Assembly (NCBI RefSeq): GCF_001577755.1
Contig: NZ_CP010776.1
Location: 1,860,001-1,924,000, forward strand
DNA length: 64,000 bases
Source: Rufibacter sp. DG15C
GTDB taxonomy: Bacteria; Bacteroidota; Bacteroidia; Cytophagales; Hymenobacteraceae
Direction: 5' to 3'
A program made the translations under genes and the position numbers. Below the pieces are notes generated by a model. That model saw nothing but the letters and a program-made list of their open reading frames with translations. It searched no databases and was not told the origin of the DNA. Positions 1 to 64,000 of the stretch are shown here, piece by piece; the first letter of the stretch is position 1; each line of letters begins with the position of its first letter.

Positions 1-2
1 TG

Positions 3-854
3 CAACTAGAGCGCCGCGACCCAGATGACATCACCGAGGTAGCTGAGCAGATCATCCATGACACCTTTGATGAGTTCACCAAGAAGCACTACGCCCGCAT
101 TCAGCAGAAACTGGAGCTGGAGGACTATGAGTTGAAGTCGGCGATAGACTTAATCTTGAAGCTCAACCCCAAGCCCGGCGGAAGCGGCGGCGCTACGCGC
201 GTGCAGTACGTGATTCCAGACTTCATCATCACCAATGAAGAAGGCCAGTTACAACTGTCCTTGAACGCCCGCAACGCGCCAGACCTGCGTATCTCCCGCT
301 CTTACGCCGACATGTTTGACGCCTATGACAAAAGCTCTAAGACCGACAAGAAGCTCAAGGAGACGGTCACGTTTGTGAAGCAGAAGCTGGACTCAGCCAA
401 ATGGTTCATTGACGCCATCAAACAACGCCAGAATACGCTCCTGCGCACCATGGAATCTATCATGAAGCGCCAGTATGAGTATTTCCTGGACGGGGATGAG
501 AGCAAGCTGCGGCCCATGATTTTGAAAGACATCGCCGAGGACATAGGCATGGACATTTCAACCGTGAGCCGCGTGGCCAACAGCAAGAGCGTGCAGACGG
601 AGTTTGGCATTATTCCTTTGAAATTCTTCTTCTCTGAAGGTATTGCCACCGACGCCGGCGAGGAGGCCAGTAGCCGTGAGGTGAAAGCCATCCTCAAAGA
701 CATCATTGAGAAGGAAAACAAGCGCAAGCCTCTCTCAGATGACAAGATTGAAAAAATGCTCAACGAGAAAGGCTACAACATAGCCCGCCGCACAGTGGCC
801 AAGTACCGTGAGCAGCTCAACATACCGGTAGCGCGTTTGCGCAAAGAACTGTAA
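3..854 (+). CDS. rpoN: RNA polymerase sigma-54 factor, 3' part
   Basis: The reading frame is open from the first bases of the window and runs 283 codons to a TAA, so the start of the gene lies outside; the family is usually about 470-500 residues. It contains the sigma-54 core-binding and DNA-binding parts: a helix-turn-helix reading DISTVSRVANSK followed by FGIIPLKFFFSEG, and close to the C-terminus the RpoN box ARRTVAKYRE, which contacts the -24 element. Sigma-54 directs RNA polymerase to -24/-12 promoters and needs an AAA+ enhancer-binding activator to open DNA. No such activator is visible in the window. An AT-rich repeat follows the stop codon. Confidence 0.97.
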   Translation, partial: QLERRDPDDITEVAEQIIHDTFDEFTKKHYARIQQKLELEDYELKSAIDLILKLNPKPGGSGGATRVQYVIPDFIITNEEGQLQLSLNARNAPDLRISRSYADMFDAYDKSSKTDKKLKETVTFVKQKLDSAKWFIDAIKQRQNTLLRTMESIMKRQYEYFLDGDESKLRPMILKDIAEDIGMDISTVSRVANSKSVQTEFGIIPLKFFFSEGIATDAGEEASSREVKAILKDIIEKENKRKPLSDDKIEKMLNEKGYNIARRTVAKYREQLNIPVARLRKEL

Positions 855-861
855 GCGCTGG

Positions 862-1000
862 CGCTTCAATTAATAATTAACAATTAAGAATTTGAGAGAT
901 AGATCATTTGCACCTTAACTTGTGCCTACTTTTTGTATTTGGAAGAGCTGGTGCGCATGCCGCTAATTCCTAATTATTAATTCTTAATTATTAATTATAA
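862..1000. repeat. AT-rich inverted repeat between rpoN and the PAP2-like gene
   Basis: Two AT-only blocks, 868-880 (AATTAATAATTAA) and 984-996 (TTAATTATTAATT), are exact reverse complements, and both sit in longer runs built from TTAATT and TTCTTAATT units. Similar runs recur at 33070-33150. The function is unknown. Confidence 0.6.
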
Positions 1001-1001
1001 A

Positions 1002-1622
1002 GTGAATTCCCGCCTCGCGATGGCGTTGTCTGTGGTGTTTCATCCGCTGCTGCTGCCTTCGTACTTGTTCGCCCTGATCTTGTTCTACCTGCCGGTGGGA
1101 GCCTTGACGTTCCCCATGGAAGGGCGACGCTTGGTCTGGATTATGGTCTTCCTGACCACCTTCCTGATACCGGGGTTGGGCGCGTATGCCATGCGGCGGG
1201 CGGGACAAATCTCATCGCTTACGTTAGAGAGCCGGGCAGACCGGCGCTGGCCCTTGCTGTTCGCTGCGGCCTGTTACACTGTTACCACGGTTCTTTTTTA
1301 CCGCCAAAGCTACTTTGACGACCTTTTCTTTTACGTGATGGCCATCATCACGGCCTCTGTCTACATGACGCTGGTCATTAACCAATTCTGGAAGATTAGC
1401 GCACATGCCATAGGAGTAGGCGGTGCCTTGGGGATTTTGGTCCTGCTCTATGATTGGCTCCCCGAACCATATTTGTTTTACCCCGCCGTCATAGGGATTG
1501 CCATTGCCGGGGCAGTTCTCTCTGCCAGGTTGGCCTTAGGAGCCCACAATACCAAACAAGTCTACACCGGTTTTATTCTTGGTTTTCTGCTAGGTGTGAT
1601 TCTTTGGGGTTTGCCTTTTTAA
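1002..1622 (+). CDS. PAP2-like polytopic membrane protein
   Basis: A 206-residue, very hydrophobic protein with about six membrane segments. It resembles the C-terminal half of PAP2 (type 2 phosphatidic acid phosphatase) membrane proteins: an SAH motif stands where PSGH is expected, and near residue 175 the pattern AR-x5-H-x3-Q matches the third phosphatase motif SR-x5-H-x3-D with Asp replaced by Gln. With the lysine-rich first motif also not evident, catalysis is doubtful. The chosen start is GTG at 1002; an ATG at 1020 is an alternative, and neither has a clear ribosome binding site. The gene follows rpoN in the same direction. Confidence 0.7.
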   Translation: MNSRLAMALSVVFHPLLLPSYLFALILFYLPVGALTFPMEGRRLVWIMVFLTTFLIPGLGAYAMRRAGQISSLTLESRADRRWPLLFAAACYTVTTVLFYRQSYFDDLFFYVMAIITASVYMTLVINQFWKISAHAIGVGGALGILVLLYDWLPEPYLFYPAVIGIAIAGAVLSARLALGAHNTKQVYTGFILGFLLGVILWGLPF

Positions 1623-1666
1623 GAGTCAAAAGATATAGGACATAAGACGCAAGATTGTCTTCACAA

Positions 1667-1707
1667 CACACACACACACTCTCTCTCTCTCTTTCTCTCT
1701 TTTTCTC
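1667..1707. repeat. CA/CT dinucleotide microsatellite
   Basis: About six CA units run directly into about eight CT units, followed by a polypyrimidine tract. Such dinucleotide runs are uncommon in bacteria. It abuts the left end of the inverted-repeat element. Confidence 0.8.
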
Positions 1708-1708
1708 T

Positions 1709-1954
1709 TGTCATCCTGAAAGGACCTTGTGGGCGGACTAGACAGGCGGTTGAATAAGTGCTATTAAACACAGATTTCCTTCTGTAGAGACCAGGCACAG
1801 CCTTGTCTCCTGCGCATCCACATCTTCCGCTTATGTAAACACCCTTTTCTGAGCTGCGCTCACTGCCTAAAACTCTCGGGCAATTCTCAAGGTGAAAGTC
1901 CGTGCTTATTCAACCGCCTGTCTAGTCCGCCCACAAGGTCCTTTTAGGATGACA
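1709..1954. mobile_element. MITE-like inverted-repeat element, TGTCATCC family, long form
   Basis: The 50-bp arms 1709-1758 and 1905-1954 are inverted copies with 49 of 50 matches, so the element appears recent or maintained. The 146-bp interior has no open reading frame of note and contains a smaller inverted motif around 1788-1811 (GAGACCAGG... GCCTTGTCTC). The outer ends begin TGTCATCCTGAAAGGA, as in the shorter relatives at 18933-19022 and 56296-56386. There is no transposase inside or nearby. This suggests a non-autonomous element moved in trans, or a structural repeat. Confidence 0.7.
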
Positions 1955-2042
1955 GAAGTAGTGGTGGTTGGTAGGGGTAAAAGGAAACGAAGAATGTACT
2001 TTTAAATAGTAATCAGCAATTAACAACCAATTATCACATTTC

Positions 2043-2080
2043 CGTTTTTGGCCTAATCCCTAGAAAATAGCACAAAAACG
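2043..2080. repeat. P38 palindrome, copy 1
   Basis: 38 bp with CGTTTTTGGCCT at the left and ACAAAAACG at the right; the centre is degenerate. It lies between convergent genes. Its right end forms the first arm of the terminator hairpin at 2074-2122. Confidence 0.8.
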
Positions 2081-2122
2081 GGAAGGCCCTGAAGATTTGT
2101 CTTCAGGGCCTTCCCGTTTTTT
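2074..2122. terminator. Long bidirectional hairpin terminator
   Basis: A 22-bp perfect stem (AAAAACGGGAAGGCCCTGAA at its start) with a TTTG loop, flanked by A and T runs on either side. It suits the minus-strand gene ending at 2150 and also read-through from the plus strand. Confidence 0.85.
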
Positions 2123-2149
2123 ATATAGACTCACGACTCAGAGACTCAA

Positions 2150-2629
2150 TCAAAGACTGACGCCTTTGTGTTTGCCGGCCTGCCGAATGACTTCACGGAC
2201 GGTTTCCAAGTGTTCTTCTGGGACGTCTTCCAGGTCAATTTCGCCGGTGTGGCCGGTGGAGAGGCGGTAGATGAGTTTGTCTGGCTGGACGCGTAGCAGG
2301 TGAATGCTTTCCCACGGCAGGGTATAGGCATCCTCATCGGGCTCCAGTTTAAGTTCTATCTGTTGGTCGTCTACCTGAACGTAGCTTTTACCCACGGGGC
2401 GTTTTTTTCTAATCAATACTACCAAATAAGAGATGCCCAAGGCGCTCTGGATAAGCGGCAACGCGTAGTCAAAGTACTGTGCCTTGCCCGAGGCATATTC
2501 AGTGTACAAGCCAATGAAGCCTACCGCCAAAAAAATGGTAGCCATAGCTGAGTACAGCCAGGACATGGTAGACTTGTTCTCATTAGGAGGAGACAGGTTC
2601 AGGAAGAAAGGCTCCATAGGAATTGCCAT
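2150..2629 (-). CDS. Conserved hypothetical protein with two membrane helices
   Basis: 159 residues. After a short N-terminal stretch there are two hydrophobic segments (roughly residues 22-40 and 52-72), a basic RKKRP turn, and an acidic cytosolic part of about 85 residues whose alternating pattern (YVQVDDQQIEL, LPWESIHLLRV, LIYRLSTG) resembles a bacterial PH-like domain. I do not recognise a named family. Four bases separate the stop codon of the small gene upstream from this ATG, so the two are probably co-transcribed. The long hairpin at 2074-2122 lies just downstream. Confidence 0.8.
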   Translation of the reverse strand: MAIPMEPFFLNLSPPNENKSTMSWLYSAMATIFLAVGFIGLYTEYASGKAQYFDYALPLIQSALGISYLVVLIRKKRPVGKSYVQVDDQQIELKLEPDEDAYTLPWESIHLLRVQPDKLIYRLSTGHTGEIDLEDVPEEHLETVREVIRQAGKHKGVSL

Positions 2630-2633
2630 TTAG

Positions 2634-2810
2634 TTATTTCTGTTTTCGGTTTCTGAGCGTGATAATAAACTTAAACACAACAAACAGAAGAAATCCCAGA
2701 AAAGACATTGCAGGTACAATGATGTTTGGGTGCTCCAGATTGCGCATAAGAATCAGGAAAGAAACCACTAGCATGCCGTTCAAAAGCATGTTTGCGTTGC
2801 GAGTACTCAT
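2634..2810 (-). CDS. Small membrane protein, 58 residues
   Basis: The frame reads ATG at 2810 to TAA at 2634-2636. The product has two hydrophobic helices (about residues 9-22 and 30-51) separated by RNLEHPN, and ends in the basic tail RNRKQK. Four bases separate its stop from the ATG of the next minus-strand gene, which also encodes a two-helix protein; the tight spacing is the main argument that it is real. No family is recognised. Confidence 0.65.
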   Translation of the reverse strand: MSTRNANMLLNGMLVVSFLILMRNLEHPNIIVPAMSFLGFLLFVVFKFIITLRNRKQK

Positions 2811-2942
2811 AAAAGCGTAATAGGGTAATTAGTAAAGATACACAATTACAGGAAACCGTGAACAGTAAACAGGAATTAGTTAATAGTAATCAGTTGTGGT
2901 TGATAAATAGATAGTTAGGTTCGGTTTAAGAAGAGCGGTCGT

Positions 2943-2980
2943 CGTTTTTGGTGTGTTTTCATGAAAAGAGGCTAAAAATG
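2943..2980. repeat. P38 palindrome, copy 2
   Basis: 38 bp, CGTTTTTGGTGTG to AGGCTAAAAATG, with a symmetric CATG centre. It lies between two minus-strand transcription units. Confidence 0.75.
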
Positions 2981-3010
2981 GCATGACTCAAACTATGCCT
3001 TTTATAAAGC

Positions 3011-3046
3011 AAAAGCCCGATGCTCTAGAAAGAACATCGGGCTTTT
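3011..3046. terminator. Terminator of the M28 peptidase gene
   Basis: AAAAGCCCGATG and its complement CATCGGGCTTTT form a 12-bp stem, 22 bases past the stop codon of the minus-strand peptidase gene. Confidence 0.8.
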
Positions 3047-3067
3047 GGTGAGATAAGATGCTAATTA

Positions 3068-4621
3068 TTATGACTGCGGTTTCGGCATGGGTTTGCGCGG
3101 CAGTTTCTCTGCGCGGTTGGCGGTTTGGTACACAAAGTTGGCGACAATTACAGAGGCTTGTTTCAAGTCCTCTGGCTGCAGTCTGTCATAGGTGTCCATG
3201 TTGGTGTGGTGGGTGCGGGTGTTGTACTCAATCTCATCCTGAATGAATTGGAAACCCGGTACACCCAGCGCGTCAAAAGACAAGTGGTCGGTGCCGCCGG
3301 TGTTGCGGTTGGTCACGGTAGAGGCGCCCATGGCGTTGAACGGTTTTAACCACTCAGAGAACAACGGAGCCACGGCCTCATTGCCCTGCGTGTAAATACC
3401 TCTGATTTTTCCGGTACCGTTATCCAGGTTGAAATAAGCGGAGATTTTCTCCTGCTGTGGCAACAAGGCCATCGTTTTAGTATCGCCTATGTACTTCTTG
3501 GCATACCCGCGTGATCCGTGCAGACCTTGCTCCTCACCGCCCCAAAGTGCGATGCGGATGGTGCGCTTAGGCTGTAGGTTCAAGGCTTTGATAATGCGAA
3601 CGGCTTCCATCATCACGGCCACACCCGCGGCGTTGTCGGTGGCGCCGGTGGCGGCGTGCCAAGAGTCAATGTGACCGCCCAGCATCACTACTTCGCTTTT
3701 CAGTTTCTTGTCAGAACCCGGGATCTCCGCGATAACGTTGTAGCCTTGCGGGTCTTCGGTTAAGAAACGGGTTTTGCTTTCCAGTTCAATCTCTACCGGA
3801 ATGCCTGCACTCAACAAACGGCTCATGCGGGCCAGGTCTTCTTGGGCAATCTCGAACTCAGGCAAGGCTGGCTTGGCGTCCATGGCGTATGGTGCACCGT
3901 TGGTAGTGAAGAACGTACCATGTGAACCTCCGCGTGAGCTCAAGATGGCAGCAGCACCTTCAGAGAGAATCATCTCATTCATCTTGGTCACAAACGCACG
4001 ACGGGCACGCATCTGGGCCATGCGCTCTTCGCTCATGGGCGCTCTGCCTTCAGAAGGCGCTACCGGCTCCGCCATTTTGTGCAGGGCCTCATCTGTGTAA
4101 CGCGAGCCGTCTGGGGCAAAGGTTGTTTTGATAGGATTGGTGACCTCGGCCATGACAATCTTGCCTTTCAGTTTGCCGGCGTACTGGGCCAGGTCTTCTT
4201 CTTTGGTGGCTTTCACCAAGACTACCTGCCCTTTTACCGGACCGTTGGTGCTAGGCGTCCAAGCCTTAGGAGAGCCAATCATGGGCTGGTAATACGGCTT
4301 GGTCAGGGCCAGGTAGGATTTCTCTACTTCCCAACCTTTCCCGAAGGTTCCCCACGGTTCAATGGTGGCATTTTTCAAGCCCCAAGAGGCGAGTTTCTCT
4401 TTGGTCCACTGGTTGGCTTTGGCTAGGCCGGTAGAACCCGAAAGGCGCGGGCCGTTCACGTCTGTGAGGTAGAACGCAATGTCCATCACCTGCGACTTCT
4501 GCAGTCCTTCCTGCTTGATTTTCTCTACGATGGCCGCATCTAGCGGCTCGGCTTTTTGCTGGGCCATTGCCGGAAGCGCCAAGAAGGCTGCCCCCAGCAA
4601 AAGGGTATAGGTTTTGTTCAT
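3068..4621 (-). CDS. Secreted M28 family zinc metallopeptidase
   Basis: 517 residues from the ATG at 4621; the frame stays open further upstream, but only this start gives a clean signal peptide (MNKTYTLLLGAAFLALPAMA). M28 enzymes are co-catalytic two-zinc aminopeptidases or carboxypeptidases. The metal and catalytic residues are visible in order: GGHIDSW (His ligand), ATGATDNAAG (bridging Asp), GGEEQGLHGS (catalytic Glu and Glu ligand), NLDNGTG (Asp ligand) and THHTNMDTYD (His ligand). The segment before the catalytic domain, with GPVKGQVVLVKA, fits an inserted PA-like domain. The product probably acts in the periplasm or outside. It is divergent from the enoyl-CoA hydratase gene. Confidence 0.93.
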   Translation of the reverse strand: MNKTYTLLLGAAFLALPAMAQQKAEPLDAAIVEKIKQEGLQKSQVMDIAFYLTDVNGPRLSGSTGLAKANQWTKEKLASWGLKNATIEPWGTFGKGWEVEKSYLALTKPYYQPMIGSPKAWTPSTNGPVKGQVVLVKATKEEDLAQYAGKLKGKIVMAEVTNPIKTTFAPDGSRYTDEALHKMAEPVAPSEGRAPMSEERMAQMRARRAFVTKMNEMILSEGAAAILSSRGGSHGTFFTTNGAPYAMDAKPALPEFEIAQEDLARMSRLLSAGIPVEIELESKTRFLTEDPQGYNVIAEIPGSDKKLKSEVVMLGGHIDSWHAATGATDNAAGVAVMMEAVRIIKALNLQPKRTIRIALWGGEEQGLHGSRGYAKKYIGDTKTMALLPQQEKISAYFNLDNGTGKIRGIYTQGNEAVAPLFSEWLKPFNAMGASTVTNRNTGGTDHLSFDALGVPGFQFIQDEIEYNTRTHHTNMDTYDRLQPEDLKQASVIVANFVYQTANRAEKLPRKPMPKPQS

Positions 4622-4691
4622 GTTAGGTTGGAGTGGGATTAAAGAAATTGAGATAGGAAAGAAACAGAAAAAAAGCGCCAATGGCAACATG

Positions 4692-4722
4692 TTGGCACTC
4701 CCAACCCAAATCTGTACTTTTG
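4692..4722 (+). promoter_or_regulatory. Bacteroidota-type promoter for the enoyl-CoA hydratase gene
   Basis: TTG at 4692-4694, a 20-base spacer and TACTTTTG at 4715-4722 match the -33 TTG / -7 TAnnTTTG consensus. Transcription would start near 4729, exactly at the left edge of P38 copy 3, which would therefore be the 5' leader. Confidence 0.7.
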
Positions 4723-4729
4723 GTAAAAC

Positions 4730-4767
4730 CGTTTTTGACCTCATTTCCACAAAACAGCCCCAAAACA
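4730..4767. repeat. P38 palindrome, copy 3, in a 5' leader
   Basis: 38 bp, CGTTTTTGACCTC to CAGCCCCAAAACA; imperfect arms. It fills the space between the predicted transcription start and the ATG at 4770. Confidence 0.75.
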
Positions 4768-4769
4768 AC

Positions 4770-5552
4770 ATGTCTGAGCAAATTCTACAATATAGCGTCA
4801 CCAATGGCATAGCCACCATCACTCTTAACCGCCCAGAGGTTTTCAATGCCTTTGACGACCAGCAGAGCTATGAACTGCAAGACGCCCTCAAGCAAGTAAC
4901 CAGAGACGTGAACGTGCGCGTGGTGATTTTGACCGGCGCGGGCCGGGCCTTCTGCAGCGGCCAGGACTTGAAAGCCATTGCCGGCGCAGAGAAACGCTCT
5001 TTGGCTGACAGCCTGCACAAACGCTACAACCCCATCATCAGGGCCATGCGTGAACTGCCTAAACCCATTATCTGCCGCCTAAACGGCGTGGCCGCTGGCG
5101 CCGGTTGTTCCCTGGCTTTAGCCTGTGACTATGTAGTGGCCAGTACTGAGGCGAGCTTGATTGAAGTGTTTGTGAACGTAGGCTTGGTGTTGGATTCAGG
5201 ATCATCCTACTTTTTGCCGCGTCTGGTGGGCATGCGCAAGGCCTTTGAGCTGAGCACGCTGGGCACTAAAGTGAAAGCCGATGAAGCCCTGCGCTTAGGT
5301 TTGGTGAACCAAGTAGTAGCGCCAGAAGAACTAGACGCCGCCGTGCAGGAAATTGCCGAGCGTTATGCCTGCGCACCTACCAAAGCCATCGGCCTCATGA
5401 AGAAGATGCTGAACAAATCCTTTGAGTCTAGCCTGGATGAAATGTTGGACTATGAAGCCTACTGCCAGGAGATTGCCGGCAACTCTTCAGACAACCGTGA
5501 GGGCGTGGCCGCTTTCAATGAAAAGCGCAAACCAGTCTTCACCGGTGAGTAA
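4770..5552 (+). CDS. Enoyl-CoA hydratase/isomerase family protein, PaaG-like
   Basis: 260 residues from the ATG at 4770, which follows a recognisable promoter and the palindromic leader; the upstream in-frame extension is repeat and promoter sequence. It is a crotonase fold: oxyanion-hole segments AFCSGQDL and GVAAGAGCSLALACD, and LVLDSGSSYFLPRLVG, where the Asp corresponds to the catalytic Asp of PaaG (1,2-epoxyphenylacetyl-CoA isomerase) and related isomerases rather than the two Glu of classic hydratases. It acts on an acyl-CoA, in phenylacetate or fatty-acid catabolism. No other paa genes are near, so the substrate is open. Confidence 0.88.
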   Translation: MSEQILQYSVTNGIATITLNRPEVFNAFDDQQSYELQDALKQVTRDVNVRVVILTGAGRAFCSGQDLKAIAGAEKRSLADSLHKRYNPIIRAMRELPKPIICRLNGVAAGAGCSLALACDYVVASTEASLIEVFVNVGLVLDSGSSYFLPRLVGMRKAFELSTLGTKVKADEALRLGLVNQVVAPEELDAAVQEIAERYACAPTKAIGLMKKMLNKSFESSLDEMLDYEAYCQEIAGNSSDNREGVAAFNEKRKPVFTGE

Positions 5553-5553
5553 G

Positions 5554-5591
5554 CGTTTTTAGCTTGGTTTCTAGAAAATAGGTCAAAAACG
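5554..5591. repeat. P38 palindrome, copy 4
   Basis: 38 bp with a CTAG centre, starting two bases after the stop codon of the hydratase gene and running into its terminator. Confidence 0.8.
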
Positions 5592-5593
5592 AA

Positions 5594-5635
5594 AGAGCCC
5601 GCGTCTTGCAAAAGGCGCGGGCTCTTCCCGTTTTG
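5594..5635. terminator. Terminator between convergent genes
   Basis: AGAGCCCGCG and CGCGGGCTCT pair around a 13-base loop, followed by TCCCGTTTT. Confidence 0.8.
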
Positions 5636-5675
5636 AATGATAATAACAATATAAATGGGATGCTCAGTCGCTGTA

Positions 5676-6230
5676 TTATTTTTTGGGCTTCAACATTTCC
5701 AATCTCGCCGCTTCCAGCTTTTTTGAGAAGGCAGCGTTGTCCAGCGTGACCTGTTCTTGCAGGTTAAAGCTGTTCCACTTTTTCCAAAAGGACTGTTCTT
5801 CAAACCCAGGAGTGTCAATCAATTCCTTGTGCAACTTATGAGAGAGTGCAAACAGCCTGTTTCTGTTTCTCACTACGGCAATGTCTGCTGCCGTCTCCAG
5901 GGTTTTGTAGACTTTCATCCGGGGCCCGCCTTTTCTCTTTATCAAATAATAATCCTTCTCCCTGAAGATTTTGATCCTGTGATCCAAAGATGTAAAAGCT
6001 GGTTTTCTAGAAGAAGTCGCGGCGGTTGGCTGTAGCTGCTTGGCCGGTAGGTGCCCAAAAATATGACCGCCTTTTTCATAGAAATATTCCACCTCCAGCA
6101 CAGAGTCTGTCTGCGTGAAGTAACAAATCATAAAGCTAGACTTCCGGCCCCTGTAAATCCCTTCGGCCGTCTTTTGCCCAAAGGAAACATTGCTGCAAAG
6201 AAGTAAAATGGCCAAAAGGAATGTCCGCAT
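5676..6230 (-). CDS. Hypothetical secreted protein
   Basis: 184 residues with a signal peptide (MRTFLLAILLLCSNVSFGQ). The mature part is basic and shows no motif I recognise; it ends KKLEAARLEMLKPKK. The gene is convergent with the hydratase gene and divergent from the DUF4142 array. It may be a lineage-specific envelope protein. Confidence 0.7.
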   Translation of the reverse strand: MRTFLLAILLLCSNVSFGQKTAEGIYRGRKSSFMICYFTQTDSVLEVEYFYEKGGHIFGHLPAKQLQPTAATSSRKPAFTSLDHRIKIFREKDYYLIKRKGGPRMKVYKTLETAADIAVVRNRNRLFALSHKLHKELIDTPGFEEQSFWKKWNSFNLQEQVTLDNAAFSKKLEAARLEMLKPKK

Positions 6231-6408
6231 AAAGGAGAATACTATTTGAGGTTGGGGTAACGTAAGCGAAGCTAAAAAAGCTGGAGTTCTTTGTCGGTAA
6301 ACAGTATGGTAAATATACCTGAAAAACGCCTATGAAAACCATCCTATGGCAAGCCCGTAAAAATAGCCAGCAGGTACTGCCTGTATGCCATTTGTACAAA
6401 ATACCACT

Positions 6409-6978
6409 ATGAAAAAAAGATTGTGTTTTCTCTTCAGCGGCGCCTTGTTGACAATGTTGACCAGCTGCGGCGGTTCCTCAGATTCCACCTCTGTAGATGC
6501 TGCCGGAAAGCACAATGAAAACCTGCTGGAATCTACCGGCAAAGATGAAAAAGCCGGTTGGTTTGTAGCCGAAGTCACCAGCGGCGGACTGATGGAAGCA
6601 GAGCTGGGACGGCTGGCCTCCAGCAAAGGCGCGTCTCCGTTGGTACGGGAATTGGGGCAGACCCTCCTCAACCACCACACCCAGGCCAACACTCAACTCA
6701 AGCAAATTGCTGATCTCAAAAACCTGGTGCTGCCCACCCAAATGGGCGATGACCACCAGGACCTGTACAACGAGATCATGAGCAAGAACGGCGCGTCTTT
6801 TGACCTGGCCTACTTGGAGGCGATCATGAAGGAGCACAAGCAGGCCATCAAAGATTTTGAGGAGATGGCTCAGGAAGGAACAGACGTAGAATTGAAAGCC
6901 TTCGCCACCAAGAGCCTTCCTATGCTGCGGGCCCATCTGGCACAGGCAGAACAAGTAGAAGAGCAATTAAACCCTTAA
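6409..6978 (+). CDS. DUF4142 lipoprotein, array member 1
   Basis: 189 residues from the ATG at 6409 (MKKRLCFLFSGALL...); an ATG 24 bases upstream is in frame but would spoil the signal peptide. The lipobox LTSC predicts a lipid-anchored envelope protein. DUF4142 is a four-helix, ferritin-like bundle of unknown function; its conserved features are here: the opening FVAEVTSGGLMEAELG, LLNHHTQANTQL with paired histidines, and the closing LKAFATKSLPMLRAHLAQAE. It is the first of four tandem paralogues, 24 bases ahead of the second. Confidence 0.88.
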   Translation: MKKRLCFLFSGALLTMLTSCGGSSDSTSVDAAGKHNENLLESTGKDEKAGWFVAEVTSGGLMEAELGRLASSKGASPLVRELGQTLLNHHTQANTQLKQIADLKNLVLPTQMGDDHQDLYNEIMSKNGASFDLAYLEAIMKEHKQAIKDFEEMAQEGTDVELKAFATKSLPMLRAHLAQAEQVEEQLNP

Positions 6979-7002
6979 TTCAAACAACCAATCAATAGCA
7001 GC

Positions 7003-7569
7003 ATGACGAATAAATGGATCTTCACCCTGGGGGTGGCGGGAATCCTGTGCAGTAGCACGGGGTGCGCCACGCTAGGCATTGGTACTGACGGAGCGCCCAC
7101 GGGCACCGGCACTGGTACAGAAACACAGTCTACCAAGCAGGCAGACCAAGCGTTTGTCACTTCTGCCGCCAGCAGCGGACAGCTAGAGGTAAGACTAAGC
7201 GAAGTGGCTTTACAGAAAGCCGTCACGGTTGAGACGCGGGAGTTTTCCAGGATCATGGTCAACCACCACAGCAAAGCCAACAGCGAACTGCAGAGCCTGG
7301 CGCGCCAGCAAGGCTTGGCCTATTCCACTACGCTACGGGCAGAGCACCAAGCCATATTTGACCGCGTATCTAAACTGACCGGCGCCGCCTTTGAGAAAGC
7401 CTATGCCACAGAGATGGAAGCCGTCCATCAGCAAGATGTGACGTTGTTTCAGGGAGCTTCGCAGGGGAATTTAAACGTATCTCTAAGAGGCTATGCCATC
7501 AAGACGCTGCCGGTGCTGCAAGGACATTTACGCCTGGCCACCCAGTTGAAAAACGTATTAACTAAATAG
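7003..7569 (+). CDS. DUF4142 lipoprotein, array member 2
   Basis: 188 residues with a lipoprotein signal (MTNKWIFTLGVAGILCSSTGC) and a Gly/Thr-rich linker before the DUF4142 bundle. Family landmarks are FVTSAASSGQLEVRLSE, MVNHHSKANSEL and GYAIKTLPVLQGHLRLA. It diverges from member 1 enough that the duplication is not recent. It lies in the same apparent operon as its neighbours. Confidence 0.87.
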   Translation: MTNKWIFTLGVAGILCSSTGCATLGIGTDGAPTGTGTGTETQSTKQADQAFVTSAASSGQLEVRLSEVALQKAVTVETREFSRIMVNHHSKANSELQSLARQQGLAYSTTLRAEHQAIFDRVSKLTGAAFEKAYATEMEAVHQQDVTLFQGASQGNLNVSLRGYAIKTLPVLQGHLRLATQLKNVLTK

Positions 7570-7625
7570 CTCCTCACGGGAAGGGTGTTGAGACCAGCAG
7601 ACAGACAAACTTAAGCACCAGCGCT

Positions 7626-8297
7626 ATGAGAAAGACAGGATACATCACCGCGGTTGTAGGCACTTTGGCCCTTGCTGCGTGCAGCAGAATAGACGCTTCT
7701 ACCTCTAACACCGTGCCCTCTACAGACGGCCACACTGCCAATGTCATGAACAGAAGCGATGCGGCGGGCGTGACCAAGGAGACGGGTAGCGCCGGCTATA
7801 TGAACACCGGTGCAGCGGGCGCGCTGTCCAACACCATGCTCTATGATAACAGGCCCTTGACAGAGGAACTCTTTCTTACTGAGGCGGCCAGCAGCGGGAT
7901 GATGGAAATAGCACTTGGGCAAATGGCTGTGCAAAAAGCGTCTAATCCAGAAGTGAAGCAGTTTGGCCAGATGATGGTGGACTACCATACCAAAGCCCAG
8001 CAAGAACTCAAGGCCGTGGCACAGGGCATGAACCTGGAACTACCCACCGCCATGATCTCCAGACATTTGAAACTAGTAGAGAAGCTGAGCGAACTGTCGG
8101 GCGCCCAATTTGACCGGAAGTACATGAACGTCATGGAAGACGCCCATGAAGAAGCCTTGGCCAAGTTTGAAATGGTGAGCAACGCCGCGCCTACTACCAG
8201 CGTGCGGGCCTTTGCCATTCGGGCCCTGCCCAACTTGCGCACCCATGAACACCAGGCAGACCAATTAGAAGATAAGATTGAAAGTGCTGCCAACTAG
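7626..8297 (+). CDS. DUF4142 lipoprotein, array member 3
   Basis: 223 residues; lipobox LAAC after a 19-residue signal. A longer low-complexity linker of about 60 residues precedes the DUF4142 bundle (FLTEAASSGMMEIALGQ, MMVDYHTKAQQEL, RAFAIRALPNLRTHEHQAD). One histidine of the HH pair in the other copies is Tyr here (DYH), which would matter if those histidines bind metal. It starts 56 bases after member 2. Confidence 0.87.
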   Translation: MRKTGYITAVVGTLALAACSRIDASTSNTVPSTDGHTANVMNRSDAAGVTKETGSAGYMNTGAAGALSNTMLYDNRPLTEELFLTEAASSGMMEIALGQMAVQKASNPEVKQFGQMMVDYHTKAQQELKAVAQGMNLELPTAMISRHLKLVEKLSELSGAQFDRKYMNVMEDAHEEALAKFEMVSNAAPTTSVRAFAIRALPNLRTHEHQADQLEDKIESAAN

Positions 8298-8358
8298 CGT
8301 TTGGCTAGTCAAGTAAAACAACCTACTGCATACACCACACACCATTAACACTACTTCT

Positions 8359-8985
8359 ATGAAAAAATCATTGTTATCCATTGCCGCCGGCGCCATGTTG
8401 TTTGGCGCGGCCTGTACCAGCACCACCACAGACGCTGACACCAACACCACCGCCGAAACCACCACAGACGCTACCGTTTCCACTGACACCAACAGCACTA
8501 CTGCCACCAGCACAGACAACGCCGCCGGTATGCTAGATGACGCCACCATTGCCAGCATGGATGACGCCACCTTTATGATGACGGCGGCCAGCAGCAACAT
8601 GCTAGAAATTGAGGCCGGTAAGATGGCGTCTCAAAACGCCATGAACGCCGAGGTGAAACGCTTTGCCCAGATGATGGTAGACCACCACACCAAGGCCAGC
8701 CAAGAGCAAATGTCCATTGCCTCACAGATGAACGTGCAACTGCCCACCGCCCTAATGCCCATGCACCAAGGCATGCTGGACAAATTGAACGGCAAAACGG
8801 GAAAGGACTTTGACGAGGCGTATATGGACATGATGGAGAATGCTCATAAAATGGACATTGCGCTGTTCACGGCCAAGAGCACCAACGCGCAAGCCCCAAC
8901 CGTAAAAGCCTTTGCCACTAAATCTCTGCCCATGCTCAAGTCACACCAAGACATGGCCACCAAGATTGAAGACCAAGTAGACTAG
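8359..8985 (+). CDS. DUF4142 lipoprotein, array member 4
   Basis: 208 residues; lipobox GAAC. A linker of about 40 residues made almost only of Thr, Ala, Asp, Asn and Ser follows, then the DUF4142 bundle (MMTAASSNMLEIEAGKMAS, MMVDHHTKASQEQ, KAFATKSLPMLKSHQDMA). The bundle is unusually rich in methionine. A strong terminator at 9011-9050 ends the array. Confidence 0.88.
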   Translation: MKKSLLSIAAGAMLFGAACTSTTTDADTNTTAETTTDATVSTDTNSTTATSTDNAAGMLDDATIASMDDATFMMTAASSNMLEIEAGKMASQNAMNAEVKRFAQMMVDHHTKASQEQMSIASQMNVQLPTALMPMHQGMLDKLNGKTGKDFDEAYMDMMENAHKMDIALFTAKSTNAQAPTVKAFATKSLPMLKSHQDMATKIEDQVD

Positions 8986-9010
8986 TCATCTTTAGCAATA
9001 TAACTTTTAG

Positions 9011-9050
9011 AGAGCCGATCAGAGTAGTCTCTGGTTGGCTCTTCGTTTTT
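9011..9050 (+). terminator. Terminator of the DUF4142 array
   Basis: A 14-bp stem with two G-T pairs (AGAGCCGATCAGAG with CTCTGGTTGGCTCT) and a TAGT loop. The T-run that follows is supplied by the first bases of P38 copy 5. Confidence 0.8.
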
Positions 9051-9081
9051 GGCCTCTTTTCTAGAAAGTAAGCCAAAAACG
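9044..9081. repeat. P38 palindrome, copy 5
   Basis: 38 bp, CGTTTTTGGCCTC to AAGCCAAAAACG, with a CTAG centre. Its left T-tract doubles as the terminator T-tract. Confidence 0.85.
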
Positions 9082-9296
9082 GAAGTTCAGGATTGAAATA
9101 CGATGGAGTGAAAGGGACTTTTAGAAGTGAGGGCAAGTGAAGAAAAGTACGAGGCACTACTCGCACCTCTTGTTTGAAAGGGAAGAGGTGGAAGGCTTCG
9201 TCTTAGTTAGAAAGTGATGGGGTCATTACTGAAATTTTCTGGCTGCCTACCTAGATAAACCCCTGAAAGAGGGTGTGGTATAAGCCCCAAATTATT

Positions 9297-9304
9297 TACC
9301 TTTG
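9297..9304 (+). promoter_or_regulatory. -7 element (TACCTTTG) ahead of the small lipoprotein gene
   Basis: Matches TAnnTTTG 22 bases before the ATG at 9326; no good TTG at the -33 position. Confidence 0.5.
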
Positions 9305-9325
9305 CCGCAACACATTACAAGATAT

Positions 9326-9604
9326 ATGAAAAAGATAATGCCATTTTTTGTGGCTGGTGCCTTATTGCTAGGCTCGGCTTGTAATACTTACACAGCCTCT
9401 ACAGACGTAGATGATAAAGGTACTGGCTACGGTTTAACAGACAACCAGGCAGCCACCGGCCATACCAGCAGCGATGCCGTAGCCGAGGCGAACAGCCAAG
9501 GCACGCTGGCCAACCCAGAGACGCAGTCTCCAAAAGACACCACTGCCGTGGTAAAAGATACTACTGCCACTACCGCTAAGAAAGACAGCGCCGCCAAAAA
9601 ATAG
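9326..9604 (+). CDS. Small Thr/Ala/Asp-rich lipoprotein
   Basis: 92 residues from the ATG at 9326; a TTG at 9302 in the same frame lies on the -7 element and is not used here. MKKIMPFFVAGALLLGSAC is a lipoprotein signal. The mature part is low-complexity and ends in TTATTAKKDSAAKK. No domain is seen. Its composition resembles the linkers of DUF4142 members 3 and 4, so it may be a degenerate relative that lacks the bundle; that is a guess. Confidence 0.7.
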   Translation: MKKIMPFFVAGALLLGSACNTYTASTDVDDKGTGYGLTDNQAATGHTSSDAVAEANSQGTLANPETQSPKDTTAVVKDTTATTAKKDSAAKK

Positions 9605-9712
9605 TCACTCTTTACAGAGTCTGCTTTTCAAGCGAAGTCCTTTATCAAACCTCAGCCAAAAAGGTTGGTGCAGCATTCCACTCCATCACTCTTTTAGCCA
9701 AGTGATTATCAA

Positions 9713-9752
9713 CAGAAAGCCCTCTTTGCTTATGTGCAGAGAGGGCTTTCTG
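9713..9752. terminator. Terminator of uvrA and the small lipoprotein gene
   Basis: CAGAAAGCCCTCT pairs with AGAGGGCTTTCTG (13 bp) around a 14-base loop; it lies between convergent genes. Confidence 0.8.
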
Positions 9753-9759
9753 TTGTCTT

Positions 9760-9797
9760 CGTTTTTGGCCTGTTTTCAGAGAATCAGGCCAAAAACG
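9760..9797. repeat. P38 palindrome, copy 6
   Basis: The outer 13 bp of both arms (CGTTTTTGGCCTG) pair perfectly; the centre is degenerate. It ends immediately before the first base of the uvrA stop codon. Confidence 0.9.
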
Positions 9798-12700
9798 CTA
9801 GTCGGTTTTCTTTTTGGGGCCGGGCTTCTTCTTTTCTTTGACCACAGCTGGGGCTACCGAGGCGTCTGCCGTTTCCTCTTTCTTCTTGCGGCCTCTGGGC
9901 TTCTTCTCCTTCACCTCGTCTACCGGGGCATCGTCAAAGGCTTCTTCGAGCTCATCGGCTATGAACACGGGAGCGTCTATGTAGAGGCTGGTGCTGAGCT
10001 CGTCTTTCAAGAAACGGGAGGTATGACCTAAGCCGGTTGCGGCTACCTCTTCAGGCGTGCCTTGGGCAACAATAGAACCTCCTTTGGCGCCGCCTTCTGG
10101 CCCTATGTCAATCACGTGGTCGGCTACTTTGATGAGGTCCATGTTGTGCTCAATGATGAGCACGCTGTTTCCTTTGTCCACCAGACGGTTCAACACGTCA
10201 GACAGGTGCTCAATGTCCTGGAAGTGCAGACCCGTAGTAGGCTCATCTAGAATGTACAGCGTACGGCCGGTGTCTTTCTTAGAAAGCTCCGTGGCCAGTT
10301 TCACACGTTGCGCCTCGCCCCCAGAAAGGGTAGTGGCCTGCTGCCCCAAGGTAATGTAGCCTAAGCCCACATCGTTCAAGGTCTTAATCTTTCTCAGGAT
10401 TCTAGGCTGGTGCTCAAAGAACTCTACAGCCTGCTCCACGGTCATGTCCAGAATATCCGTCACCGACTTGCCTTTGAAGCGAACTTCCAGGGTTTCGCGG
10501 TTGTAGCGTTTGCCTTTGCAGGTCTCACAGGGCACGTACACGTCTGGCATGAAGTTCATCTCAATGGTACGCATGCCGGCGCCCTCACAGGTCTCACAAC
10601 GGCCGCCTTTTACATTGAAGGAGAAACGTCCTGCCGCGTAGCCTCTAATCTTAGCCTCAGGCATGGACGCGAACAGGCTTCTGATCTCGGTGAACACCCC
10701 GGTGTAGGTGGCCGGGTTAGAGCGCGGCGTGCGGCCAATCGGGCTTTGGTCTACCTCGATGACCTTATCAATGTGGTTGAGGCCTTCAATGTCTTTGAAC
10801 GGAAGCGGTTCGCGCTTGGCATGGAAGAAGTGCTTGTTCAGGATAGGGTAGAGCGTGTCATGAATCAATGACGATTTTCCACTCCCCGAAACCCCGGTCA
10901 CGCAAATCAACTTACCCAGAGGCAGTTCCAGCGTCACGTCTTTCAGGTTATGCCCCGTGGCTCCGCGCAGAATTACGCTCTTGCCGTTGCCTTCGCGCTT
11001 TTGACGGCGCACCGGAATGCCTCGTCTGTAGCTCAAATAGTCTGCAGTAGTAGTACCGCTTTCCATCATTTCTTTTGGCGTACCGGCAGTCACAATCTGC
11101 CCACCATGGATGCCGGCGCCCGGACCGATGTCCACCACGTAATCAGCGGCCAGAATCATGTCTTTGTCATGTTCTACCACCACCACTGAGTTGCCTAGGT
11201 CACGCAAATCCTGCAAAGCCTTAATCAGCTTCTCATTGTCGCGCTGGTGCAAACCAATGCTGGGCTCATCCATGATGTAGAGCACACCCACTAACTGCGT
11301 ACCAATCTGCGTAGCCAAACGTATCCGCTGGCTTTCGCCGCCAGACAAGGTGCGCACCGAGCGGTGTAAGTGCAAATATTCCAATCCTACGTCTACCAAG
11401 AAACCAATGCGTTTGCGAATCTCTTTCAGGAGCTCACGTGCAATTAGGTTCTGGCGGTCATTCAGGCGGTCTTCCAGGTTGGCAATCCAGTCAGCGAGCT
11501 GTTGGATGTCCATTTCAGAGAGTTGCCCAATGTGGGTGTTGTCCAGTTTAAAGTGCAAGGATTCTTTTTTCAGGCGGTAGCCATTGCACTCGGGGCAGGT
11601 GCTCTGCTGGGTGTATTCCTGAATCCAGGCGCGTACGTTGTCTGAGTCAGACTCCAGCTGTTTCTTCAGGAAGTTGATGACGCCCTCAAACACGAAGGGT
11701 TCTTTCTTGCCTTTCGGGTCTTCTTCCTCAAAACCGTACATCAATTGATGCCACGCCTCTTCGGGGATGTCCTCAATAGGGGCCATCAACGATAGCTTAT
11801 GGCGTTTGAGCAAGGCCTGTATCTGCGAGAAAATCCAGATGTCGCGATACTCGCCCAACGGCGCAATACCACCCCGACTGATGCTCACGCTCTTGCTGGG
11901 GACTATGGATTCCTCGGTCAGTTCCTGGATTTCGCCTAGGCCATTACACACCGGGCACGCGCCGTACGGCGAGTTGAAGGAGAAGGTGTTAGGCGCTGGG
12001 TCATCATAGGCGATGCCCGTAGCCGGGTCCATCAAGTGACGGGAGTAGAACTGCGTCTCGTTGGTGTCGGCGTCCATGGCCAGAGCGGTGCCTTTGCCGT
12101 GTTGCAAGGCGTTCTGGATGGAGGTAGACAGGCGGTAGCGGTCCTCGGCAGAGGGCACCAGCTTGTCAATCACAATCTCAATGTCGTGGATTTTGTAGCG
12201 GTCCACCTGCATCTTAGGCGTGAGCTCCACTAGTTCGCCGTCAATGCGGGCGCGCAGGAAACCCATCTTGCGGATCTGCTCAAACAGCTCGCGGTAGTGG
12301 CCTTTCCGGCCTTTCACTACGGGGGCCAGAATGATGGTGCGCTTGCCGTTGAAGTACTCCAAGATGTGGTTCACAATCTGGTCATCACTCTGCTTGACCA
12401 TCTTCTCACCGGTCTCATAACTGAAGGCCTCGGCGGTACGGGCGTACAGCAGGCGCAGGAAGTCATAAATCTCAGTGATGGTGCCCACGGTAGAGCGGGG
12501 GTTGCGCGAAGTGGTTTTCTGCTCAATAGAGATTACCGGCGAAAGCCCTTCAATCTTGTCTACGTTGGGTCGTTCCATGCCCCCCAGAAAGGAGCGGGCG
12601 TAGGCCGAGAAGGTTTCCATGTACCGGCGCTGGCCCTCGGCGTAGATGGTGTCAAAGGCCAGGGAAGATTTCCCAGAGCCCGAGATGCCCGTAAAGACCA

Positions 12701-12842
12701 CCAGCTGGTTGCGCGGTATCTTGAGCGAGATGTTCTTGAGGTTGTGTTCCCGGGCCCCGTACACTTCAATGAAGGGTACATCCACGGTGGTTGAGGTATG
12801 TTTTTTGGCTACCGAGGTAGCATCCGTATCTTTTGGCGTCAT
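9798..12842 (-). CDS. uvrA: Excinuclease ABC subunit A
   Basis: 1014 residues. UvrA is the damage-sensing ATPase of nucleotide excision repair and loads UvrB. Visible parts: first Walker [10 protein letters not shown] (residues 52-60), zinc modules with CPVCNGLG and CPECNGYR, first signature [12 protein letters not shown] with Walker [13 protein letters not shown], second Walker [10 protein letters not shown], a CETCEGAG...CETCKGKR zinc finger, second signature [12 protein letters not shown] and Walker [13 protein letters not shown]. The family is about 940 residues; the extra C-terminal tail of some 70 residues is acidic and then lysine-rich, with AT-hook-like PRGRKKK and KPGPKKK. A TACCTTTG -7 element lies just upstream of the ATG. 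Confidence 0.98.
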
Positions 12843-12865
12843 CCGATTTGGTTCGGTTTAAAGAG

Positions 12866-12873
12866 CAAAGGTA
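12866..12873 (-). promoter_or_regulatory. -7 element (TACCTTTG) of uvrA
   Basis: Reads TACCTTTG on the minus strand 24 bases before the uvrA ATG. No TTG at the usual -33 distance. Confidence 0.5.
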
Positions 12874-12980
12874 GGCATTCCCGCGCTACCATGGCACCGG
12901 GCAATCCATCTCTTCTTAACCGAATTTTAAGCGGAATAGTTTAGCGGAAGGTGATTGTTCTTTGGGAAGCTGAGCATAGC

Positions 12981-13018
12981 CGTTTTTGGCCTGTTTTCCA
13001 TAAAATAGGCTGAAAGTA
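12981..13018. repeat. P38 palindrome, copy 7
   Basis: The left arm is intact (CGTTTTTGGCCTGTTTTCC); the right arm has decayed at its end (GGCTGAAAGTA). It lies between divergent genes. Confidence 0.75.
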
Positions 13019-13167
13019 GATTGCTCATCTCTACTTTTTTGAAAGCTTCCTTCCGTCAGAGATAAACCATTCGCTATCAAACATCAAAGGTAGATATATA
13101 GCCAAGATACTATTCTTTTAAAGTATATTCATGACTTGGAGCGCATCAGGTTCCGTTTGTGCTGGTT

Positions 13168-15834
13168 ATGAAAAAATTTGTTGGCCTTTGGCTGGGTCTT
13201 TTCTGTTTATTGCTGGTGACGCATACTGCCGTTGGGCAGGCTCTTCCCTTAAAGAAAATTACTGCATCTTATTCCCAAAAACCCATTCAAGAAGTGTTTG
13301 CTGACTTGGCACACCAGGCCTCGGTGCGCATTTTCTATAAGCAGGAATGGGTAGACAGCTTACTGGTGACTGATTCTTTTAATGAGGCAGCTTTACCGGT
13401 GGTTCTGGAGAGAGTTTTGGAGAAAGGCCATCTCTCCTATATTCTGTATGACACCTTTACGGTAGTGGTGGTGCCTAAAGAATATGGTCGGCCTGTAAAC
13501 TTAGACTCTGTGTCTTGGAAAAGTACGCAAGCGCTGGCTAACCCTAATAGAAAGGTGGAGTTAAGCGGCAGGGTGTTGAACGGCAAGACCAATGAACCTG
13601 TAGAGGGGGCTACTGTGAAAACGCAAGAAGGCGTGAACATTACCGTAACCGACAGCAACGGAGCTTTTACTTTCTCTTTGCCGGTAGGCACTTATACCTT
13701 GCAGACCCTGGCCCTTGGCATGCGCGAAGACAGCCGTAAAGTCCCCTTAGGCAGCAATAAATACATTACCATTCCTCTTTTTGAAAAAGTAAATGAATTA
13801 AAGGAAGTGGTGGTGACCTCAGCTTCTGTCAACCAACAGGTAGAGCGGCTGCAAATGGGCGTGGCTAAGCTAGATGTGCGGCAATTGAAAATGATGCCTG
13901 CCTTTCTAGGGGAAGTGGACGTGGTGCGCAGTATCTTGTCCTTGCCCGGGGTAACCACCGTAGGCGAAGGCGCCACTGGTTTCAATGTGCGGGGCGGAAG
14001 CATTGACCAGAATTTAATCCTGCAAGACGGGGCTCCCATCTTCAATTCCTCGCACCTGTTTGGCTTCTTCTCAGTGTTTAATCCAGACATGGTGGAAGAC
14101 GTTACTTTGTATAGCGGGGGTATGCCGGCCAGATTTGGTGGCCGCATTTCCTCTGTCTTGGATGTTGCCTTGAAAGAAGGAAGCCCGGAACATTTCAAGG
14201 CAAGTGGCGGCGTGGGGCTGGTGGCTAGCAGACTACAAGTAGAGGGGCCGTTGGTAAAGAACAAGGCATCGTTCTTAGTGGCTGGCCGCGTGGCGTATCC
14301 AGATTGGTTGCTACAGTTCGTGCCCGACCAGTCAGTTAGAAACAGTTCTGGGTATTTTTATGACGCCAACGCCAAATTTACGCTACAGGCAAGTGAAAAA
14401 GACCATCTGAGTTTCTCTGGCTACAAAAGCAAAGACGGTTTCAGGTTTGGGTCAGACACTACGTACACATGGGGCACTAACCTGGCTTCGGTTCAATGGC
14501 AGCATGACTTCTCTAGAACCCTGAGCACCTCTTTGACCGGTGTGCTAGGTCAGTATGATTATGGGTTAAGCTCAAATAAAGAAGCCACAGGGTATACTTT
14601 AGATTTCGGGATTGCCTACCAATTGCTAAAGGCAGAGGCTAACTATAGCTTGAGTGATAAGCACGCCTTTAACGCAGGGGCAGAAGTTACTAACTACCTG
14701 TTTAACCAAGGTGACTTGCAACCTAGTGCCACTTCCATTCTTAGAGCAGAGAAAATGCCCGAGGAAAAGTCTCTGGAAGGAGCCTTGTTTTTAGAGCATG
14801 TTTATACGCCCAGCCCGATTCTATCTATCAGTTACGGACTGCGGTATTCTGGGTATAGGCAATTGGGTCCCGGTGACGCCTTGATTTTGGGGGAGCAACA
14901 AACGCAGGAAGAAGGCACGGTGATTGGAACCATATCTTACAGCAAAGGGGAGGCCATGCAACAGTACTTTACCTTTGAGCCGCGCTTTTCCCTTAGGTAC
15001 ACGCTTAATGAAAACAGTTCAGTGAAGTTGGGGGTGAATAGAACGGCCCAATACGTGCACCTCATCTCCAATACCATGTCTGCCTCTCCGGTAGACATCT
15101 GGAAGACCAGCAACAACAACTTAAAACCGCAGATAGGTGACCAGGTAAGTCTGGGATACTATAGAAACCTGCTGGAACATACCCTAGAACTATCCATAGA
15201 AACGTATTATAAAAGGATTCAAAACGTAGTGGATTACCGGGACGGCGCACAGCTGGTCTTAAACTCCACCCTGGATGCAGAACTAGTGCAGGGCGACGGC
15301 AAGGCCTATGGGTTTGAGGTGATGGCTCGCCGCAAGGAGAAAAGGCTGACCGGTTGGTTGAGTTATTCTTACTCCAGAGCATTCAGAGACGTGAGCACTA
15401 TCAATGGCGGGCGTAGCTACCCGGCCAACTATGACAAGCCGCATAATTTGTCGCTGGTCCTTAACCAGCAACTGGCCAAGCGGTTTAGTGTGTCAGGCAA
15501 TTTTACGTTTAGCACCGGCCGGCCCGCTACTTATCCAGAGTCGGTGGCCAAGGTGGGCGGCATGGTATTTCTGTATTACAATGGCCGCAACCAGTACCGC
15601 ATTCCCAACTACCATAGACTAGATTTGGCCTTTACCCTGGACGGTACCAACAAGAAAAACAAGAAATGGCAGAACAGTTGGGTTTTCTCTTTGTACAACG
15701 TGTACGGGCGCAAAAATCCTTATTCGGTGTACTTTATGCCTTCTTACGGGGGTACCACGCCGCAGGCCTATCAATTGTCTGTCATAGGGGCCATAGTTCC
15801 GGCCCTTACCTATAACTTCAAATTCAACAAATGA
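13168..15834 (+). CDS. TonB-dependent receptor with an STN-like N-terminal domain
   Basis: 888 residues from the ATG at 13168 (MKKFVGLWLGLFCLLL, signal peptide); an ATG 9 bases upstream is also possible. Order: an STN/secretin-like domain (about 28-105, KPIQEVFADLAHQASVRIFY), a carboxypeptidase-like regulatory domain (about 130-215, GRVLNGKTNEPVEGATV), a plug (FNVRGGSIDQNLILQDGAPI, GGMPARFGGRISSVLDV) and an outer-membrane beta-barrel to the end. It imports a ligand using TonB. STN domains often signal to a FecR anti-sigma factor, but no sigma or FecR gene is adjacent. Its stop overlaps the start of the DUF4249 gene by four bases (ATGA). Confidence 0.92.
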   Translation: MKKFVGLWLGLFCLLLVTHTAVGQALPLKKITASYSQKPIQEVFADLAHQASVRIFYKQEWVDSLLVTDSFNEAALPVVLERVLEKGHLSYILYDTFTVVVVPKEYGRPVNLDSVSWKSTQALANPNRKVELSGRVLNGKTNEPVEGATVKTQEGVNITVTDSNGAFTFSLPVGTYTLQTLALGMREDSRKVPLGSNKYITIPLFEKVNELKEVVVTSASVNQQVERLQMGVAKLDVRQLKMMPAFLGEVDVVRSILSLPGVTTVGEGATGFNVRGGSIDQNLILQDGAPIFNSSHLFGFFSVFNPDMVEDVTLYSGGMPARFGGRISSVLDVALKEGSPEHFKASGGVGLVASRLQVEGPLVKNKASFLVAGRVAYPDWLLQFVPDQSVRNSSGYFYDANAKFTLQASEKDHLSFSGYKSKDGFRFGSDTTYTWGTNLASVQWQHDFSRTLSTSLTGVLGQYDYGLSSNKEATGYTLDFGIAYQLLKAEANYSLSDKHAFNAGAEVTNYLFNQGDLQPSATSILRAEKMPEEKSLEGALFLEHVYTPSPILSISYGLRYSGYRQLGPGDALILGEQQTQEEGTVIGTISYSKGEAMQQYFTFEPRFSLRYTLNENSSVKLGVNRTAQYVHLISNTMSASPVDIWKTSNNNLKPQIGDQVSLGYYRNLLEHTLELSIETYYKRIQNVVDYRDGAQLVLNSTLDAELVQGDGKAYGFEVMARRKEKRLTGWLSYSYSRAFRDVSTINGGRSYPANYDKPHNLSLVLNQQLAKRFSVSGNFTFSTGRPATYPESVAKVGGMVFLYYNGRNQYRIPNYHRLDLAFTLDGTNKKNKKWQNSWVFSLYNVYGRKNPYSVYFMPSYGGTTPQAYQLSVIGAIVPALTYNFKFNK

Positions 15835-16928
15835 GAAACGCACACATACGGTTTCTTCTGATAGGGGCACTGGTCTGGTTGTCTGCCTGCATTGAACCGA
15901 TAGAGGTGGTGACCGGTACCCAGCAAGATACCTTGGTGGTAGATGGAACCGTCACTAGTAAAGTAAACCCACAGACCGGGCAGAGAGAGTTGGCATGTAC
16001 TATCCTTTTATCTTCGGCAGAACCCTTTAACAGCGCCTCTGGCATAGTGGTAAGTCGTCCAATTACAGGAGCCCAGGTGTATGTGCAAGACAAGCAGGGG
16101 AACAAATGGCCAGTGCCTGAAAAAACAGAGCTGCAAAACAACAAAGTCACTGTCATAAAGGGTAATTATGGCTTTCTGGTTTCGTCCACTGAGTCACAGG
16201 TGGGCAATGTGTTCACTGTTTTCATTAAACTACCCAACGGAAAAGAATACCAGTCCCAACCAGAGGTGTTGCAAGCGGTGCCCCCAATACAGGAGCTTGA
16301 ATTTATCTTTAAGGAATTTGTAGAAGTTGTTAAGAATGGCGCCGGCGAAAATGTAGAAAAGAAAACCCCGGCCTTTGAGGTAAGCGTGACCGTCAATGAC
16401 CCGGCCAATGCGCAAAATGCCTATAGATGGGAGACCGAGGGCATTTTTCAATACCAGACCAATCCGCCAGAGATCCTTCCACCGCCGGCCTCCATCTGTT
16501 GGTCGTACGCCGGGCGCATTAACAAGCAGATTGAGGCTATAGATGATAGTAGAACCAATGGGCAGCGCATCAAGTTGCCAGTGGCCGTAGTGCCCTTTGA
16601 CCTGCAGACCAGGTACCAGGCCATTGTACGGCAATACTCCCTTACGCCTAAGGCATATGAGTTTTGGCGATTGTACAGACAGCAACAGACCAGTGTAGGC
16701 AGTATCACAGACCCGGCTCCAGCCCAGATTAGAGGCAACCTCTTTAACGTCAAAGATCCCTCAGAAGTGGTCATTGGCTACTTTGGGACCTCAGAAGTGA
16801 ATGAGAAATTCATTATCATCAACCGGTCTCTGTATGGTCCTATGCCTGGCGCACCCTTTGTGGTATTAACCAGAGACTGCCGAGGGCTTTACTCCAACAG
16901 CACGCATATTCCTCCTTTCGGATTTTAA
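15831..16928 (+). CDS. DUF4249 lipoprotein
   Basis: 365 residues with a lipobox LSAC near residue 20, followed by IEPIEVVTG, then a beta-rich body (QDTLVVDGTVTSK, ITGAQVYVQDKQGN, YGFLVSSTESQVG) and a Cys-containing C-terminal part (RDCRGLY) typical of DUF4249. These proteins are surface or periplasmic lipoproteins regularly encoded directly after STN-type TonB receptors in Bacteroidota, so a role as an accessory in ligand capture is inferred. Overlaps the receptor gene by four bases. Confidence 0.88.
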   Translation: MRNAHIRFLLIGALVWLSACIEPIEVVTGTQQDTLVVDGTVTSKVNPQTGQRELACTILLSSAEPFNSASGIVVSRPITGAQVYVQDKQGNKWPVPEKTELQNNKVTVIKGNYGFLVSSTESQVGNVFTVFIKLPNGKEYQSQPEVLQAVPPIQELEFIFKEFVEVVKNGAGENVEKKTPAFEVSVTVNDPANAQNAYRWETEGIFQYQTNPPEILPPPASICWSYAGRINKQIEAIDDSRTNGQRIKLPVAVVPFDLQTRYQAIVRQYSLTPKAYEFWRLYRQQQTSVGSITDPAPAQIRGNLFNVKDPSEVVIGYFGTSEVNEKFIIINRSLYGPMPGAPFVVLTRDCRGLYSNSTHIPPFGF

Positions 16929-16962
16929 TTTGACGTCCACCAGAACCTTCATTGTGCGCAGT

Positions 16963-18867
16963 ATGCCTTGTTTAACAAAATCAAGTAGACTATTCCTGTT
17001 GGCTGTACTACTGAACGTTGTTGGATTCTTCAGCCAGCATAGCAACGCCCAAACTCTTTCATTGCAGGAGCAGGTGAGGAGGGTAGAGGCAGCCTTGGTA
17101 CAAGAACGAATAGCCTTACAGCATGACAAACCATTTTATCTGGCTGGTGAGCAGCTTTGGTTTAACGTGTACTTGTCTGGCCGTGATACTGCAGGCTTGA
17201 GCAAGGTGGTGTATGTAGAAGTGAGGGATGCCAATGGTAAAGAGGTAACCTCCCAAGCTCATTTGGTAACCGACAACTCTGCGACTGGTGACGTTGCGTT
17301 GCCCAAAAATCTGGCTTCGGGGTATTACCAGGTGAAGGCCTATACCGCCTGGATGAAGAATTTTAGCCAAGGGCAGCAGTTCTCCAAAAAGATTCTAATC
17401 ATGAATGCCAAGGATTGGCGAAAAGAGAAGAGCCCCGTTCTAACCCCTTCTCATACAGTGCTCAGCCAAGGTGAACAGCTAGCGTCTGTTGAAGAAAAAG
17501 ATACACTAATAGAGGGAAATGCATTAGCCGCCGCGGCCAAGGAACGCTTGATTGTGAAAGGCCAGCAAGAAGGGAGCCTCTTGGTGCAGGTGCTGGGCAT
17601 GGGTACTCAACCAGCCTTCCTCTTGGCAGAGGCTGGAGGAAAGGTTTTTTACAGCAGTCCCTTAGCCGTCACAGATGACCTGCGCCAACTAGAAGTCCCA
17701 CTCTCAGAAGTGAGAGATAAGCAGGTTCGGTTTCTGCTACTGGATAACCAAGGCAAGGTGCTGGCAGAAGAGCGCGCAGAAATACATGCACCGCAGCTAA
17801 TTCGGGCCGAAGTATTCACTGCAAAAGAACAATACCAGCCCCGTGAAAAAGTAACAGTAAAGGTAAGGCTTACCAGCGGCCAGGCAGGAGTAGGGAATGC
17901 GCAACTGTCAGTGGCTGTATACGCTGACCCTCAACGGTCCTGGGGAGATGTAAAAAGTGAACACCATCAGGATGAAGCCTTATGGCAAGCCATTGAGGCC
18001 GGAGAGAATAAAAGGCAGCACCTAAAAGAAACAGAGGTTTTCCCGCTCCCTAGAGCATCTGGCAAGGGAACAAGGTTGCAAGAGGCTCAAAGCCCTATTA
18101 CAAACCCCGCCGTAAAAATTTCTGCTTCTGTTAATCAAGAACTGCAACGGCTGGAGGCGGTGCAGTTTCTTGAAGAGGCCTATGAGGTAAAGAGGTATGA
18201 GAAGCTGTACCAGCCTATTCCGTTGCATATGGATAAGACGTTTAAGTTAGACCAGTACATTGACTTTGCGTCCACAGAAAGCGCCATCCAGGAAGTCACC
18301 TCTAACCTTAGATTGAGCAAGCAGAAAGGAAAATTCCAACTCCGGATTTTATATACTGACCAGTTCACCAAATACTTTTTTAAGGAAGAGCCGCTTTACC
18401 TGGTGGATGGGGTCATGGTCAAAGACATTGATGAGATTCTTCAACTAGACCCTAAAGACCTGGAAAGTATTCAGCTTGCCTGGAAAACAGAAACCCTCAG
18501 CCGTAACAACCTGGACCAACTAGCCTGGAACGGAATATTCTTAGTCAATACCAAGGGTGCTGCCCATAGAGAAAGGTTGGTAAAAAGGGGCTTTCAGGCT
18601 TTGTTTGCCCACTTGGATGTGCCTTACACCCTTCAAGAAGTTAAACAAGAGAGCTCAGGCCAAGAGACAATCCCAGATTTAAGAGTTTCTTTAGGTTGGT
18701 TTCCTGGGTTAAAAACTGACAAGGACGGATGGGCCACCTTTGAGTTCACAACCTCAGATGACCTTGACACTTTTAGGGTAGCCATTATGGGTGTTGCAGA
18801 GCAAGGAGAAATGGTACAAGCCCACAAATTTTTCCAAGTGACGGCTCCTCCGGCTACAGCTAAGTAG
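16963..18867 (+). CDS. MG2-domain protein with a plug-like insert, partner of the TonB receptor
   Basis: 634 residues from the ATG at 16963; a TTG at 16930 in frame is less likely. A signal peptide precedes an N-terminal MG2-type (alpha-2-macroglobulin-like) domain: ALQHDKPFYLAGEQLWFNVY and SGYYQVKAYTAWMKNF. The middle holds a second macroglobulin-like stretch (YQPREKVTVKVRLTS). Near residue 480 a short segment, LYLVDGVMVKDIDEIL followed by LDPKDLESIQL, looks like a TonB-receptor plug. The C-terminus (LKTDKDGWATFEFTTSDDL) resembles the end of a macroglobulin domain. It is the third gene of the operon and is probably exported to the periplasm or outer membrane. Confidence 0.8.
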   Translation: MPCLTKSSRLFLLAVLLNVVGFFSQHSNAQTLSLQEQVRRVEAALVQERIALQHDKPFYLAGEQLWFNVYLSGRDTAGLSKVVYVEVRDANGKEVTSQAHLVTDNSATGDVALPKNLASGYYQVKAYTAWMKNFSQGQQFSKKILIMNAKDWRKEKSPVLTPSHTVLSQGEQLASVEEKDTLIEGNALAAAAKERLIVKGQQEGSLLVQVLGMGTQPAFLLAEAGGKVFYSSPLAVTDDLRQLEVPLSEVRDKQVRFLLLDNQGKVLAEERAEIHAPQLIRAEVFTAKEQYQPREKVTVKVRLTSGQAGVGNAQLSVAVYADPQRSWGDVKSEHHQDEALWQAIEAGENKRQHLKETEVFPLPRASGKGTRLQEAQSPITNPAVKISASVNQELQRLEAVQFLEEAYEVKRYEKLYQPIPLHMDKTFKLDQYIDFASTESAIQEVTSNLRLSKQKGKFQLRILYTDQFTKYFFKEEPLYLVDGVMVKDIDEILQLDPKDLESIQLAWKTETLSRNNLDQLAWNGIFLVNTKGAAHRERLVKRGFQALFAHLDVPYTLQEVKQESSGQETIPDLRVSLGWFPGLKTDKDGWATFEFTTSDDLDTFRVAIMGVAEQGEMVQAHKFFQVTAPPATAK

Positions 18868-18880
18868 GAAAGGGAAAATG

Positions 18881-18918
18881 CGTTTTTGACCTACTTTTCA
18901 TAAAACAGGCCAAAAACG
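18881..18918. repeat. P38 palindrome, copy 8
   Basis: 38 bp, CGTTTTTGACCTA to AGGCCAAAAACG, 13 bases after the MG2 stop codon, between convergent genes. Confidence 0.85.
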
Positions 18919-18932
18919 CATCTGCTCACTTT

Positions 18933-19022
18933 TGTCATCTAGGAAAGAACTTGTGGGCAAGCTGTAACAGTGTTTACTTGAGCGCTTGTCTAGTTCGCTA
19001 CCAAAATCCTTTCAGGATGACA
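18933..19022. mobile_element. TGTCATCC-family inverted repeat, short form
   Basis: About 90 bp, beginning TGTCATCTAGGAAAGA and ending TCCTTTCAGGATGACA, with the shared interior GGCAAGCTGTAACA. A stray extra right end (GCTTTCAGGATGACA) follows at 19037-19051. Confidence 0.65.
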
Positions 19023-19088
19023 AAAACGGCGAGGTTGCTTTCAGGATGACAAAGAGGAAAAGAATAGCAGACTTCTAAAATGCCAGAC

Positions 19089-19114
19089 CTCGTAGTGTGC
19101 GAAGCTCCTACGAG
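19089..19114. terminator. Possible terminator hairpin of the aldolase gene
   Basis: CTCGTAG and CTACGAG pair across a 12-base loop just past the stop codon of the minus-strand gene. There is no T-run, so termination is only suggested. Confidence 0.4.
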
Positions 19115-19118
19115 TGTC

Positions 19119-20237
19119 TTACAGAACCACGCCACTCAAATGCTCAAGCCGTTCACCTGTCAACGTTAAATAGCTTCTAGCCACATCTGCCGTCAAGCAG
19201 GAATGCACCGGCAGAACGCCCACCAAACCTCCCTGCTGAAAATGGTGCATCAACGCTGGCGTAGTGCGCACAATGCCATGCTCCTGTGAAAGAGAAACCA
19301 CTACCGTATCTGGCAGAGGGGCACCCCAACCATTCTCCGTTAAAGGCACTACCAAGCCAAAGATGTTCCCGTCAGGCAAAGGCAGGGCATCTTTAGAAAA
19401 ATGTACGGAGCCGCCGTAGAGAATGACTTCGTTTCGGTCTGGGTGCAGAGCCACTATGGGACAAGCCAGGGCTACGGCAAGGTCTTGCAACTTGCAGGAG
19501 CCAATCTGATGCTGGGTGAGGTCATAGAAGACGTAGTTGCCGGGGCGCATCTCATCTATGCCAACAAAGTCTTCCATTACACTGCAACACGGCGTGTCGC
19601 CAATGGAAAATTGCAGGTTAGGCCAGTCAGAAGAATAGCGCTCTTTCAAGCCACGCATTTTGTCCAAGGTCTGTTGGTGGACGTCCGCAATCTGTTCTTG
19701 GCCGCGGGCTTTGTAGGAATGTCCGGCGTGGGCCAGAAAGCCTTGAAACGTATGCGCAGATGGTTGCCTCAATTCATTCAAAACCGCATCCAGCGTGGCG
19801 ATGTCTTCGGCTTTGATGCCGGTGCGGCCGTACCCAGTGTCTGCCTTAATCCAGATATTTACTGGGGTTTGCAGATGCTCGCGCAGGAAAGCCACATCGT
19901 CCACAGAAGTGATGACCAAATGCAAGGTAATCTGTTGAGCCAGCTCCTGAATTTGCGGCAACTGTCGTCGGTTCAAGGGGAAGGCCACCGTAATGTCCTG
20001 CCAGCCATGCTTTGCGAAATACTGTGCCATCTTCACCGAGGAGACCGTGATGGCCGTGGTGCCGGCTTCTCTAAACCATTCACCTATCTGTCTGCTTTGG
20101 TGCGTCTTGAAATGCGGACGCAGGCGCACTCCGGCGCCCTGGGCTTTCTGGGCCATGCGCTGGATGTTGGCCTTGACAATCTGCTCGTTCAGGAGCAGGG
20201 TAGGTTCAGTGATTTGGTCAAGGGAAAGAGTAGCCAT
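19119..20237 (-). CDS. D-threonine aldolase / D-serine dehydratase-like PLP enzyme
   Basis: 372 residues from the ATG at 20237; a TTG 12 bases upstream is in frame. It is a fold-type III PLP enzyme (alanine racemase N-terminal barrel): RPHFKTHQS carries the PLP lysine, and IKADTGYGRTG and GDTPCCSVM follow the family pattern. The C-terminal domain has QEHGIV and PVHSCL, the His and Cys-type metal site of DSD1/D-threonine aldolases. It would cleave or dehydrate D-3-hydroxy amino acids with a divalent metal. The start lies 18 bases after the stop codon of the upstream large secreted-protein gene, an odd operon partner. Confidence 0.88.
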   Translation of the reverse strand: MATLSLDQITEPTLLLNEQIVKANIQRMAQKAQGAGVRLRPHFKTHQSRQIGEWFREAGTTAITVSSVKMAQYFAKHGWQDITVAFPLNRRQLPQIQELAQQITLHLVITSVDDVAFLREHLQTPVNIWIKADTGYGRTGIKAEDIATLDAVLNELRQPSAHTFQGFLAHAGHSYKARGQEQIADVHQQTLDKMRGLKERYSSDWPNLQFSIGDTPCCSVMEDFVGIDEMRPGNYVFYDLTQHQIGSCKLQDLAVALACPIVALHPDRNEVILYGGSVHFSKDALPLPDGNIFGLVVPLTENGWGAPLPDTVVVSLSQEHGIVRTTPALMHHFQQGGLVGVLPVHSCLTADVARSYLTLTGERLEHLSGVVL

Positions 20238-20255
20238 ACCGTAAAGCAACAGAAA

Positions 20256-23063
20256 TTACCGGACAATCTCCACCCAACCTTTGAGCAGGCGGCCGTCCTG
20301 GCTATTGGCTAAATGGTAATAGTAGACGCCGTCAGAAAAGCCCTTGCCTTCCCATTCATTTCTGTAGTCCTTGGTGTGATAGACCCGTTTGCCCCAGCGG
20401 TCATAGACAGACAGTTCCCAATGGACGGCGTCTGTCACATTTCTAGGATACAGCAAGCCCATGATGAAGAAGTTGTCATTGATGCCATCTCCGTTAGGGG
20501 TGAAAATGTTTGGAATAAACAAGCCGGCTACGCAGTCTTTTGCCTTTATGGTGATGGCATCAGACTCAATACAGATGATGTCCTGCAGAGAGACGGTCAC
20601 GCGGTATGTACCGGGTTTGGTCACCTCCAAAGTGGCATTAGTAGAACCATCAGACCATTTGTAAGTGACGTTGGGCAGTACCTGCCCGATGGTGAGCACA
20701 TCGCCGTTGCAAATGGTGGTGTCATTGCCTAGCTCAATGGTGGGCGGCATGAGATAGAAGACCTTGATCTCGTCACGGGTGATGCAGTTAAATTCATTGG
20801 TGACGTCTACCCAGTAAGTGCCGGGCGCATTGACCAGCAAGGTAGATTGCGTAGAACCGTCTTTCCATTTATAGATGGCGTTGGCGCGGCCCACATTCAG
20901 TAGGAGCGTTTGGCCTACGCACAAGGTAGTGTCCTTGCCTAGGTTAACTACCGGTAATGGGTTGAAAAGCACATTCACCTCGTCTTTGGAGGTACAGCCG
21001 TTGATGGTGACTTCCTGCCAGTAGGTGCCGCTTACCGTTGGTGAAATAGTAGCCGAAGTAGCGCCCGTGGACCATTTGTAAGTGGCACCCGTTTGGGCCG
21101 TACCCAAGGTGAGCGGGTCATTAGTGCAGAGTATGCGGTCCGGACCCAAATTCACGATGGGCAGCGGCTTGTAGCTTATGTTAATGAAATCTGAAGTAGA
21201 ACAACCTTGCGCGTTGGTGACGGTAACCTCATAACGGCCAGGCTTAGTGACGGTAAAGGTAGGGTTGGTACTGCCATCCTGCCATTTGTACGTGGCACTT
21301 CCGCCGTTAGTGGGGGTGGCGTTGAGCACAGTCGTTTCCCCTTCGCAAAGGGCCAGGGGTGGTCCTAACTCAAGAACGGGCACTGGTAGCAAGGAGATGA
21401 CTACTTCGTCTGTATTCACGCAGCCCGTAGCCGAGGTTACTTGCACGGAGTACGTGCCCGGGGTAGACGTAGTAAGAGTAGGCGTGGTGAGGCCGTTGCT
21501 CCAGAGGTAAGAGATAGCGCCTGCCACGGTGGCATCCAGCGTTACAGGCGTGCCCGGGCAAACCTGGCGGTCTAGACCCAGGTTTACGTTGGGCAAGGGG
21601 TTCACCACAAACTCAATGGTATACTCCTCTAAGGTATTGATGAACTTGCGGGTGAGCTTCACTTTGTATTGACCTGGCGCAGTGAACTTATGCTTGCCTA
21701 TGGCTTGGGTAGAAGTGTTCAAGACGCCCGAGGCTGGGTCCCCAAACTCCCAGAGCGTGGACAGGGGCGCCGGGGCGTTGGGGGCCACGTTCAGTTTAAA
21801 AGTGGTCTCCTCGCCAAAGCAAGTGTTGGCCATTTTTAGCTCGCCGTCATAATAAAAGAAGCTCTGCACAAACACCGGTAGTCCGCACATGCTGATGCCG
21901 CCACCCAAATCCAAGCCTTGGTCTACGTACTGGCAGGCCGCGCCCAATGCGTTGGGTTGGTTGATGACACCCAGATGCCGACTGGTGGGCCGGGCCACGT
22001 AAATTTTCCCATCGGGGCCAATCTGTAAGCTTCCGCCCACGTAGCGCTGGGCGCCGTCCTGGCCAATATTGGCAATCTTCACTGCTGAAGAAGCGACTAG
22101 TGCCGGGCTGCCCGCCAAAAGGTTGACCTGCATCAAGTCTAAGTTGCCAGAAGTGGTGTAGTAGAGCTTGGACATGTCTGGAGAAAACTCTGCCCCATAT
22201 CCACTGAAAAAGCCATTGACGGGGATCGGGTTGGAAATAGTGCCTGTTGAGGCGTTAAAGTCATAAATTTCAACCCCCACCGCATAAGAGGCCACAGCCA
22301 GCCGGCGGCCGTCTGGAGATGCCTTCATGCAACCAATGGCGGTGGTGTTGTTGTTTTCCAACTTGTGCACCCTGCCTGTTTTGCTAATGATAGGCTTCGT
22401 CTGTACTCCGTTTTTAGTGACCAGAAAGGTTTTGAACGCGTCTGTGCCGTATTCATGGCAAATGACCCAGATGTCCTGCCGGTTGATGTGCTGTACGGCT
22501 GTAACCATTTCAGAGACCGGTGCTGCCAGAAACACATTCTTTTCTACCACTTGTCCCTTGCCGCCTTGCAATGACATGTCTACCGTGCTGTACCTAAGGC
22601 CATTGGGTTGCGCGTTGTTGGCGTTGGTGAAAATATAATACCGCTGGGGCTGGCCCGGTGCAGGTACCACCACCGCGGCCTGGGCCGTGGAAGAGTGGCC
22701 CAATAACCCGGTACCGTCTGCCATTACCTTGTGGTCATGGCTCCAAACAGTGATGCCGTCTGTGTAGAAAAGCAGGTTGCCCTGGGCGTCTGAAATGGAG
22801 GCGCAACCCTCAGAGGTGTTCATGGCGCTGTTGAGCAGAGGCTTGGGGGTGCCAGATCTAAAATCCAAGGCGGCATTATTCCCGAAGTACCAATACGTGC
22901 CCTGCCCTTGTGCAGAGACGCTCTCAGGCAAACAAAAAAGCAAGAAGAGAAAGGCTAGGATACCTGCTAGCAACCTAGTAATAACAGATGAACGCACAAG
23001 AAAGGGTTTAGATAGAATTGGGGGAACAAATCTAAGAAAGCCGAAGGGGATTTGAAATAGCAT
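20256..23063 (-). CDS. Large T9SS-secreted protein with Ig/PKD-like repeats and CHU_C domain
   Basis: 935 residues. After a long N-terminal segment comes a hydrophobic signal (LLAGILAFLFLLFCLPESVSA); the true start may be internal. Residues from about 52 to 400 look like a beta-propeller (GTYWYFGNNAALDF, LLFYTDGITVWSHDHKVM). A PKD-like domain follows (LWEFGDPASGVLNTS...GQYKVKLTRKF), then about five Ig-like repeats of 75-80 residues, each with a version of VNLGxDxxLCxGxxLxL, YKWxDGSTxxT and PGTYxVxVT. The end, IPNIFTPNGDGINDNF and then VYDRWGKRVYH, is the gliding-motility-type C-terminal domain (type B T9SS sorting signal). A surface-attached or released adhesin-like protein is inferred. Confidence 0.9.
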   Translation of the reverse strand: MLFQIPFGFLRFVPPILSKPFLVRSSVITRLLAGILAFLFLLFCLPESVSAQGQGTYWYFGNNAALDFRSGTPKPLLNSAMNTSEGCASISDAQGNLLFYTDGITVWSHDHKVMADGTGLLGHSSTAQAAVVVPAPGQPQRYYIFTNANNAQPNGLRYSTVDMSLQGGKGQVVEKNVFLAAPVSEMVTAVQHINRQDIWVICHEYGTDAFKTFLVTKNGVQTKPIISKTGRVHKLENNNTTAIGCMKASPDGRRLAVASYAVGVEIYDFNASTGTISNPIPVNGFFSGYGAEFSPDMSKLYYTTSGNLDLMQVNLLAGSPALVASSAVKIANIGQDGAQRYVGGSLQIGPDGKIYVARPTSRHLGVINQPNALGAACQYVDQGLDLGGGISMCGLPVFVQSFFYYDGELKMANTCFGEETTFKLNVAPNAPAPLSTLWEFGDPASGVLNTSTQAIGKHKFTAPGQYKVKLTRKFINTLEEYTIEFVVNPLPNVNLGLDRQVCPGTPVTLDATVAGAISYLWSNGLTTPTLTTSTPGTYSVQVTSATGCVNTDEVVISLLPVPVLELGPPLALCEGETTVLNATPTNGGSATYKWQDGSTNPTFTVTKPGRYEVTVTNAQGCSTSDFINISYKPLPIVNLGPDRILCTNDPLTLGTAQTGATYKWSTGATSATISPTVSGTYWQEVTINGCTSKDEVNVLFNPLPVVNLGKDTTLCVGQTLLLNVGRANAIYKWKDGSTQSTLLVNAPGTYWVDVTNEFNCITRDEIKVFYLMPPTIELGNDTTICNGDVLTIGQVLPNVTYKWSDGSTNATLEVTKPGTYRVTVSLQDIICIESDAITIKAKDCVAGLFIPNIFTPNGDGINDNFFIMGLLYPRNVTDAVHWELSVYDRWGKRVYHTKDYRNEWEGKGFSDGVYYYHLANSQDGRLLKGWVEIVR

Positions 23064-23098
23064 CTGGTTGCTATTTCATTCACAGCCTCAGTTACTTA

Positions 23099-23136
23099 CG
23101 TTTTTAGCCTCTTTTCCAGAAAATAGCCCCAAAATG
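23099..23136. repeat. P38 palindrome, copy 9
   Basis: 38 bp, CGTTTTTAGCCTC to TAGCCCCAAAATG, with a CCAG centre. It lies 35 bases upstream of the large secreted-protein gene. Confidence 0.8.
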
Positions 23137-23200
23137 CCTTGTTAAGCACCTTTGTCTTTTAGCTCAAGGAAAGATGTCGCTTTGAAAGATAGTGAAGATA

Positions 23201-23830
23201 CTAGTTTCCTCTAAGTGGTTTGGCCGATCTACTGGGCGAGGTAGGAGTGGTGCTGGCAGCAGCCTGCTTCATGCGCTTGGGGCCGTACCACAACCAGAAG
23301 CCCGTGATGGTGAAGATGAGTAAAGCCACGCCCATGATGGTGCTGTAGATGACTTTCAAAACACCGCTATCCAAGCCAAGAATCCTGTCCAAGATTGAGC
23401 CGTCATGTAGGTTTTCAATGAAGTCGGCGCGGCGGGTTTCCAGGTGCAGAACTTTGCCCGTGGTAGCGTCCAGCTGTACGCCTATGTAGTCTTCCACAAA
23501 CAGGAACTTGACGGTGCCTTTGTCTGGGCGCATGTCTATGCGGTCCAGGGTGAGCATAGACGTGTCTTTGCCTAGAGAGTCTTGTATGGCGTTGAACGCA
23601 TTTTTAGTAAGACTGTCCACGGGGAGCCAGTCTTGCAGGTGGGTAGAGGTGCCCGTATAGGTTTTGGCTAGTATTATGCCACCCGTGTGCTTTTTCCAGC
23701 CCAATAGCAGACCCGTAATAGAGATGACAAAAAAGAACACGAACAGCAAAGCCCCCGTGAGCCGGTGAACCTTCCGGAAGTCACGCAAGACGCGTGCTTG
23801 TTTCTGGCGTTTGGTACTGTCTGTGTTCAT
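23201..23830 (-). CDS. PepSY-associated membrane protein
   Basis: 209 residues from the ATG at 23830; an ATG 36 bases upstream is in frame but adds an unlikely leader. A membrane helix after a basic N-terminus (KVHRLTGALLFVFFFVISITGLLLGWKKH), a periplasmic PepSY-like stretch (IGVQLDATTGKVLHLETR, ENLHDGSIL) and a second helix ending FWLWYGPKRMK. The pattern KVHRLTG with FWLWYGP is that of PepSY_TM proteins, which often accompany iron-siderophore uptake or reductases. It has two helices rather than the usual four, so this is the short form. Confidence 0.85.
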   Translation of the reverse strand: MNTDSTKRQKQARVLRDFRKVHRLTGALLFVFFFVISITGLLLGWKKHTGGIILAKTYTGTSTHLQDWLPVDSLTKNAFNAIQDSLGKDTSMLTLDRIDMRPDKGTVKFLFVEDYIGVQLDATTGKVLHLETRRADFIENLHDGSILDRILGLDSGVLKVIYSTIMGVALLIFTITGFWLWYGPKRMKQAAASTTPTSPSRSAKPLRGN

Positions 23831-23904
23831 GTAATGGAAGCTAATTAAGGAACGCTCCGTCTCCAAAGTTAGTACACCAGAAACAAACCATCTGCCCTAA
23901 AACC

Positions 23905-23940
23905 AAAAGAGCCCGAAGACTTTCGTTTTCGGGCTCTTTT
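23905..23940. terminator. Terminator of the LOG-family gene, shared with P38 copy 10
   Basis: AAAAGAGCCCGAA pairs with TTCGGGCTCTTTT (13 bp). The right arm is also the left part of P38 copy 10, so the two folds compete. Confidence 0.85.
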
Positions 23941-23961
23941 CTGGGAAACAAGCCAAAAATG
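23924..23961. repeat. P38 palindrome, copy 10
   Basis: 38 bp, CGTTTTCGGGCTCTTTTCT to AAGCCAAAAATG, CTGG centre (reverse orientation of the usual CCAG). Confidence 0.8.
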
Positions 23962-23980
23962 GCCTGCCATATAGTCTCTC

Positions 23981-24844
23981 CTAGAAGTTGGGAGACAACA
24001 GGTATTTGCTGTAGAAATCGTCAATCACCTTAACGGCGTCTGTGGCGTTGTCTACCAGGTGTACCAGGTCCATGTCTTCTGGGCTGATGTTGCTTTCTTG
24101 GTGCAACATTACGTCTCTAATCCAGTCAAACATGCCTTGCCAGTAGGCTTTGCCCACCAACACAATCGGGAACTTGCCAATCTTTTTGGTCTGGATCAAG
24201 GTGATGGCTTCAAACAACTCATCTAGCGTTCCAAAGCCGCCTGGCATGCCAATAAAGCCTTGGGCGTATTTCACGAACATCACTTTGCGCACAAAGAAGT
24301 AGTCAAAGTTGATGAGCTTGTCTGGATCAATGTAAATGTTGTTGAACTGCTCAAACGGCAAGTGGATGTTCAAGCCCACAGAGCGTCCGCCTTCTGAATG
24401 CGCGCCCTTGTTACCGGCTTCCATGATGCCTGGGCCACCGCCCGTGATTACGCCGTAACCGTGGCGCACCAGCTTGGCGGCAATCTCCTCGGCCATGATG
24501 TAGTACGGGTTGTCTGCCTTGGTGCGGGCAGAACCGAAGATAGACACGCACGGTCCAATCTTGGCCATCTTCTCAAAGCCCTCTACAAACTCAGACATCA
24601 CCTTAAAGATCTGCCAGGAGTCTGCTATTTTAATCTCATTCCAGTTCTTGTCTGTGAACGCCTCTCTAATGCGCTTGTCATCCTCAGAGATCTGGGGGAC
24701 CTCGCGCTTGGCCATCTTTTTAGCCTCATGCAAAGAGGATACTTTGTTGTCATTGGCGTCTGGCTGGACAATGGTCTGTCCGCTGCCCACGTTGCTTACC
24801 TCGTCTTGCAACTTGGTCTTGCTGGTTTTTCTCAACTTCGTCAT
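23981..24844 (-). CDS. LOG family (TIGR00730-type) nucleoside 5'-monophosphate phosphoribohydrolase
   Basis: 287 residues from the ATG at 24844. Hallmarks: GSARTKADNPYY, the nucleotide-binding GGGPGIMEAGNKGA and the catalytic PGGFGTLDELFE. LOG enzymes remove ribose phosphate from (cytokinin) nucleotides; older databases call them lysine decarboxylases. The core is about 190 residues; here an N-terminal extension of some 90 residues, hydrophilic and charged, precedes it, as in the longer bacterial subgroup. Transcription probably starts 150 bases upstream, so the leader would contain P38 copy 11. Confidence 0.9.
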   Translation of the reverse strand: MTKLRKTSKTKLQDEVSNVGSGQTIVQPDANDNKVSSLHEAKKMAKREVPQISEDDKRIREAFTDKNWNEIKIADSWQIFKVMSEFVEGFEKMAKIGPCVSIFGSARTKADNPYYIMAEEIAAKLVRHGYGVITGGGPGIMEAGNKGAHSEGGRSVGLNIHLPFEQFNNIYIDPDKLINFDYFFVRKVMFVKYAQGFIGMPGGFGTLDELFEAITLIQTKKIGKFPIVLVGKAYWQGMFDWIRDVMLHQESNISPEDMDLVHLVDNATDAVKVIDDFYSKYLLSPNF

Positions 24845-24857
24845 AATATCAATCAAT

Positions 24858-24895
24858 CGTTTTTGCCCTCTTTTCTGGAAAACACGCAGAAAACA
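24858..24895. repeat. P38 palindrome, copy 11, in a likely 5' leader
   Basis: 38 bp, CGTTTTTGCCCTCTTTTCT to AGAAAACA with decayed right arm; CTGG centre. It starts 14 bases upstream of the LOG-family ATG. Confidence 0.7.
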
Positions 24896-24992
24896 GAGCG
24901 GGTAATTAAATAGGATGGTTACCCTCTAAACAAGAGAGCGGTTGTGTACAGGATAAAGGTCTGTAAGCCTTTGGAACAACGGGTTAACCGGG

Positions 24993-25000
24993 CAAAAGTA
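24993..25000 (-). promoter_or_regulatory. -7 element (TACTTTTG) for the LOG-family gene
   Basis: Reads TACTTTTG on the minus strand about 150 bases upstream of the ATG; no clear -33 TTG. Confidence 0.4.
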
Positions 25001-25070
25001 AGAGACGCAGACACCGGCAGGACCTTTTTTGAAGATCCAGCAGAAGCGACTCAGACTAAGATCCAGGATT

Positions 25071-26324
25071 TTATTTTGACCGGATGGCCACCACGGGGTC
25101 AAGGTGGGAAGCAATCACCGCCGGGATGATCCCCGACAATACCCCAATCACGACCGATACGCCCAACCCTAAAAGTATGTTGCCGGGCGTCAGGATTATT
25201 TCCAATGACCCCATTGGGATGAACGTGATCAAAGACACCAGTAAGATGCCCACGCCGCCGCCTATCAAGCTCAGGAACACAGACTCAAACAAGAACTGGA
25301 ACAGGATGAAAAAGTTCTTAGCCCCCAGTGATTTCTGAATACCAATGATGTTGGTGCGCTCTTTCACAGACACAAACATGATGTTGGCAATACCAAAGCC
25401 GCCCACCAGAATAGAAAAGCCGCCAATCACCCAGCCCGCCAGACCAATAATGGAAAAGAGGTTACTAATCTCATCTTGCATCATCTCTGAGCGGTTTACG
25501 GCAAAGCTGTCGTTCTGGTACGGCTTGAGGCCGCGTATGGTGCGCATCTTGCCGCGTACCTCGTACTCCAGGTTCTGCAGGCCAGGGTCGTCTACCCGCC
25601 CTTTTATCATGAGCGACGGTTGTACGCCCCTGGGGCCGCCGGCAAACATCTTCCCGAACGCGCCAAACGGCACATACGAGTTCTTGTCATTGGTAGGCAG
25701 GCCCTCAAACAGCCCGGCACCTTGTTTCTCCATGATACCCACCACCGTAAAGCGCTGGCCCATCACCTTAAGGGTCTGGCCTACGCCGTTGCCTTGCGGA
25801 AACAGGTTCTCTGCCACCTCATGGCCAATGATGATTACGTTGCGAGAACCGTCTACCTCTTGTTGGGTAAAGTAGCGGCCTTCTGCAATGGGTACTTCGG
25901 CTACCTGGTTAAAGTTAAGCGACACGCCCTGCATCATGATGCCGGTCATGCTGTTATTCAAATGCTTGAAGGTGTTGCCACCCCGGCGCGACACAATGGC
26001 CACGCCCTCATCGTTCTCCAGGGTTTCTTCTAGGTAACGGTACTCCCGCACGGTAGCCGGCGGACGCTTCATGTACTCCCACCAAGGCATGTCATCCCCC
26101 TTAAAAATCCAGGGCCACTTTTCAATGTAGATGATGCGCTCGCCCACAAAGCTCATGCTCTGCCTAATGCTTCGCTCTAAAGAGTCCACCACCGTAAAGA
26201 CAGAGATGATGGCAAAGATTCCTATGGTCACGCCCAGCAAGGAAAGCAACGTGCGTAACAGGTTGGACTTCAGGGCCTGCATCGCAAAGCGGAGACTTTC
26301 AAAAACTAGCCGTAAATAGATCAT
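25071..26324 (-). CDS. MacB/FtsX-type ABC transporter permease
   Basis: 417 residues. An N-terminal helix (LRTLLSLLGVTIGIFAIISVFTV), a large periplasmic MacB core domain (SRRGGNTFKHLNNS, EGRYFTQQEVDGSRNVIIIG) and three C-terminal helices (about 290-320, 345-370 and 380-405), closing with DPVVAIRSK, the usual end of MacB-like permeases. These proteins transduce ATPase movement to the periplasm for efflux or lipoprotein handling. No ATPase gene is next to it. It is divergent from queA across 106 bases. Confidence 0.92.
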   Translation of the reverse strand: MIYLRLVFESLRFAMQALKSNLLRTLLSLLGVTIGIFAIISVFTVVDSLERSIRQSMSFVGERIIYIEKWPWIFKGDDMPWWEYMKRPPATVREYRYLEETLENDEGVAIVSRRGGNTFKHLNNSMTGIMMQGVSLNFNQVAEVPIAEGRYFTQQEVDGSRNVIIIGHEVAENLFPQGNGVGQTLKVMGQRFTVVGIMEKQGAGLFEGLPTNDKNSYVPFGAFGKMFAGGPRGVQPSLMIKGRVDDPGLQNLEYEVRGKMRTIRGLKPYQNDSFAVNRSEMMQDEISNLFSIIGLAGWVIGGFSILVGGFGIANIMFVSVKERTNIIGIQKSLGAKNFFILFQFLFESVFLSLIGGGVGILLVSLITFIPMGSLEIILTPGNILLGLGVSVVIGVLSGIIPAVIASHLDPVVAIRSK

Positions 26325-26381
26325 TCTACCCCTTAAGTTAACTTAGTTGGCTAAAAGTAAAATAAATTAAGACAATCTGCC

Positions 26382-26389
26382 TACCTTTG
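26382..26389 (+). promoter_or_regulatory. -7 element (TACCTTTG) of queA
   Basis: TACCTTTG about 40 bases upstream of the queA ATG; the -33 match is weak. Confidence 0.55.
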
Positions 26390-26430
26390 CCCTCTATTTT
26401 TGTAGATATTTTAATACCGTAATATTAAAT

Positions 26431-27477
26431 ATGAAGTTATCAGAGTTTAGATTTGACCTGCCCGAAGGTCTATTGGCCACACATCCGGCCCAGAACCGTG
26501 ACGAGGCCCGCATGATGGTGCTACACCGTGACAGCGGCAAGATTGAGCACAAAATCTTCAAGGACATCATTGGGTATTTTGACGAAGGCGACGTGATGGT
26601 GACCAACAACACCAAAGTGTTTCCGGCGCGCATGTACGGCAACAAAGAGAAGACCGGTGCCAAGATTGAAGTGTTCCTGTTGCGTGAGCTGGATAAGCGC
26701 ATTCACTTATGGGACGTGTTGGTAGACCCGGCGCGCAAGATACGGGTAGGCAACAAGCTGTATTTTGGCGAAAGTGACCTGGTAGCTGAAGTTATTGACA
26801 ACACCACCTCTAGAGGCCGTACCATCAAGTTCTTGTTTGACGGCACAGATGAGGAGTTCTATAAAACCATTCATGACCTAGGTGAGACGCCTCTGCCTAA
26901 GTACATCAAGCGCGAGCCAGAGCCAGAAGACCAGGAGCGTTACCAAACGGTATACGCCGAGATCACAGGCGCCGTAGCCGCTCCAACCGCCGGTCTGCAC
27001 TTTACCAAAGAGGTATTAAAGCGCCTGGAGTTGAAAGGGGTGGACGTAGCACCTATCACCTTACACGTGGGCTTGGGTACGTTCCGTCCGGTAGACGTAG
27101 AGGACTTGACCAAGCACAAGATGGACTCTGAGCAGTTCTTTGTAACAGAAGAGACCGCTGCCATTGTGAACCGCGCCTTAGACAACAAGAAGCGCGTGTG
27201 TGCCATTGGTACCACATCTATGCGCGCCATGGAGTCTTCTGTGTCTGCCAACAACCGCCTTAAGGCAAACGAGGGCTGGACAGACCGCTTCATCTTCCCG
27301 CCGTATGACTTCAAAATTGCCAACAGCCTTATCACCAACTTCCACATGCCAGAATCTACCTTGTTGATGATGGCTGCGGCGTTTGGTGGCTATGACCTGG
27401 TCATGGAAGCCTACAGAACCGCCATTAAAGAAGAGTACAAGTTCTTTAGCTACGGCGACGTGATGTTGATTCTATAG
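26431..27477 (+). CDS. queA: S-adenosylmethionine:tRNA ribosyltransferase-isomerase
   Basis: 348 residues, the normal length. QueA transfers and isomerises the ribose of SAM to make epoxyqueuosine in the anticodon of certain tRNAs. Conserved segments: [22 protein letters not shown] at the N-terminus, [61 protein letters not shown] and [13 protein letters not shown]. It is transcribed alone, with a terminator downstream that shares bases with P38 copy 12. No other queuosine gene is in the window. Confidence 0.97.
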
Positions 27478-27482
27478 TCTTT

Positions 27483-27520
27483 CGTTTTTGGCCTCTTTTG
27501 GCCAAAACAACCCAAAAACG
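27483..27520. repeat. P38 palindrome, copy 12
   Basis: 38 bp, CGTTTTTGGCCTC to AACCCAAAAACG; the centre TTTTGGCCAAAA is itself a perfect 12-bp palindrome. Confidence 0.85.
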
Positions 27521-27546
27521 CCTTGGCTCTGGTCAAGGCGTTTTTG
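27514..27546 (+). terminator. Terminator of queA
   Basis: AAAAACGCCTTG pairs with CAAGGCGTTTTT; the first arm is the right end of P38 copy 12. Confidence 0.85.
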
Positions 27547-27808
27547 TTTTTTAGGGTGGTGGGTTTGGCGTAGAAAAAAATAAAGCGCTGTTCTTTTGAG
27601 GCTCCATGCAGACCAAGTATCTTTAGGAGTTGGATTTTGTGAAGTTGATTGACGCGTAAGATGTTCCCCAGCCATCATTAGAGGCGCCTACCCATAAGCA
27701 CAGCCGTTTTCCTCCCCCACAAAGCGTATTTACAAGGCCTTTTTTCAGGTACCTGATGACAAAAGGCAGATTGGTTGTTTTATAAGGTAAAGAAGACTAA
27801 AAAGGGAT

Positions 27809-30412
27809 ATGTTGTTTGCAGAAGACGCTTACCTCCATTCGCCAAAGGCGGGCCAGAATAAGCAGGACGTGCAGGAGTTGGAACGTGAGCTGGAGGAGAC
27901 CAAAAAGCGCCTTCAACGGTTGCAGGAAGAACTGTACGTAACCAAGGGAGAGCTGCACCTGCTACGGGAGCAGCAGACCCACCCATCTTCGCTGGGAACT
28001 CGCCTAGATTCTAGCCGCGCAGAACTGGACCTGGCAGAATACAAGCGCATTGTGGCTTTAGAGCGTCTGGGCAAAGAAGTCCTGGAACGCAACGCCTCGC
28101 CCCATTATTCCCTTCAAGAAACCATTGCCTTTTACCTGTCTGGCATTGAGAAAATCCACGGGGACATGCTGCTGTCTTTTATGCGCCTGCAAGGCGACAA
28201 GCTCTATACGTTTGCCGCGCCCAGCCTTCCTGCAAGCTACGGTGAGTTGCTCAACGGTACGCCTATTGGAGACAATGTGGGCTCCTGTGGAACAGCGGCC
28301 TTCTTTAAGGAAAAAGTCATAGTCACAGACATTGCCAATGACAAACGTTGGTCAGCTTTTAAAGACCTAGCCTTGTCCTATGGCTTAAAGGCGAGCTGGT
28401 CCTTTCCCATCATTGGTGGCAACCAGCAGGTGTTGGGCACGCTGGCGGTGTACTACCGTAAGGTAAAAGCACCCACCCCGGCAGAAGAAAGCTCTCTGGA
28501 CAGCATCAGGAACCTGTTGCAGCTCATCCTGGAAAGTAAGCTAGCCGAAGAAGCCCTGCGCCAGAGCAATGACCGGTACCACCTGGCCACCGCGGCCACC
28601 AATGACGCCATCTATGACTGGGACATTGTAAACAACAGTCTGTACTGGGGCATAGGCTTTGAGAAGGTGTTTGGCTTTAAGCGAACTCCGCAGAACTCCA
28701 CCCTTGATTTCTGGACAAGCCTTCTGCACCCCCTGGACAAAGAATCTACCAGTCAGTCGTTAGACGCGACCTTGCAAGATAGGCAGGCTAATAAATGGCA
28801 GATAGAATACAGGTCTATTAGAGAAGACGGTGCCACCGTTTACATAGAGGAGCGCGGCTTTATCATAAGGGACGAGGCTGGGAACGCAGTTAGAATGGTG
28901 GGCGCCGTCCATGACATTACAGAGCGCCGGCACGCCGAGGAAGAGTTGCGCAAGCTTTCTGTTATTGCCAAAGAAACCAGTAACGGGGTGCTTATCCTGC
29001 AATTAGGCGGCGAGTTGCATTGGGTCAATGACGCCTTTACCCGCATGATGGGCTGGACCCTCACAGAAGTGCTGGGGAAATCGCCGGGCAGCCTCATGAA
29101 CGGCGAAGAAACAGACCCCGCCACCATTGCGCAGATTCACGTGCACATGGACCAGCATCTGCCCTTTGAGTGCGAATTGATCCAATACTCCAAAACTGGT
29201 CAGAAATACTGGTTCAGGTTACAGATACAACCTTTAGAGGATTCCAACTCAGAAGTAGACCTGTTCTTTGTGCTCTTGACGGACATCACCCAGAAAAAAG
29301 AAGAGGAGCAGCAGCTTCGGCTTTTGGAGTCTGTCATCACCAACACCAAAGACGCAATTGCTATCAGCAAAGTAGACCCTGTGCCGGGGAACGAGCTGGA
29401 AACCATTTTTGTGAACCCCGCTTTTACCCAGTTAACCGGCTACACGCCAGAAGACGTGCTGGGCAAAGAGCTGAAAATGCTGAGCGGCCCTAGTGAGCTG
29501 TGGTCTCAAGAAGAAGCCCTGGTAAAGTTTAGTGAGGCCATTGCCCACGGTGAAACATACGAGGTTGAGTTAATCAACTACAGAAAAAACGGGGAGAAAT
29601 ACTGGGCACATCTGGAGTCCATTCCCATCTACAACAAAGCCGGTGAGCACGCCTACTGGTTGTTTGTGCACCAAGACATCACTGCCCGTAAAAACTACCT
29701 GGCAGAGCGGGAGGTCTTGATTGCCGAACTCACCCAAAACAACGCAGACCTCAAGCAGTTCTCTTTTATCACCTCGCATAACCTACGCGCACCTCTGTCT
29801 AACTTGGTGGGCATCTCCAACCTGATTGACTTGGAGGCCATTCCCGAAGGCAGGAACCGGCTGTTGGTGGAGAAATTCAAGGAGTCTACCCAGAAGCTGA
29901 ACCACGTCATTGATGATCTGCTGGAAATTCTCATCATCAAGAACAACGTAGCCCTCAAGAAGGAACGCCTCTCTCTGGCCTCTGCCTTTGAGAAAGTGCA
30001 GGCATCTCTGGACCGTCTATTGCAAGAAGCGCAGGCCCAAGTGCAGGTAGATTTCTCGGGTGGCCATGAGGTGGTGGGTAATGCGGGCTATCTGCATAGC
30101 ATCCTCTTGAATCTGCTGTCCAATGCCATTAAATACCGCTCTCCAGAAAGACCTTTGCAGGTGCATTTGAAAACAGAGCGTAACCAAGATATGCTAGAGC
30201 TTTCATTCTCAGACAACGGCCTGGGCATGGATTTGAACAGGTACGGAGACCGCATCTTTGGCCTATACCAGCGGTTCCATGACCACGCCGACAGCAAGGG
30301 GATGGGCCTTTACATTGTCCACTCACAGATAAAAGCCATGGGCGGTACTATTTTTGTAAGCAGTGAGGTAAATAAAGGAACTACCTTTGTGCTTCAGTTT
30401 AAGACGCAGTAG
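27809..30412 (+). CDS. Cytoplasmic PAS/GAF sensor histidine kinase
   Basis: 867 residues with no membrane segment. Order: coiled coil (about 18-55), GAF domain (about 85-245), three PAS domains (about 255-375, 380-495 and 500-630, each ending in a D-I-T-x-(R/K)-(R/K) linker), dimerisation domain with phospho-acceptor His657 in SHNLRAPL, and an HATPase domain with N-box NLLSNAIKYR, G1 DNGLGMD and G2 GMGLYIV. It phosphorylates itself on a soluble stimulus and should pass the phosphate to the receiver gene three bases downstream. PAS/GAF domains suggest a small-molecule, redox or light cue; no cofactor ligand is evident. Confidence 0.93.
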   Translation: MLFAEDAYLHSPKAGQNKQDVQELERELEETKKRLQRLQEELYVTKGELHLLREQQTHPSSLGTRLDSSRAELDLAEYKRIVALERLGKEVLERNASPHYSLQETIAFYLSGIEKIHGDMLLSFMRLQGDKLYTFAAPSLPASYGELLNGTPIGDNVGSCGTAAFFKEKVIVTDIANDKRWSAFKDLALSYGLKASWSFPIIGGNQQVLGTLAVYYRKVKAPTPAEESSLDSIRNLLQLILESKLAEEALRQSNDRYHLATAATNDAIYDWDIVNNSLYWGIGFEKVFGFKRTPQNSTLDFWTSLLHPLDKESTSQSLDATLQDRQANKWQIEYRSIREDGATVYIEERGFIIRDEAGNAVRMVGAVHDITERRHAEEELRKLSVIAKETSNGVLILQLGGELHWVNDAFTRMMGWTLTEVLGKSPGSLMNGEETDPATIAQIHVHMDQHLPFECELIQYSKTGQKYWFRLQIQPLEDSNSEVDLFFVLLTDITQKKEEEQQLRLLESVITNTKDAIAISKVDPVPGNELETIFVNPAFTQLTGYTPEDVLGKELKMLSGPSELWSQEEALVKFSEAIAHGETYEVELINYRKNGEKYWAHLESIPIYNKAGEHAYWLFVHQDITARKNYLAEREVLIAELTQNNADLKQFSFITSHNLRAPLSNLVGISNLIDLEAIPEGRNRLLVEKFKESTQKLNHVIDDLLEILIIKNNVALKKERLSLASAFEKVQASLDRLLQEAQAQVQVDFSGGHEVVGNAGYLHSILLNLLSNAIKYRSPERPLQVHLKTERNQDMLELSFSDNGLGMDLNRYGDRIFGLYQRFHDHADSKGMGLYIVHSQIKAMGGTIFVSSEVNKGTTFVLQFKTQ

Positions 30413-30415
30413 ATC

Positions 30416-30847
30416 ATGGTGGACAAAGTATTGTTAATTGACGATGATGAGATCGCCCTCATGCTCAGTGAGCTGGTCCTTGAACTGAATGGATTCGCCC
30501 AAAAGGTAGTCAAGCTCACCAACGGCAAACAGGGGCTTGATTTTTTTGAGAACCTGACAGCAGGATTGCAGGATGTAGCCGCAAGCGAGGCGCCTTCCTT
30601 GGTCTTCCTGGATTTGAACATGCCCATCATGAACGGCTGGGACTTTTTGGACGGCTTTTTACGTAAATACCAAGTGTTGTTCCCAGAGACGCGCGTGGTG
30701 GTGCTTTCCTCTACCGTTGACCCAGAGGATTTTGCGCGCGCCAAGCAGTATGACTTTGTGGTTGATTTCCTGAACAAGCCATTGAGTGACGAGGCCCTGT
30801 CAGGCTTGCGCACCAATAGTAAATTGCAGAACCTGTTCCACGTCTAA
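30416..30847 (+). CDS. Single-domain response regulator (CheY-like)
   Basis: 143 residues, receiver domain only: acidic pocket LLIDDDE (Asp9-11), phospho-acceptor Asp66 in VFLDLNMP, Ser at VVLSST and Lys in FLNKPL. No output domain. It starts three bases after the kinase stop codon, so translation is probably coupled. The output must be by protein-protein contact or a phosphorelay, not direct DNA binding. Confidence 0.93.
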   Translation: MVDKVLLIDDDEIALMLSELVLELNGFAQKVVKLTNGKQGLDFFENLTAGLQDVAASEAPSLVFLDLNMPIMNGWDFLDGFLRKYQVLFPETRVVVLSSTVDPEDFARAKQYDFVVDFLNKPLSDEALSGLRTNSKLQNLFHV

Positions 30848-30883
30848 AGCACCGTTGCTTTCTTTTTGCGGTTTGGTCCGTTT

Positions 30884-30921
30884 CGTTTTTAGCCTGATTT
30901 TCAGAAAACAGCCCAAAAACG
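30884..30921. repeat. P38 palindrome, copy 13
   Basis: 38 bp, CGTTTTTAGCCTG to CAGCCCAAAAACG, between the response regulator gene and ispD. Confidence 0.85.
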
Positions 30922-30969
30922 CTTGATCCTGCTGGTGGCCTTCTTTCCTTTCTGTATTTTGCACTGTCC

Positions 30970-31677
30970 ATGCAAACACCTCCTTACCCAACCTATGCCA
31001 TTGTAGTGGCCGGCGGCTCTGGCAGCCGCATGAATGCCCCCTTGCCCAAGCAGTTTCTGCCGGTGGCAGGCCTGCCTGTGTTAATGCACACCCTGTTGCG
31101 CTTTCACACCTACAATCCGGTCATGCCCATTGTACTGGTGTTGCCAGAACCCGAAATGGCCCGCTGGCAGGAACTCTGCCAGCTACATGGTTTTCAGGTG
31201 CGGCATAGTTTAGTGGCCGGTGGAAAGACCAGGTACCAGTCGGTGCAGAACGGATTGGCGGCCCTGCGCATCTATGAGGACGGGGTGGTGGCCGTGCATG
31301 ACGGCGTACGGCCCTTTGTGACCCAGGATATCATTCATAACGCCTTTGAGACAGCCAACGAACTGGGAAGCGCCGTAGTGGCCGTAGCCTTGAAGGATTC
31401 TATCAGGCGCGTGACGGGCAACGTCTCCAAAGCCGTGAATAGAAATGCCTATAAAATGGTGCAGACGCCGCAGTGCTTCAGGTTGCCGTTGCTGCGCCGC
31501 GCCTATGAGCAGGGTGAGAGCTCCCAGTTCACCGATGACGCCTCTGTGGTGGAGAAGTTCGGGCATAAGATTCATTTGGTGGAAGGTTCTTACCAGAACA
31601 TCAAACTCACCACCCCCGAAGACATGATCCTGGCAGAGGCCATTCTGGCCGCCGAGCGCGCCGGTCTGTTGCCCTAG
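30970..31677 (+). CDS. ispD: 2-C-methyl-D-erythritol 4-phosphate cytidylyltransferase
   Basis: 235 residues. IspD attaches CMP to methylerythritol phosphate in the non-mevalonate isoprenoid pathway. Seen: nucleotide-binding VVAGGSGSRMNAPLPKQFLP, GGKTRYQSVQNGL, AVHDGVRPFV, VNRNAYKMVQTPQCF, FTDDASVVE and GSYQNIKLTTPED. A TATTTTG sequence just upstream resembles a -7 element. Other pathway genes are elsewhere. Confidence 0.96.
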   Translation: MQTPPYPTYAIVVAGGSGSRMNAPLPKQFLPVAGLPVLMHTLLRFHTYNPVMPIVLVLPEPEMARWQELCQLHGFQVRHSLVAGGKTRYQSVQNGLAALRIYEDGVVAVHDGVRPFVTQDIIHNAFETANELGSAVVAVALKDSIRRVTGNVSKAVNRNAYKMVQTPQCFRLPLLRRAYEQGESSQFTDDASVVEKFGHKIHLVEGSYQNIKLTTPEDMILAEAILAAERAGLLP

Positions 31678-31725
31678 CAGTTGCCTCATTGGCCTATTCG
31701 TCTAAAACCAATATCCTACCCGTTC

Positions 31726-32208
31726 ATGGAAGACCCAAAGATTGTTGACTTAGCTGAGAAGCGCCTGGCAGGCCTGCGCATCACCACCAGCCTGGTAGAA
31801 AACAACGCACCAGCACTTTGGCAACAGTTCATGCCGCGCCACCGCGAGATTGCCCATAGAGTGGGACAGGAGTTGTATTCAGTGCAGGAGTACCCGGTCA
31901 ACTTCTTTAGTCAGGTAGTGGATCCCAATACCAAGTTTGAGAAGTGGGCGGCAGTAGAAGTGAGCACTGTAGAGCATCTGCCAGAAGGCCTAGAATTGCT
32001 GGTAGTGCCCGCCGGGAAGTATGCCGTGTTTCTACACAAGGGCATTTCCAGTGAGTTTCATGTGACGGCGGGCCATATCTTCGGGACGTGGTTACCTACG
32101 TCTGGGTACACCCTGGACCACCGGCCGCATTTTGAGGTGATGGGCGAAAAGTACTTAGGCCATACCAACCCCGCCTCTGAAGAGCAAGTCTGGATTCCCA
32201 TCAAGTAA
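31726..32208 (+). CDS. GyrI-like / effector-binding domain protein
   Basis: 160 residues from the ATG at 31726. Stand-alone GyrI-like (AraC effector-binding, SHV2) fold: LAGLRITTSL, ALWQQFMPRHREI, KWAAVEVS, LVVPAGKYAVFLHKG and HRPHFEVMGEKYLG, ending in VWIPIK, as these proteins commonly do. Such domains bind small hydrophobic ligands; some hydrolyse epoxides or thioesters. It starts 48 bases after ispD and may be co-transcribed. Confidence 0.85.
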   Translation: MEDPKIVDLAEKRLAGLRITTSLVENNAPALWQQFMPRHREIAHRVGQELYSVQEYPVNFFSQVVDPNTKFEKWAAVEVSTVEHLPEGLELLVVPAGKYAVFLHKGISSEFHVTAGHIFGTWLPTSGYTLDHRPHFEVMGEKYLGHTNPASEEQVWIPIK

Positions 32209-32234
32209 ACTCAAGCTCAATACCAGGTAAAGGT

Positions 32235-32272
32235 CGGTTTTGGCCTCTTTTCCAGAAGAGAGGCTAAAAACG
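32235..32272. repeat. P38 palindrome, copy 14
   Basis: 38 bp, CGGTTTTGGCCTC to AGGCTAAAAACG; it lies between convergent genes. Confidence 0.85.
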
Positions 32273-32341
32273 AAGCCCCTTCCAAACATCTGTTGATTCT
32301 AAAGACCTTAGCGGCTTGCTGAAAATTGATTCTAAACAGAA

Positions 32342-33067
32342 TTATTGAGCGAAGACCGGTCGGTTCTCCAGAAACTGCTGGTGGGCCAATACCGTCTCAG
32401 GCGTGATCTTCTCTAGTTGCGGATTGGCTTGGGAGATGTTGAGCAGGTAGCCTTGCATAGGGAGCAGGTTCAACAAGTCATGCGTGATGCAGAGCACGGT
32501 CTTCTGCTGGTCTTGCACCCAGGAGGTCATCAAGTCAAAGACGCGTTTCTTGTGGTACACGTCTAGTTGCTGGGTAGGCTCATCTAGCAAGGCCAATGGC
32601 GTTTCCTGCAACATCAGTTGTGCCAGCCACACCAGTTGCTGCTCACCACCAGAAAGGTCTGTGAAGGTCCTGTTACTGAGGTGGGAGATGTGCAGTTGGT
32701 CTAATACCTCTTCTACGCGCTGGTAGTCTGCGGCGGTATAGGGCTCCAGCAAACGCTTCTTCCTGAACAGTCCCATCACCACCAACTCACGCGCCAGAAT
32801 AGGGAAGGCCACGTTGTTCTTCTGGGGCAGATAAGAAAGTGTGCGGGCCATGGCACCGGTACGCGTGGGCAAAGGCTGGCCTTTCACCAACACCTGTCCT
32901 TTGTAAAGAATTTGGCCGGTCAAGGCTTTGAGAAAGGTAGACTTGCCGCTGCCGTTGTGCCCAATGATGGCAATGAAGGTGGGGGTGGGCACTAAAAAAG
33001 AAAGGTTGCGGATTAGCACGCGCTCCGCGTACCCCGCAACCAATTCTCTTATCTCTAAAATGGCCAA
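32342..33067 (-). CDS. FecE/BtuD-type ABC transporter ATPase without adjacent permease
   Basis: 241 residues, apparently from a TTG (33065-33067), as no ATG is available. Walker A GHNGSGKST, Q-loop LPQKNNVAFP, signature LSGGEQQLVWLA, Walker B LALLDEPTQQLD and switch His in CITHD. The sequence type is that of ATPases for iron-chelate, heme or cobalamin import. No permease or binding-protein gene is next to it, so its partner must be elsewhere or it works alone. Confidence 0.88.
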   Translation of the reverse strand: MAILEIRELVAGYAERVLIRNLSFLVPTPTFIAIIGHNGSGKSTFLKALTGQILYKGQVLVKGQPLPTRTGAMARTLSYLPQKNNVAFPILARELVVMGLFRKKRLLEPYTAADYQRVEEVLDQLHISHLSNRTFTDLSGGEQQLVWLAQLMLQETPLALLDEPTQQLDVYHKKRVFDLMTSWVQDQQKTVLCITHDLLNLLPMQGYLLNISQANPQLEKITPETVLAHQQFLENRPVFAQ

Positions 33068-33069
33068 AA

Positions 33070-33150
33070 TAATGACTAGTGATTAATGACTAATGATTAA
33101 TAGTTCTGGAGATGCTCCTTTAATCATTAATCATTAGTCATTATTCATTA
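33070..33150. repeat. AT-rich inverted repeat of TAATGATTAATGAC units
   Basis: The arms 33070-33100 and 33120-33150 are near-complementary with one small indel and flank a GGAGATGCTCC core. They exactly fill the gap between two minus-strand genes. Composition is like the repeat at 862-1000. Confidence 0.65.
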
Positions 33151-33372
33151 TTAATATTCGTCCTCGTTGAACATGAAGTCCTCTTTGGTCGGGTAGTCCG
33201 GCCAAACCTCCTCAATGCTCTCGTATGGCTGACCATCGTCTTCCAGGGCTTGTAGGTTTTCTACTACTTCCATGGGCGCGCCCGAGCGGATAGAGTAGTC
33301 AATCAATTCATCCTTGGTGGCCGGCCATGGTGCGTCTTCCAGGTAAGAGGCTAGTTCCAGTGTCCAATACAT
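33151..33372 (-). CDS. DUF2795 family small acidic protein
   Basis: 73 residues, highly conserved type in Bacteroidota: MYWTLELASYLEDAPWPATK, then DELIDYSIRSGAP, VVENLQALEDDG and VWPDYPTKEDF. Strongly acidic, with no membrane or signal segment. The function is unknown. It is separated from its neighbours by the AT-rich inverted repeat on one side and 148 featureless bases on the other. Confidence 0.92.
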   Translation of the reverse strand: MYWTLELASYLEDAPWPATKDELIDYSIRSGAPMEVVENLQALEDDGQPYESIEEVWPDYPTKEDFMFNEDEY

Positions 33373-33520
33373 AGTAAAATCTCCTTAAAGTATAGCTGTT
33401 AATTGTTGCAAAAATAGAATTAAGATTGACAAATCAAACATTCTTCTCAAAGCTGTGCAGGCATTGATAGTTGCACAACGCGTCACACTGAAAAATGTTG
33501 AGGTTTTTGGGTGTTTTTTC

Positions 33521-34330
33521 CTACTCGTGGCGGGCCGGGCTGGTGCCGTCACCGGTGTTGAACAAGAAATGCACCCCCACCTGGATGCCAATCACCAGGT
33601 TCTGACGAAGGTTGTACCAATCTGGGTCTCTTCTTTGGGCTTCGGGCAAGGTCTTGTCATTGATGTTCTCCTCTTTACGGATGTTCACAAAGTTGTAATG
33701 CCCGCGCAGGTTGGCACTAATGTAGGTGTTGGAGTTCACGTCCAACTCCACCCCGGCACCTACAGCGCCACCCAAGTCATACTTGTTGAAACTGCCCACG
33801 CGGCTGTCCTTCTGGCGGTCCTCCTCATCTGTAGAGGCCAGCAAGAAATTGCCACCGGGTACTCTGTATTCATCGCCTTTCTGGTGATAAGTAGCAGTCC
33901 GGTTTAAACGGTTAGTCTCCGTTCCCTTCTGCAAGAAGCTCACCTGCGGCCCGAAGTGGAAGTTAAAGCGCATTCTACCAGTGGTGGTGTACTTGAACAG
34001 CAAAGGCACGTTCCAGTAGACCAGGTCAATCTCCTTTTCGCCGGTCTTGTCACCGTTCACGTCTACAATGTCAAAGTTTTCGCCTTGCTTGGACCGGATG
34101 AGCTCTACCTGCAGGTTGTGGTTCTCATTGAACTTGTAGCCGGCGGTAATGCCGAAGGGCGCCCATTTGGTGGTAAACTTATGCTCGTAGTTGACGTCTT
34201 CGTACTGCTCGTCATTGATGATCCACGTGTTTTGGAACTGCGTGGTCACGCCAATGTAAGGACCCTTGGTGCTTTGGGCCTGCGACAGCAACGGAAGAAC
34301 GAGGAAGGGGAGTAGAAGGTATTTTTTCAT
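33521..34330 (-). CDS. Outer-membrane beta-barrel protein, PorT-like
   Basis: 269 residues from the ATG at 34330, which gives the signal peptide MKKYLLLPFLVLPLLSQAQ. Alternating hydrophobic strands with aromatic ends (GPYIGVTTQFQNTW, APFGITAGYKFNENHNLQVEL, VPLLFKYTTTGRMRFNFHFGPQV, NLVIGIQVGVHFLF) fit an eight-stranded OMP_b-brl barrel. A role in the outer membrane is inferred. It lies between DUF349 and DUF2795 in the same direction. Confidence 0.85.
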   Translation of the reverse strand: MKKYLLLPFLVLPLLSQAQSTKGPYIGVTTQFQNTWIINDEQYEDVNYEHKFTTKWAPFGITAGYKFNENHNLQVELIRSKQGENFDIVDVNGDKTGEKEIDLVYWNVPLLFKYTTTGRMRFNFHFGPQVSFLQKGTETNRLNRTATYHQKGDEYRVPGGNFLLASTDEEDRQKDSRVGSFNKYDLGGAVGAGVELDVNSNTYISANLRGHYNFVNIRKEENINDKTLPEAQRRDPDWYNLRQNLVIGIQVGVHFLFNTGDGTSPARHE

Positions 34331-34383
34331 AGCGTAAGCCGTTTGGTTCATTGTTAGTTAAACTCAAACGGCTTACGATAGAC

Positions 34384-35700
34384 TTAGGCTATTTTGTTGC
34401 TGGAAGAGGTGGTTCTTTTCTTCAAGAGCTCAATCAACTCGTTTTTAGTGCGCAGTTTTCTATTGAAGTTCTTGATCTTTCCTTCCAGCATAGTCCTGAA
34501 CGTTTCATTGCTCTGGTTAGGGTGCAGGCGGTCCAGGTTGGTTTGCAATACCTCTAGTTCTGCCTTGTCAGACTTGATGAACTCACGCAGGGCGTTGATG
34601 CGGGCATGGATCTGGTCATTCTCAGAGTTCTTGCCCTCTGGCAACGGACGCTTGCGCATGTAATGCTCCAGGCTGCTCAGCTCAAATATCTTGTCACAGG
34701 CTACTAAGAATCCTTCCCAGACAATGTCAGACTCGTCTTGCTTGACAGGGCCAACTTTCTTCCAGGCGGCTTGGAGTTCTTTGGCGCGGGCCACAGCTTC
34801 TGAGGTAGGCCTCTCCAGGAGTTCCTCGGCCTCGGCTACAAGGGCTTTTTTCTTGGCTAGGTTGTCTTCTAAGTACTTGTCTTTAGACTCGGTCTTCTGG
34901 CTGTTGATGTGCTTTTTAAGGCGCTCAAAGAAATGGTTGTTGGCCGCCCTAAAACTGTTCCAGAGGTCATTAGACATCTTGCGGGGCAGGTTGCCGCCTA
35001 TCTCTTTCCACTGGTTTTGCAGGTCTTTGAGCTTCTTGCTGGTCTCTTCCCACTCCTCAGAGTTCTTGACCGCCTCTGACTGGGCAATAAGCGCCTTGTA
35101 TTTGTCAATAGTGCGGGAAAGCATGTCCTTCTTGTCCTGGAAAAACTCTTTCTTACGGGTAAAGAAGGCCTCTACGGCGGTTCTAAAACGCTCTTCCAGT
35201 TCGTCGGTCAGGCTCTTGTCAACGGGGCCGGTCTTGATCCAGGTCTGGCGCATCTCTTTGAGCTTGTCAGAGGTCTCCTGCCAGTCAATGCTGTCAATGA
35301 GTTCTTCGGCCTGCTGGATGAGCGTTACCTTGGTAGACAGGTTTTTGTCACGGTTCTTGGCAATGGCGTCTTTTATCTCGTCCTCGGCCGCGGTGAGGCG
35401 GTGGTGCAAGGCCTCAAAGTCACCAATGGCGTCATATTTCTCCACCTGTTCTTTCAGGTGCAGGACTTTCATCAAGAAAGAACCTTTGTTCTCAGAGGTC
35501 TCTATCTTCTCCAGCAGGCTGTCTACCTTCTGTCTAAAGTTCTCAAAACGGTTCGCGAAGTAGAGCAGGGAATCTTCGGGCACCTCTTTAACTTCGCCTA
35601 CCTGGCGCGCCGGGAAATTCATGAATGGCTTAAGCCACACCTGGGTTCCCTCCACGTAGCCGAACTTATGGGCTTCCTCAGACAAATCTTTGGTTTCCAT
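34384..35700 (-). CDS. DUF349 repeat protein
   Basis: 438 residues from the ATG at 35700. At least three DUF349 units of about 70 residues, each a charged helical pair centred on a W motif: KEMRQTWIKTGPV, KDLQNQWKEIGG and KELQAAWKKVGPV, each followed by LxxxFxxxxxxFFxR/K. It is soluble and almost entirely helical, probably a coiled coil. DUF349 proteins are widespread in Bacteroidota; the function is not established. The gene is divergent from ettA. Confidence 0.9.
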   Translation of the reverse strand: METKDLSEEAHKFGYVEGTQVWLKPFMNFPARQVGEVKEVPEDSLLYFANRFENFRQKVDSLLEKIETSENKGSFLMKVLHLKEQVEKYDAIGDFEALHHRLTAAEDEIKDAIAKNRDKNLSTKVTLIQQAEELIDSIDWQETSDKLKEMRQTWIKTGPVDKSLTDELEERFRTAVEAFFTRKKEFFQDKKDMLSRTIDKYKALIAQSEAVKNSEEWEETSKKLKDLQNQWKEIGGNLPRKMSNDLWNSFRAANNHFFERLKKHINSQKTESKDKYLEDNLAKKKALVAEAEELLERPTSEAVARAKELQAAWKKVGPVKQDESDIVWEGFLVACDKIFELSSLEHYMRKRPLPEGKNSENDQIHARINALREFIKSDKAELEVLQTNLDRLHPNQSNETFRTMLEGKIKNFNRKLRTKNELIELLKKRTTSSSNKIA

Positions 35701-35875
35701 CAACTGGATTATTTTCTAAAAAATGAATAGTCTATATTTTCTACAAGTTTATGAATTGCCGTCAATTTTCATAACCCCGCACCGCCAAATTTGCGATATT
35801 TGCGAGCCTTGGCCAGAACAAACCATTGCCGGACGTCTGCATACATACTGATTTCATGGTGGGAATGTTCTTGTA

Positions 35876-35913
35876 CGTTTTTGGGCTGTTTTTGTGAAAC
35901 TAAGCCAAAAACG
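35876..35913. repeat. P38 palindrome, copy 15
   Basis: 38 bp, CGTTTTTGGGCTG to AAGCCAAAAACG, 46 bases upstream of the ettA ATG, between divergent genes. Confidence 0.85.
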
Positions 35914-35959
35914 ATTTCTTAGAGGCTAAGCACCAGTATCTAACCAACCCAACAGGTCT

Positions 35960-37627
35960 ATGAGCAGCGAAACCATCATCTTTTCCATGGCGGGGGTAAG
36001 CAAGATTTACCCTCCCCAGAAACAGGTTCTTAAAAACATTTACCTTTCTTTCTTTTACGGCGCCAAGATTGGCGTGCTGGGTCTAAACGGCTCTGGTAAG
36101 TCTTCATTGCTGAAGGTGATTGCCGGCGTGGACAAGGCCTACCAAGGCGAAGTGGCGTTCTCGCCGGGCTATTCTGTGGGCTACCTGGAGCAGGAACCAC
36201 AGTTGGACCCTACCAAAACCGTGATGGAGATTGTGCAGGAAGGCGTAGCCGAAACGGTGGCCCTCTTAAAGGAGTTTGACGAAATCAACGAGGCCTTCGC
36301 CCAGGAAGACGCCGACTTTGACAAGCTCATTGCCCGCCAGGGCGAAGTGCAGGAACGCCTGGACCACCTGGGTGCCTGGGACCTGGACAGCAAACTGGAG
36401 CGCGCCATGGACGCCCTGCGCACGCCGCCAAGCGAAGCCGTGATTGGTAACCTATCCGGGGGTGAGAAACGCCGCGTAGCCCTCTGCCGCCTGTTGTTAC
36501 AAGAGCCAGACGTGTTATTGTTAGATGAACCTACCAACCACTTAGACGCCGAGTCTGTGCTTTGGTTAGAGCAACATTTACAACACTACAAAGGCACCGT
36601 CATAGCCGTCACCCACGATAGGTACTTCCTGGACAAAGTAGCCGGCTGGATTCTGGAACTGGACCGCGGCGAGGGTATTCCCTGGAAAGGAAACTACACC
36701 AGCTGGCTAGAGCAGAAATCTGAGCGTCTGGCCAAAGAAGAAAAAACCGAAAGCAAGCGTCAGAAAACCTTGCAACGCGAATTGGAGTGGGCCCGCATGA
36801 GTCCGAAGGCACGTCAGGCCAAGTCTAAAGCGCGTTTAGGCAACTATGAGAAAATGGCCTCTGAGGAAGCCAAAGAAAAAGAACAGAGACTGGAGCTCTT
36901 CATCCCAGACGGTCCGCGTTTGGGGAACGTGGTCATTGAGGCCGAGCACCTGAAGAAAGCCTACGGCGACAAGCTTCTCTTTGAAGACCTATCCTTCAAC
37001 CTGCCACCGGCGGGTATCGTGGGCATCATCGGGCCGAACGGTGCGGGTAAGTCTACCTTGTTTAGATTAATTACGGGCCGCGAGACGCCAGACGCCGGCA
37101 CCATCAACGTGGGCCCAACCGTGGAGTTCGCCTACGTAGACCAACAGCATGAAAGCCTGGACCCCAACAAGTCTGTCTTTGAAACCATCTCGGGCGGTAC
37201 CGAGACCATGCTCCTGGCAGGACGTCAAGTGAACGCCCGCGCTTACGTGAGCAAGTTCAACTTTAGCGGCGGCGATCAGGAGAAGAAAGTGGGCGTGCTG
37301 TCGGGCGGTGAGCGCAACCGCGTGCACCTGGCCATGACCCTAAAGCAAGGCGCCAACTTATTACTACTGGATGAGCCTACCAACGACCTGGACGTGAATG
37401 CTATCCGGGCCCTGGAAGACGCGCTGGAGAACTTTGCCGGTTGCGCTGTAGTCATCAGCCACGACCGCTGGTTCCTGGACAGAATTGCCACTCACATCCT
37501 GGCCTTCGAGGGCGACTCACAGGTAGTTTGGTTTGAAGGAAACTTCTCTGACTACGAGGAAGCCAAGAAGAAACGTCTGGGTGACGTTGAGCCTAAGCGC
37601 ATCCGCTACAAGAAGCTAATGGACTAA
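35960..37627 (+). CDS. ettA: Energy-dependent translational throttle protein
   Basis: 555 residues, the EttA length. ABC-F protein with two ATPase modules and no membrane domain: Walker A GLNGSGKSS and GPNGAGKST, signatures LSGGEKRRVAL and LSGGERNRVHL, Walker B VLLLDEPTNHLD and LLLLDEPTNDLD. The linker between the modules (ERLAKEEKTESKRQKTLQRE) is the tRNA-interaction motif, and EWARMSPKARQAKSKARL is EttA-specific. It binds the ribosomal E site and couples translation to the ATP/ADP ratio. Confidence 0.96.
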   Translation: MSSETIIFSMAGVSKIYPPQKQVLKNIYLSFFYGAKIGVLGLNGSGKSSLLKVIAGVDKAYQGEVAFSPGYSVGYLEQEPQLDPTKTVMEIVQEGVAETVALLKEFDEINEAFAQEDADFDKLIARQGEVQERLDHLGAWDLDSKLERAMDALRTPPSEAVIGNLSGGEKRRVALCRLLLQEPDVLLLDEPTNHLDAESVLWLEQHLQHYKGTVIAVTHDRYFLDKVAGWILELDRGEGIPWKGNYTSWLEQKSERLAKEEKTESKRQKTLQRELEWARMSPKARQAKSKARLGNYEKMASEEAKEKEQRLELFIPDGPRLGNVVIEAEHLKKAYGDKLLFEDLSFNLPPAGIVGIIGPNGAGKSTLFRLITGRETPDAGTINVGPTVEFAYVDQQHESLDPNKSVFETISGGTETMLLAGRQVNARAYVSKFNFSGGDQEKKVGVLSGGERNRVHLAMTLKQGANLLLLDEPTNDLDVNAIRALEDALENFAGCAVVISHDRWFLDRIATHILAFEGDSQVVWFEGNFSDYEEAKKKRLGDVEPKRIRYKKLMD

Positions 37628-37630
37628 GTC

Positions 37631-37668
37631 CGTTTTTCATCTATTTCCCAGAAAAGAGCCCGAAAACG
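37631..37668. repeat. P38 palindrome, copy 16
   Basis: 38 bp, CGTTTTTCATCTA to AGAGCCCGAAAACG, directly after ettA. Its right arm is the left arm of the next hairpin. Confidence 0.85.
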
Positions 37669-37687
37669 AAAGTCTTCGGGCTCTTTT
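37652..37687. terminator. Terminator of ettA, overlapping P38 copy 16
   Basis: AAAAGAGCCCGAA pairs with TTCGGGCTCTTTT; the first arm is the right half of the palindrome. Confidence 0.85.
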
Positions 37688-37732
37688 GGTTTTTGTGTAT
37701 GATGATTTTTTTGGAGTTACTCTAACTTTACC

Positions 37733-38314
37733 CTAAATGATTTTTTGCTCCTTCTTCATAAAGGGTAGTAAGATTAGAATTTGCAAAACTGGCATTAATG
37801 CAAAGTTTACCCAAGAGCTATAAATTGTAGGAATAAAAATCGAAGTAACTCCAAAGAAAACAATAAAAATAAATGCACCTGTTATTTTACTAGTCGAATC
37901 AATATCGTTCCAACTAGCTATAATAACACCTAAAGGAATAATGACAGCACCTAGAATCTTTAAAAAAATATCCAAAGCTTGCTCACTCAATATTGAGGAA
38001 AAGAATATTGAATGAGGTTGAGAAACAGGACTATGATTAACCTCGGCGAGAATTAAAAGTAATTCATCATCTGCCTTTTGCTTAATCGATGTATTATCTA
38101 TGCTGACTTTTCTAATTTTATCAACAAGTGATATTTTCTTTTCTAATTTTTCATAGTAAAAATGCGAGCTATATAATTCATAAATGGTTATTCCAGATAA
38201 AAGAATGATGATTAGAGGCGAAATTCCCTTTAGAAATCTTAAAATTGAATAGTTAGAGAATAGCTCTTTCAAGCTTAAAGAAAATGCAGAAGCGCTGTCT
38301 AAAAAATCTTTCAT
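37733..38314 (-). CDS. AT-rich orphan membrane protein
   Basis: 193 residues, about 30 percent GC against about 50 for neighbours. Membrane helices near residues 31-47 (SPLIIILLSGITIYEL), 117-135 (FLKILGAVIIPLGVIIASW), 144-162 and 168-183, with a charged loop of about 65 residues after the first. No family recognised. Composition, isolation between terminators and lack of relatives suggest acquisition by transfer. Confidence 0.7.
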   Translation of the reverse strand: MKDFLDSASAFSLSLKELFSNYSILRFLKGISPLIIILLSGITIYELYSSHFYYEKLEKKISLVDKIRKVSIDNTSIKQKADDELLLILAEVNHSPVSQPHSIFFSSILSEQALDIFLKILGAVIIPLGVIIASWNDIDSTSKITGAFIFIVFFGVTSIFIPTIYSSWVNFALMPVLQILILLPFMKKEQKII

Positions 38315-38449
38315 TGTTTCATTATAAGTATTTATAAAATCTTATTTACTGTTCTTCAATATAATGAATCTAAACCAAGGTTGTATGAGCTCGAAACTTT
38401 CTCCTCCTCCCCACAGTAAAAATGCACCTAACCAAACGTGCAGAAAGCT

Positions 38450-38686
38450 ATGGCAGACAGAAAGATATATCACGTGAATAAAACCGAAGAAGGTTGGGAA
38501 GGCAAGTTGGAGGACGGACAGCGTGCCTCGGTGACAGGTACCAACAAGCAGGAAGTGGTGAAGAAAACCATTGAGATAGCCAAGAACCATAACACTAGTT
38601 CCGTCATCATCCATAAACAAGATGGTAAGATAGAAGAGGAGCGTACCTTCCCTAGAGGCAGCGACCCGAAATCCAGCAAAGGATAA
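38450..38686 (+). CDS. DUF2188 domain protein
   Basis: 78 residues from the ATG at 38450. The pattern KIYHVNKTEEGWEGKLEDGQ, ASVTGTNKQEVVKKTIEIAK and SSVIIHKQDGKIEEERTF is DUF2188: a short two-stranded, one-helix unit found singly in many bacteria. The function is unknown. A terminator follows at 38746-38781. Confidence 0.85.
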   Translation: MADRKIYHVNKTEEGWEGKLEDGQRASVTGTNKQEVVKKTIEIAKNHNTSSVIIHKQDGKIEEERTFPRGSDPKSSKG

Positions 38687-38724
38687 TTCAACCTCTCTAA
38701 CATAACTTGTAAACCGGGCAGACT

Positions 38725-38762
38725 CGTTTTTGCCCTGTTTTCATCAAAAGAGCCCGAAAACG
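38725..38762. repeat. P38 palindrome, copy 17
   Basis: 38 bp, CGTTTTTGCCCTG to AGAGCCCGAAAACG; the right half is reused in the terminator. Confidence 0.85.
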
Positions 38763-38781
38763 AAAGTGGTCGGGCTCTTTT
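38746..38781 (+). terminator. Terminator of the DUF2188 gene, overlapping P38 copy 17
   Basis: AAAAGAGCCCGA pairs with TCGGGCTCTTTT. Confidence 0.85.
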
Positions 38782-38866
38782 GATTTATAGCCTGCAGCTC
38801 AAGGGGTATGGTTCAAAACAAAATGAGTAGCTTTCGCTTCTAACCCAGAACCTATTTTGCCCCACC

Positions 38867-39769
38867 ATGAAGGACCTTGCCGCTTGTCTGTTTTTCCTGT
38901 TTCTGTGTGTTGCCTGCCCGTTCGCGCACGCCCAAACCGCCGCGCCTAAACTAGTCACTTGGCAGGACTTGATGCAGCTGCCCATGCCGGCGCCGGGCCA
39001 GAAGATAGCCTATGGAAAAGACTCCCTGCAGTTCGGGGAGTTGCGCCTGCCGCAAGGCAAAGGACCGTTCCCAGTGGTGGTGGTCATTCATGGGGGCTGT
39101 TGGCTGGCCCAGTACAATTACCAGTACATGAACCACCTCAGCGCCGCCTTGACCAAAGCCGGATATGCCACCTGGAACCTGGAGTTCAGGCGCGTGGGCA
39201 ACCCGGGTGGCGGCTGGCCGGGCACGTTTCTGGATGTAGGACAGGGCGTGGATTTTGTGAAGCAGCTAGCCAGGCAACACCCGCTGAACGTGAAAGAGGT
39301 GGTGGTGATGGGTCACTCGGCGGGCGGGCACCTGGCGCTCTGGACAGCTACCCGCCAGAAGCTGCCCAAGGAAAGCCCGCTCTACCTCAAAAAGCCGCTG
39401 AAGGTCAAAGGCGTGGTGGCCTTGGCCGGCATCGCAGATTTAAATGCCTATGCCACCGCGCCCGGGAGCTGCAATGCCGCCGTGCCGCAGCTGATGGGCG
39501 GCCTGCCAGACCAGTTCCCCGACCGCTACGCCCTAGGCTCGCCGCTGGGAAACCTACCCCTGAAAGTGCCGGTGCGTCTGGTGCAGGGAGACAAAGACCC
39601 CATTGTGCCGGTCAGTCAAGCCCAGGGGATAGCCAGGTTCTCCTCCCACAAACAATACCTGGTCCAGGAAGTGATTGTGCCCAACGCCGGCCATTTTGAC
39701 TTGGTGGCGCCCACCTCACCGGTTTGGTCTACTGTGGAGCAAGCCGTGAAGGACGTCCTTAGAAAATAG
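38867..39769 (+). CDS. Secreted alpha/beta hydrolase
   Basis: 300 residues with a signal peptide ending HAQ. Alpha/beta-hydrolase fold of the HSL/BD-FAE-like type: oxyanion hole VVVIHGGCW, nucleophile elbow GHSAGGHLA, acid in VQGDKDPIVP and catalytic His in NAGHFD. It probably hydrolyses an ester or peptide in the periplasm. It stands alone between two terminators. A TATTTTGC sequence close to the ATG resembles a -7 element. Confidence 0.9.
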   Translation: MKDLAACLFFLFLCVACPFAHAQTAAPKLVTWQDLMQLPMPAPGQKIAYGKDSLQFGELRLPQGKGPFPVVVVIHGGCWLAQYNYQYMNHLSAALTKAGYATWNLEFRRVGNPGGGWPGTFLDVGQGVDFVKQLARQHPLNVKEVVVMGHSAGGHLALWTATRQKLPKESPLYLKKPLKVKGVVALAGIADLNAYATAPGSCNAAVPQLMGGLPDQFPDRYALGSPLGNLPLKVPVRLVQGDKDPIVPVSQAQGIARFSSHKQYLVQEVIVPNAGHFDLVAPTSPVWSTVEQAVKDVLRK

Positions 39770-39821
39770 TTGTCAGCTTAGGACAGTAGCTAGATGTTCT
39801 GATCGTCCAGGGCGGAACTTT

Positions 39822-39859
39822 CGGTTTTGGCCTGTTTTCATGAAAAGAGCCCGAAAACG
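39822..39859. repeat. P38 palindrome, copy 18
   Basis: 38 bp, CGGTTTTGGCCTG to AGAGCCCGAAAACG, CATG centre; its right half is shared with the terminator. Confidence 0.85.
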
Positions 39860-39879
39860 CTTGGTCTTCGGGCTCTTTT
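39843..39879. terminator. Terminator between hydrolase and YceI genes, overlapping P38 copy 18
   Basis: AAAAGAGCCCGAA pairs with TTCGGGCTCTTTT between convergent genes. Confidence 0.85.
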
Positions 39880-39898
39880 GTTTTAAAGGCAAAGGTGA

Positions 39899-40597
39899 TT
39901 ACCGGCCGGCGGTCACGTCGTTGGGTTTCTTGGCTTTGAGGTCCAACTCAATGTTGACGGTCTCTGAGATGAACTTGTCGCCTAGGGTTTTGTCATTGCC
40001 GTAGTTCATCTGCCACTGACGGCGGTCAATCTCAAAGTCTGCTTTGGCTTTGAGGCCGTTGTCATCCAGGTCAATGCGCGCCGGGAACGAGATGTTCTTG
40101 GTCACGCCTTTCAGGGTAAAGTTGCCGCTCACGGTAAAATTGGCGCCCTCTACCAGAGAGGTGTCCTTGCTGCTGGCCTCATACGGAGCCACTTTGGTGA
40201 TCTCAAAGGTGGCGGTGCCAAACTTGGCCGCGTCAAAGAAGTCGCCGCTCAAGAGGTGGGGCTTGAGCTTGGTTTGGAACATTTCCTCTTTCTGCTCCAC
40301 GTCCAGGGAGTTGATGTTGATGAGGAAGGTGCCGCCCGTGATCTGGTTGTTGGCCACGGCTACCTCGCCGGAGGCCAAATGGAAGGTGCCCGGGTGGTTC
40401 TTGCCCACGCCGTGCCCAATAAAGCGCACGCGGGAGTCCGCGGTGTCTACCAGAAAGGTCTGGCCGGTGGCCTCGGCGGCTTGCTGCTCATCGGTGATTT
40501 TGGCTTTATCCCCTTTGGGGGCCTTGTCGCAGGAGGCAAATCCCAGGCTAGCAGCCAGGAGCAGGCAAGAAGTGTAAAGAGTGAAGGAACGTTTCAT
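39899..40597 (-). CDS. YceI family lipoprotein
   Basis: 232 residues; lipobox FASC after a 22-residue signal. YceI lipocalin-like barrel: FLVDTADSRVRFIGHGVGKNHPG opens the domain (typical start of YceI), then GTFLININSLDV, HLLSGDFFDAAKFGTATFE, GNFTLKGVTKNISFPA and DFEIDRRQWQMNYG. YceI proteins bind polyisoprenoid or other amphiphiles in the periplasm. The gene is divergent from the next. Confidence 0.94.
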   Translation of the reverse strand: MKRSFTLYTSCLLLAASLGFASCDKAPKGDKAKITDEQQAAEATGQTFLVDTADSRVRFIGHGVGKNHPGTFHLASGEVAVANNQITGGTFLININSLDVEQKEEMFQTKLKPHLLSGDFFDAAKFGTATFEITKVAPYEASSKDTSLVEGANFTVSGNFTLKGVTKNISFPARIDLDDNGLKAKADFEIDRRQWQMNYGNDKTLGDKFISETVNIELDLKAKKPNDVTAGR

Positions 40598-40954
40598 AGT
40601 GGTAGGAAAATAGTGACGAGAAAAGGAAATACCCCATAGGGTTGAATTGCTTTCAACGAAGTTTCACCAGCTTAGTTTTCAAAGCGTTATACAGGTCCGT
40701 CTCCTGAAAGAAGGCATTTCTGAGAAAGGCCAATCTTCGTTTTTGGCCTGTTTTCCAGAATTCAGCCCAAAAACGAAGTTCCAGAATCCATGCTTCTCAT
40801 TGCACGGTAACCCCTCTGCTTAAAGGATGACCGCTGCGCTAGTTAAAGTTTTGTTAAACACGGCGCTAGACGCTAAGGATGCCTGGGCTTTTTGCTAAAA
40901 TTAACTCTCCATTAAGAAAAGCACCTTTACTTGGTCATCGTCAAATCCATTTTT
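40598..40954. other. Divergent intergenic region upstream of the TonB-receptor-like gene
   Basis: It holds P38 copy 19 and a small GTTGAA-TTGC-TTTCAAC hairpin near 40640-40660; no gene is seen. Confidence 0.6.
40738..40775. repeat. P38 palindrome, copy 19
   Basis: 38 bp, intact left half (CGTTTTTGGCCTGTTTTCC) and right end CAGCCCAAAAACG; it lies between divergent genes. Confidence 0.88.
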
Positions 40955-43744
40955 ATGAAATCATGTTTACTCCTGGTCTTTATGGCGGCGCTTACGTTCT
41001 TGCCCGGCCACGCTTTCTCGCAGAAAGGCGAGGTGAAGGGCAAGCTGCTGGACGTGCAGCACAAGGAGCCGCTGGGCTACGCCACCATTGCCGTCTACAC
41101 CGCCCAAGACACTGCGTTAGTCACCTTTAGAGTAAGTGATGAGAAGGGCGCGTTCAAGGTGCCTGGGCTGGCGCTCAACCAGCCCCTGCGCATTGTCATT
41201 TCCATGACCGGCTTCAAGACTTACCGCAAAGAGTTCAGGCTCACGCCCGAGCAACCGAATCTGGACCTGGGCGAGATTGGCATGACCATGGCCGATAACG
41301 TGCTGGGCGAGGTGCTCATCACCGCAGAGACGCCGCCCATCATTGTGCGCAAGGACACGCTGGAGTTCAACGCCAACTCGTTTAAAACTCTGCCCACCGC
41401 CTTGCTGGAAGACTTGTTGAAGAAGCTGCCCGGCGTGACCGTGGACCAGGCCGGCGACATCTCTGTGAATGGCAAGCGCGTGAACAAGATTTTGGTGGAC
41501 GGCAAGGAGTTCTTCGGGAATGACCCTAAGGTGGCCTCGCGTAATCTGCCGGCCGACATGATTGAGAAAGTGCAGGTGGTCAATGACCCAGACGCCGTGC
41601 GCCGCGACCCAGACCTGCCCGTGAATGAGATTCCGCAGGTGATTAACCTAAAGCTCAAAAAAGGCATCAAGCAGGGCGCGTTTGGCAAAGCCTACGCCGG
41701 CAAAGGCACCAAGAACCTGTATGAGGCGGGTGGCATCTTGAACGTGTTCAGGGACACCACTCAGATTAGCTTGCTGGGTTACTCTAACAACTTGAATAGA
41801 CCGGCCTTCGGGTTTGAGGACATCTCCAGGATTGGCGGCTTTAGCAGAAGCGGCATGAACACCATCATGGTGCGCAGCGACGGCGGCTTTGCCGTGAACG
41901 GCATCTCTTTTGGCGGCACCGAGGACGGCATTCAGCAGTCCAGCGGCGCAGGCGGTAACTTCAACACCATCTTAAAGAAGGATTTGAAGCTGAACCTGCA
42001 GTACTTCTTCGGTGGCATTGACGCAGATTTAGGCCAGCTGATCAACTCTCTGCAAACCCTGGAGCGCGACACCACCAACAGCCGCCGCGACAGAAACCAG
42101 TTCTCTGAGAGCCGCAACCACCGCCTGGGCGGCCGTCTGGACTGGAAGATAGACTCCCTCACCACCTTCAGCCTCACGCCGGGCTTAACGCTGGCCAAAA
42201 CCAGGTCCAATCAGCAAATCTACACGCTCACCAGCGGCAATTACGGTGAGCTGGTAAATGAAAGCGACAACCACCAGTTGCTGGAAAGCGACAATGTCAC
42301 CTTGACCGGTGAGGTGGCCTTTGACCGACTGTCAGCAAAAAAGAAGGGGCGTCAGTTCAACTTCTTCGGGAACTACAACTTCAACCTGGGGGACCAGCAG
42401 CAGTACTACACCGCCGCAGACCGCTTCTTCAAGCCCAGCCAGCGCTTTGAGTATATTGACCAACTGCGCGACAATGAGGTGAACAACACGGCGGTCAATA
42501 CGTCCTTCTCGTTTACAGAACCCATCAGCAAAACCTTGAGCGGCGTGGCCAGGATCAACACCGAGTATTTTGAGAACCAGAACCTGGTCAACACCTTTGA
42601 CGGCAACAGAGACACCGGCGAGTACCCAGACCAGATATTTGCCCTCTCAGATGAAGTAGAGCGCAGCGGCTGGCGCAATTACCTTACCACCAGCTTAAAG
42701 TGGAAGTACAAAGACTTTACCCTACAGCCGGGCGTGCGCTTTACCTTGCTCAACATTGAGAATACGTTCTTAAAAGCCGCAGACATTCCGCAGGAGTATT
42801 TCTACGTGTTCCCGTCCTTGACGGCGGCGTACAAGGGCTTTAACCTGAGCTACAACGTGAACGTGCGCGAACCCTCTGCCGCCGACCTGCAACCCGTTAC
42901 GGACTACTCTAACACGCTTTTCATTCAAGAAGGGAATCCGGGCCTCAAGCCTACCATTTCCAACTCCGTGAACCTGAACTACCGTAAGTTTGACGCCAAG
43001 CACTCCATCAATTACTGGGCGTACCTGTCTGGGAGCATGAGCAAAGACGCCGTGACCCGTTCCAGAACCATTGACCAGGTAACCAAGGTGCAGACGTACA
43101 GACCAGTCAACACAGACGGCAACTGGCAGGTGAACGCCAACGCAGACGTGAACAAGGACTTTAAGTTTGACGGCAAGCGCCAGTTCTCTGTGGGCGCCTC
43201 GGTTTGGTTCAACTATGCCAAGTCCTTGATTATTGTCAATGACGTGCGCAGCTACGGTCAGAACGTCTCCTGGAACCCCAGCGTCAAGGCCAGCATGAAC
43301 CTCAATGACAAAGTAGAATTCAACGAGACCCTTACCCTGGGCTTGCGCAACAGTTCCTACACCTCCAATGCCATTCCAGACATCAGCTTTAACACCAAGA
43401 CCTCCAGAACCGGCGTGGTGGTGCGCCTGCCCAAGCGCCTGGTCTGGGAGGCCACCTTTGACTATTCCTACAACTCCAACGTAGCCCCGAGCCTGCGCAA
43501 GGACAATGGCCGCTTGAACGCGGGCGTCACGTTCCTGTTCATGAAGAATGACCGCGCCCAGCTCAAGTTTTCTGTCTATGACCTGCTAAACCAGAACATT
43601 GGTGCGTACCGGGCCATCAGGGAGAATTTTGTGGAAGACTTTCAGACGGTGGTCTTGCGCCGATACGGTCTGGTCACATTTACTTACAACATTAGAAACT
43701 TCGGCGGAAAAGTGGGCGGCACCAACACCTTCTTTCGGTTCTAA
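40955..43744 (+). CDS. TonB-receptor-like outer-membrane protein (OMP_b-brl_3 type)
   Basis: 929 residues from the ATG at 40955; an in-frame start 24 bases earlier is less likely. Signal peptide ending AFSQ, a carboxypeptidase-like regulatory domain (GKLLDVQHKEPLGYATIAVY), a plug domain (LEDLLKKLPGVTVDQAGDIS, VNKILVDGKEFFGNDPKVA) and a long beta-barrel to the C-terminal Phe (TNTFFRF). The plug is of the subgroup with KDTLEFNAN before it, often named outer membrane beta-barrel family. The ligand is unknown, and there is no SusD partner. Confidence 0.92.
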   Translation: MKSCLLLVFMAALTFLPGHAFSQKGEVKGKLLDVQHKEPLGYATIAVYTAQDTALVTFRVSDEKGAFKVPGLALNQPLRIVISMTGFKTYRKEFRLTPEQPNLDLGEIGMTMADNVLGEVLITAETPPIIVRKDTLEFNANSFKTLPTALLEDLLKKLPGVTVDQAGDISVNGKRVNKILVDGKEFFGNDPKVASRNLPADMIEKVQVVNDPDAVRRDPDLPVNEIPQVINLKLKKGIKQGAFGKAYAGKGTKNLYEAGGILNVFRDTTQISLLGYSNNLNRPAFGFEDISRIGGFSRSGMNTIMVRSDGGFAVNGISFGGTEDGIQQSSGAGGNFNTILKKDLKLNLQYFFGGIDADLGQLINSLQTLERDTTNSRRDRNQFSESRNHRLGGRLDWKIDSLTTFSLTPGLTLAKTRSNQQIYTLTSGNYGELVNESDNHQLLESDNVTLTGEVAFDRLSAKKKGRQFNFFGNYNFNLGDQQQYYTAADRFFKPSQRFEYIDQLRDNEVNNTAVNTSFSFTEPISKTLSGVARINTEYFENQNLVNTFDGNRDTGEYPDQIFALSDEVERSGWRNYLTTSLKWKYKDFTLQPGVRFTLLNIENTFLKAADIPQEYFYVFPSLTAAYKGFNLSYNVNVREPSAADLQPVTDYSNTLFIQEGNPGLKPTISNSVNLNYRKFDAKHSINYWAYLSGSMSKDAVTRSRTIDQVTKVQTYRPVNTDGNWQVNANADVNKDFKFDGKRQFSVGASVWFNYAKSLIIVNDVRSYGQNVSWNPSVKASMNLNDKVEFNETLTLGLRNSSYTSNAIPDISFNTKTSRTGVVVRLPKRLVWEATFDYSYNSNVAPSLRKDNGRLNAGVTFLFMKNDRAQLKFSVYDLLNQNIGAYRAIRENFVEDFQTVVLRRYGLVTFTYNIRNFGGKVGGTNTFFRF

Positions 43745-43748
43745 GCTT

Positions 43749-43786
43749 CGTTTTTAGCCTGTTTTCTACAAAAGAGCCCCAAAACG
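43749..43786. repeat. P38 palindrome, copy 20
   Basis: 38 bp, CGTTTTTAGCCTG to AGAGCCCCAAAACG, four bases after the stop codon of the receptor-like gene. Confidence 0.85.
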
Positions 43787-43800
43787 TGTGGGGCTCTTTT
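43770..43800 (+). terminator. Terminator overlapping P38 copy 20
   Basis: AAAAGAGCCCC pairs with GGGGCTCTTTT; the first arm lies in the palindrome. Confidence 0.85.
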
Positions 43801-43937
43801 GTTTTAAAATGCAATAGATAGCAAAAAGTATATATCTTATTGGTCGGTTCTTACGTAGAGAACTAGTTCTTGAACTAGAATCCTGGCTGGCACCCGCGCG
43901 TTGCCAGAGAATCCCCTGTACTGCCCTAACTTTTTGT

Positions 43938-46046
43938 ATGCCTATTTCCAATAATTCCATAACCCAAGACGCCTCTACTATTTTTCTGGGAGGCGGGGAG
44001 ATGGGAGCTCTTATGCGTGCCTATGACTGGGACTCCCATTCTCTGGGGAACCCAAAGTCCTGGCCAGAGAGCTTGAAAAGCAACATCAGGTTGATTCTGC
44101 ACTCCAGGTTTCCCATGTTTTTCTGGTGGAGCAAAGAACTGTATGCCTTCCACAATGACGCTTATCTGCCCGCTTTGGGGGAGAAGCATCCGGCGGCGCT
44201 GGGCACCTCTGCCAGGGTGCTATGGGCCGAGGCCTGGGAACAACTAGGCCAGATTGCCGAACCCATCTTAAACGGCGGTGCCCCTTTCTACGCGCAGGGC
44301 CTTTATATTCCTTTAAAGCGCAAGGGTTTTATGGAGGACACCTACTGGACGTTCTCGTATAGCCCCGCGTTTGACGATGAGGGCGGCGTGAACGGTATCT
44401 TCTGCGCCTGTTATGAAGAGACCATGACCGTGCTGGGCCAGCGCCGGCTCAAATCCCTGAAAGACATTTCTGAGTCCATGGCCCAGATCCAGACCTTAGA
44501 GGATGCCTGCCAGACTATTTGCGACGTGCTGGTGCAGAATGCGGGAGATGTGCCGTTCAGCCAGATTTACTTGTTAAGTGAAAAAGAAGGAGAAGCACGT
44601 TTATTGGGTCAGGCTGGTTTGCCCGCGCAGCATGCGGTGCCTTTCCTATTATTGACTGAGGAGTTGCAAAAGGGTCATTGGCCCTTGGGCAGCGTGCTGC
44701 GCAGCAAGCAGAAAGAAATCATCCCGCATACAAACGGGGCATTTGTGCTGGATAGGCAGCCAGCAGGCGGGGAATGGGCGGTGATTGTTCCTGTCTTTAG
44801 GCCCGGTCAAGATGACCTGCTGGGGTTCTTTGTGGCGGGGCTCAGCAACAAACTGGAATATGACTTGCCGTACCAGGACTTCCATGAGCTGGTAGCCGGA
44901 CAGATTGCCACTTCTATTGCCAGTGTGCAGGCCCAGGCTGAAACCGCCCGCCGGCAAGCCTACCTGACAGAGTTGTTCCAACAGGCCCCGGTGGCCATCT
45001 GCATCATGTCGGGGCCAGACCACGTGATTGACCTGGCCAACCCGGGCATCTGTGAACTCTGGGGAAAACGGCACGAAGATGTAATAGGGAAACCAATTCT
45101 AGAGGCCATCCCAGAGGTGAGGGACCAAGGCATCAAGGAATTACTGGATGGCGTGGTGCACACCGGCATTCCATACGTGAACAATGAATTGCCCGTGCGC
45201 TTGGTGCGGAATGGCGTGCTGGAGAAGGTGTACTTCAGTTTTGTCTACCACCCGCTGCGTGACGCCGCAGGTACTATCATTGGCGTGATTGCCATAGCCA
45301 TCGGGATAGATGAGCAGGTAGAAGCGCGGCACCAGATAGAAGCCAAAAACCGCGAACTGCTGGCCATCAACGCAGACCTGGATAATTTTGTGTACTCGGC
45401 CTCGCATGACTTGCGGGCGCCCATCTCCAACATTGAAGGCCTCATAGAAGCCCTGTTGCAAGACCTTCCGCCAGAAACCCTGCAGCGCGAAGTAGTGAGT
45501 CATGTGGTCCACCTCATCCATGGGTCTGTGGAACGCTTTAAACGCACCGTCTCTGACCTTACCGAGGTTGCCAAGATACAACGCGAGGCCGGCGAAGACA
45601 TCTCCTCTATTAACCTGGAAGAGGTAGTCTCTGAAGTCTGCCTTGATTTTAAGTCAGTGATTGAAAAGGCCGGGGCACAAGTGGTCACAGATTTTAGCTC
45701 AAATGCCCTTATTCAGTTCTCAACCAAGAACGTGCGCAGCATTGTGTACAACCTTATAAGCAACGGCTTAAAATACCGCTCGGCAGACCGTGCCCCCATT
45801 CTGCACATCTCCACAGAAACCACGCCTGAGCATGTCATCCTGTATGTACGGGACAACGGTCTGGGCATCAAACCTAGTGACCTAAGCAAGATTTTCTCTA
45901 TGTTCAAGCGCATGCATGACCACGTAGAGGGCACCGGTATTGGCTTGTACATTGTCAAGCGCATTGTAGAAAATGCCGGCGGCAAAATTGAGGTAGAGAG
46001 CCAAGTAGGCCAAAGCACCACGTTCAAAGTCTATTTCAAGCGATAA
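43938..46046 (+). CDS. Cytoplasmic sensor histidine kinase (PAS-GAF-PAS)
   Basis: 702 residues, no membrane helix. The N-terminus (MRAYDWDSHSLGNPKSWPES, then FPMFFWWSKELYAFHNDAY) is a divergent PAS-like domain; a GAF domain follows (about 175-325), a PAS domain (about 340-460), the dimerisation domain with His490 in SASHDLRAPI, and HATPase with NLISNGLKYR, DNGLGIK and GTGIGLYIV. No receiver gene is adjacent, so it is an orphan kinase. Confidence 0.92.
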   Translation: MPISNNSITQDASTIFLGGGEMGALMRAYDWDSHSLGNPKSWPESLKSNIRLILHSRFPMFFWWSKELYAFHNDAYLPALGEKHPAALGTSARVLWAEAWEQLGQIAEPILNGGAPFYAQGLYIPLKRKGFMEDTYWTFSYSPAFDDEGGVNGIFCACYEETMTVLGQRRLKSLKDISESMAQIQTLEDACQTICDVLVQNAGDVPFSQIYLLSEKEGEARLLGQAGLPAQHAVPFLLLTEELQKGHWPLGSVLRSKQKEIIPHTNGAFVLDRQPAGGEWAVIVPVFRPGQDDLLGFFVAGLSNKLEYDLPYQDFHELVAGQIATSIASVQAQAETARRQAYLTELFQQAPVAICIMSGPDHVIDLANPGICELWGKRHEDVIGKPILEAIPEVRDQGIKELLDGVVHTGIPYVNNELPVRLVRNGVLEKVYFSFVYHPLRDAAGTIIGVIAIAIGIDEQVEARHQIEAKNRELLAINADLDNFVYSASHDLRAPISNIEGLIEALLQDLPPETLQREVVSHVVHLIHGSVERFKRTVSDLTEVAKIQREAGEDISSINLEEVVSEVCLDFKSVIEKAGAQVVTDFSSNALIQFSTKNVRSIVYNLISNGLKYRSADRAPILHISTETTPEHVILYVRDNGLGIKPSDLSKIFSMFKRMHDHVEGTGIGLYIVKRIVENAGGKIEVESQVGQSTTFKVYFKR

Positions 46047-46068
46047 CTTCTTTGGAGGAGTTAACATT

Positions 46069-46106
46069 CGGTTTTGGCTTCTTTTCCGAAAAACAGGCCA
46101 AAAGCG
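46069..46106. repeat. P38 palindrome, copy 21
   Basis: 38 bp, CGGTTTTGGCTTC to AGGCCAAAAGCG, downstream of the orphan kinase gene. Confidence 0.82.
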
Positions 46107-46273
46107 AAGCTTGCAGAATGCCACCTAATTATATTTTTCATCAGACTAAAGGCTGAACTCCAATTGCCATCGTAACTCTTACCCTAAAGTGAATTCATGT
46201 GCCGAAAGCAAACACTATGCTGGCTTTCAGGTTGTGATTCTAGTTCAAACTCCATGAGTAGATTAGTCCTTCC

Positions 46274-48544
46274 ATGAAACACTTCTTCCTGACACTGCTT
46301 CTGTCCTTCTATCTTTTCCCCTCTGCTTCTTGGGCGCAACAACTGGTAACTGGAAAGGTGCTGGAGGCGCAGACCAGAAAACCCTTAGCTGGCGCGGCAG
46401 TCGCAAACACAAGCACGGGCGTGGGAGCGGTGACAGATGCCCAAGGGCGGTTCTCATTGGAGTTGCCAGCCGGTCAAACGGAAGTGACGGCCTCGGTTCT
46501 CGGCTATAGGCCGGTTACCGTGACGGTGCAGGACGCTTCGCAAGAACTGCTCATTTTGTTAAATCCAGACAATACCCGGTTGCGCGAAGTGGTGGTGACC
46601 GGCTATGAAACCCGCCGGCCGTTGCAGGAAAGCGCTGGAGCCATTGGGGTGCTTTCCAGCAAGGAGCTGCAACGCTTCTCAGAGAATACTCTAGTACCCG
46701 CGCTCAACACCCTGCCCGGCGTGCGCATGGAAGAGAGGGCCACCGCCAGTTACCGCTTGTCCATTAGGGGCAGCAGTCTGCGGGCGCCGTTTGGCGTGCG
46801 CAATGTGAAGGTGTACCTCAACGAGATTCCCCTGGTAGAAGCCAATGGCACCATTCCCTTGAACCTGCTGGACGCCGCCACCATTGGCAACGTAGAAGTC
46901 ATTAAAGGTCCCGCCGGAAGCGTCTACGGCGCCGGCACCGGGGGAACAGTCCTGCTGGAAACAGCCAAACTCACCGAAAGCAGTGTGATGGCCGGCGGTT
47001 TGGTAGGTTCTTACGGCTTGCGCCGAGGGTTTGCAGGCGCCAGCGTGGCTACCGAGAAATCTAACCTACTCTTGCGCTATGATAGACAGACCCTAGACGG
47101 CTACCGCGAGCAAAGTGCCATGGACCGGCAGACGGTGTTGGTGTCGGGGCAGTTTTACCCAAGCCAGAAGCAGACCTTCTCTTTTCATGCGCTGTACTCA
47201 GACTTGTACTATGAACTGCCGGGTGCGCTCACCCGCGAGCAATATGAGGCCAACCCGCGCCAAGCCCGGCAATTGAACAAAGACCAGAACGCGTCCATTA
47301 ACCTGGACGGCCTGAACCTGGGCTTGGTGCATAGCTATCAGTTCAATGACCGTTGGAGTAATAGCACCAGTCTCTTTGGCGTCTTCAGCTTCTTGAACCA
47401 CCCCTTCACCAACGACTACGAGCGCAACACCAACCAAAGCCTGGGCGGCAGAACGCGCACTACCTACCGGACGCAAGTAGCTGAGTTGCCCACCCGCTTT
47501 GTCTTGGGCGCCGAGGGTCAGCGCAGTTTCGTCAATTCGCGCCATTACCAGAACGTGAAAGGTACCGCTGGCACGCTGTCTTTTGACGACGAAGTAGTGG
47601 CCACGCAAGGCTTCGTCTTCGGGCAGGCTGAAGTGGAGTTGCCCGCGCAGTTTATCCTGACACTGGGCGGAAGTCTAAATGCGTTACAATATGATTTGAC
47701 CCGCGTAACCACTGGCAGCACGGGCCTAGGTTCCCAAAACAGCCGGGGCTTTAATCCGCAGTTCTCACCCAGAGCGGCCTTGGTGAAGGTCTTTTCGCCG
47801 CAGCTCTCAGCGCACGCCAGCATCAGTGCCGGCTTCTCACCGCCCACCGAGGCCGAAGTACGTCCCTCTGACGGAAGTTTCAACACCGCCCTGCAACCCG
47901 AGAAAGGCACTAACTATGAACTAGGCATCCGGGGGAATTTATTCAATCAGCGCCTGACCTATGACGTGGTTGGGTTTAGGTTGAACCTCTCAGAAACCAT
48001 TCTCATTCAAAGCACGCCACAGGACATTGACGTGTTCCAGAACGCCGGGGCCACCCGTCAGCAGGGGATAGAAGCCGCCTTCGGTTTTGCCGTGGTGCAA
48101 GCCCCGGAGCAACCGTTGAGTCTGCTTAAATTGTGGAGCGCCTACACCTACAACCATTTTCGGTTCAGAAACTATCAGCCCAATGACCAGAACTTCTCGG
48201 GCAACACCCTCACCGGCACGCCTGAGCACGTGTTAACGGCAGGACTTGATGTAGAAAGCGGTTTAGGTTTTTACCTGAACGCAACGGGTAATTATACCAG
48301 TGACATACCACTCAACGACGCCAACACGGTCTTTGCAGATTCTTACCTGGTACTAGGCGGAAGAGGCGGCTACAGAAAGGCCTTCGCGCAGACCTGGCAC
48401 TTGGATGTGTACGGCGGTGTAGACAATGCCACGGATGAGCTGTACAGCCTGGGCAATGACTTAAACGGCTTCGGGAACCGGTATTTTCAGGCTGCTCCTG
48501 GCCGAAGTTTCTATGGAGGAGTACAGTTGAGGAAGAGTTTTTAA
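46274..48544 (+). CDS. TonB-dependent receptor, iron-siderophore/Fe-dicitrate type
   Basis: 756 residues with a signal peptide ending SWAQQ, a carboxypeptidase-like domain (GKVLEAQTRKPLAGAAV), TonB box-like region REVVVTGYETRR, a plug (LNTLPGVRMEERATASYRL, RGSSLRAPFGVRNVKVYL, VIKGPAGSVYGAGTGGTVLL) and a 22-strand-type barrel with the late motif FNQRLTYDVVGFRLNLSETI, ending FYGGVQLRKSF. The plug sequence is that of FecA/FyuA-like iron-chelate importers. It is transcribed alone. Confidence 0.92.
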   Translation: MKHFFLTLLLSFYLFPSASWAQQLVTGKVLEAQTRKPLAGAAVANTSTGVGAVTDAQGRFSLELPAGQTEVTASVLGYRPVTVTVQDASQELLILLNPDNTRLREVVVTGYETRRPLQESAGAIGVLSSKELQRFSENTLVPALNTLPGVRMEERATASYRLSIRGSSLRAPFGVRNVKVYLNEIPLVEANGTIPLNLLDAATIGNVEVIKGPAGSVYGAGTGGTVLLETAKLTESSVMAGGLVGSYGLRRGFAGASVATEKSNLLLRYDRQTLDGYREQSAMDRQTVLVSGQFYPSQKQTFSFHALYSDLYYELPGALTREQYEANPRQARQLNKDQNASINLDGLNLGLVHSYQFNDRWSNSTSLFGVFSFLNHPFTNDYERNTNQSLGGRTRTTYRTQVAELPTRFVLGAEGQRSFVNSRHYQNVKGTAGTLSFDDEVVATQGFVFGQAEVELPAQFILTLGGSLNALQYDLTRVTTGSTGLGSQNSRGFNPQFSPRAALVKVFSPQLSAHASISAGFSPPTEAEVRPSDGSFNTALQPEKGTNYELGIRGNLFNQRLTYDVVGFRLNLSETILIQSTPQDIDVFQNAGATRQQGIEAAFGFAVVQAPEQPLSLLKLWSAYTYNHFRFRNYQPNDQNFSGNTLTGTPEHVLTAGLDVESGLGFYLNATGNYTSDIPLNDANTVFADSYLVLGGRGGYRKAFAQTWHLDVYGGVDNATDELYSLGNDLNGFGNRYFQAAPGRSFYGGVQLRKSF

Positions 48545-48609
48545 AGCAGGATTTACAGGATTGGAGCTGGATTTTCAGGATTGGATACCGGGCAATATTT
48601 TTCATGTGT

Positions 48610-48647
48610 CGTTTTTGGCTTGTTTTCGAGGAATTAGGCTAAAAACG
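48610..48647. repeat. P38 palindrome, copy 22
   Basis: 38 bp, CGTTTTTGGCTTG to AGGCTAAAAACG. Confidence 0.83.
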
Positions 48648-48749
48648 GCAGTTGGCTCAGACGCTCGCGGGTCCTACCGGACGCTACGAGATCTTTTGAG
48701 TGACGGCAGACGGTGAGGATAGTAAGTGCAATAAGCAACACGTCAGAGA

Positions 48750-48773
48750 CAAGGCTATGCCATTGTCTCTACA
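48750..48773. repeat. Small hairpin repeat, GAGACAAGG type
   Basis: AGAGACAAGG and ATTGTCTCT pair around GCTATGCC. A relative (GAGACCAGG with CCTTGTCTC) lies inside the 1709-1954 element. Confidence 0.5.
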
Positions 48774-49207
48774 GTAATTCCATACACCATCCGCCCGCAG
48801 GGGATACAAGCATTGCAACGCCTCCCGCCGCAGTCCGTCTGCCTTTGACCGAGGGAAAATAGACTGGTCAATTTAAGTCTCTTTTCACGAGGGAGAAATC
48901 AAGGACACTTAAAGTGGCAAAGGCGTAAGTTCACCATGAAACGAGTCACTTCTCACAGTGCACCTCTCTGAAGAAAAGACTGTCCGAGCGTTCAGCGAGT
49001 TTCTTTTCTTCTTGATTCTTTTGGTTACTTTTCTCATCAAGGAGAAAAGTGACAAACGCGGGTAGAAAGTAAGAAAGAAGGAATTGGGAAGAACGGCGTT
49101 GGGAGGCAGAAGCAGAAAATAGGAATCAGCTACACCAAGTCATCCCCCTATCCCCTTCAAAGGGGACGGAAAGCTTCATTCCTGCAATAGATTTAAGGTA
49201 ATAAACC

Positions 49208-49245
49208 CGTTTTTAGCCTAATTCCCAGAAAGGAGGCCAAAAACA
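49208..49245. repeat. P38 palindrome, copy 23
   Basis: 38 bp, CGTTTTTAGCCTA to AGGCCAAAAACA, running into the terminator. Confidence 0.82.
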
Positions 49246-49285
49246 AAAAAAGGCATTTCCAGAACTAGTCTGGAAACGCCTTTTT
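49245..49285. terminator. Terminator of the M16 peptidase gene
   Basis: AAAAAGGCATTTCCAGA pairs with TCTGGAAACGCCTTTTT with one mismatch, around ACTAG; about 50 bases past the stop codon of the minus-strand gene. Confidence 0.85.
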
Positions 49286-49334
49286 AAGTAGAAGTCAAAA
49301 GTAGAAACTACTCAAGACATCTCGACAATGATAT

Positions 49335-52325
49335 TTAGAAGCTTCTACCTACAGTGTCTTTGGCTTTTCGGCCTTTCTTAGGTTCTTCTTTCTTTACTTC
49401 AACCGGAGGGGCTACGGCAGCGGCTTTGGCCACCACAACGCCTTCTGGGTCTAACTCTACCACCTCATAGCCTAATTTCTCCAGGCCTGGTTTAATAGAA
49501 GCTTTGTCGCCTACCAGCATGATGTTCATCTTTTCTACAGGCAGGTATTTCTTGGCCAGGGCGTTGATTTCTTCCTTGGTGATGGTCTGCAGAATCTGGT
49601 TTTGCTTGGCTACGTAGTCAGCATCCAAATTGTAACGCAACATGTTGTTTAAGAAAGAAGCCTTCTGGAAAGAGGTCTCATACTTGCGGGCATCAGACTG
49701 ACCGATGGCGCTGCGCATGAACGCTAATTCCTCATCCGTGATGCCTTCTTCTCTGAAGCGCTTGATCTCTTTCATGAACTCTACCACAGCGCTGTCAGAT
49801 ACGTTAGAACGTACGCCCGCGTAGGCCGTGTAAGGACCTGAGGTCTCAGTGCCTGAGAAGTAAGAACCAGCACCGTAGGTGTAGCCTTTGTCTTCGCGCA
49901 GGTTCAAGTTGATGCGGCTGTTGAATGCGCCACCCAATACGTAGTTCATCAAGCTAGCCTTGTAGTACTCACCAGTAGCGTCATATGGCATAGCCATGTA
50001 CCCGATTCTGATTTCTGACTGCGCGGCTTTCTCTTTGTCTACAATGAAGATCTTCGTCTTGTCAACACCGGTTGGCGTCTTGTCAGCTGGCATAGCCACA
50101 GCCTTAGGAGCCCACTTGTTCAAGAACGCCAGCTTCGGCATGATTTGGTTCTGGTCTACATCACCTACTACTACCAGGTTGGTTACTGATGGAGAAAAGT
50201 AGTTCTGGTAGAATTTCTTCACGTCCTCCAGAGAGATACTCTCTACTGTTTGGATGGTACCAATCACCGGAATGGCCTGGATGTGGCCTTCGCCGTACAG
50301 CATTTTGTTGTACACGTTGTTGGCGATTACCGTAGGCTGCGTGCTCTGATTTTTGATGGCCTCTAAGCGCTGTTTTTTCAAGCGGTCAAAGTCATCTTGT
50401 GAGAAGCGTGGGTGCAACATGCGCTCTTCTAACAGAGCCAAGGTAGCATCCAAATTCTTCATAGGCGTCTGCACAGAAACGGTCATGCTCTCGGCTCCGC
50501 TCCCGAAGTTGATAGACGCGCCCAGTTTCTCCATTTTGCTGCTGATTTCCTCTGCCGTGAATTTCTCAGAATCCTCGTTCAGCAAAGAAGCTACCATAGA
50601 GGCAATACCTGCTTTAGAGGGATCATGCGCTTCTAGTTTGTGGCCACCTTGCAGGGTGAACAACAAAGTCACAGTAGGGACCTCATCGTTTTTAGCGCCA
50701 ATCACTTTAATGCCGTTGGTCAGGTTCTGCTTCCAGAACGGAGGAACCGTGATTACTGGGTTGGCACCCGCCGCCGGAATCTTGCTACGGTCAAAGGTGT
50801 CTTTGGCTTTCACGTACTTCAGGCCGGAGTATTGGTCTGCCGGAGCTTTGTAGCCAGACGGATCCACTTTAAAGTTGTCGGCTTTGGCCACCATTTCAGG
50901 CTTGCCCTTTGGTACCACGCTCAAAAGCACCGCTTTCTTACCTTTCAGGTATTGGTTGTACACGCGCATCACGTCTGCTTTGGTCACAGCACGGTGGGCT
51001 TTCAACTGGTTGGTCAAGAAGTTAGGGTTGCCGGTAAAGGTCTGGTTGGCCGCCAAGGTAGACGTCTTGCCAGACACGCTAGACAAGCTGTTCATGATGC
51101 CTGCCTCATAAGAAGACTTGAAGCGCTCTAAATCCTCATCCGTTACGCCTCTTTTCTCAAACTCCACTAACGCGTTGCGCAGCTCTTTTTCCATGTCTGC
51201 CAGGCTGTTGCCCGGTAACGGAAGCACGGTCAAGGTGAACTCACCGGCCAGTTCAGACGCTGGATGGCCCGCGCTGGCTTGTACGGCTTTCTGCGCCTTG
51301 GTCAGGTTCTGGTACAAGATAGAGGTTTTACCGCCTCCAATGATTTCTGCCAACACGTCCAAAGGAACTTCGTCTGGGTGGTAGTTAGGCACGGTAGGGA
51401 AGGTCATCTGCAACATTGGGAAGCGGATGTTGTCCTCATAAGAAATGTAACGGTCCTGGGTTAATACCGGGGCCGCTAGTTTCATGTTCTTCACCTCTGG
51501 TCCTTTAGGAATAGAGCCGAAGTATTTTTCTGCCAACTTTACTACTTGGGCTGGCGTCACGTCACCACCTACGGTCAAGGTAGCGTTGTTGGGTCCATAC
51601 CAGCGCAGGAAGAAGTTCTTCAAGTCATTTACGTTGACGCGGTTCAGGTCTTCAATGTACCCGATGGTGGTCCAGGAATACGGGTGGCCATATGGATACA
51701 GGGCCGCGCTGGCTTTCTCATATACCAGGCCGTACGGACGGTTATCATAGTTCTGACCACGCTCGTTCTTCACGGTCTCGCGCTGTACCTCAAATTTCTT
51801 CTGGGTTACAGCGTCCAGCAAGAAGCCCATGCGGTCTGCCTCTAACCACATGGCCGTCTCCAACTGGTTAGAAGGAACGGTCTCAAAGTAGTTGGTTCTA
51901 TCGCGGTTGGTAGTTCCGTTCAACGTACCCCCAGACTGCGACACAATCTTAAAGTGCTGCTCATCTGCTACGTTGTCTGAACCCTGGAACATCATGTGCT
52001 CAAAGAAGTGTGCAAAGCCAGACTTGCCTACCTCTTCACGGGCAGAACCTACGTGGTAGGTCACGTCTACGTGTACAATAGGGTCTGAATGGTCTTCATG
52101 CACTACCACGGTCAGGCCGTTAGGTAACACGTATTTCTCATACGGAATCACCAGTTCGCCATTCTTGCGGGTCACTTTCTCCACCAGGCGCGTTCCGCCC
52201 TTTTGGGAAGAGGCCGCCATGGCAGTTGGGTTGGCTTTTTTGGCAGGTGTGGCTTTCTTTTGGGCTTGCGCCTGCATAGAAAGAGCCACCGCTAAGCAGA
52301 TAGCCAGTGTGCTTTTCTTAGTCAT
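49335..52325 (-). CDS. Secreted M16 family zinc peptidase (two-repeat form)
   Basis: 996 residues with a signal peptide ending AQAQ. Two M16 halves: the N-terminal half has the inverted zinc motif HFFEH in SGFAHFFEHMMF and the distal Glu ligand in ETVKNERGQNY; the C-terminal half (TLLFTLQGGHKLE, VVVGDVDQNQIMPKL, YTYGAGSYFSGTE) lacks the zinc motif, as is usual. The family cleaves short peptides inside a clam-shell chamber. A Lys/Ala linker follows the signal. It acts in the periplasm, perhaps removing signal or dietary peptides. Confidence 0.95.
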   Translation of the reverse strand: MTKKSTLAICLAVALSMQAQAQKKATPAKKANPTAMAASSQKGGTRLVEKVTRKNGELVIPYEKYVLPNGLTVVVHEDHSDPIVHVDVTYHVGSAREEVGKSGFAHFFEHMMFQGSDNVADEQHFKIVSQSGGTLNGTTNRDRTNYFETVPSNQLETAMWLEADRMGFLLDAVTQKKFEVQRETVKNERGQNYDNRPYGLVYEKASAALYPYGHPYSWTTIGYIEDLNRVNVNDLKNFFLRWYGPNNATLTVGGDVTPAQVVKLAEKYFGSIPKGPEVKNMKLAAPVLTQDRYISYEDNIRFPMLQMTFPTVPNYHPDEVPLDVLAEIIGGGKTSILYQNLTKAQKAVQASAGHPASELAGEFTLTVLPLPGNSLADMEKELRNALVEFEKRGVTDEDLERFKSSYEAGIMNSLSSVSGKTSTLAANQTFTGNPNFLTNQLKAHRAVTKADVMRVYNQYLKGKKAVLLSVVPKGKPEMVAKADNFKVDPSGYKAPADQYSGLKYVKAKDTFDRSKIPAAGANPVITVPPFWKQNLTNGIKVIGAKNDEVPTVTLLFTLQGGHKLEAHDPSKAGIASMVASLLNEDSEKFTAEEISSKMEKLGASINFGSGAESMTVSVQTPMKNLDATLALLEERMLHPRFSQDDFDRLKKQRLEAIKNQSTQPTVIANNVYNKMLYGEGHIQAIPVIGTIQTVESISLEDVKKFYQNYFSPSVTNLVVVGDVDQNQIMPKLAFLNKWAPKAVAMPADKTPTGVDKTKIFIVDKEKAAQSEIRIGYMAMPYDATGEYYKASLMNYVLGGAFNSRINLNLREDKGYTYGAGSYFSGTETSGPYTAYAGVRSNVSDSAVVEFMKEIKRFREEGITDEELAFMRSAIGQSDARKYETSFQKASFLNNMLRYNLDADYVAKQNQILQTITKEEINALAKKYLPVEKMNIMLVGDKASIKPGLEKLGYEVVELDPEGVVVAKAAAVAPPVEVKKEEPKKGRKAKDTVGRSF

Positions 52326-52577
52326 AATCTGAGTTTGTTTTGTTTGACAGAGTGTTTGCCTTGTTAATAATAAGCATTTTCCTGCATTTCTCCCAGAATT
52401 TTCCAGTAGATATGAGCAGGAATGCCTTCGTTAGCCAGCGGCGAGGCATTAGTCGCATGGCCGGTGAAGAACTTACAAGTGCATTTGAATTTAGAATAAG
52501 TACCTAAAAAAGTACTACACTTCTCGTCCCTCTACAAAGGGGGACGATATGCGTGATAGGTCTTGATATCTCTTAGC

Positions 52578-52614
52578 CGTTTTTAGCCTGTTTTCTAGGG
52601 ATTAGCCCAAAACG
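52578..52614. repeat. P38 palindrome, copy 24 (37 bp)
   Basis: CGTTTTTAGCCTG to TTAGCCCAAAACG; one A is missing from the right arm, the only internal length change among the well-preserved copies. Confidence 0.8.
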
Positions 52615-52653
52615 AAGAAGCCTTGCCGGATCTATTCTCCGCCAAGGCTTCTT
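52615..52653. terminator. Terminator of the serine hydrolase gene
   Basis: AAGAAGCCTTG pairs with CAAGGCTTCTT, the stem beginning immediately after P38 copy 24. Confidence 0.85.
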
Positions 52654-52672
52654 TGTAAAATAGTTCGTTGGT

Positions 52673-54241
52673 CTATTTTACCCGGGTGAACTCCAGTTCT
52701 GAGAAGTGGAAGTCTGGGTTGTTGGCGTCTAGCCTCAACTCGGTCAAGGTGCCGTCTGGGCCGGGTAGGAACCGCACGTTGGTAGGCGTCAAGAGCGCAA
52801 AGTTGTTTTTCCAGTTCAGGTGGAAGATGTCCTGTTTCCAGAAGGTAAGCTCCCCGCCTAAGGCTGGTGCTGAGGGTAAGTTCAATACCAGTTTATTGTT
52901 TTGCAAAGTGACCACGGCGTCTCCGTACATGGGGCTGTGGAACGTACCCACGTAGGCGTCCATGTCACGGGCGTTTTTGATTTTCTCTGCTTTTTCCTTC
53001 GGTTTTTTGGCTTCAGCTTCTTTTTGGGCGGCGTGGGCCTTGGCGGCTAGGTCCAGGTTGAACTGGCTCCAGTCGCGGCCGTTGGTGATGCCCAGGAATT
53101 GGTCTACGGTGTAGGTGGCAATGGGCGCCATGATGCTGCTCATGCTGTTGGTCAAAATGACAATGCCTAGCTTTTCTTCGGGCACCAGCACCGTGCGGCT
53201 GTTCATGCCCTCGTGGCCGCCGCCGTGTACCACAATCTTGCGGCCTTGGTAGTCATTGAGCATCCAACCCAGGCCCGCGCCTGAGAAGTGAGTGGAAGGG
53301 TTGATGGTTTGCGCCTGCGCCGGAACTGGCGTAGAGTTATGCAGCGTCCACATCATGTGGCTGGAGGCTTCAGAGAAAATGCGCTTGCCGTTGTAGGTGC
53401 CCCGGTTCAATTGAAGTTTCAGCCATTTGGCGTCTTGCAGCACGTTGGTGAAAATACCGGCGGCGGGATTCCAGTTGTCCCAGGCAGTCAGCACGGTGGG
53501 TACGGGTTTGCCGTTTTCTTTCTCAGGGTTGGCATGGGGCGTGGCTACGTTGGCCACGCCATTCAACTGGTTCACGCTGGTATAGGTGCGGGTCATGCCC
53601 AGCGGCTGGATGATGCGCTCCTGCACAAACTGCTCCCAGGACTGCCCCGAGATGGCCTCAATCACCTGCCCGGCGGCAATAAAGCCCAGGTTGGAGTAGC
53701 CGTAGCCGTCTCTAAAGCCATAGGTGGGTTTAAGGTACTTGGCGCGCTCCAAAATTTCTTTTCTAGAGAAGGTGGTGTTGTACCAAAGCAAGTCCCCGGA
53801 GAACGTCTGGTAGCCCATGCGGTGGCTCAAGAGGTCTTTGATATTGACTTCCTTGGTCACAAACGGATCATACAACTGGAGCCAGGGCAGGTACTTAATC
53901 ACCTTGTCGTCCCACTTCAGTTTACCCTCATCCACCAGAATGGCCAGCGCCGCTGCCGTGTAGGCCTTGGTGTTGGAGGCAATCCCGAAGACGGTGTTCA
54001 CGTCCACGCCGCCGCCTTTCTGCTGGTCCAGCACGCCGTAGCCTTTGGCAAACACGATGGAGTCATTCTTGACGATGGCAATGGCCATGCCCGGCACGTT
54101 CCAGTCTTTGAGGGCTTTCTGGTAATAGGCATCCAGTTTCTGGAAGTCGGCCTGCGCCTTTGCCCAGAACGGCGCCGTGAGCAGCAAGGCTACTAAGAGA
54201 AGCTGTCTGCGTAAAAATCTTGGAGGGATAGAAAAGGTCAT
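52673..54241 (-). CDS. Secreted class C beta-lactamase-like serine hydrolase
   Basis: 522 residues with a signal peptide ending AKAQ. Penicillin-binding/beta-lactamase C fold: nucleophile SNTK (Ser-x-x-Lys), Tyr-Ser-Asn in GYGYSNLG, and VHGGGHEG in the place of the KTG box. A C-terminal DUF3471-like lipocalin domain (MDAYVGTFHSPMYGDAVVTL) follows a lysine-rich linker (KEAEAKKPKEKAEKIKN). Such proteins are mostly peptidases or esterases rather than antibiotic-resistance enzymes. Confidence 0.92.
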   Translation of the reverse strand: MTFSIPPRFLRRQLLLVALLLTAPFWAKAQADFQKLDAYYQKALKDWNVPGMAIAIVKNDSIVFAKGYGVLDQQKGGGVDVNTVFGIASNTKAYTAAALAILVDEGKLKWDDKVIKYLPWLQLYDPFVTKEVNIKDLLSHRMGYQTFSGDLLWYNTTFSRKEILERAKYLKPTYGFRDGYGYSNLGFIAAGQVIEAISGQSWEQFVQERIIQPLGMTRTYTSVNQLNGVANVATPHANPEKENGKPVPTVLTAWDNWNPAAGIFTNVLQDAKWLKLQLNRGTYNGKRIFSEASSHMMWTLHNSTPVPAQAQTINPSTHFSGAGLGWMLNDYQGRKIVVHGGGHEGMNSRTVLVPEEKLGIVILTNSMSSIMAPIATYTVDQFLGITNGRDWSQFNLDLAAKAHAAQKEAEAKKPKEKAEKIKNARDMDAYVGTFHSPMYGDAVVTLQNNKLVLNLPSAPALGGELTFWKQDIFHLNWKNNFALLTPTNVRFLPGPDGTLTELRLDANNPDFHFSELEFTRVK

Positions 54242-54340
54242 GGAGGTTACGGATGATTTTACGGCAGGAAGTTACGTAAAAGCCTCAGGGTTTGAAACAG
54301 GCACTGGCCTAGCGGTCAAAACAGTTTGGCCTAGAATTGC

Positions 54341-54348
54341 TACCTTTG
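54341..54348 (+). promoter_or_regulatory. -7 element (TACCTTTG) of ruvX
   Basis: TACCTTTG ends two bases before P38 copy 25; transcription would start within the palindrome. No -33 TTG at the normal distance. Confidence 0.5.
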
Positions 54349-54349
54349 T

Positions 54350-54387
54350 CGTTTCTAGGCCATTTTCCAGAAAACAGGTCAAAAACG
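54350..54387. repeat. P38 palindrome, copy 25, in the ruvX leader
   Basis: 38 bp, CGTTTCTAGGCCA to CAGGTCAAAAACG. It ends six bases before the ruvX ATG. Confidence 0.8.
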
Positions 54388-54393
54388 AAACGC

Positions 54394-54813
54394 ATGGGAC
54401 GCATTCTGGCGATTGATTATGGAGTGAAGCGCGTGGGGATAGCCGTCACGGACCCTTTGCAGCTCATCGCCTCGGCGCTGGACACGGTGCACGCCCAGGA
54501 CGTGCTGGCTTTTTTGACTAGCTATGTGCAAAAGGAGGAGGTAGACCTGTTTGTGGTGGGCATGCCTGTGCACCTGGACGGAAACGCCACCAACAACACC
54601 CAGCACGTGGTTGGTTTCATCAGAAAGCTGCAGAAACAGTTCCCAGAGATACCCGTGGTCACCCATGATGAACGCTTTACCTCCAGAATGGCGTTTCAGA
54701 CCATGGTAGACATGGGCCTGGGTAAAAAAGCCCGTGCTAACAAAGAGACGGTGGACAAGATTAGCGCCACCATTATTTTACAGAGTTATTTAGAGAGCAG
54801 ACAATACTTATGA
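54394..54813 (+). CDS. ruvX: Holliday junction resolvase-like / pre-16S rRNA nuclease
   Basis: 139 residues from the ATG at 54394; an upstream in-frame start would translate P38 copy 25 and is rejected. RNase H-like YqgF fold: MGRILAIDYGVKRVGIAVTD with the first catalytic Asp, VVGMPVHLDG, HDERFTS with the Glu, and a late Asp in VDKISATIIL. It is implicated in 16S rRNA 5'-end maturation and once proposed as a junction resolvase. Overlaps def by four bases (ATGA). Confidence 0.95.
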   Translation: MGRILAIDYGVKRVGIAVTDPLQLIASALDTVHAQDVLAFLTSYVQKEEVDLFVVGMPVHLDGNATNNTQHVVGFIRKLQKQFPEIPVVTHDERFTSRMAFQTMVDMGLGKKARANKETVDKISATIILQSYLESRQYL

Positions 54814-55376
54814 TCTACCCTATTGTTGCCTACGGCGATCCGGTTCTAAGAGCCAAAGCCAAAGACATAGCCCTTGACGCTCCCGAGCTACCTAAGCTCA
54901 TAGAAGACATGTTTGAGACCATGTACCACGCCCACGGCGTAGGTTTGGCTGCTCCGCAGATTGGCAAGAGCGTGCGTCTGTTTGTGATTGACTCCACCCC
55001 GTTCATGGAAGACGAGGACAAAGACAAAGGCGTGAAGAAAGCGTTCATTAACCCCGTGATTCTGGAAGAGTCCGGCGAGGAGTGGGGCTTTGACGAAGGC
55101 TGCCTGAGCATACCCGGCGTGCGCGAAGAAGTTTGGCGCCAGGAGTACGTCAAGATTCAGTACCAGGACCTGGACGGCAAGACCCACGTGGAGCAGTTTG
55201 ATGATTTGACGGCTCGTGTGATTCAGCATGAGTATGACCACATTGAAGGCATCCTGTTCACCGACCACCTGTCTGGCCTCAAGAAGCGCCTCTTAAAAGG
55301 CAAGCTCACCAAAATCTCCAAAGGAGACGTAGATGCCGACTACCGCATGAAATTTGCCGGTATGAACAAACGGTAA
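54810..55376 (+). CDS. def: Peptide deformylase
   Basis: 188 residues. Removes the N-terminal formyl group from new proteins using a metal. All three motifs are intact: GVGLAAPQIG, EGCLSIPG (Cys ligand) and HEYDH (two His ligands and catalytic Glu). Translationally coupled to ruvX. An acidic insert (EDEDKDKG) between strands is usual for Bacteroidota. Confidence 0.97.
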   Translation: MIYPIVAYGDPVLRAKAKDIALDAPELPKLIEDMFETMYHAHGVGLAAPQIGKSVRLFVIDSTPFMEDEDKDKGVKKAFINPVILEESGEEWGFDEGCLSIPGVREEVWRQEYVKIQYQDLDGKTHVEQFDDLTARVIQHEYDHIEGILFTDHLSGLKKRLLKGKLTKISKGDVDADYRMKFAGMNKR

Positions 55377-55394
55377 GCGACTTATAGATTATAG

Positions 55395-55431
55395 AAAAGC
55401 CTCACTTGTTGCAGAACAGGTGAGGCTTTTT
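55395..55431. terminator. Terminator of def
   Basis: AAAAGCCTCACTTGTT pairs in part with AACAGGTGAGGCTTTT, between convergent genes; P38 copy 26 starts directly after it. Confidence 0.85.
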
Positions 55432-55469
55432 CGTTTTTGGCCTGTTTTGGCGGAAAGGGGCTAAAAACA
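55432..55469. repeat. P38 palindrome, copy 26
   Basis: 38 bp, CGTTTTTGGCCTG to GGGGCTAAAAACA. Confidence 0.82.
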
Positions 55470-55479
55470 GAAACACAGA

Positions 55480-56226
55480 TTAATACACCTTCTCTATTAA
55501 ACCACTTAGACATCCTTTGCAGGCAACTACTTCAGAATTACGGTTTTTGATATGCTGGATCATGCGTTTCTGATCAGGAGTTATTTTCTTTTCTAAAGAA
55601 GAAAGCATTTCAAAGCCCGTTACGGCAAAGGACTGGGTTTCCACACTCAGACTGGTTAGCATTTCTCCTAATTTCTGAGTGTTGGAATTTTTGACCAGCC
55701 GTTCTATTTGTTTTCCCTCTTCTGTTTTAGGCGACCCATCTCCGCAATAAAAGGCATACACCAACTCTTTAGAAATTTCAACGGCTACCTCCTTGCTGGT
55801 TTTACTGCTTTTGTAGAAGCTGTTTCTGGTAGCTAAATATGTATTTATCGCTTCTTCTTGAATGCGGATACTGCGTAGTTTTCTATTGTCTTTATGAGAT
55901 AGCACTGACATTAGAATAGAATCATTATGTGTGATTAGGTCTATTTGAAAATAACCAAAGTTTACCCCGAAGTTAACCCTTTGATGTTGGTGGTTAAAAT
56001 CTATGTCTCTGGTAAATACCAAAGAAAGCTTGCTTCTGGAGGGGATTCCCTTTTTGTATAGGCTATCTAATTTTAGATGAAGAACCTGTGTATTGGGAGA
56101 TTGGGCCAAGATATTTTTAACCACTATAAAGTTTTTATCTACCTCCTGCCCAAAAGAACTGAAAACGGGAACACAGGTTGCCATAAGAAGGGAAAGCAGG
56201 AGTGATTTGAAAAATAATCTGGCCAT
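55480..56226 (-). CDS. Orphan secreted protein, AT-rich
   Basis: 248 residues with a signal peptide (MARLFFKSLLLSLLMATCVPVF). GC is near 40 percent, below neighbours. The mature part is beta-rich then helical (LEKKITPDQKRMIQHIKNRN) and has a CKGCLSG motif near the C-terminus. No family is recognised. Confidence 0.7.
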   Translation of the reverse strand: MARLFFKSLLLSLLMATCVPVFSSFGQEVDKNFIVVKNILAQSPNTQVLHLKLDSLYKKGIPSRSKLSLVFTRDIDFNHQHQRVNFGVNFGYFQIDLITHNDSILMSVLSHKDNRKLRSIRIQEEAINTYLATRNSFYKSSKTSKEVAVEISKELVYAFYCGDGSPKTEEGKQIERLVKNSNTQKLGEMLTSLSVETQSFAVTGFEMLSSLEKKITPDQKRMIQHIKNRNSEVVACKGCLSGLIEKVY

Positions 56227-56295
56227 AGCTGAAAACGGGAATCGATTCCCAAGATAGAAACATGACAGGGGTTTGCAAGAGAATCTAATCCTCCC

Positions 56296-56386
56296 TTGTC
56301 ATCCTGAAAGGATCTTGGTTGCAAGCTGTAACAACATGTAGTAAACGCTTTGTTAGTTTGGCCACAAGATCCTTTCAGGATGACAA
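56296..56386. mobile_element. TGTCATCC-family inverted repeat, short form
   Basis: About 91 bp with ends TTGTCATCCTGAAAGGATCT and AGATCCTTTCAGGATGACAA, which are exact reverse complements over 20 bases. Shares the interior GCAAGCTGTAACA with the copy at 18933-19022. Confidence 0.75.
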
Positions 56387-56410
56387 AAGTAAAAGACTTT
56401 AATTTCCCTT

Positions 56411-56770
56411 CTACCTCCCATGAAACGTCAGCCTGTTTCCAAACGGGTCTATCACTTCCATGGCGAGCGTGTTGCCGCCTAGGGTGGTGGCTTCTAGTTC
56501 TGGTCGGTTGAACTTGTAAGGCTTGGCCAGGAGTTGGTGGTGGTATTCCTTGAGGTCTTTGAAGAGGCTGATGTAGGCCCGGGCGCCGGGGGTGCAGTCG
56601 CCGTGGTGCTCGGTGAGGTGCAGGTGCATGTCTTGCAGGGAGACCTGTAAATAATGTGGCGCATTGTCAGGCTTGTCTTCCCAGTCTACTTTAAAGCCCA
56701 GCCAAGAGACGTAGAACTCAAGAGCCTTCTGGTAATCAAATATCCTGAAAATAGGGGTGATGGTAGCCAT
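56411..56770 (-). CDS. Glyoxalase/bleomycin-resistance-fold protein
   Basis: 119 residues, one VOC unit pair: FRIFDYQKALEFYVSWLGFKVDW at the start, LHLTEHHGDCTPG, and EVIDPFGNRLTFHGR at the end, the usual VOC closing motif. His/Glu metal ligands are present (HLHLTEH, ME), so a metal-dependent lyase, dioxygenase or binding role is possible. Called glyoxalase superfamily only. Confidence 0.88.
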   Translation of the reverse strand: MATITPIFRIFDYQKALEFYVSWLGFKVDWEDKPDNAPHYLQVSLQDMHLHLTEHHGDCTPGARAYISLFKDLKEYHHQLLAKPYKFNRPELEATTLGGNTLAMEVIDPFGNRLTFHGR

Positions 56771-56876
56771 GGCGTCTTCGGGTTAAGATGAAAAGGAGAG
56801 GAGTTTAGTCTAAGGCTCCGTCAATATAAGAAGCCTTCCCGGGAAAACTGAACCGTTGATTCACGTATAATTCTGC

Positions 56877-57827
56877 ATGTCACGAGTATTGCTGCTGTTC
56901 TCACTCCTTTTTACGGCTGTCACGTCTGCAGGGGCGTGGGGATTTTACGCCCACCAGCGCATCAATCGGCAGGCGGTCTTCACCTTGCCGCCAGAGATGA
57001 TAGGTTTCTACAAACAGCACGTGGCCTACCTCACAGAACAAGCCGTGGCCCCCGACAAACGCCGCTATGCCGTGCCCGAGGAAGGCGCCCGCCACTTCAT
57101 TGACCTGGACGTCTACGGCGACAGCGCCGCCCACAAGCTGCCGCGCAACTGGGAGGCCGCCGTGGAGCAGTTCACGTTGGATAGCCTGCAACGGCACGGC
57201 ATCGTGCCCTGGCACATCAACCTTATGCAGTACCAACTCACCGAGGCTTTCAAGCAACATGATGTGCAACGCATTTTAAGAATTTCCGCGGAACTAGGAC
57301 ATTACGTGGCAGACGCCTGCGTGCCTTTGCACACCACCAAGAACTACAACGGCCAGTTCACCAATCAACGCGGCATCCATGGCCTCTGGGAGAGCCGCCT
57401 CCCCGAACTCTGGAGCCAGGGCTATGACTTCTTTTTAGGTCCGCCTCAATTGCTCAAAAGCCCCAGCCGCACCTCCTGGGAGATCGTAGCCCGCTCCAAC
57501 GCTGCCCTGGATTCTGTCTTCACATTTGAGCTGCAAGTGACCCAGCGCTTAGCCGAGGACAAGAAATACAGCCTGGAGGAACGCGGCAGCACCACCGTCA
57601 AAGTCTATTCCAGGGAGTTCAGCAAGGAGTACCACCAGGCCCTGCAGGGACAAGTAGAGCGCCAGATGCGCTTAGCCACGCACCTGGTGGCCAGCTACTG
57701 GTACACCGCCTGGGTCAATGCCGGCCAACCCGATCTCAAGCACCTGCAGCCCCTCACCCCAGAACAGCGCCAGCAACTAGAGGCAGACAAAGTCACCTTC
57801 CAAACTGGCGAGCACGAGGACCGGTGA
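56877..57827 (+). CDS. Secreted zinc-dependent phospholipase C / S1-P1 nuclease-like protein
   Basis: 316 residues. The signal peptide should be cleaved just before WGFYAH, so the mature N-terminal Trp could act as a zinc ligand, as in the PLC/P1 nuclease fold. Further ligands: AHQRIN, RHFIDLD, and GHYVADACVPLHTTKNY, the H-x3-D and H pattern of the three-zinc site. It would hydrolyse phosphodiesters outside the cytoplasm; the substrate is not predictable. Confidence 0.85.
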   Translation: MSRVLLLFSLLFTAVTSAGAWGFYAHQRINRQAVFTLPPEMIGFYKQHVAYLTEQAVAPDKRRYAVPEEGARHFIDLDVYGDSAAHKLPRNWEAAVEQFTLDSLQRHGIVPWHINLMQYQLTEAFKQHDVQRILRISAELGHYVADACVPLHTTKNYNGQFTNQRGIHGLWESRLPELWSQGYDFFLGPPQLLKSPSRTSWEIVARSNAALDSVFTFELQVTQRLAEDKKYSLEERGSTTVKVYSREFSKEYHQALQGQVERQMRLATHLVASYWYTAWVNAGQPDLKHLQPLTPEQRQQLEADKVTFQTGEHEDR

Positions 57828-57888
57828 TGTAGCTGCCCCATGACCCAGGCTACTGCATCCCATCTCCTTGGGAGGGGTAGGACCGCAT

Positions 57889-57926
57889 CGTTTTCGGGCT
57901 AATTTCCAGGAAACAGGCCAAAAACG
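57889..57926. repeat. P38 palindrome, copy 27
   Basis: 38 bp, CGTTTTCGGGCTA to CAGGCCAAAAACG. Confidence 0.85.
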
Positions 57927-58042
57927 GAACCTGGCTAGAAAGAAAGCGGCAAGATGAGGCCGGCCATTTCTCAAATAGAAAGAAAGTGCTTTACTTTAGA
58001 AAAGAATGCTGTTGTGTACAGACAGCCACAAATACTCCAGAT

Positions 58043-58744
58043 ATGACTTTAATGAACGTGAGCGGCCGAAGCCTATATGTAATAGCTATTTCCTTGGGCC
58101 TTGGTTTTGCCAGCTGTAAGCCAGAACCAAAAGAAGAAATTCAAACAGAAGCCACTACCCAGACAGAAACTGCTTCGGCGCCCAGCACCCCAGAAGATGA
58201 AACGGGCTTAGAGGCAGACTTTGACATTACCTTTCCAGAAGGCTTTAACCTGGCCAGCCTGAGCCTGCCCGAAGGTGACACCAAAGACCCCTTAAAGCAG
58301 GTGGAGCGCTTGTCTATGATGCATGTGATGCAGGACCCTTGGACCAAACTAGACCGCCAATACAGAGAACTGCTGCTGGTGCATGAAGATGAGCCGTACT
58401 TGTTTATTCTGCAGCAGCAGGCCGCCAACGTCATGCTACGTAACCACCTGTTCGGGCATTATTACCAGGATCCTAGCAACCCGCAGCTGCTAGAGGCCAT
58501 CGGTTTTTACACCAAGCAATTGCTGGAGGCCAAGTCTGAAGACGCCGAGCTGGTTTACAAATGCCTGCGCGCCCTCAAAGACACCTGGCCCGATGACCAG
58601 TTAACGCAAGTGGCCATGGCCACGGCAAACCGGGTACAGGCCCGTCCGGTCACCTCCAGCGCAGATACCACGCAGGGTAGAGGCAAATACCGCCATACCT
58701 ACGCCCGCGCCTTAAAGAAAATGGTCACTAACCTAAACAAGTAA
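58043..58744 (+). CDS. Hypothetical lipoprotein
   Basis: 233 residues from the ATG at 58043 (a second ATG at 58052). Lipobox FASC near residue 23, then an acidic Glu/Thr-rich linker of about 35 residues and a helical domain (LDRQYRELLLVHEDEPYLFI, TYARALKKMVTNLNK). No family is recognised. It lies 139 bases ahead of the S41 protease gene in the same direction. Confidence 0.75.
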   Translation: MTLMNVSGRSLYVIAISLGLGFASCKPEPKEEIQTEATTQTETASAPSTPEDETGLEADFDITFPEGFNLASLSLPEGDTKDPLKQVERLSMMHVMQDPWTKLDRQYRELLLVHEDEPYLFILQQQAANVMLRNHLFGHYYQDPSNPQLLEAIGFYTKQLLEAKSEDAELVYKCLRALKDTWPDDQLTQVAMATANRVQARPVTSSADTTQGRGKYRHTYARALKKMVTNLNK

Positions 58745-58883
58745 GCAAGCTGGCAGACGCAACTTTCAAGAGGTGAATTTTGTATTATGAGGGAGGCATC
58801 TGGCGGTTTACATCTTTTCTGCTTATCTAGCAATTGTATTTGCGACAGAACATTGCCACCCATTACCTGTTTTACCTTTTACC

Positions 58884-60521
58884 ATGGCTGAAAAGATTAA
58901 AAATTCCACTTTCCAAATACGGTTACCGCTCTTTCTAGGCTTGGCGGTGGCATTGGGCGTTTTGCTGGGGGCTACCATTTTCAGGCCCAGCGCCAGCAAC
59001 CCAGAAGGCACGGCCCGCGGCTACCTTAAGTTCAGGGAGATCCTCAGCTACATAGACCGCGAGTACGTGGACACCGTCAACACCGAGGAGTTGTCTGAGT
59101 ACGCCATTGCCCAAATGCTGGAAAAGCTGGACCCGCATTCGTCTTATATTCCGGCCAAAGAACTGAGCCTGGCCAAGTCTTACTTAGAAAGCGATTTTGA
59201 CGGCATTGGCGTGGAGTTTAACATCTTTAGAGACACGCTGTACGTAATTGCGCCCATGAGCGGCGGACCTTCTGAGCAAGTAGGCATTCAGGCCGGTGAC
59301 AAGATCATCAAAGTAGACAACGAGAGCATGACCGGCGGAAACCTGACCACGGAGAAGGTCTTCGCCAAGCTGCGCGGTCCCCGCAACTCAAAAGTGACCC
59401 TGACCATCCTACGCCGCGGCGAGAAAAAACCGATTGCCTTCAACGTGACGCGCCGCAAGATTCCGTCTGTATCTGTAGACGTGGGGTACATGGTAGATGA
59501 CCAGACCGGATATATCAAAGTGAGCCGCTTCTCTAACGGCACCTATGACGAGTTTAAGCAGAAGCTCACGGGCCTGAAAAAACAAGGCATGAAGCGTCTG
59601 GTGCTGGACCTACGGGATAATCCCGGCGGCTACCTGGACCATGCCACGCGCATGGCTGATGAATTTATCTCGGGCACCAAGAAACTAGTGTACACAGACG
59701 GCAAAGGCTCTAAATATGATGCTGACTACTACGCCCGCGCCCGCGGCGACTTTGAAAGCGGTGACCTGGTGGTGTTGGTGAACGAAGGCAGCGCTAGTGC
59801 CTCAGAGATTCTGGCCGGCGCCCTGCAGGACCATGACCGTGCCCTGATTGTGGGCAGGCGCTCTTTTGGCAAAGGTTTGGTGCAGGTGCCCATCTCTCTG
59901 TCAGACGGCGGCGAGTTGCGCTTGACCATCTCCAGGTACTACACGCCTAGCGGTCGTTCCATCCAGAAACCGTACAGCCCAGAGACCTCAGACGACTATG
60001 AAAACGAGTTGGAGGAGCGCTACAAGCACGGCGAGTTCTTCAGCCAAGACAGCATCAAGTTTAATGACTCTTTGAAGTACAAGACAGACAAAGGCCGTTT
60101 AGTGTATGGCGGCGGCGGGATTATGCCAGACGTGTTCGTGCCGAGGGATACCATGGAGTATACCAACCTGCTGGTAGAACTGTACCGCAAGAACGTACTA
60201 CGTGAGTATGCCTTGACTTACTACAGAGATCATAAGAAAGAACTGGAGAAAATGCCGTTACCGCAGTTTAAGTCAACCTTTACGGTCACGGACGCCATGG
60301 TGCAGAGCATGTTAAAAGACGCCAGTCTGGCCGGGGTAAAAGTAGACTCGAAAGAACTACAGCGCTCTAACAGAGTCATCAAGAACAATTTGAAAGCCTT
60401 TGTGGCCAGAAGCATTTATCAGGCTGATGGCTTCTATCCAGTACTCAACGAACTGGATGCTGATTTCCAGAAGGCGCTGAACTCCTTTGGGCAGGCCAGG
60501 CAAATTAGTTTAGGAAAATAA
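58884..60521 (+). CDS. ctpA: Carboxy-terminal processing protease (S41, CtpA type)
   Basis: 545 residues with an N-terminal membrane anchor (LFLGLAVALGVLLGATIF). PDZ domain (about 95-180, GIGVEFNIFRDTLYVIAP, GIQAGDKIIKVDN) followed by the S41 core: LVLDLRDNPGGYLDHA, catalytic Ser in NEGSASASEI and Lys in GRRSFGKGLVQ. A C-terminal helical extension of about 130 residues follows. It trims C-termini of envelope proteins. Confidence 0.95.
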   Translation: MAEKIKNSTFQIRLPLFLGLAVALGVLLGATIFRPSASNPEGTARGYLKFREILSYIDREYVDTVNTEELSEYAIAQMLEKLDPHSSYIPAKELSLAKSYLESDFDGIGVEFNIFRDTLYVIAPMSGGPSEQVGIQAGDKIIKVDNESMTGGNLTTEKVFAKLRGPRNSKVTLTILRRGEKKPIAFNVTRRKIPSVSVDVGYMVDDQTGYIKVSRFSNGTYDEFKQKLTGLKKQGMKRLVLDLRDNPGGYLDHATRMADEFISGTKKLVYTDGKGSKYDADYYARARGDFESGDLVVLVNEGSASASEILAGALQDHDRALIVGRRSFGKGLVQVPISLSDGGELRLTISRYYTPSGRSIQKPYSPETSDDYENELEERYKHGEFFSQDSIKFNDSLKYKTDKGRLVYGGGGIMPDVFVPRDTMEYTNLLVELYRKNVLREYALTYYRDHKKELEKMPLPQFKSTFTVTDAMVQSMLKDASLAGVKVDSKELQRSNRVIKNNLKAFVARSIYQADGFYPVLNELDADFQKALNSFGQARQISLGK

Positions 60522-60527
60522 GCCAGA

Positions 60528-60564
60528 AAGCGCAACGGGAAACCAAACCTGTTGCGCTTTTTTG
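60528..60564 (+). terminator. Terminator of ctpA
   Basis: AAAGCGCAAC pairs with GTTGCGCTTT, followed by a T-run. Confidence 0.85.
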
Positions 60565-60592
60565 TTTTCTTTACTTTTTAAGCGCGCTCTGT

Positions 60593-60630
60593 CGTTTTTG
60601 GCCTGTTTCCTGGAAACCAAGCCAAAAACG
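60593..60630. repeat. P38 palindrome, copy 28
   Basis: 38 bp, CGTTTTTGGCCTG to AAGCCAAAAACG, CTGG centre. Confidence 0.87.
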
Positions 60631-60689
60631 ATGCTGTAAACAAGAGTGCATTCACTCATTCCTTCCATCACTCAATCATTCATTTTGTA

Positions 60690-61889
60690 ATGGCATATTA
60701 TCATAAGCTAGGCACCTTCCCGCATAAACGGCACACGCAGTTCAGGCAGCCCGACGGCAGTCTGTACCATGAGCAGTTGGTGGGTACCCTGGGCTTCAGT
60801 GGGGTTTCTTCCTTGCTGTACCACAAGAACCCGCCTACCAAGATTACGCGCATAGATGAACCGGTGCCGTACGCGCCAACCAAGTCCAATGTGCCGCTGG
60901 CGCCCTACCATTTGCGTCCCTTCAAAGGCGAATCTACGGGCCAGGACTATTTGAGCGCGCGCAAGACGGTCTTGATGAACAATGACTGCGTGATCTCTAT
61001 CTGCTTGCCGGTGGAGCGCGAGATGACGTATTTCTACAAGAATGCGCTGGCAGATGAGATTGTGTTTATCCATGAGGGCTCGGGTGAGTTGCTGTCCCAG
61101 ATGGGCCGCCTGGAGGTACGGGCTGGTGACTACGTAGTCATTCCCAGAACCATCATCCACCAATGGAAGTGGAACGAAGGCCCCGTACGCCTACTCATCA
61201 CCGAGAGCTTCAGTCCGGTAGAGACGGTGCGCCGCTATAGAAACCACTTCGGGCAGTTGCTGGAACATTCACCGTACTGTGAGCGTGACATTAGAGCGCC
61301 GCATGAACTTATCCAGGATGATGCTCCCGGCGATTATCTGGTACAGATCAAAAAGGAAGGCTTCCTGCATCAGTACCATTATGGCTTCTCACCGCTGGAT
61401 GTGGTGGGCTGGGACGGCTACTTCTATCCGTACGCGTTGTCCATCCATGACTTTGAGCCCATTACCGGCCGCATTCACCAGCCGCCTCCCGTGCACCAGA
61501 CCTTTGAGACGCAGGGATTTGTGGTGTGCTCCTTCGTGCCGCGTTTGTTTGACTATCATCCATTGGCCATTCCGGCGCCTTACAACCACTCCAACGTAGA
61601 TTCAGACGAAATCCTGTACTACGTAGAAGGCAACTTCATGAGCCGCAAGGGCGTGGACATCGGGTCGTTTACCATCCACCCAAGCGGCCTGCCGCACGGT
61701 CCGCACCCGGGTACGGTAGAGGCCAGCATTGGCAAGAAAGAGACGCATGAACTGGCCGTCATGATTGACACCTTTAAGCCGCTCTATTTAACCAACGAGG
61801 CCTTAGAGTTGCTGGACCAGAACTACCCCATGAGCTGGAACCCAGACGTAGCCCCTGCCGCCCCCAGACCCGCAGATATGATGGATTAG
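60690..61889 (+). CDS. hmgA: Homogentisate 1,2-dioxygenase
   Basis: 399 residues, the bacterial HmgA length class. Opens the ring of homogentisate to maleylacetoacetate in tyrosine degradation. Seen: FIHEGSGELLSQMGRLEVRAGDYVVIP (cupin), PYNHSNVDSDEILYYVEG with iron ligands His and Glu, and FTIHPSGLPHGPHPG with the third His. Fumarylacetoacetase and maleylacetoacetate isomerase are not adjacent. Confidence 0.93.
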   Translation: MAYYHKLGTFPHKRHTQFRQPDGSLYHEQLVGTLGFSGVSSLLYHKNPPTKITRIDEPVPYAPTKSNVPLAPYHLRPFKGESTGQDYLSARKTVLMNNDCVISICLPVEREMTYFYKNALADEIVFIHEGSGELLSQMGRLEVRAGDYVVIPRTIIHQWKWNEGPVRLLITESFSPVETVRRYRNHFGQLLEHSPYCERDIRAPHELIQDDAPGDYLVQIKKEGFLHQYHYGFSPLDVVGWDGYFYPYALSIHDFEPITGRIHQPPPVHQTFETQGFVVCSFVPRLFDYHPLAIPAPYNHSNVDSDEILYYVEGNFMSRKGVDIGSFTIHPSGLPHGPHPGTVEASIGKKETHELAVMIDTFKPLYLTNEALELLDQNYPMSWNPDVAPAAPRPADMMD

Positions 61890-61927
61890 CGTTTTCGGCC
61901 TGTTTCTATAGAAACAGGCCGAAAACG
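61890..61927. repeat. P38 palindrome, copy 29, perfect
   Basis: All 19 base pairs match: CGTTTTCGGCCTGTTTCTA and its exact reverse complement. It overlaps no terminator; the next hairpin starts eight bases later. Confidence 0.95.
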
Positions 61928-61934
61928 GATAGAA

Positions 61935-61975
61935 ATCAGAACAGCCTCTCTTGTGAAGGAGAGGCTGTTCTGATT
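61935..61975 (+). terminator. Terminator of hmgA
   Basis: ATCAGAACAGCCTCTC pairs with GAGAGGCTGTTCTGAT (16 bp) around TTGTGAAG, then TATT. The stem sequence recurs at 62923-62964. Confidence 0.8.
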
Positions 61976-62039
61976 ATTAGAGGCACTCCTTTGCCTTAAT
62001 TAATACTGAAAAGTGAAAGAATTTGTAAATATCCGGACA

Positions 62040-62873
62040 GTGAATAAGTGGCTTGTTTTACTACTCATGACACTATTTTGCACATCATGCTCAAATAGGG
62101 AAGGATATGTGCAGTATGAGTATTATCCAAATGGAGAAATAAAGGCCCAAACAGAAATCCTTAATGGAGAATGGCACGGTAAACGAGTGCGTTTTTATCC
62201 TAGTGGCAAAGTGGAGACTATCTCCTACTTTAAAGACGGGCTAAATGAAGGGGAAATGATAGACTATTATGAACATGGGCAAGTTGCGGGTAGGATTATG
62301 TATAAGAATAACCTTCTTCAAGGGCCTGCAAAGTATTATTACCCCAATGGTAAATTAGAGGTTGAGGCTCAATATAAAAACGATATAGCAGTTGGGTGGG
62401 TAAAGTTCTATAGGGAAGATGGAAGTCTTACGGCAATGGATCACCATGTTGTTAATCTGTATGAGCCAAATGGCAGAAAGGAATTAAGTCAAGTTATCAA
62501 ATTTGATGAGCTTGGGAGAATTATGAAGGACAGTAGTTATTATGTTAGTGTGAGTAGTAACTGTAATGAGGTTAGATTGAATGACACTTGCTTTCTCACG
62601 GTTACATTAGAAAAACCTAAGCTTAAACAAAGTATGCAGTTATTGATAGGTGGTTATGATGAGTTCTTTAAACTAGTTGACCCAAGCCAACAAGACACGA
62701 TAAAAGGAAAGAATTTTAAAGCAACGTATAGATTTGTTGCCAAGGAGAAAGGGTTAAATGTTATCAGGGGACGAGTTGATGACTTTGAGCAAGAGTATTT
62801 TAAAAACACTGATACAGTAGCCGTTAGGCGTGAACGTAGGTTATGCTTCTCTAAAACAATTATAGTCCGGTAA
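62040..62873 (+). CDS. MORN-repeat lipoprotein (YwqK-like)
   Basis: 277 residues from a GTG at 62040 (VNKWLVLLLMTLFCTSC gives a clean lipobox); a GTG at 62013 in frame is the alternative. After the lipobox come MORN_2-type repeats: YYPNGEIKAQTEI, FYPSGKVETISYFKDGL, YYEHGQVAGRIMYKNNL, YYPNGKLEVEAQYKND and FYREDGSL, each with Y/F-Y-x-x-G-K. A C-terminal beta domain of about 120 residues, not recognised, follows. GC is near 38 percent. Database labels of antitoxin for such repeats are not supported here, as no toxin gene adjoins it. Confidence 0.78.
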   Translation: MNKWLVLLLMTLFCTSCSNREGYVQYEYYPNGEIKAQTEILNGEWHGKRVRFYPSGKVETISYFKDGLNEGEMIDYYEHGQVAGRIMYKNNLLQGPAKYYYPNGKLEVEAQYKNDIAVGWVKFYREDGSLTAMDHHVVNLYEPNGRKELSQVIKFDELGRIMKDSSYYVSVSSNCNEVRLNDTCFLTVTLEKPKLKQSMQLLIGGYDEFFKLVDPSQQDTIKGKNFKATYRFVAKEKGLNVIRGRVDDFEQEYFKNTDTVAVRRERRLCFSKTIIVR

Positions 62874-62922
62874 ATGGAGCTAACTGAAAACCGCTGCCTA
62901 ATCAAAAAAAACTAAAACGCTA

Positions 62923-62964
62923 CTGCAGAACAGCCTTTCTTTTACAAGAGAGGCTGTTCTGCAG
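62923..62964. repeat. Hairpin duplicated from the hmgA terminator
   Basis: CTGCAGAACAGCCTTTCT pairs with AGAGAGGCTGTTCTGCAG (one mismatch). The core CAGAACAGCCT and AGGCTGTTCTG is the same as at 61935-61975; the two copies bracket the MORN gene. Confidence 0.75.
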
Positions 62965-63050
62965 GAAGACAGCTCAAGCATTTATTAACTTCCATAATCC
63001 TGCCAGCGGCTCAGTCAGGCGCTCAACTTACGGGAGACCTCAGTTCTTGC

Positions 63051-63087
63051 CGTTTTCACCTCCTTCCCAGAAAACAGCATAAAACCG
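63051..63087. repeat. P38 palindrome, copy 30, decayed
   Basis: CGTTTTCACCTCC to AGAAAACAGCATAAAACCG; arms poorly paired, 37 bp. Confidence 0.55.
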
Positions 63088-63327
63088 TACGGTTTGGTGT
63101 TCGGTTTCATATCATGCTTGTTCATAATCGTACACTTTCACGGCGTGGTTAATTGTGTAAATAATTGATAATCAAGTGTTTTTATAAATTGGCATAGGGC
63201 TTGCCAATTGTTACTTGCCTAAAGATTAGGACAGCGTGCAACGGTGAGAGAGAAACACAGTCTTTTACTTGAACACTTGGCCGCTTAACAGGCACCTTGG
63301 TTTACACCTTAACAACAGTCTGCGCAT

Positions 63328-63588
63328 ATGCGATTCTTTTTACTCTCTTCATTAGTGGTGCTGGGATTGATCAATGTCTGTGTGCCGGTGCAGGTAGAAA
63401 TCTATGCCAGCCATTGCGCCTTAGACAGAAGTTTGTTGCAGGTGAAAGGTTTTCAGGTGAGAACCGCAGACCTGCCAGAGGCAGAGGAGCAGGAAGACCT
63501 TTCAGAAGAACAAGAGAGTTTCGCCCGGAAGGGATTAGAGGCTTTGGCCCGTCCCTGGATGCAGAAATTGAGATGGTTACAAGAATAG
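63328..63588 (+). CDS. Small secreted or anchored protein
   Basis: 86 residues from the ATG at 63328. The N-terminal hydrophobic stretch MRFFLLSSLVVLGLINVCV is a likely signal; the rest is acidic (EAEEQEDLSEEQESF) and ends in WMQKLRWLQE. A second plus-strand frame (63297-63611) covers the same bases but lacks a good start. No family is recognised. Confidence 0.55.
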   Translation: MRFFLLSSLVVLGLINVCVPVQVEIYASHCALDRSLLQVKGFQVRTADLPEAEEQEDLSEEQESFARKGLEALARPWMQKLRWLQE

Positions 63589-63637
63589 CCCAGCCTAAGG
63601 GCGAGGTATAAAAATATTTTGGTTGTTTGTGTAGAGC

Positions 63638-63662
63638 CGGCCCCTTTGGGGCCGTTTCTTAT
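63638..63662 (+). terminator. Terminator of the small gene
   Basis: CGGCCCC and GGGGCCG with a TTT loop, followed by TTTCTTATTTT. Confidence 0.85.
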
Positions 63663-63774
63663 TTTAAGCCAGTCCAAAACTGATAAGAATCAACCTGCGC
63701 TATGACGCAAACAGGTCATGGGCGCTAGCCATACGCCAGAACTTTGTATCCACCAACAAAGAATTCCCCAGCGT

Positions 63775-64000
63775 ATGGCCTCTGCTTCTCTGCTTAAAAA
63801 ATACAACGTACCTGTACCAAGGTATACCAGCTATCCAACGGTTCCTTTCTGGGGCGACCAACTTCCAGCCACCCAAGACTGGCAAGAGGTGCTCTTGCAA
63901 ACCTTCAAGGCCACCAATCAGCAGGAAGGCATTAGTCTGTACGTGCACCTGCCTTTCTGCGAGAGCCTGTGCACCTACTGTGGCTGTAACAAGCGCATCA
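63775..64000 (+). CDS. hemN: Oxygen-independent coproporphyrinogen III oxidase, 5' part
   Basis: 75 residues from the ATG at 63775, running off the window. The N-terminus has YNVPVPRYTSYPTVPFW, then SLYVHLPFCESLCTYCGCNK, where the C-x3-C-x2-C radical SAM cluster and the following GC of HemN (CxxxCxxCGC) are visible. It makes protoporphyrinogen without oxygen in heme synthesis. HemN family members of the HemW type lack CGC, which supports HemN. Confidence 0.93.
   Translation, partial: MASASLLKKYNVPVPRYTSYPTVPFWGDQLPATQDWQEVLLQTFKATNQQEGISLYVHLPFCESLCTYCGCNKRI

What the first reader, a model, noticed from the sequence alone, without database searches (positions are those of the whole stretch)
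2043..63087. A 38-bp palindrome family present at almost every transcription-unit boundary
By eye I find 30 copies (P38) in 64 kb: 28 are exactly 38 bp, two are 37 bp. The half-site is close to CGTTTTTGGCCTGTTTTCC, followed by its complement. All are intergenic: 10 between convergent, 5 between divergent and 15 between tandem genes. None lies in the short gaps inside apparent operons (DUF4142 array, receptor-DUF4249-MG2, kinase-regulator, ruvX-def). Length is conserved although sequence drifts, which argues for selection on a symmetric DNA site or an RNA hairpin rather than passive decay. T-tract first and A-tract last is the inverse of an intrinsic terminator, so it is not simply that. Possible roles: binding site of a nucleoid or domain-boundary protein, an mRNA processing or stabilising hairpin, or a REP-like element moved by an enzyme elsewhere.
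Basis: partly seen in the sequence, partly recalled or inferred. Interest (0 to 1): 0.88.

Follow-up and report, generated by a model that had tools for sequence, protein, structure and literature searches.

The report
Genus-wide palindrome at gene-unit ends
A 38-base mirror-image DNA sign stands at the ends of many protein-gene units in one group of bacteria, stays in the same places while its spelling drifts together across the genome, and looks like the docking site of a still unknown DNA-binding protein.

Summary
In detail: 30 copies in the window and 196 in a 464-kb sample of the chromosome, against none in a 264-kb shuffled control, or about 1,750 per 4.14-Mb genome. The pattern is found in the Rufibacter-group genus only, bar one lone match in 238 other genomes of the order.

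Copies sit mostly at transcription-unit ends: often 0-12 nt after a stop codon or exactly against an intrinsic terminator, and at 2 of 51 within-operon gene ends. Against two relatives, 106 of 110 and 54 of 64 syntenic gaps agree in presence or absence. Flanks have largely decayed while copies stay 83% and 70% identical. Species differ in spelling at the same sites.

In this genome the arms do not covary overall, the centre is exactly 4 nt in 180 of 183, and sense-strand G-U mismatches do not exceed A-C. This favours a double-stranded protein site over an RNA hairpin.

Best reading: a genus-specific site of an unidentified dimeric DNA-binding protein at mRNA unit ends. A REP-like copied element is a serious rival: 47.7 bits where 11 suffice, local arm covariation in relatives, and Y1 domains in all 15 other genus members, though not here. 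Protein and function are not shown.

The parts
2043..2080 (.). P38 copy, convergent gap
2943..2980 (.). P38 copy, tandem
4730..4767 (.). P38 copy, divergent gap (start of the plus-strand gene uncertain)
5554..5591 (.). P38 copy, 1 nt after a stop codon; a terminator follows
9044..9081 (.). P38 copy, a terminator ends exactly at its first base
9760..9797 (.). P38 copy directly at the uvrA stop codon; at 0 nt in six of seven species examined, -7 in the seventh
12981..13018 (.). P38 copy, divergent gap
18881..18918 (.). P38 copy, 13 nt after a stop codon
23099..23136 (.). P38 copy, tandem
23924..23961 (.). P38 copy sharing an arm with a terminator-like hairpin (23905-23940)
24858..24895 (.). P38 copy, tandem, near a start codon
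27483..27520 (.). P38 copy, 5 nt after the stop of the queuosine-synthesis gene
30884..30921 (.). P38 copy, tandem (called divergent through a doubtful small ORF)
32235..32272 (.). P38 copy, convergent gap
35876..35913 (.). P38 copy, divergent gap
37631..37668 (.). P38 copy 3 nt after the ABC-F stop codon; right arm is the 5' arm of a terminator; 3 nt in six of seven species, 4 in the seventh
38725..38762 (.). P38 copy sharing an arm with a terminator
39822..39859 (.). P38 copy sharing an arm with a terminator
40738..40775 (.). P38 copy, divergent gap, flanks extend the palindrome
43749..43786 (.). P38 copy 4 nt after a stop codon, shares an arm with a terminator (by eye)
46069..46106 (.). P38 copy, tandem
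48610..48647 (.). P38 copy, convergent gap (left of two)
49208..49245 (.). P38 copy, convergent gap (right of two)
52578..52614 (.). P38 copy, 37-bp form, a terminator abuts it
54350..54387 (.). P38 copy, divergent gap upstream of ruvX
55432..55469 (.). P38 copy, convergent gap, inverted repeat 55395-55430 directly beside it
57889..57926 (.). P38 copy, tandem
60593..60630 (.). P38 copy, tandem
61890..61927 (.). P38 copy, perfect palindrome directly after a stop codon
63051..63087 (.). P38 copy, 37-bp form

Best explanation
P38 is a double-stranded DNA binding site: two 19-bp half-sites (each roughly GTTTT-N6-GTTTT, one helical turn apart) in exact inverted register, read by an unidentified dimeric or tetrameric sequence-specific protein of the Rufibacter group. 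About 1,750 sites stand in this chromosome, usually one per gap, at many protein-coding transcription-unit boundaries, often directly after the stop codon or fused to an intrinsic terminator. SHOWN by computation: number, position, rigid geometry, overall independence of the arms in this genome, constraint in place across species, and a species-specific spelling that shifts at the same slots. INFERRED: that a protein binds it; that spelling and protein co-evolve; that the bound protein acts where transcription ends, for example as a block just downstream of the terminator that stops leftover or antisense RNA polymerase and so separates neighbouring units.
For: Arms independent across 196 copies: 2,528 Watson-Crick pairs against 2,546 +/- 14 after shuffling partners. 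Centre exactly 4 nt in 180 of 183 arm pairs here, and 120 of 129, 117 of 119 and 95 of 99 in G017, G048 and G012. Isolated half-sites scoring 15 or more: 2 in 464 kb, where 91% of the 392 arms of real copies reach that score. Orthologous copies 0.83 identical with anchored 20-nt flanks at 0.47 and 0.44 (G017, n=49), 0.70 against 0.31 and 0.31 (G048, n=19), with the T-tract and A-tract positions nearly invariant. Occupancy agrees in 106 of 110 syntenic gaps with G017 and 54 of 64 with G048, while orthologous copies in G048 are no more alike than random ones (26.8 against 26.4 of 38; G017 31.5 against 29.0). Different palindromic consensus per species at comparable density. Placement: tandem median 28 nt after the stop, 118 before the next start; 63 of 88 unit-end genes with syntenic orthologs in both relatives carry one within 100 nt; of 26 ends with P38 45-75 nt after the stop, 15 have a terminator before it, whose hairpin ends within 1 nt of P38 in 11.
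Against: No protein was identified. The site holds 47.7 bits where about 11.2 would mark its places, more than a plain operator needs and typical of copied repeats. Arms do covary on the whole in two of eight species tested: G012 (total z +4.0; pair 7 z 5.2, pair 6 2.6) and G037 (total +2.7; pairs 1 and 6); single pairs stand out elsewhere (G048 pairs 1 and 7, G017 pair 12, here pair 3 at z 2.6) among 17 pairs each. Flank bases outside the 38-mer pair more than chance here (pairs 1-3, z about 3.3-3.6), partly because some copies form the top of a terminator stem. Copies are weak or decayed in some genus members (6 intergenic palindromes of this form in 400 kb of G006 against 67 in 464 kb here), so the site is not essential to the genus. 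25 of 59 divergent gaps also carry it, where no transcript should end. None follows the 5 tRNA genes or 3 rRNA operons looked at, which speaks against a general supercoiling or insulation role. A hard block right after a stop codon would truncate its own gene, so the block idea fits the terminator-then-P38 order better than the stop-then-P38 order.
Confidence: 0.48

Rival explanations
1. REP-like non-autonomous mobile palindrome: P38 was copied around by an enzyme, preferring terminator hairpins and gene ends, and old copies are overwritten by the current spelling.
For: 47.7 bits of sequence, far above need; exact abutment to, and nesting inside, terminator hairpins; sub-spellings with symmetric changes in G012 and G037, as described for REP subfamilies in PMC3733652 (passages read); at some genes the copy lies at a different distance from the stop in more distant relatives; fewer copies at genes without syntenic orthologs (7 of 25); Y1 domains in all 15 other genus members searched.
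Against: No Y1 domain found in this genome, and Y1 also occurs in 17 of 22 genomes outside the genus; no target-site duplication; no GTAG or CGTC tag; no isolated half or TIR-bounded longer element in 464 kb; none of the 4 gaps that differ between this genome and G017 shows a clean 38-bp insertion; same slots in species with different spellings.
Confidence: 0.27
2. Self-recognition (uptake) signal kept up by recombination, as neisserial DUS and Pasteurellaceae USS.
For: Mean spacing about 2.3 kb, species dialects in place, gene-end bias, bias to genes with syntenic orthologs, 1 degraded copy in 95 kb of a Rufibacter tibetensis plasmid.
Against: No PilT/PilB-type ATPase above cut-off in this genome, one weak match below it; few partial sites outside the copies (8 isolated halves at the lower score of 12, 5.3 expected); strict palindrome.
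Confidence: 0.1
3. RNA hairpin at mRNA 3' ends (stabiliser or processing signal).
For: 3'-end position; a perfect copy folds well (-28.1 kcal/mol, z -9.6); absent from the stable-RNA ends looked at; some outer stems pair; covariation of some pairs in G012 and G037.
Against: No overall pairing covariation inside the 38-mer here; G-U 381 against A-C 409 in sense strands pooled over eight species (G048, G045, G060 and G012 lean slightly to G-U, G000, G017, G037 and G032 to A-C); fixed loop length; of five stretches folded, one does not form the P38 hairpin and another prefers the neighbouring terminator.
Confidence: 0.08
4. Ordinary intrinsic terminator family.
For: A subset shares an arm with or is nested in a terminator.
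Against: The 38-mer has no U-tract after its stem; 42 of 62 copies within 12 nt of a stop have no terminator beside them that my finder detects; none of 18 divergent gaps of 100-400 nt with P38 holds one at thresholds 28 or 32.
Confidence: 0.05

Closest known systems
REP / BIME elements (GTAG- and CGTC-tagged palindromes, PMC3733652, passages read)
   Same: Short palindrome, high copy, extragenic, mostly downstream of genes, species-specific spelling with symmetric sub-variants in some relatives.
   Different: No one-sided tag, no Y1 domain found in this genome, rigid centre, mostly single copies, slots kept across species, arms independent overall in this genome.
DNA uptake sequences of Neisseriaceae and their dialects (PMC2397512 passages read; PMC3630211 seen in the search listing only)
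   Same: Thousands of sites, dialects, bias to gene ends and terminators.
   Different: 38-bp palindrome instead of a 10-12-mer; rare in coding DNA; no type IV pilus ATPase above cut-off.
Operators of dimeric DNA-binding and nucleoid proteins such as Noc, MatP, SlmA (recalled, no call)
   Same: Palindromic half-sites in fixed helical register.
   Different: Those have tens of sites (recalled); here about 1,750, at unit boundaries, with drifting spelling.
Bidirectional intrinsic terminators
   Same: Same places; physically fused in a subset.
   Different: Stem order is T-tract first, A-tract last; outer terminator stems differ between orthologs while P38 stays in several ends printed.

Membership tests
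REP (GTAG/CGTC-tagged) | 20-40 bp palindrome in high copy, extragenic, downstream of genes | tested here: met
REP (GTAG/CGTC-tagged) | unpaired GTAG or CGTC tag at one end | tested here: not met
   flank composition shows no fixed tetranucleotide; both ends read CGTT symmetrically
REP (GTAG/CGTC-tagged) | associated Y1/RAYT transposase | tested here: not met
   0 PF01797 matches in this genome; at least 1 in each of the 15 other genus members and in 17 of 22 genomes outside the genus
MITE | target-site duplication | tested here: not met
   direct flanking repeats of 2-9 nt not above shuffled
MITE | longer TIR-bounded parent element | tested here: inconclusive
   none in 464 kb; nearly nine tenths of the genome not scanned for halves
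DNA uptake sequence | raises uptake of DNA carrying it | not testable with these tools
   needs transformation assays
DNA uptake sequence | type IV pilus uptake machinery | tested here: not met
   PF00437: one weak sub-cut-off match only; other competence genes not searched
Intrinsic terminator | GC stem followed by U-tract | tested here: inconclusive
   not met by the 38-mer itself; met by terminators that abut, share an arm with or enclose a subset
RNA hairpin | pairs kept by covariation, G-U tolerated over A-C | tested here: not met
   exceptions: G012 and G037 covary overall, single pairs in G048, G017 and here
Operator of a dimeric protein | inverted half-sites at fixed spacing, halves mutate independently | tested here: met
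   in this genome; independence does not hold in G012 and G037
Operator of a dimeric protein | cognate protein binds it | not testable with these tools
   no candidate identified

The most novel reading that the evidence does not exclude
A dedicated bacterial boundary-marking system: one DNA-binding protein per species sits at most mRNA transcription-unit ends, coupled to terminators, and protein and more than a thousand sites change their recognition code together while keeping their places, a kind of genome-wide dialect drift that I know for no bacterial transcription boundary factor.
Probability: 0.28. Interest if true: 0.9.

Novelty: new variant of a known kind. Interest (0 to 1): 0.7.

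Why it matters
A site with more than a thousand copies is expected to freeze the specificity of whatever reads it, yet here the code has moved in place between sister species. That gives a natural experiment on how a protein and its genome-wide sites change together. If the protein acts at unit ends, it would also be a termination or boundary factor outside Rho and plain hairpins. If it turns out to be a copied element, it is one that settles next to terminators without the usual enzyme in this genome.

Tried and rejected
RNA hairpin: set aside as the main selected trait because of arm independence here, G-U/A-C parity and fixed centre. RAYT/REP in the usual form: no Y1 domain here, though all 15 other genus members have one or more. 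Target duplication and longer TIR element: none found. Even spacing (nucleoid lattice): spacing CV 0.95 and 0.71 against 0.84 and 0.76 for random gaps, not more regular. Phage carriage: 0 exact pattern matches in viral contigs. An apparent P38 inside tilS is protein-coding sequence present in all 16 genus members, not an insertion.

Differently spelled families in other genera: one search looked for repeated palindrome words in pooled loci of Adhaeribacter, Hymenobacter, Pontibacter and Flectobacillus/Arcicella and showed none that I took for P38 (a GGTTGC pair at span 38 recurs in Hymenobacter and Pontibacter; probably one conserved stretch of these orthologous loci, not checked). The same test did not bring P38 to the top in the pooled Rufibacter loci either, so it is insensitive to mixed spellings and excludes little. 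What is shown is only that this pattern is absent elsewhere.

Not used: one search had a pattern one base too long (39); replace it. The 40-kb dialect scans of weak species contain many false sites; I rely. The alignment-based slot count (48 of 49 and 19 of 19) is biased because the sites pull the alignment; I use and the distances. Papers: PMC3733652, PMC2397512 and PMC12306157 seen as passages only; PMC3630211 and others in search listings only. The listings of five searches of the held library showed nothing on this repeat in Rufibacter.
Full report
WHAT WAS CHECKED. The window is bases 1,860,001-1,924,000 of a single 4,143,738-bp chromosome. A symmetric weight matrix built from window copies finds 30 sites in the window and 196 in 464 kb of this genome, with a clear gap between the lowest site (17.4) and the best other position (1.7), and no site in a 264-kb shuffled control at a threshold of 4 or more. 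That is 0.42 per kb, or about 1,750 per genome by extrapolation.

WHERE IT IS FOUND. With up to 2 mismatches the pattern matches 1,094 times here and 8 to 1,438 times in the 15 other genus members, and in none of 23 genomes of other genera. In a second sample of 241 genomes of the order, 1 of 238 genomes outside the genus has a single match. Low counts in some members reflect a different spelling rather than absence: refitted matrices, calibrated to about one false site per 200 kb, give 0.36 to 0.75 sites per kb in G017, G048, G012, G037, G045, G032 and G060. In G006 the family is really thin: 6 intergenic palindromes of this form in 400 kb against 67 in 464 kb here. On an unrooted tilS tree G000, G017 and G048, the three with most matches, separate from the other 13 (support 99/95). 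A Rufibacter tibetensis plasmid has one degraded copy in 95 kb examined, where about 40 would be expected at chromosomal density, but the dialect of that species is not known to me.

POSITION. Gaps of 38 nt or more with a copy: 43 of 57 convergent, 25 of 59 divergent, 92 of 190 tandem. In tandem gaps the median is 28 nt after the stop and 118 nt before the next start. The distances from the stop have a peak at 0-12 nt and a second at about 50-70 nt. In the 264-kb part, 2 of 51 gene ends inside operons have one within 60 nt; among unit-end genes, 63 of 88 with syntenic orthologs in both G017 and G048, 16 of 30 with one in G017 only, and 7 of 25 with neither have one within 100 nt. Neither the 5 tRNA genes nor the 3 rRNA operons have one at their 3' ends. 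Spacing is no more regular than chance. Twenty copies lie inside my ORF calls, tilS and mutL certainly.

TERMINATORS. Three arrangements recur. Stop, P38, terminator: of 62 copies within 12 nt of a stop, 15 have a detected terminator after them, 5 overlap one, 42 have none that I detect. Stop, terminator, P38: of 26 copies 45-75 nt after the stop, 15 have a terminator before them, and in 11 of these its hairpin ends within 1 nt of P38's first base. Nested: 30 of 196 copies have at least 4 of 5 flanking bases complementary, against 6.3 expected, several with a T-run behind, so that P38 forms the top of a terminator stem. In several orthologous ends the outer stem differs between species while P38 stays (for example own gene 92 in three species, genes 49 and 173 in two). 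After the ABC-F gene a terminator whose 5' arm is the P38-like right arm stands in the 8 Rufibacter-group loci printed. In tandem gaps of 100-400 nt, a terminator over the threshold of 32 is found in 28 of 71 with P38 and 6 of 47 without; in convergent gaps of 30-400 nt in 24 of 36 and 6 of 12. Tandem gaps without P38 probably include within-operon gaps.

DNA SITE OR HAIRPIN. If a hairpin were selected, a change in one arm should be matched in the other. Across 196 copies it is not: 2,528 pairs against 2,546 +/- 14 for shuffled partners. Pair 10 is often C-C or G-G, pair 13 A-C or G-T. Sense-strand mismatches pooled over eight species' tandem copies are 381 G-U and 409 A-C. The centre is 4 nt in 180 of 183. 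Half-sites hardly occur alone (2 in 464 kb at a score that 91% of real arms reach). All this fits two half-sites of a protein in fixed helical register. Results on the other side: G012 (total z +4.0; pair 7 at 5.2, pair 6 at 2.6) and G037 (total +2.7; pairs 1 and 6) do covary; G048 at pairs 1 and 7, G017 at pair 12 and this genome at pair 3 (z 2.6) have single pairs above chance. Flank pairs 1-3 outside the 38-mer exceed chance here (z about 3.3-3.6). I read the first as coexisting spellings and the last as terminators built around P38, but neither reading is proved.

IN-PLACE DRIFT. Syntenic gaps agree in presence or absence in 106 of 110 with G017 and 54 of 64 with G048. None of the 4 differing gaps in G017 shows a clean 38-bp insertion (three alignments, the fourth, hardly alignable). 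At the uvrA end P38 lies 0 nt from the stop in six of seven species (-7 in G045), at the ABC-F end 3 nt in six and 4 in one. At other genes the copy has changed distance, for example 5 or 6 nt in two species and 54-100 nt in five, one of these a weak match. Anchored flanks are at 0.47 and 0.44 identity (G017) or 0.31 and 0.31 (G048), P38 at 0.83 or 0.70, with a fixed set of near-invariant positions. Orthologous copies in G048 resemble each other no more than random pairs (26.8 against 26.4 of 38), in G017 only a little more (31.5 against 29.0). The consensus differs symmetrically: TTTTTGGCC-type here, TTTTCGGGC-type in G048, TTTAGGGGC-type in G045. So the places are largely inherited and the spelling is set by the species.

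WHAT IT MOST LIKELY IS. The simplest account of constraint in place, rigid geometry, independent halves and species-wide spelling is a binding site of a trans-acting protein whose preference has drifted. Its place beside terminators at protein-coding unit ends suggests action where transcription stops. The excess of information (47.7 bits against about 11) is the main argument for the rival, a copied element; so are the exact junctions with terminator hairpins and the covariation in G012 and G037. No Y1 domain is found here, but all 15 other genus members have one or more, so a recently lost enzyme is possible; no target duplication is seen. An uptake signal would explain dialects well but no pilus ATPase above cut-off was found. 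I put the protein-site reading at about one half.

LIMITS. Gene calls come from a simple codon-usage finder of my own. About 12% of this genome was read in full. My terminator finder is crude. No experiment bears on any of this.

Noticed in passing
   Followed up: no
window 33068-33152: AT-rich inverted repeat, 33-nt arms 88% complementary, 19 nt between, beside a minus-strand gene start.
   Followed up: no
window 13168-18867: Three-gene block without reciprocal-best orthologs in the syntenic regions of the six relatives examined, with a P38 on either side (12981 and 18881).
   Followed up: partly
L044:1074-1111: A high-scoring P38 inside intact tilS, made of protein-coding sequence present in 16 of 16 genus members; here, in G017 and in G048 the codons spell the P38 ends (TTTTTGG, AAAAACG) more closely than in most others.
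   Followed up: partly
G012, G037 and G048 copies (L212-L231 and others): Arm-to-arm covariation at one or two outer pairs (position 7 above all), suggesting coexisting sub-spellings.
   Followed up: partly
L252:43496-43533 (Rufibacter tibetensis plasmid NZ_CP012644.1): One degraded P38 in 95 kb of plasmid, where chromosomal density would give about 40.
   Followed up: yes
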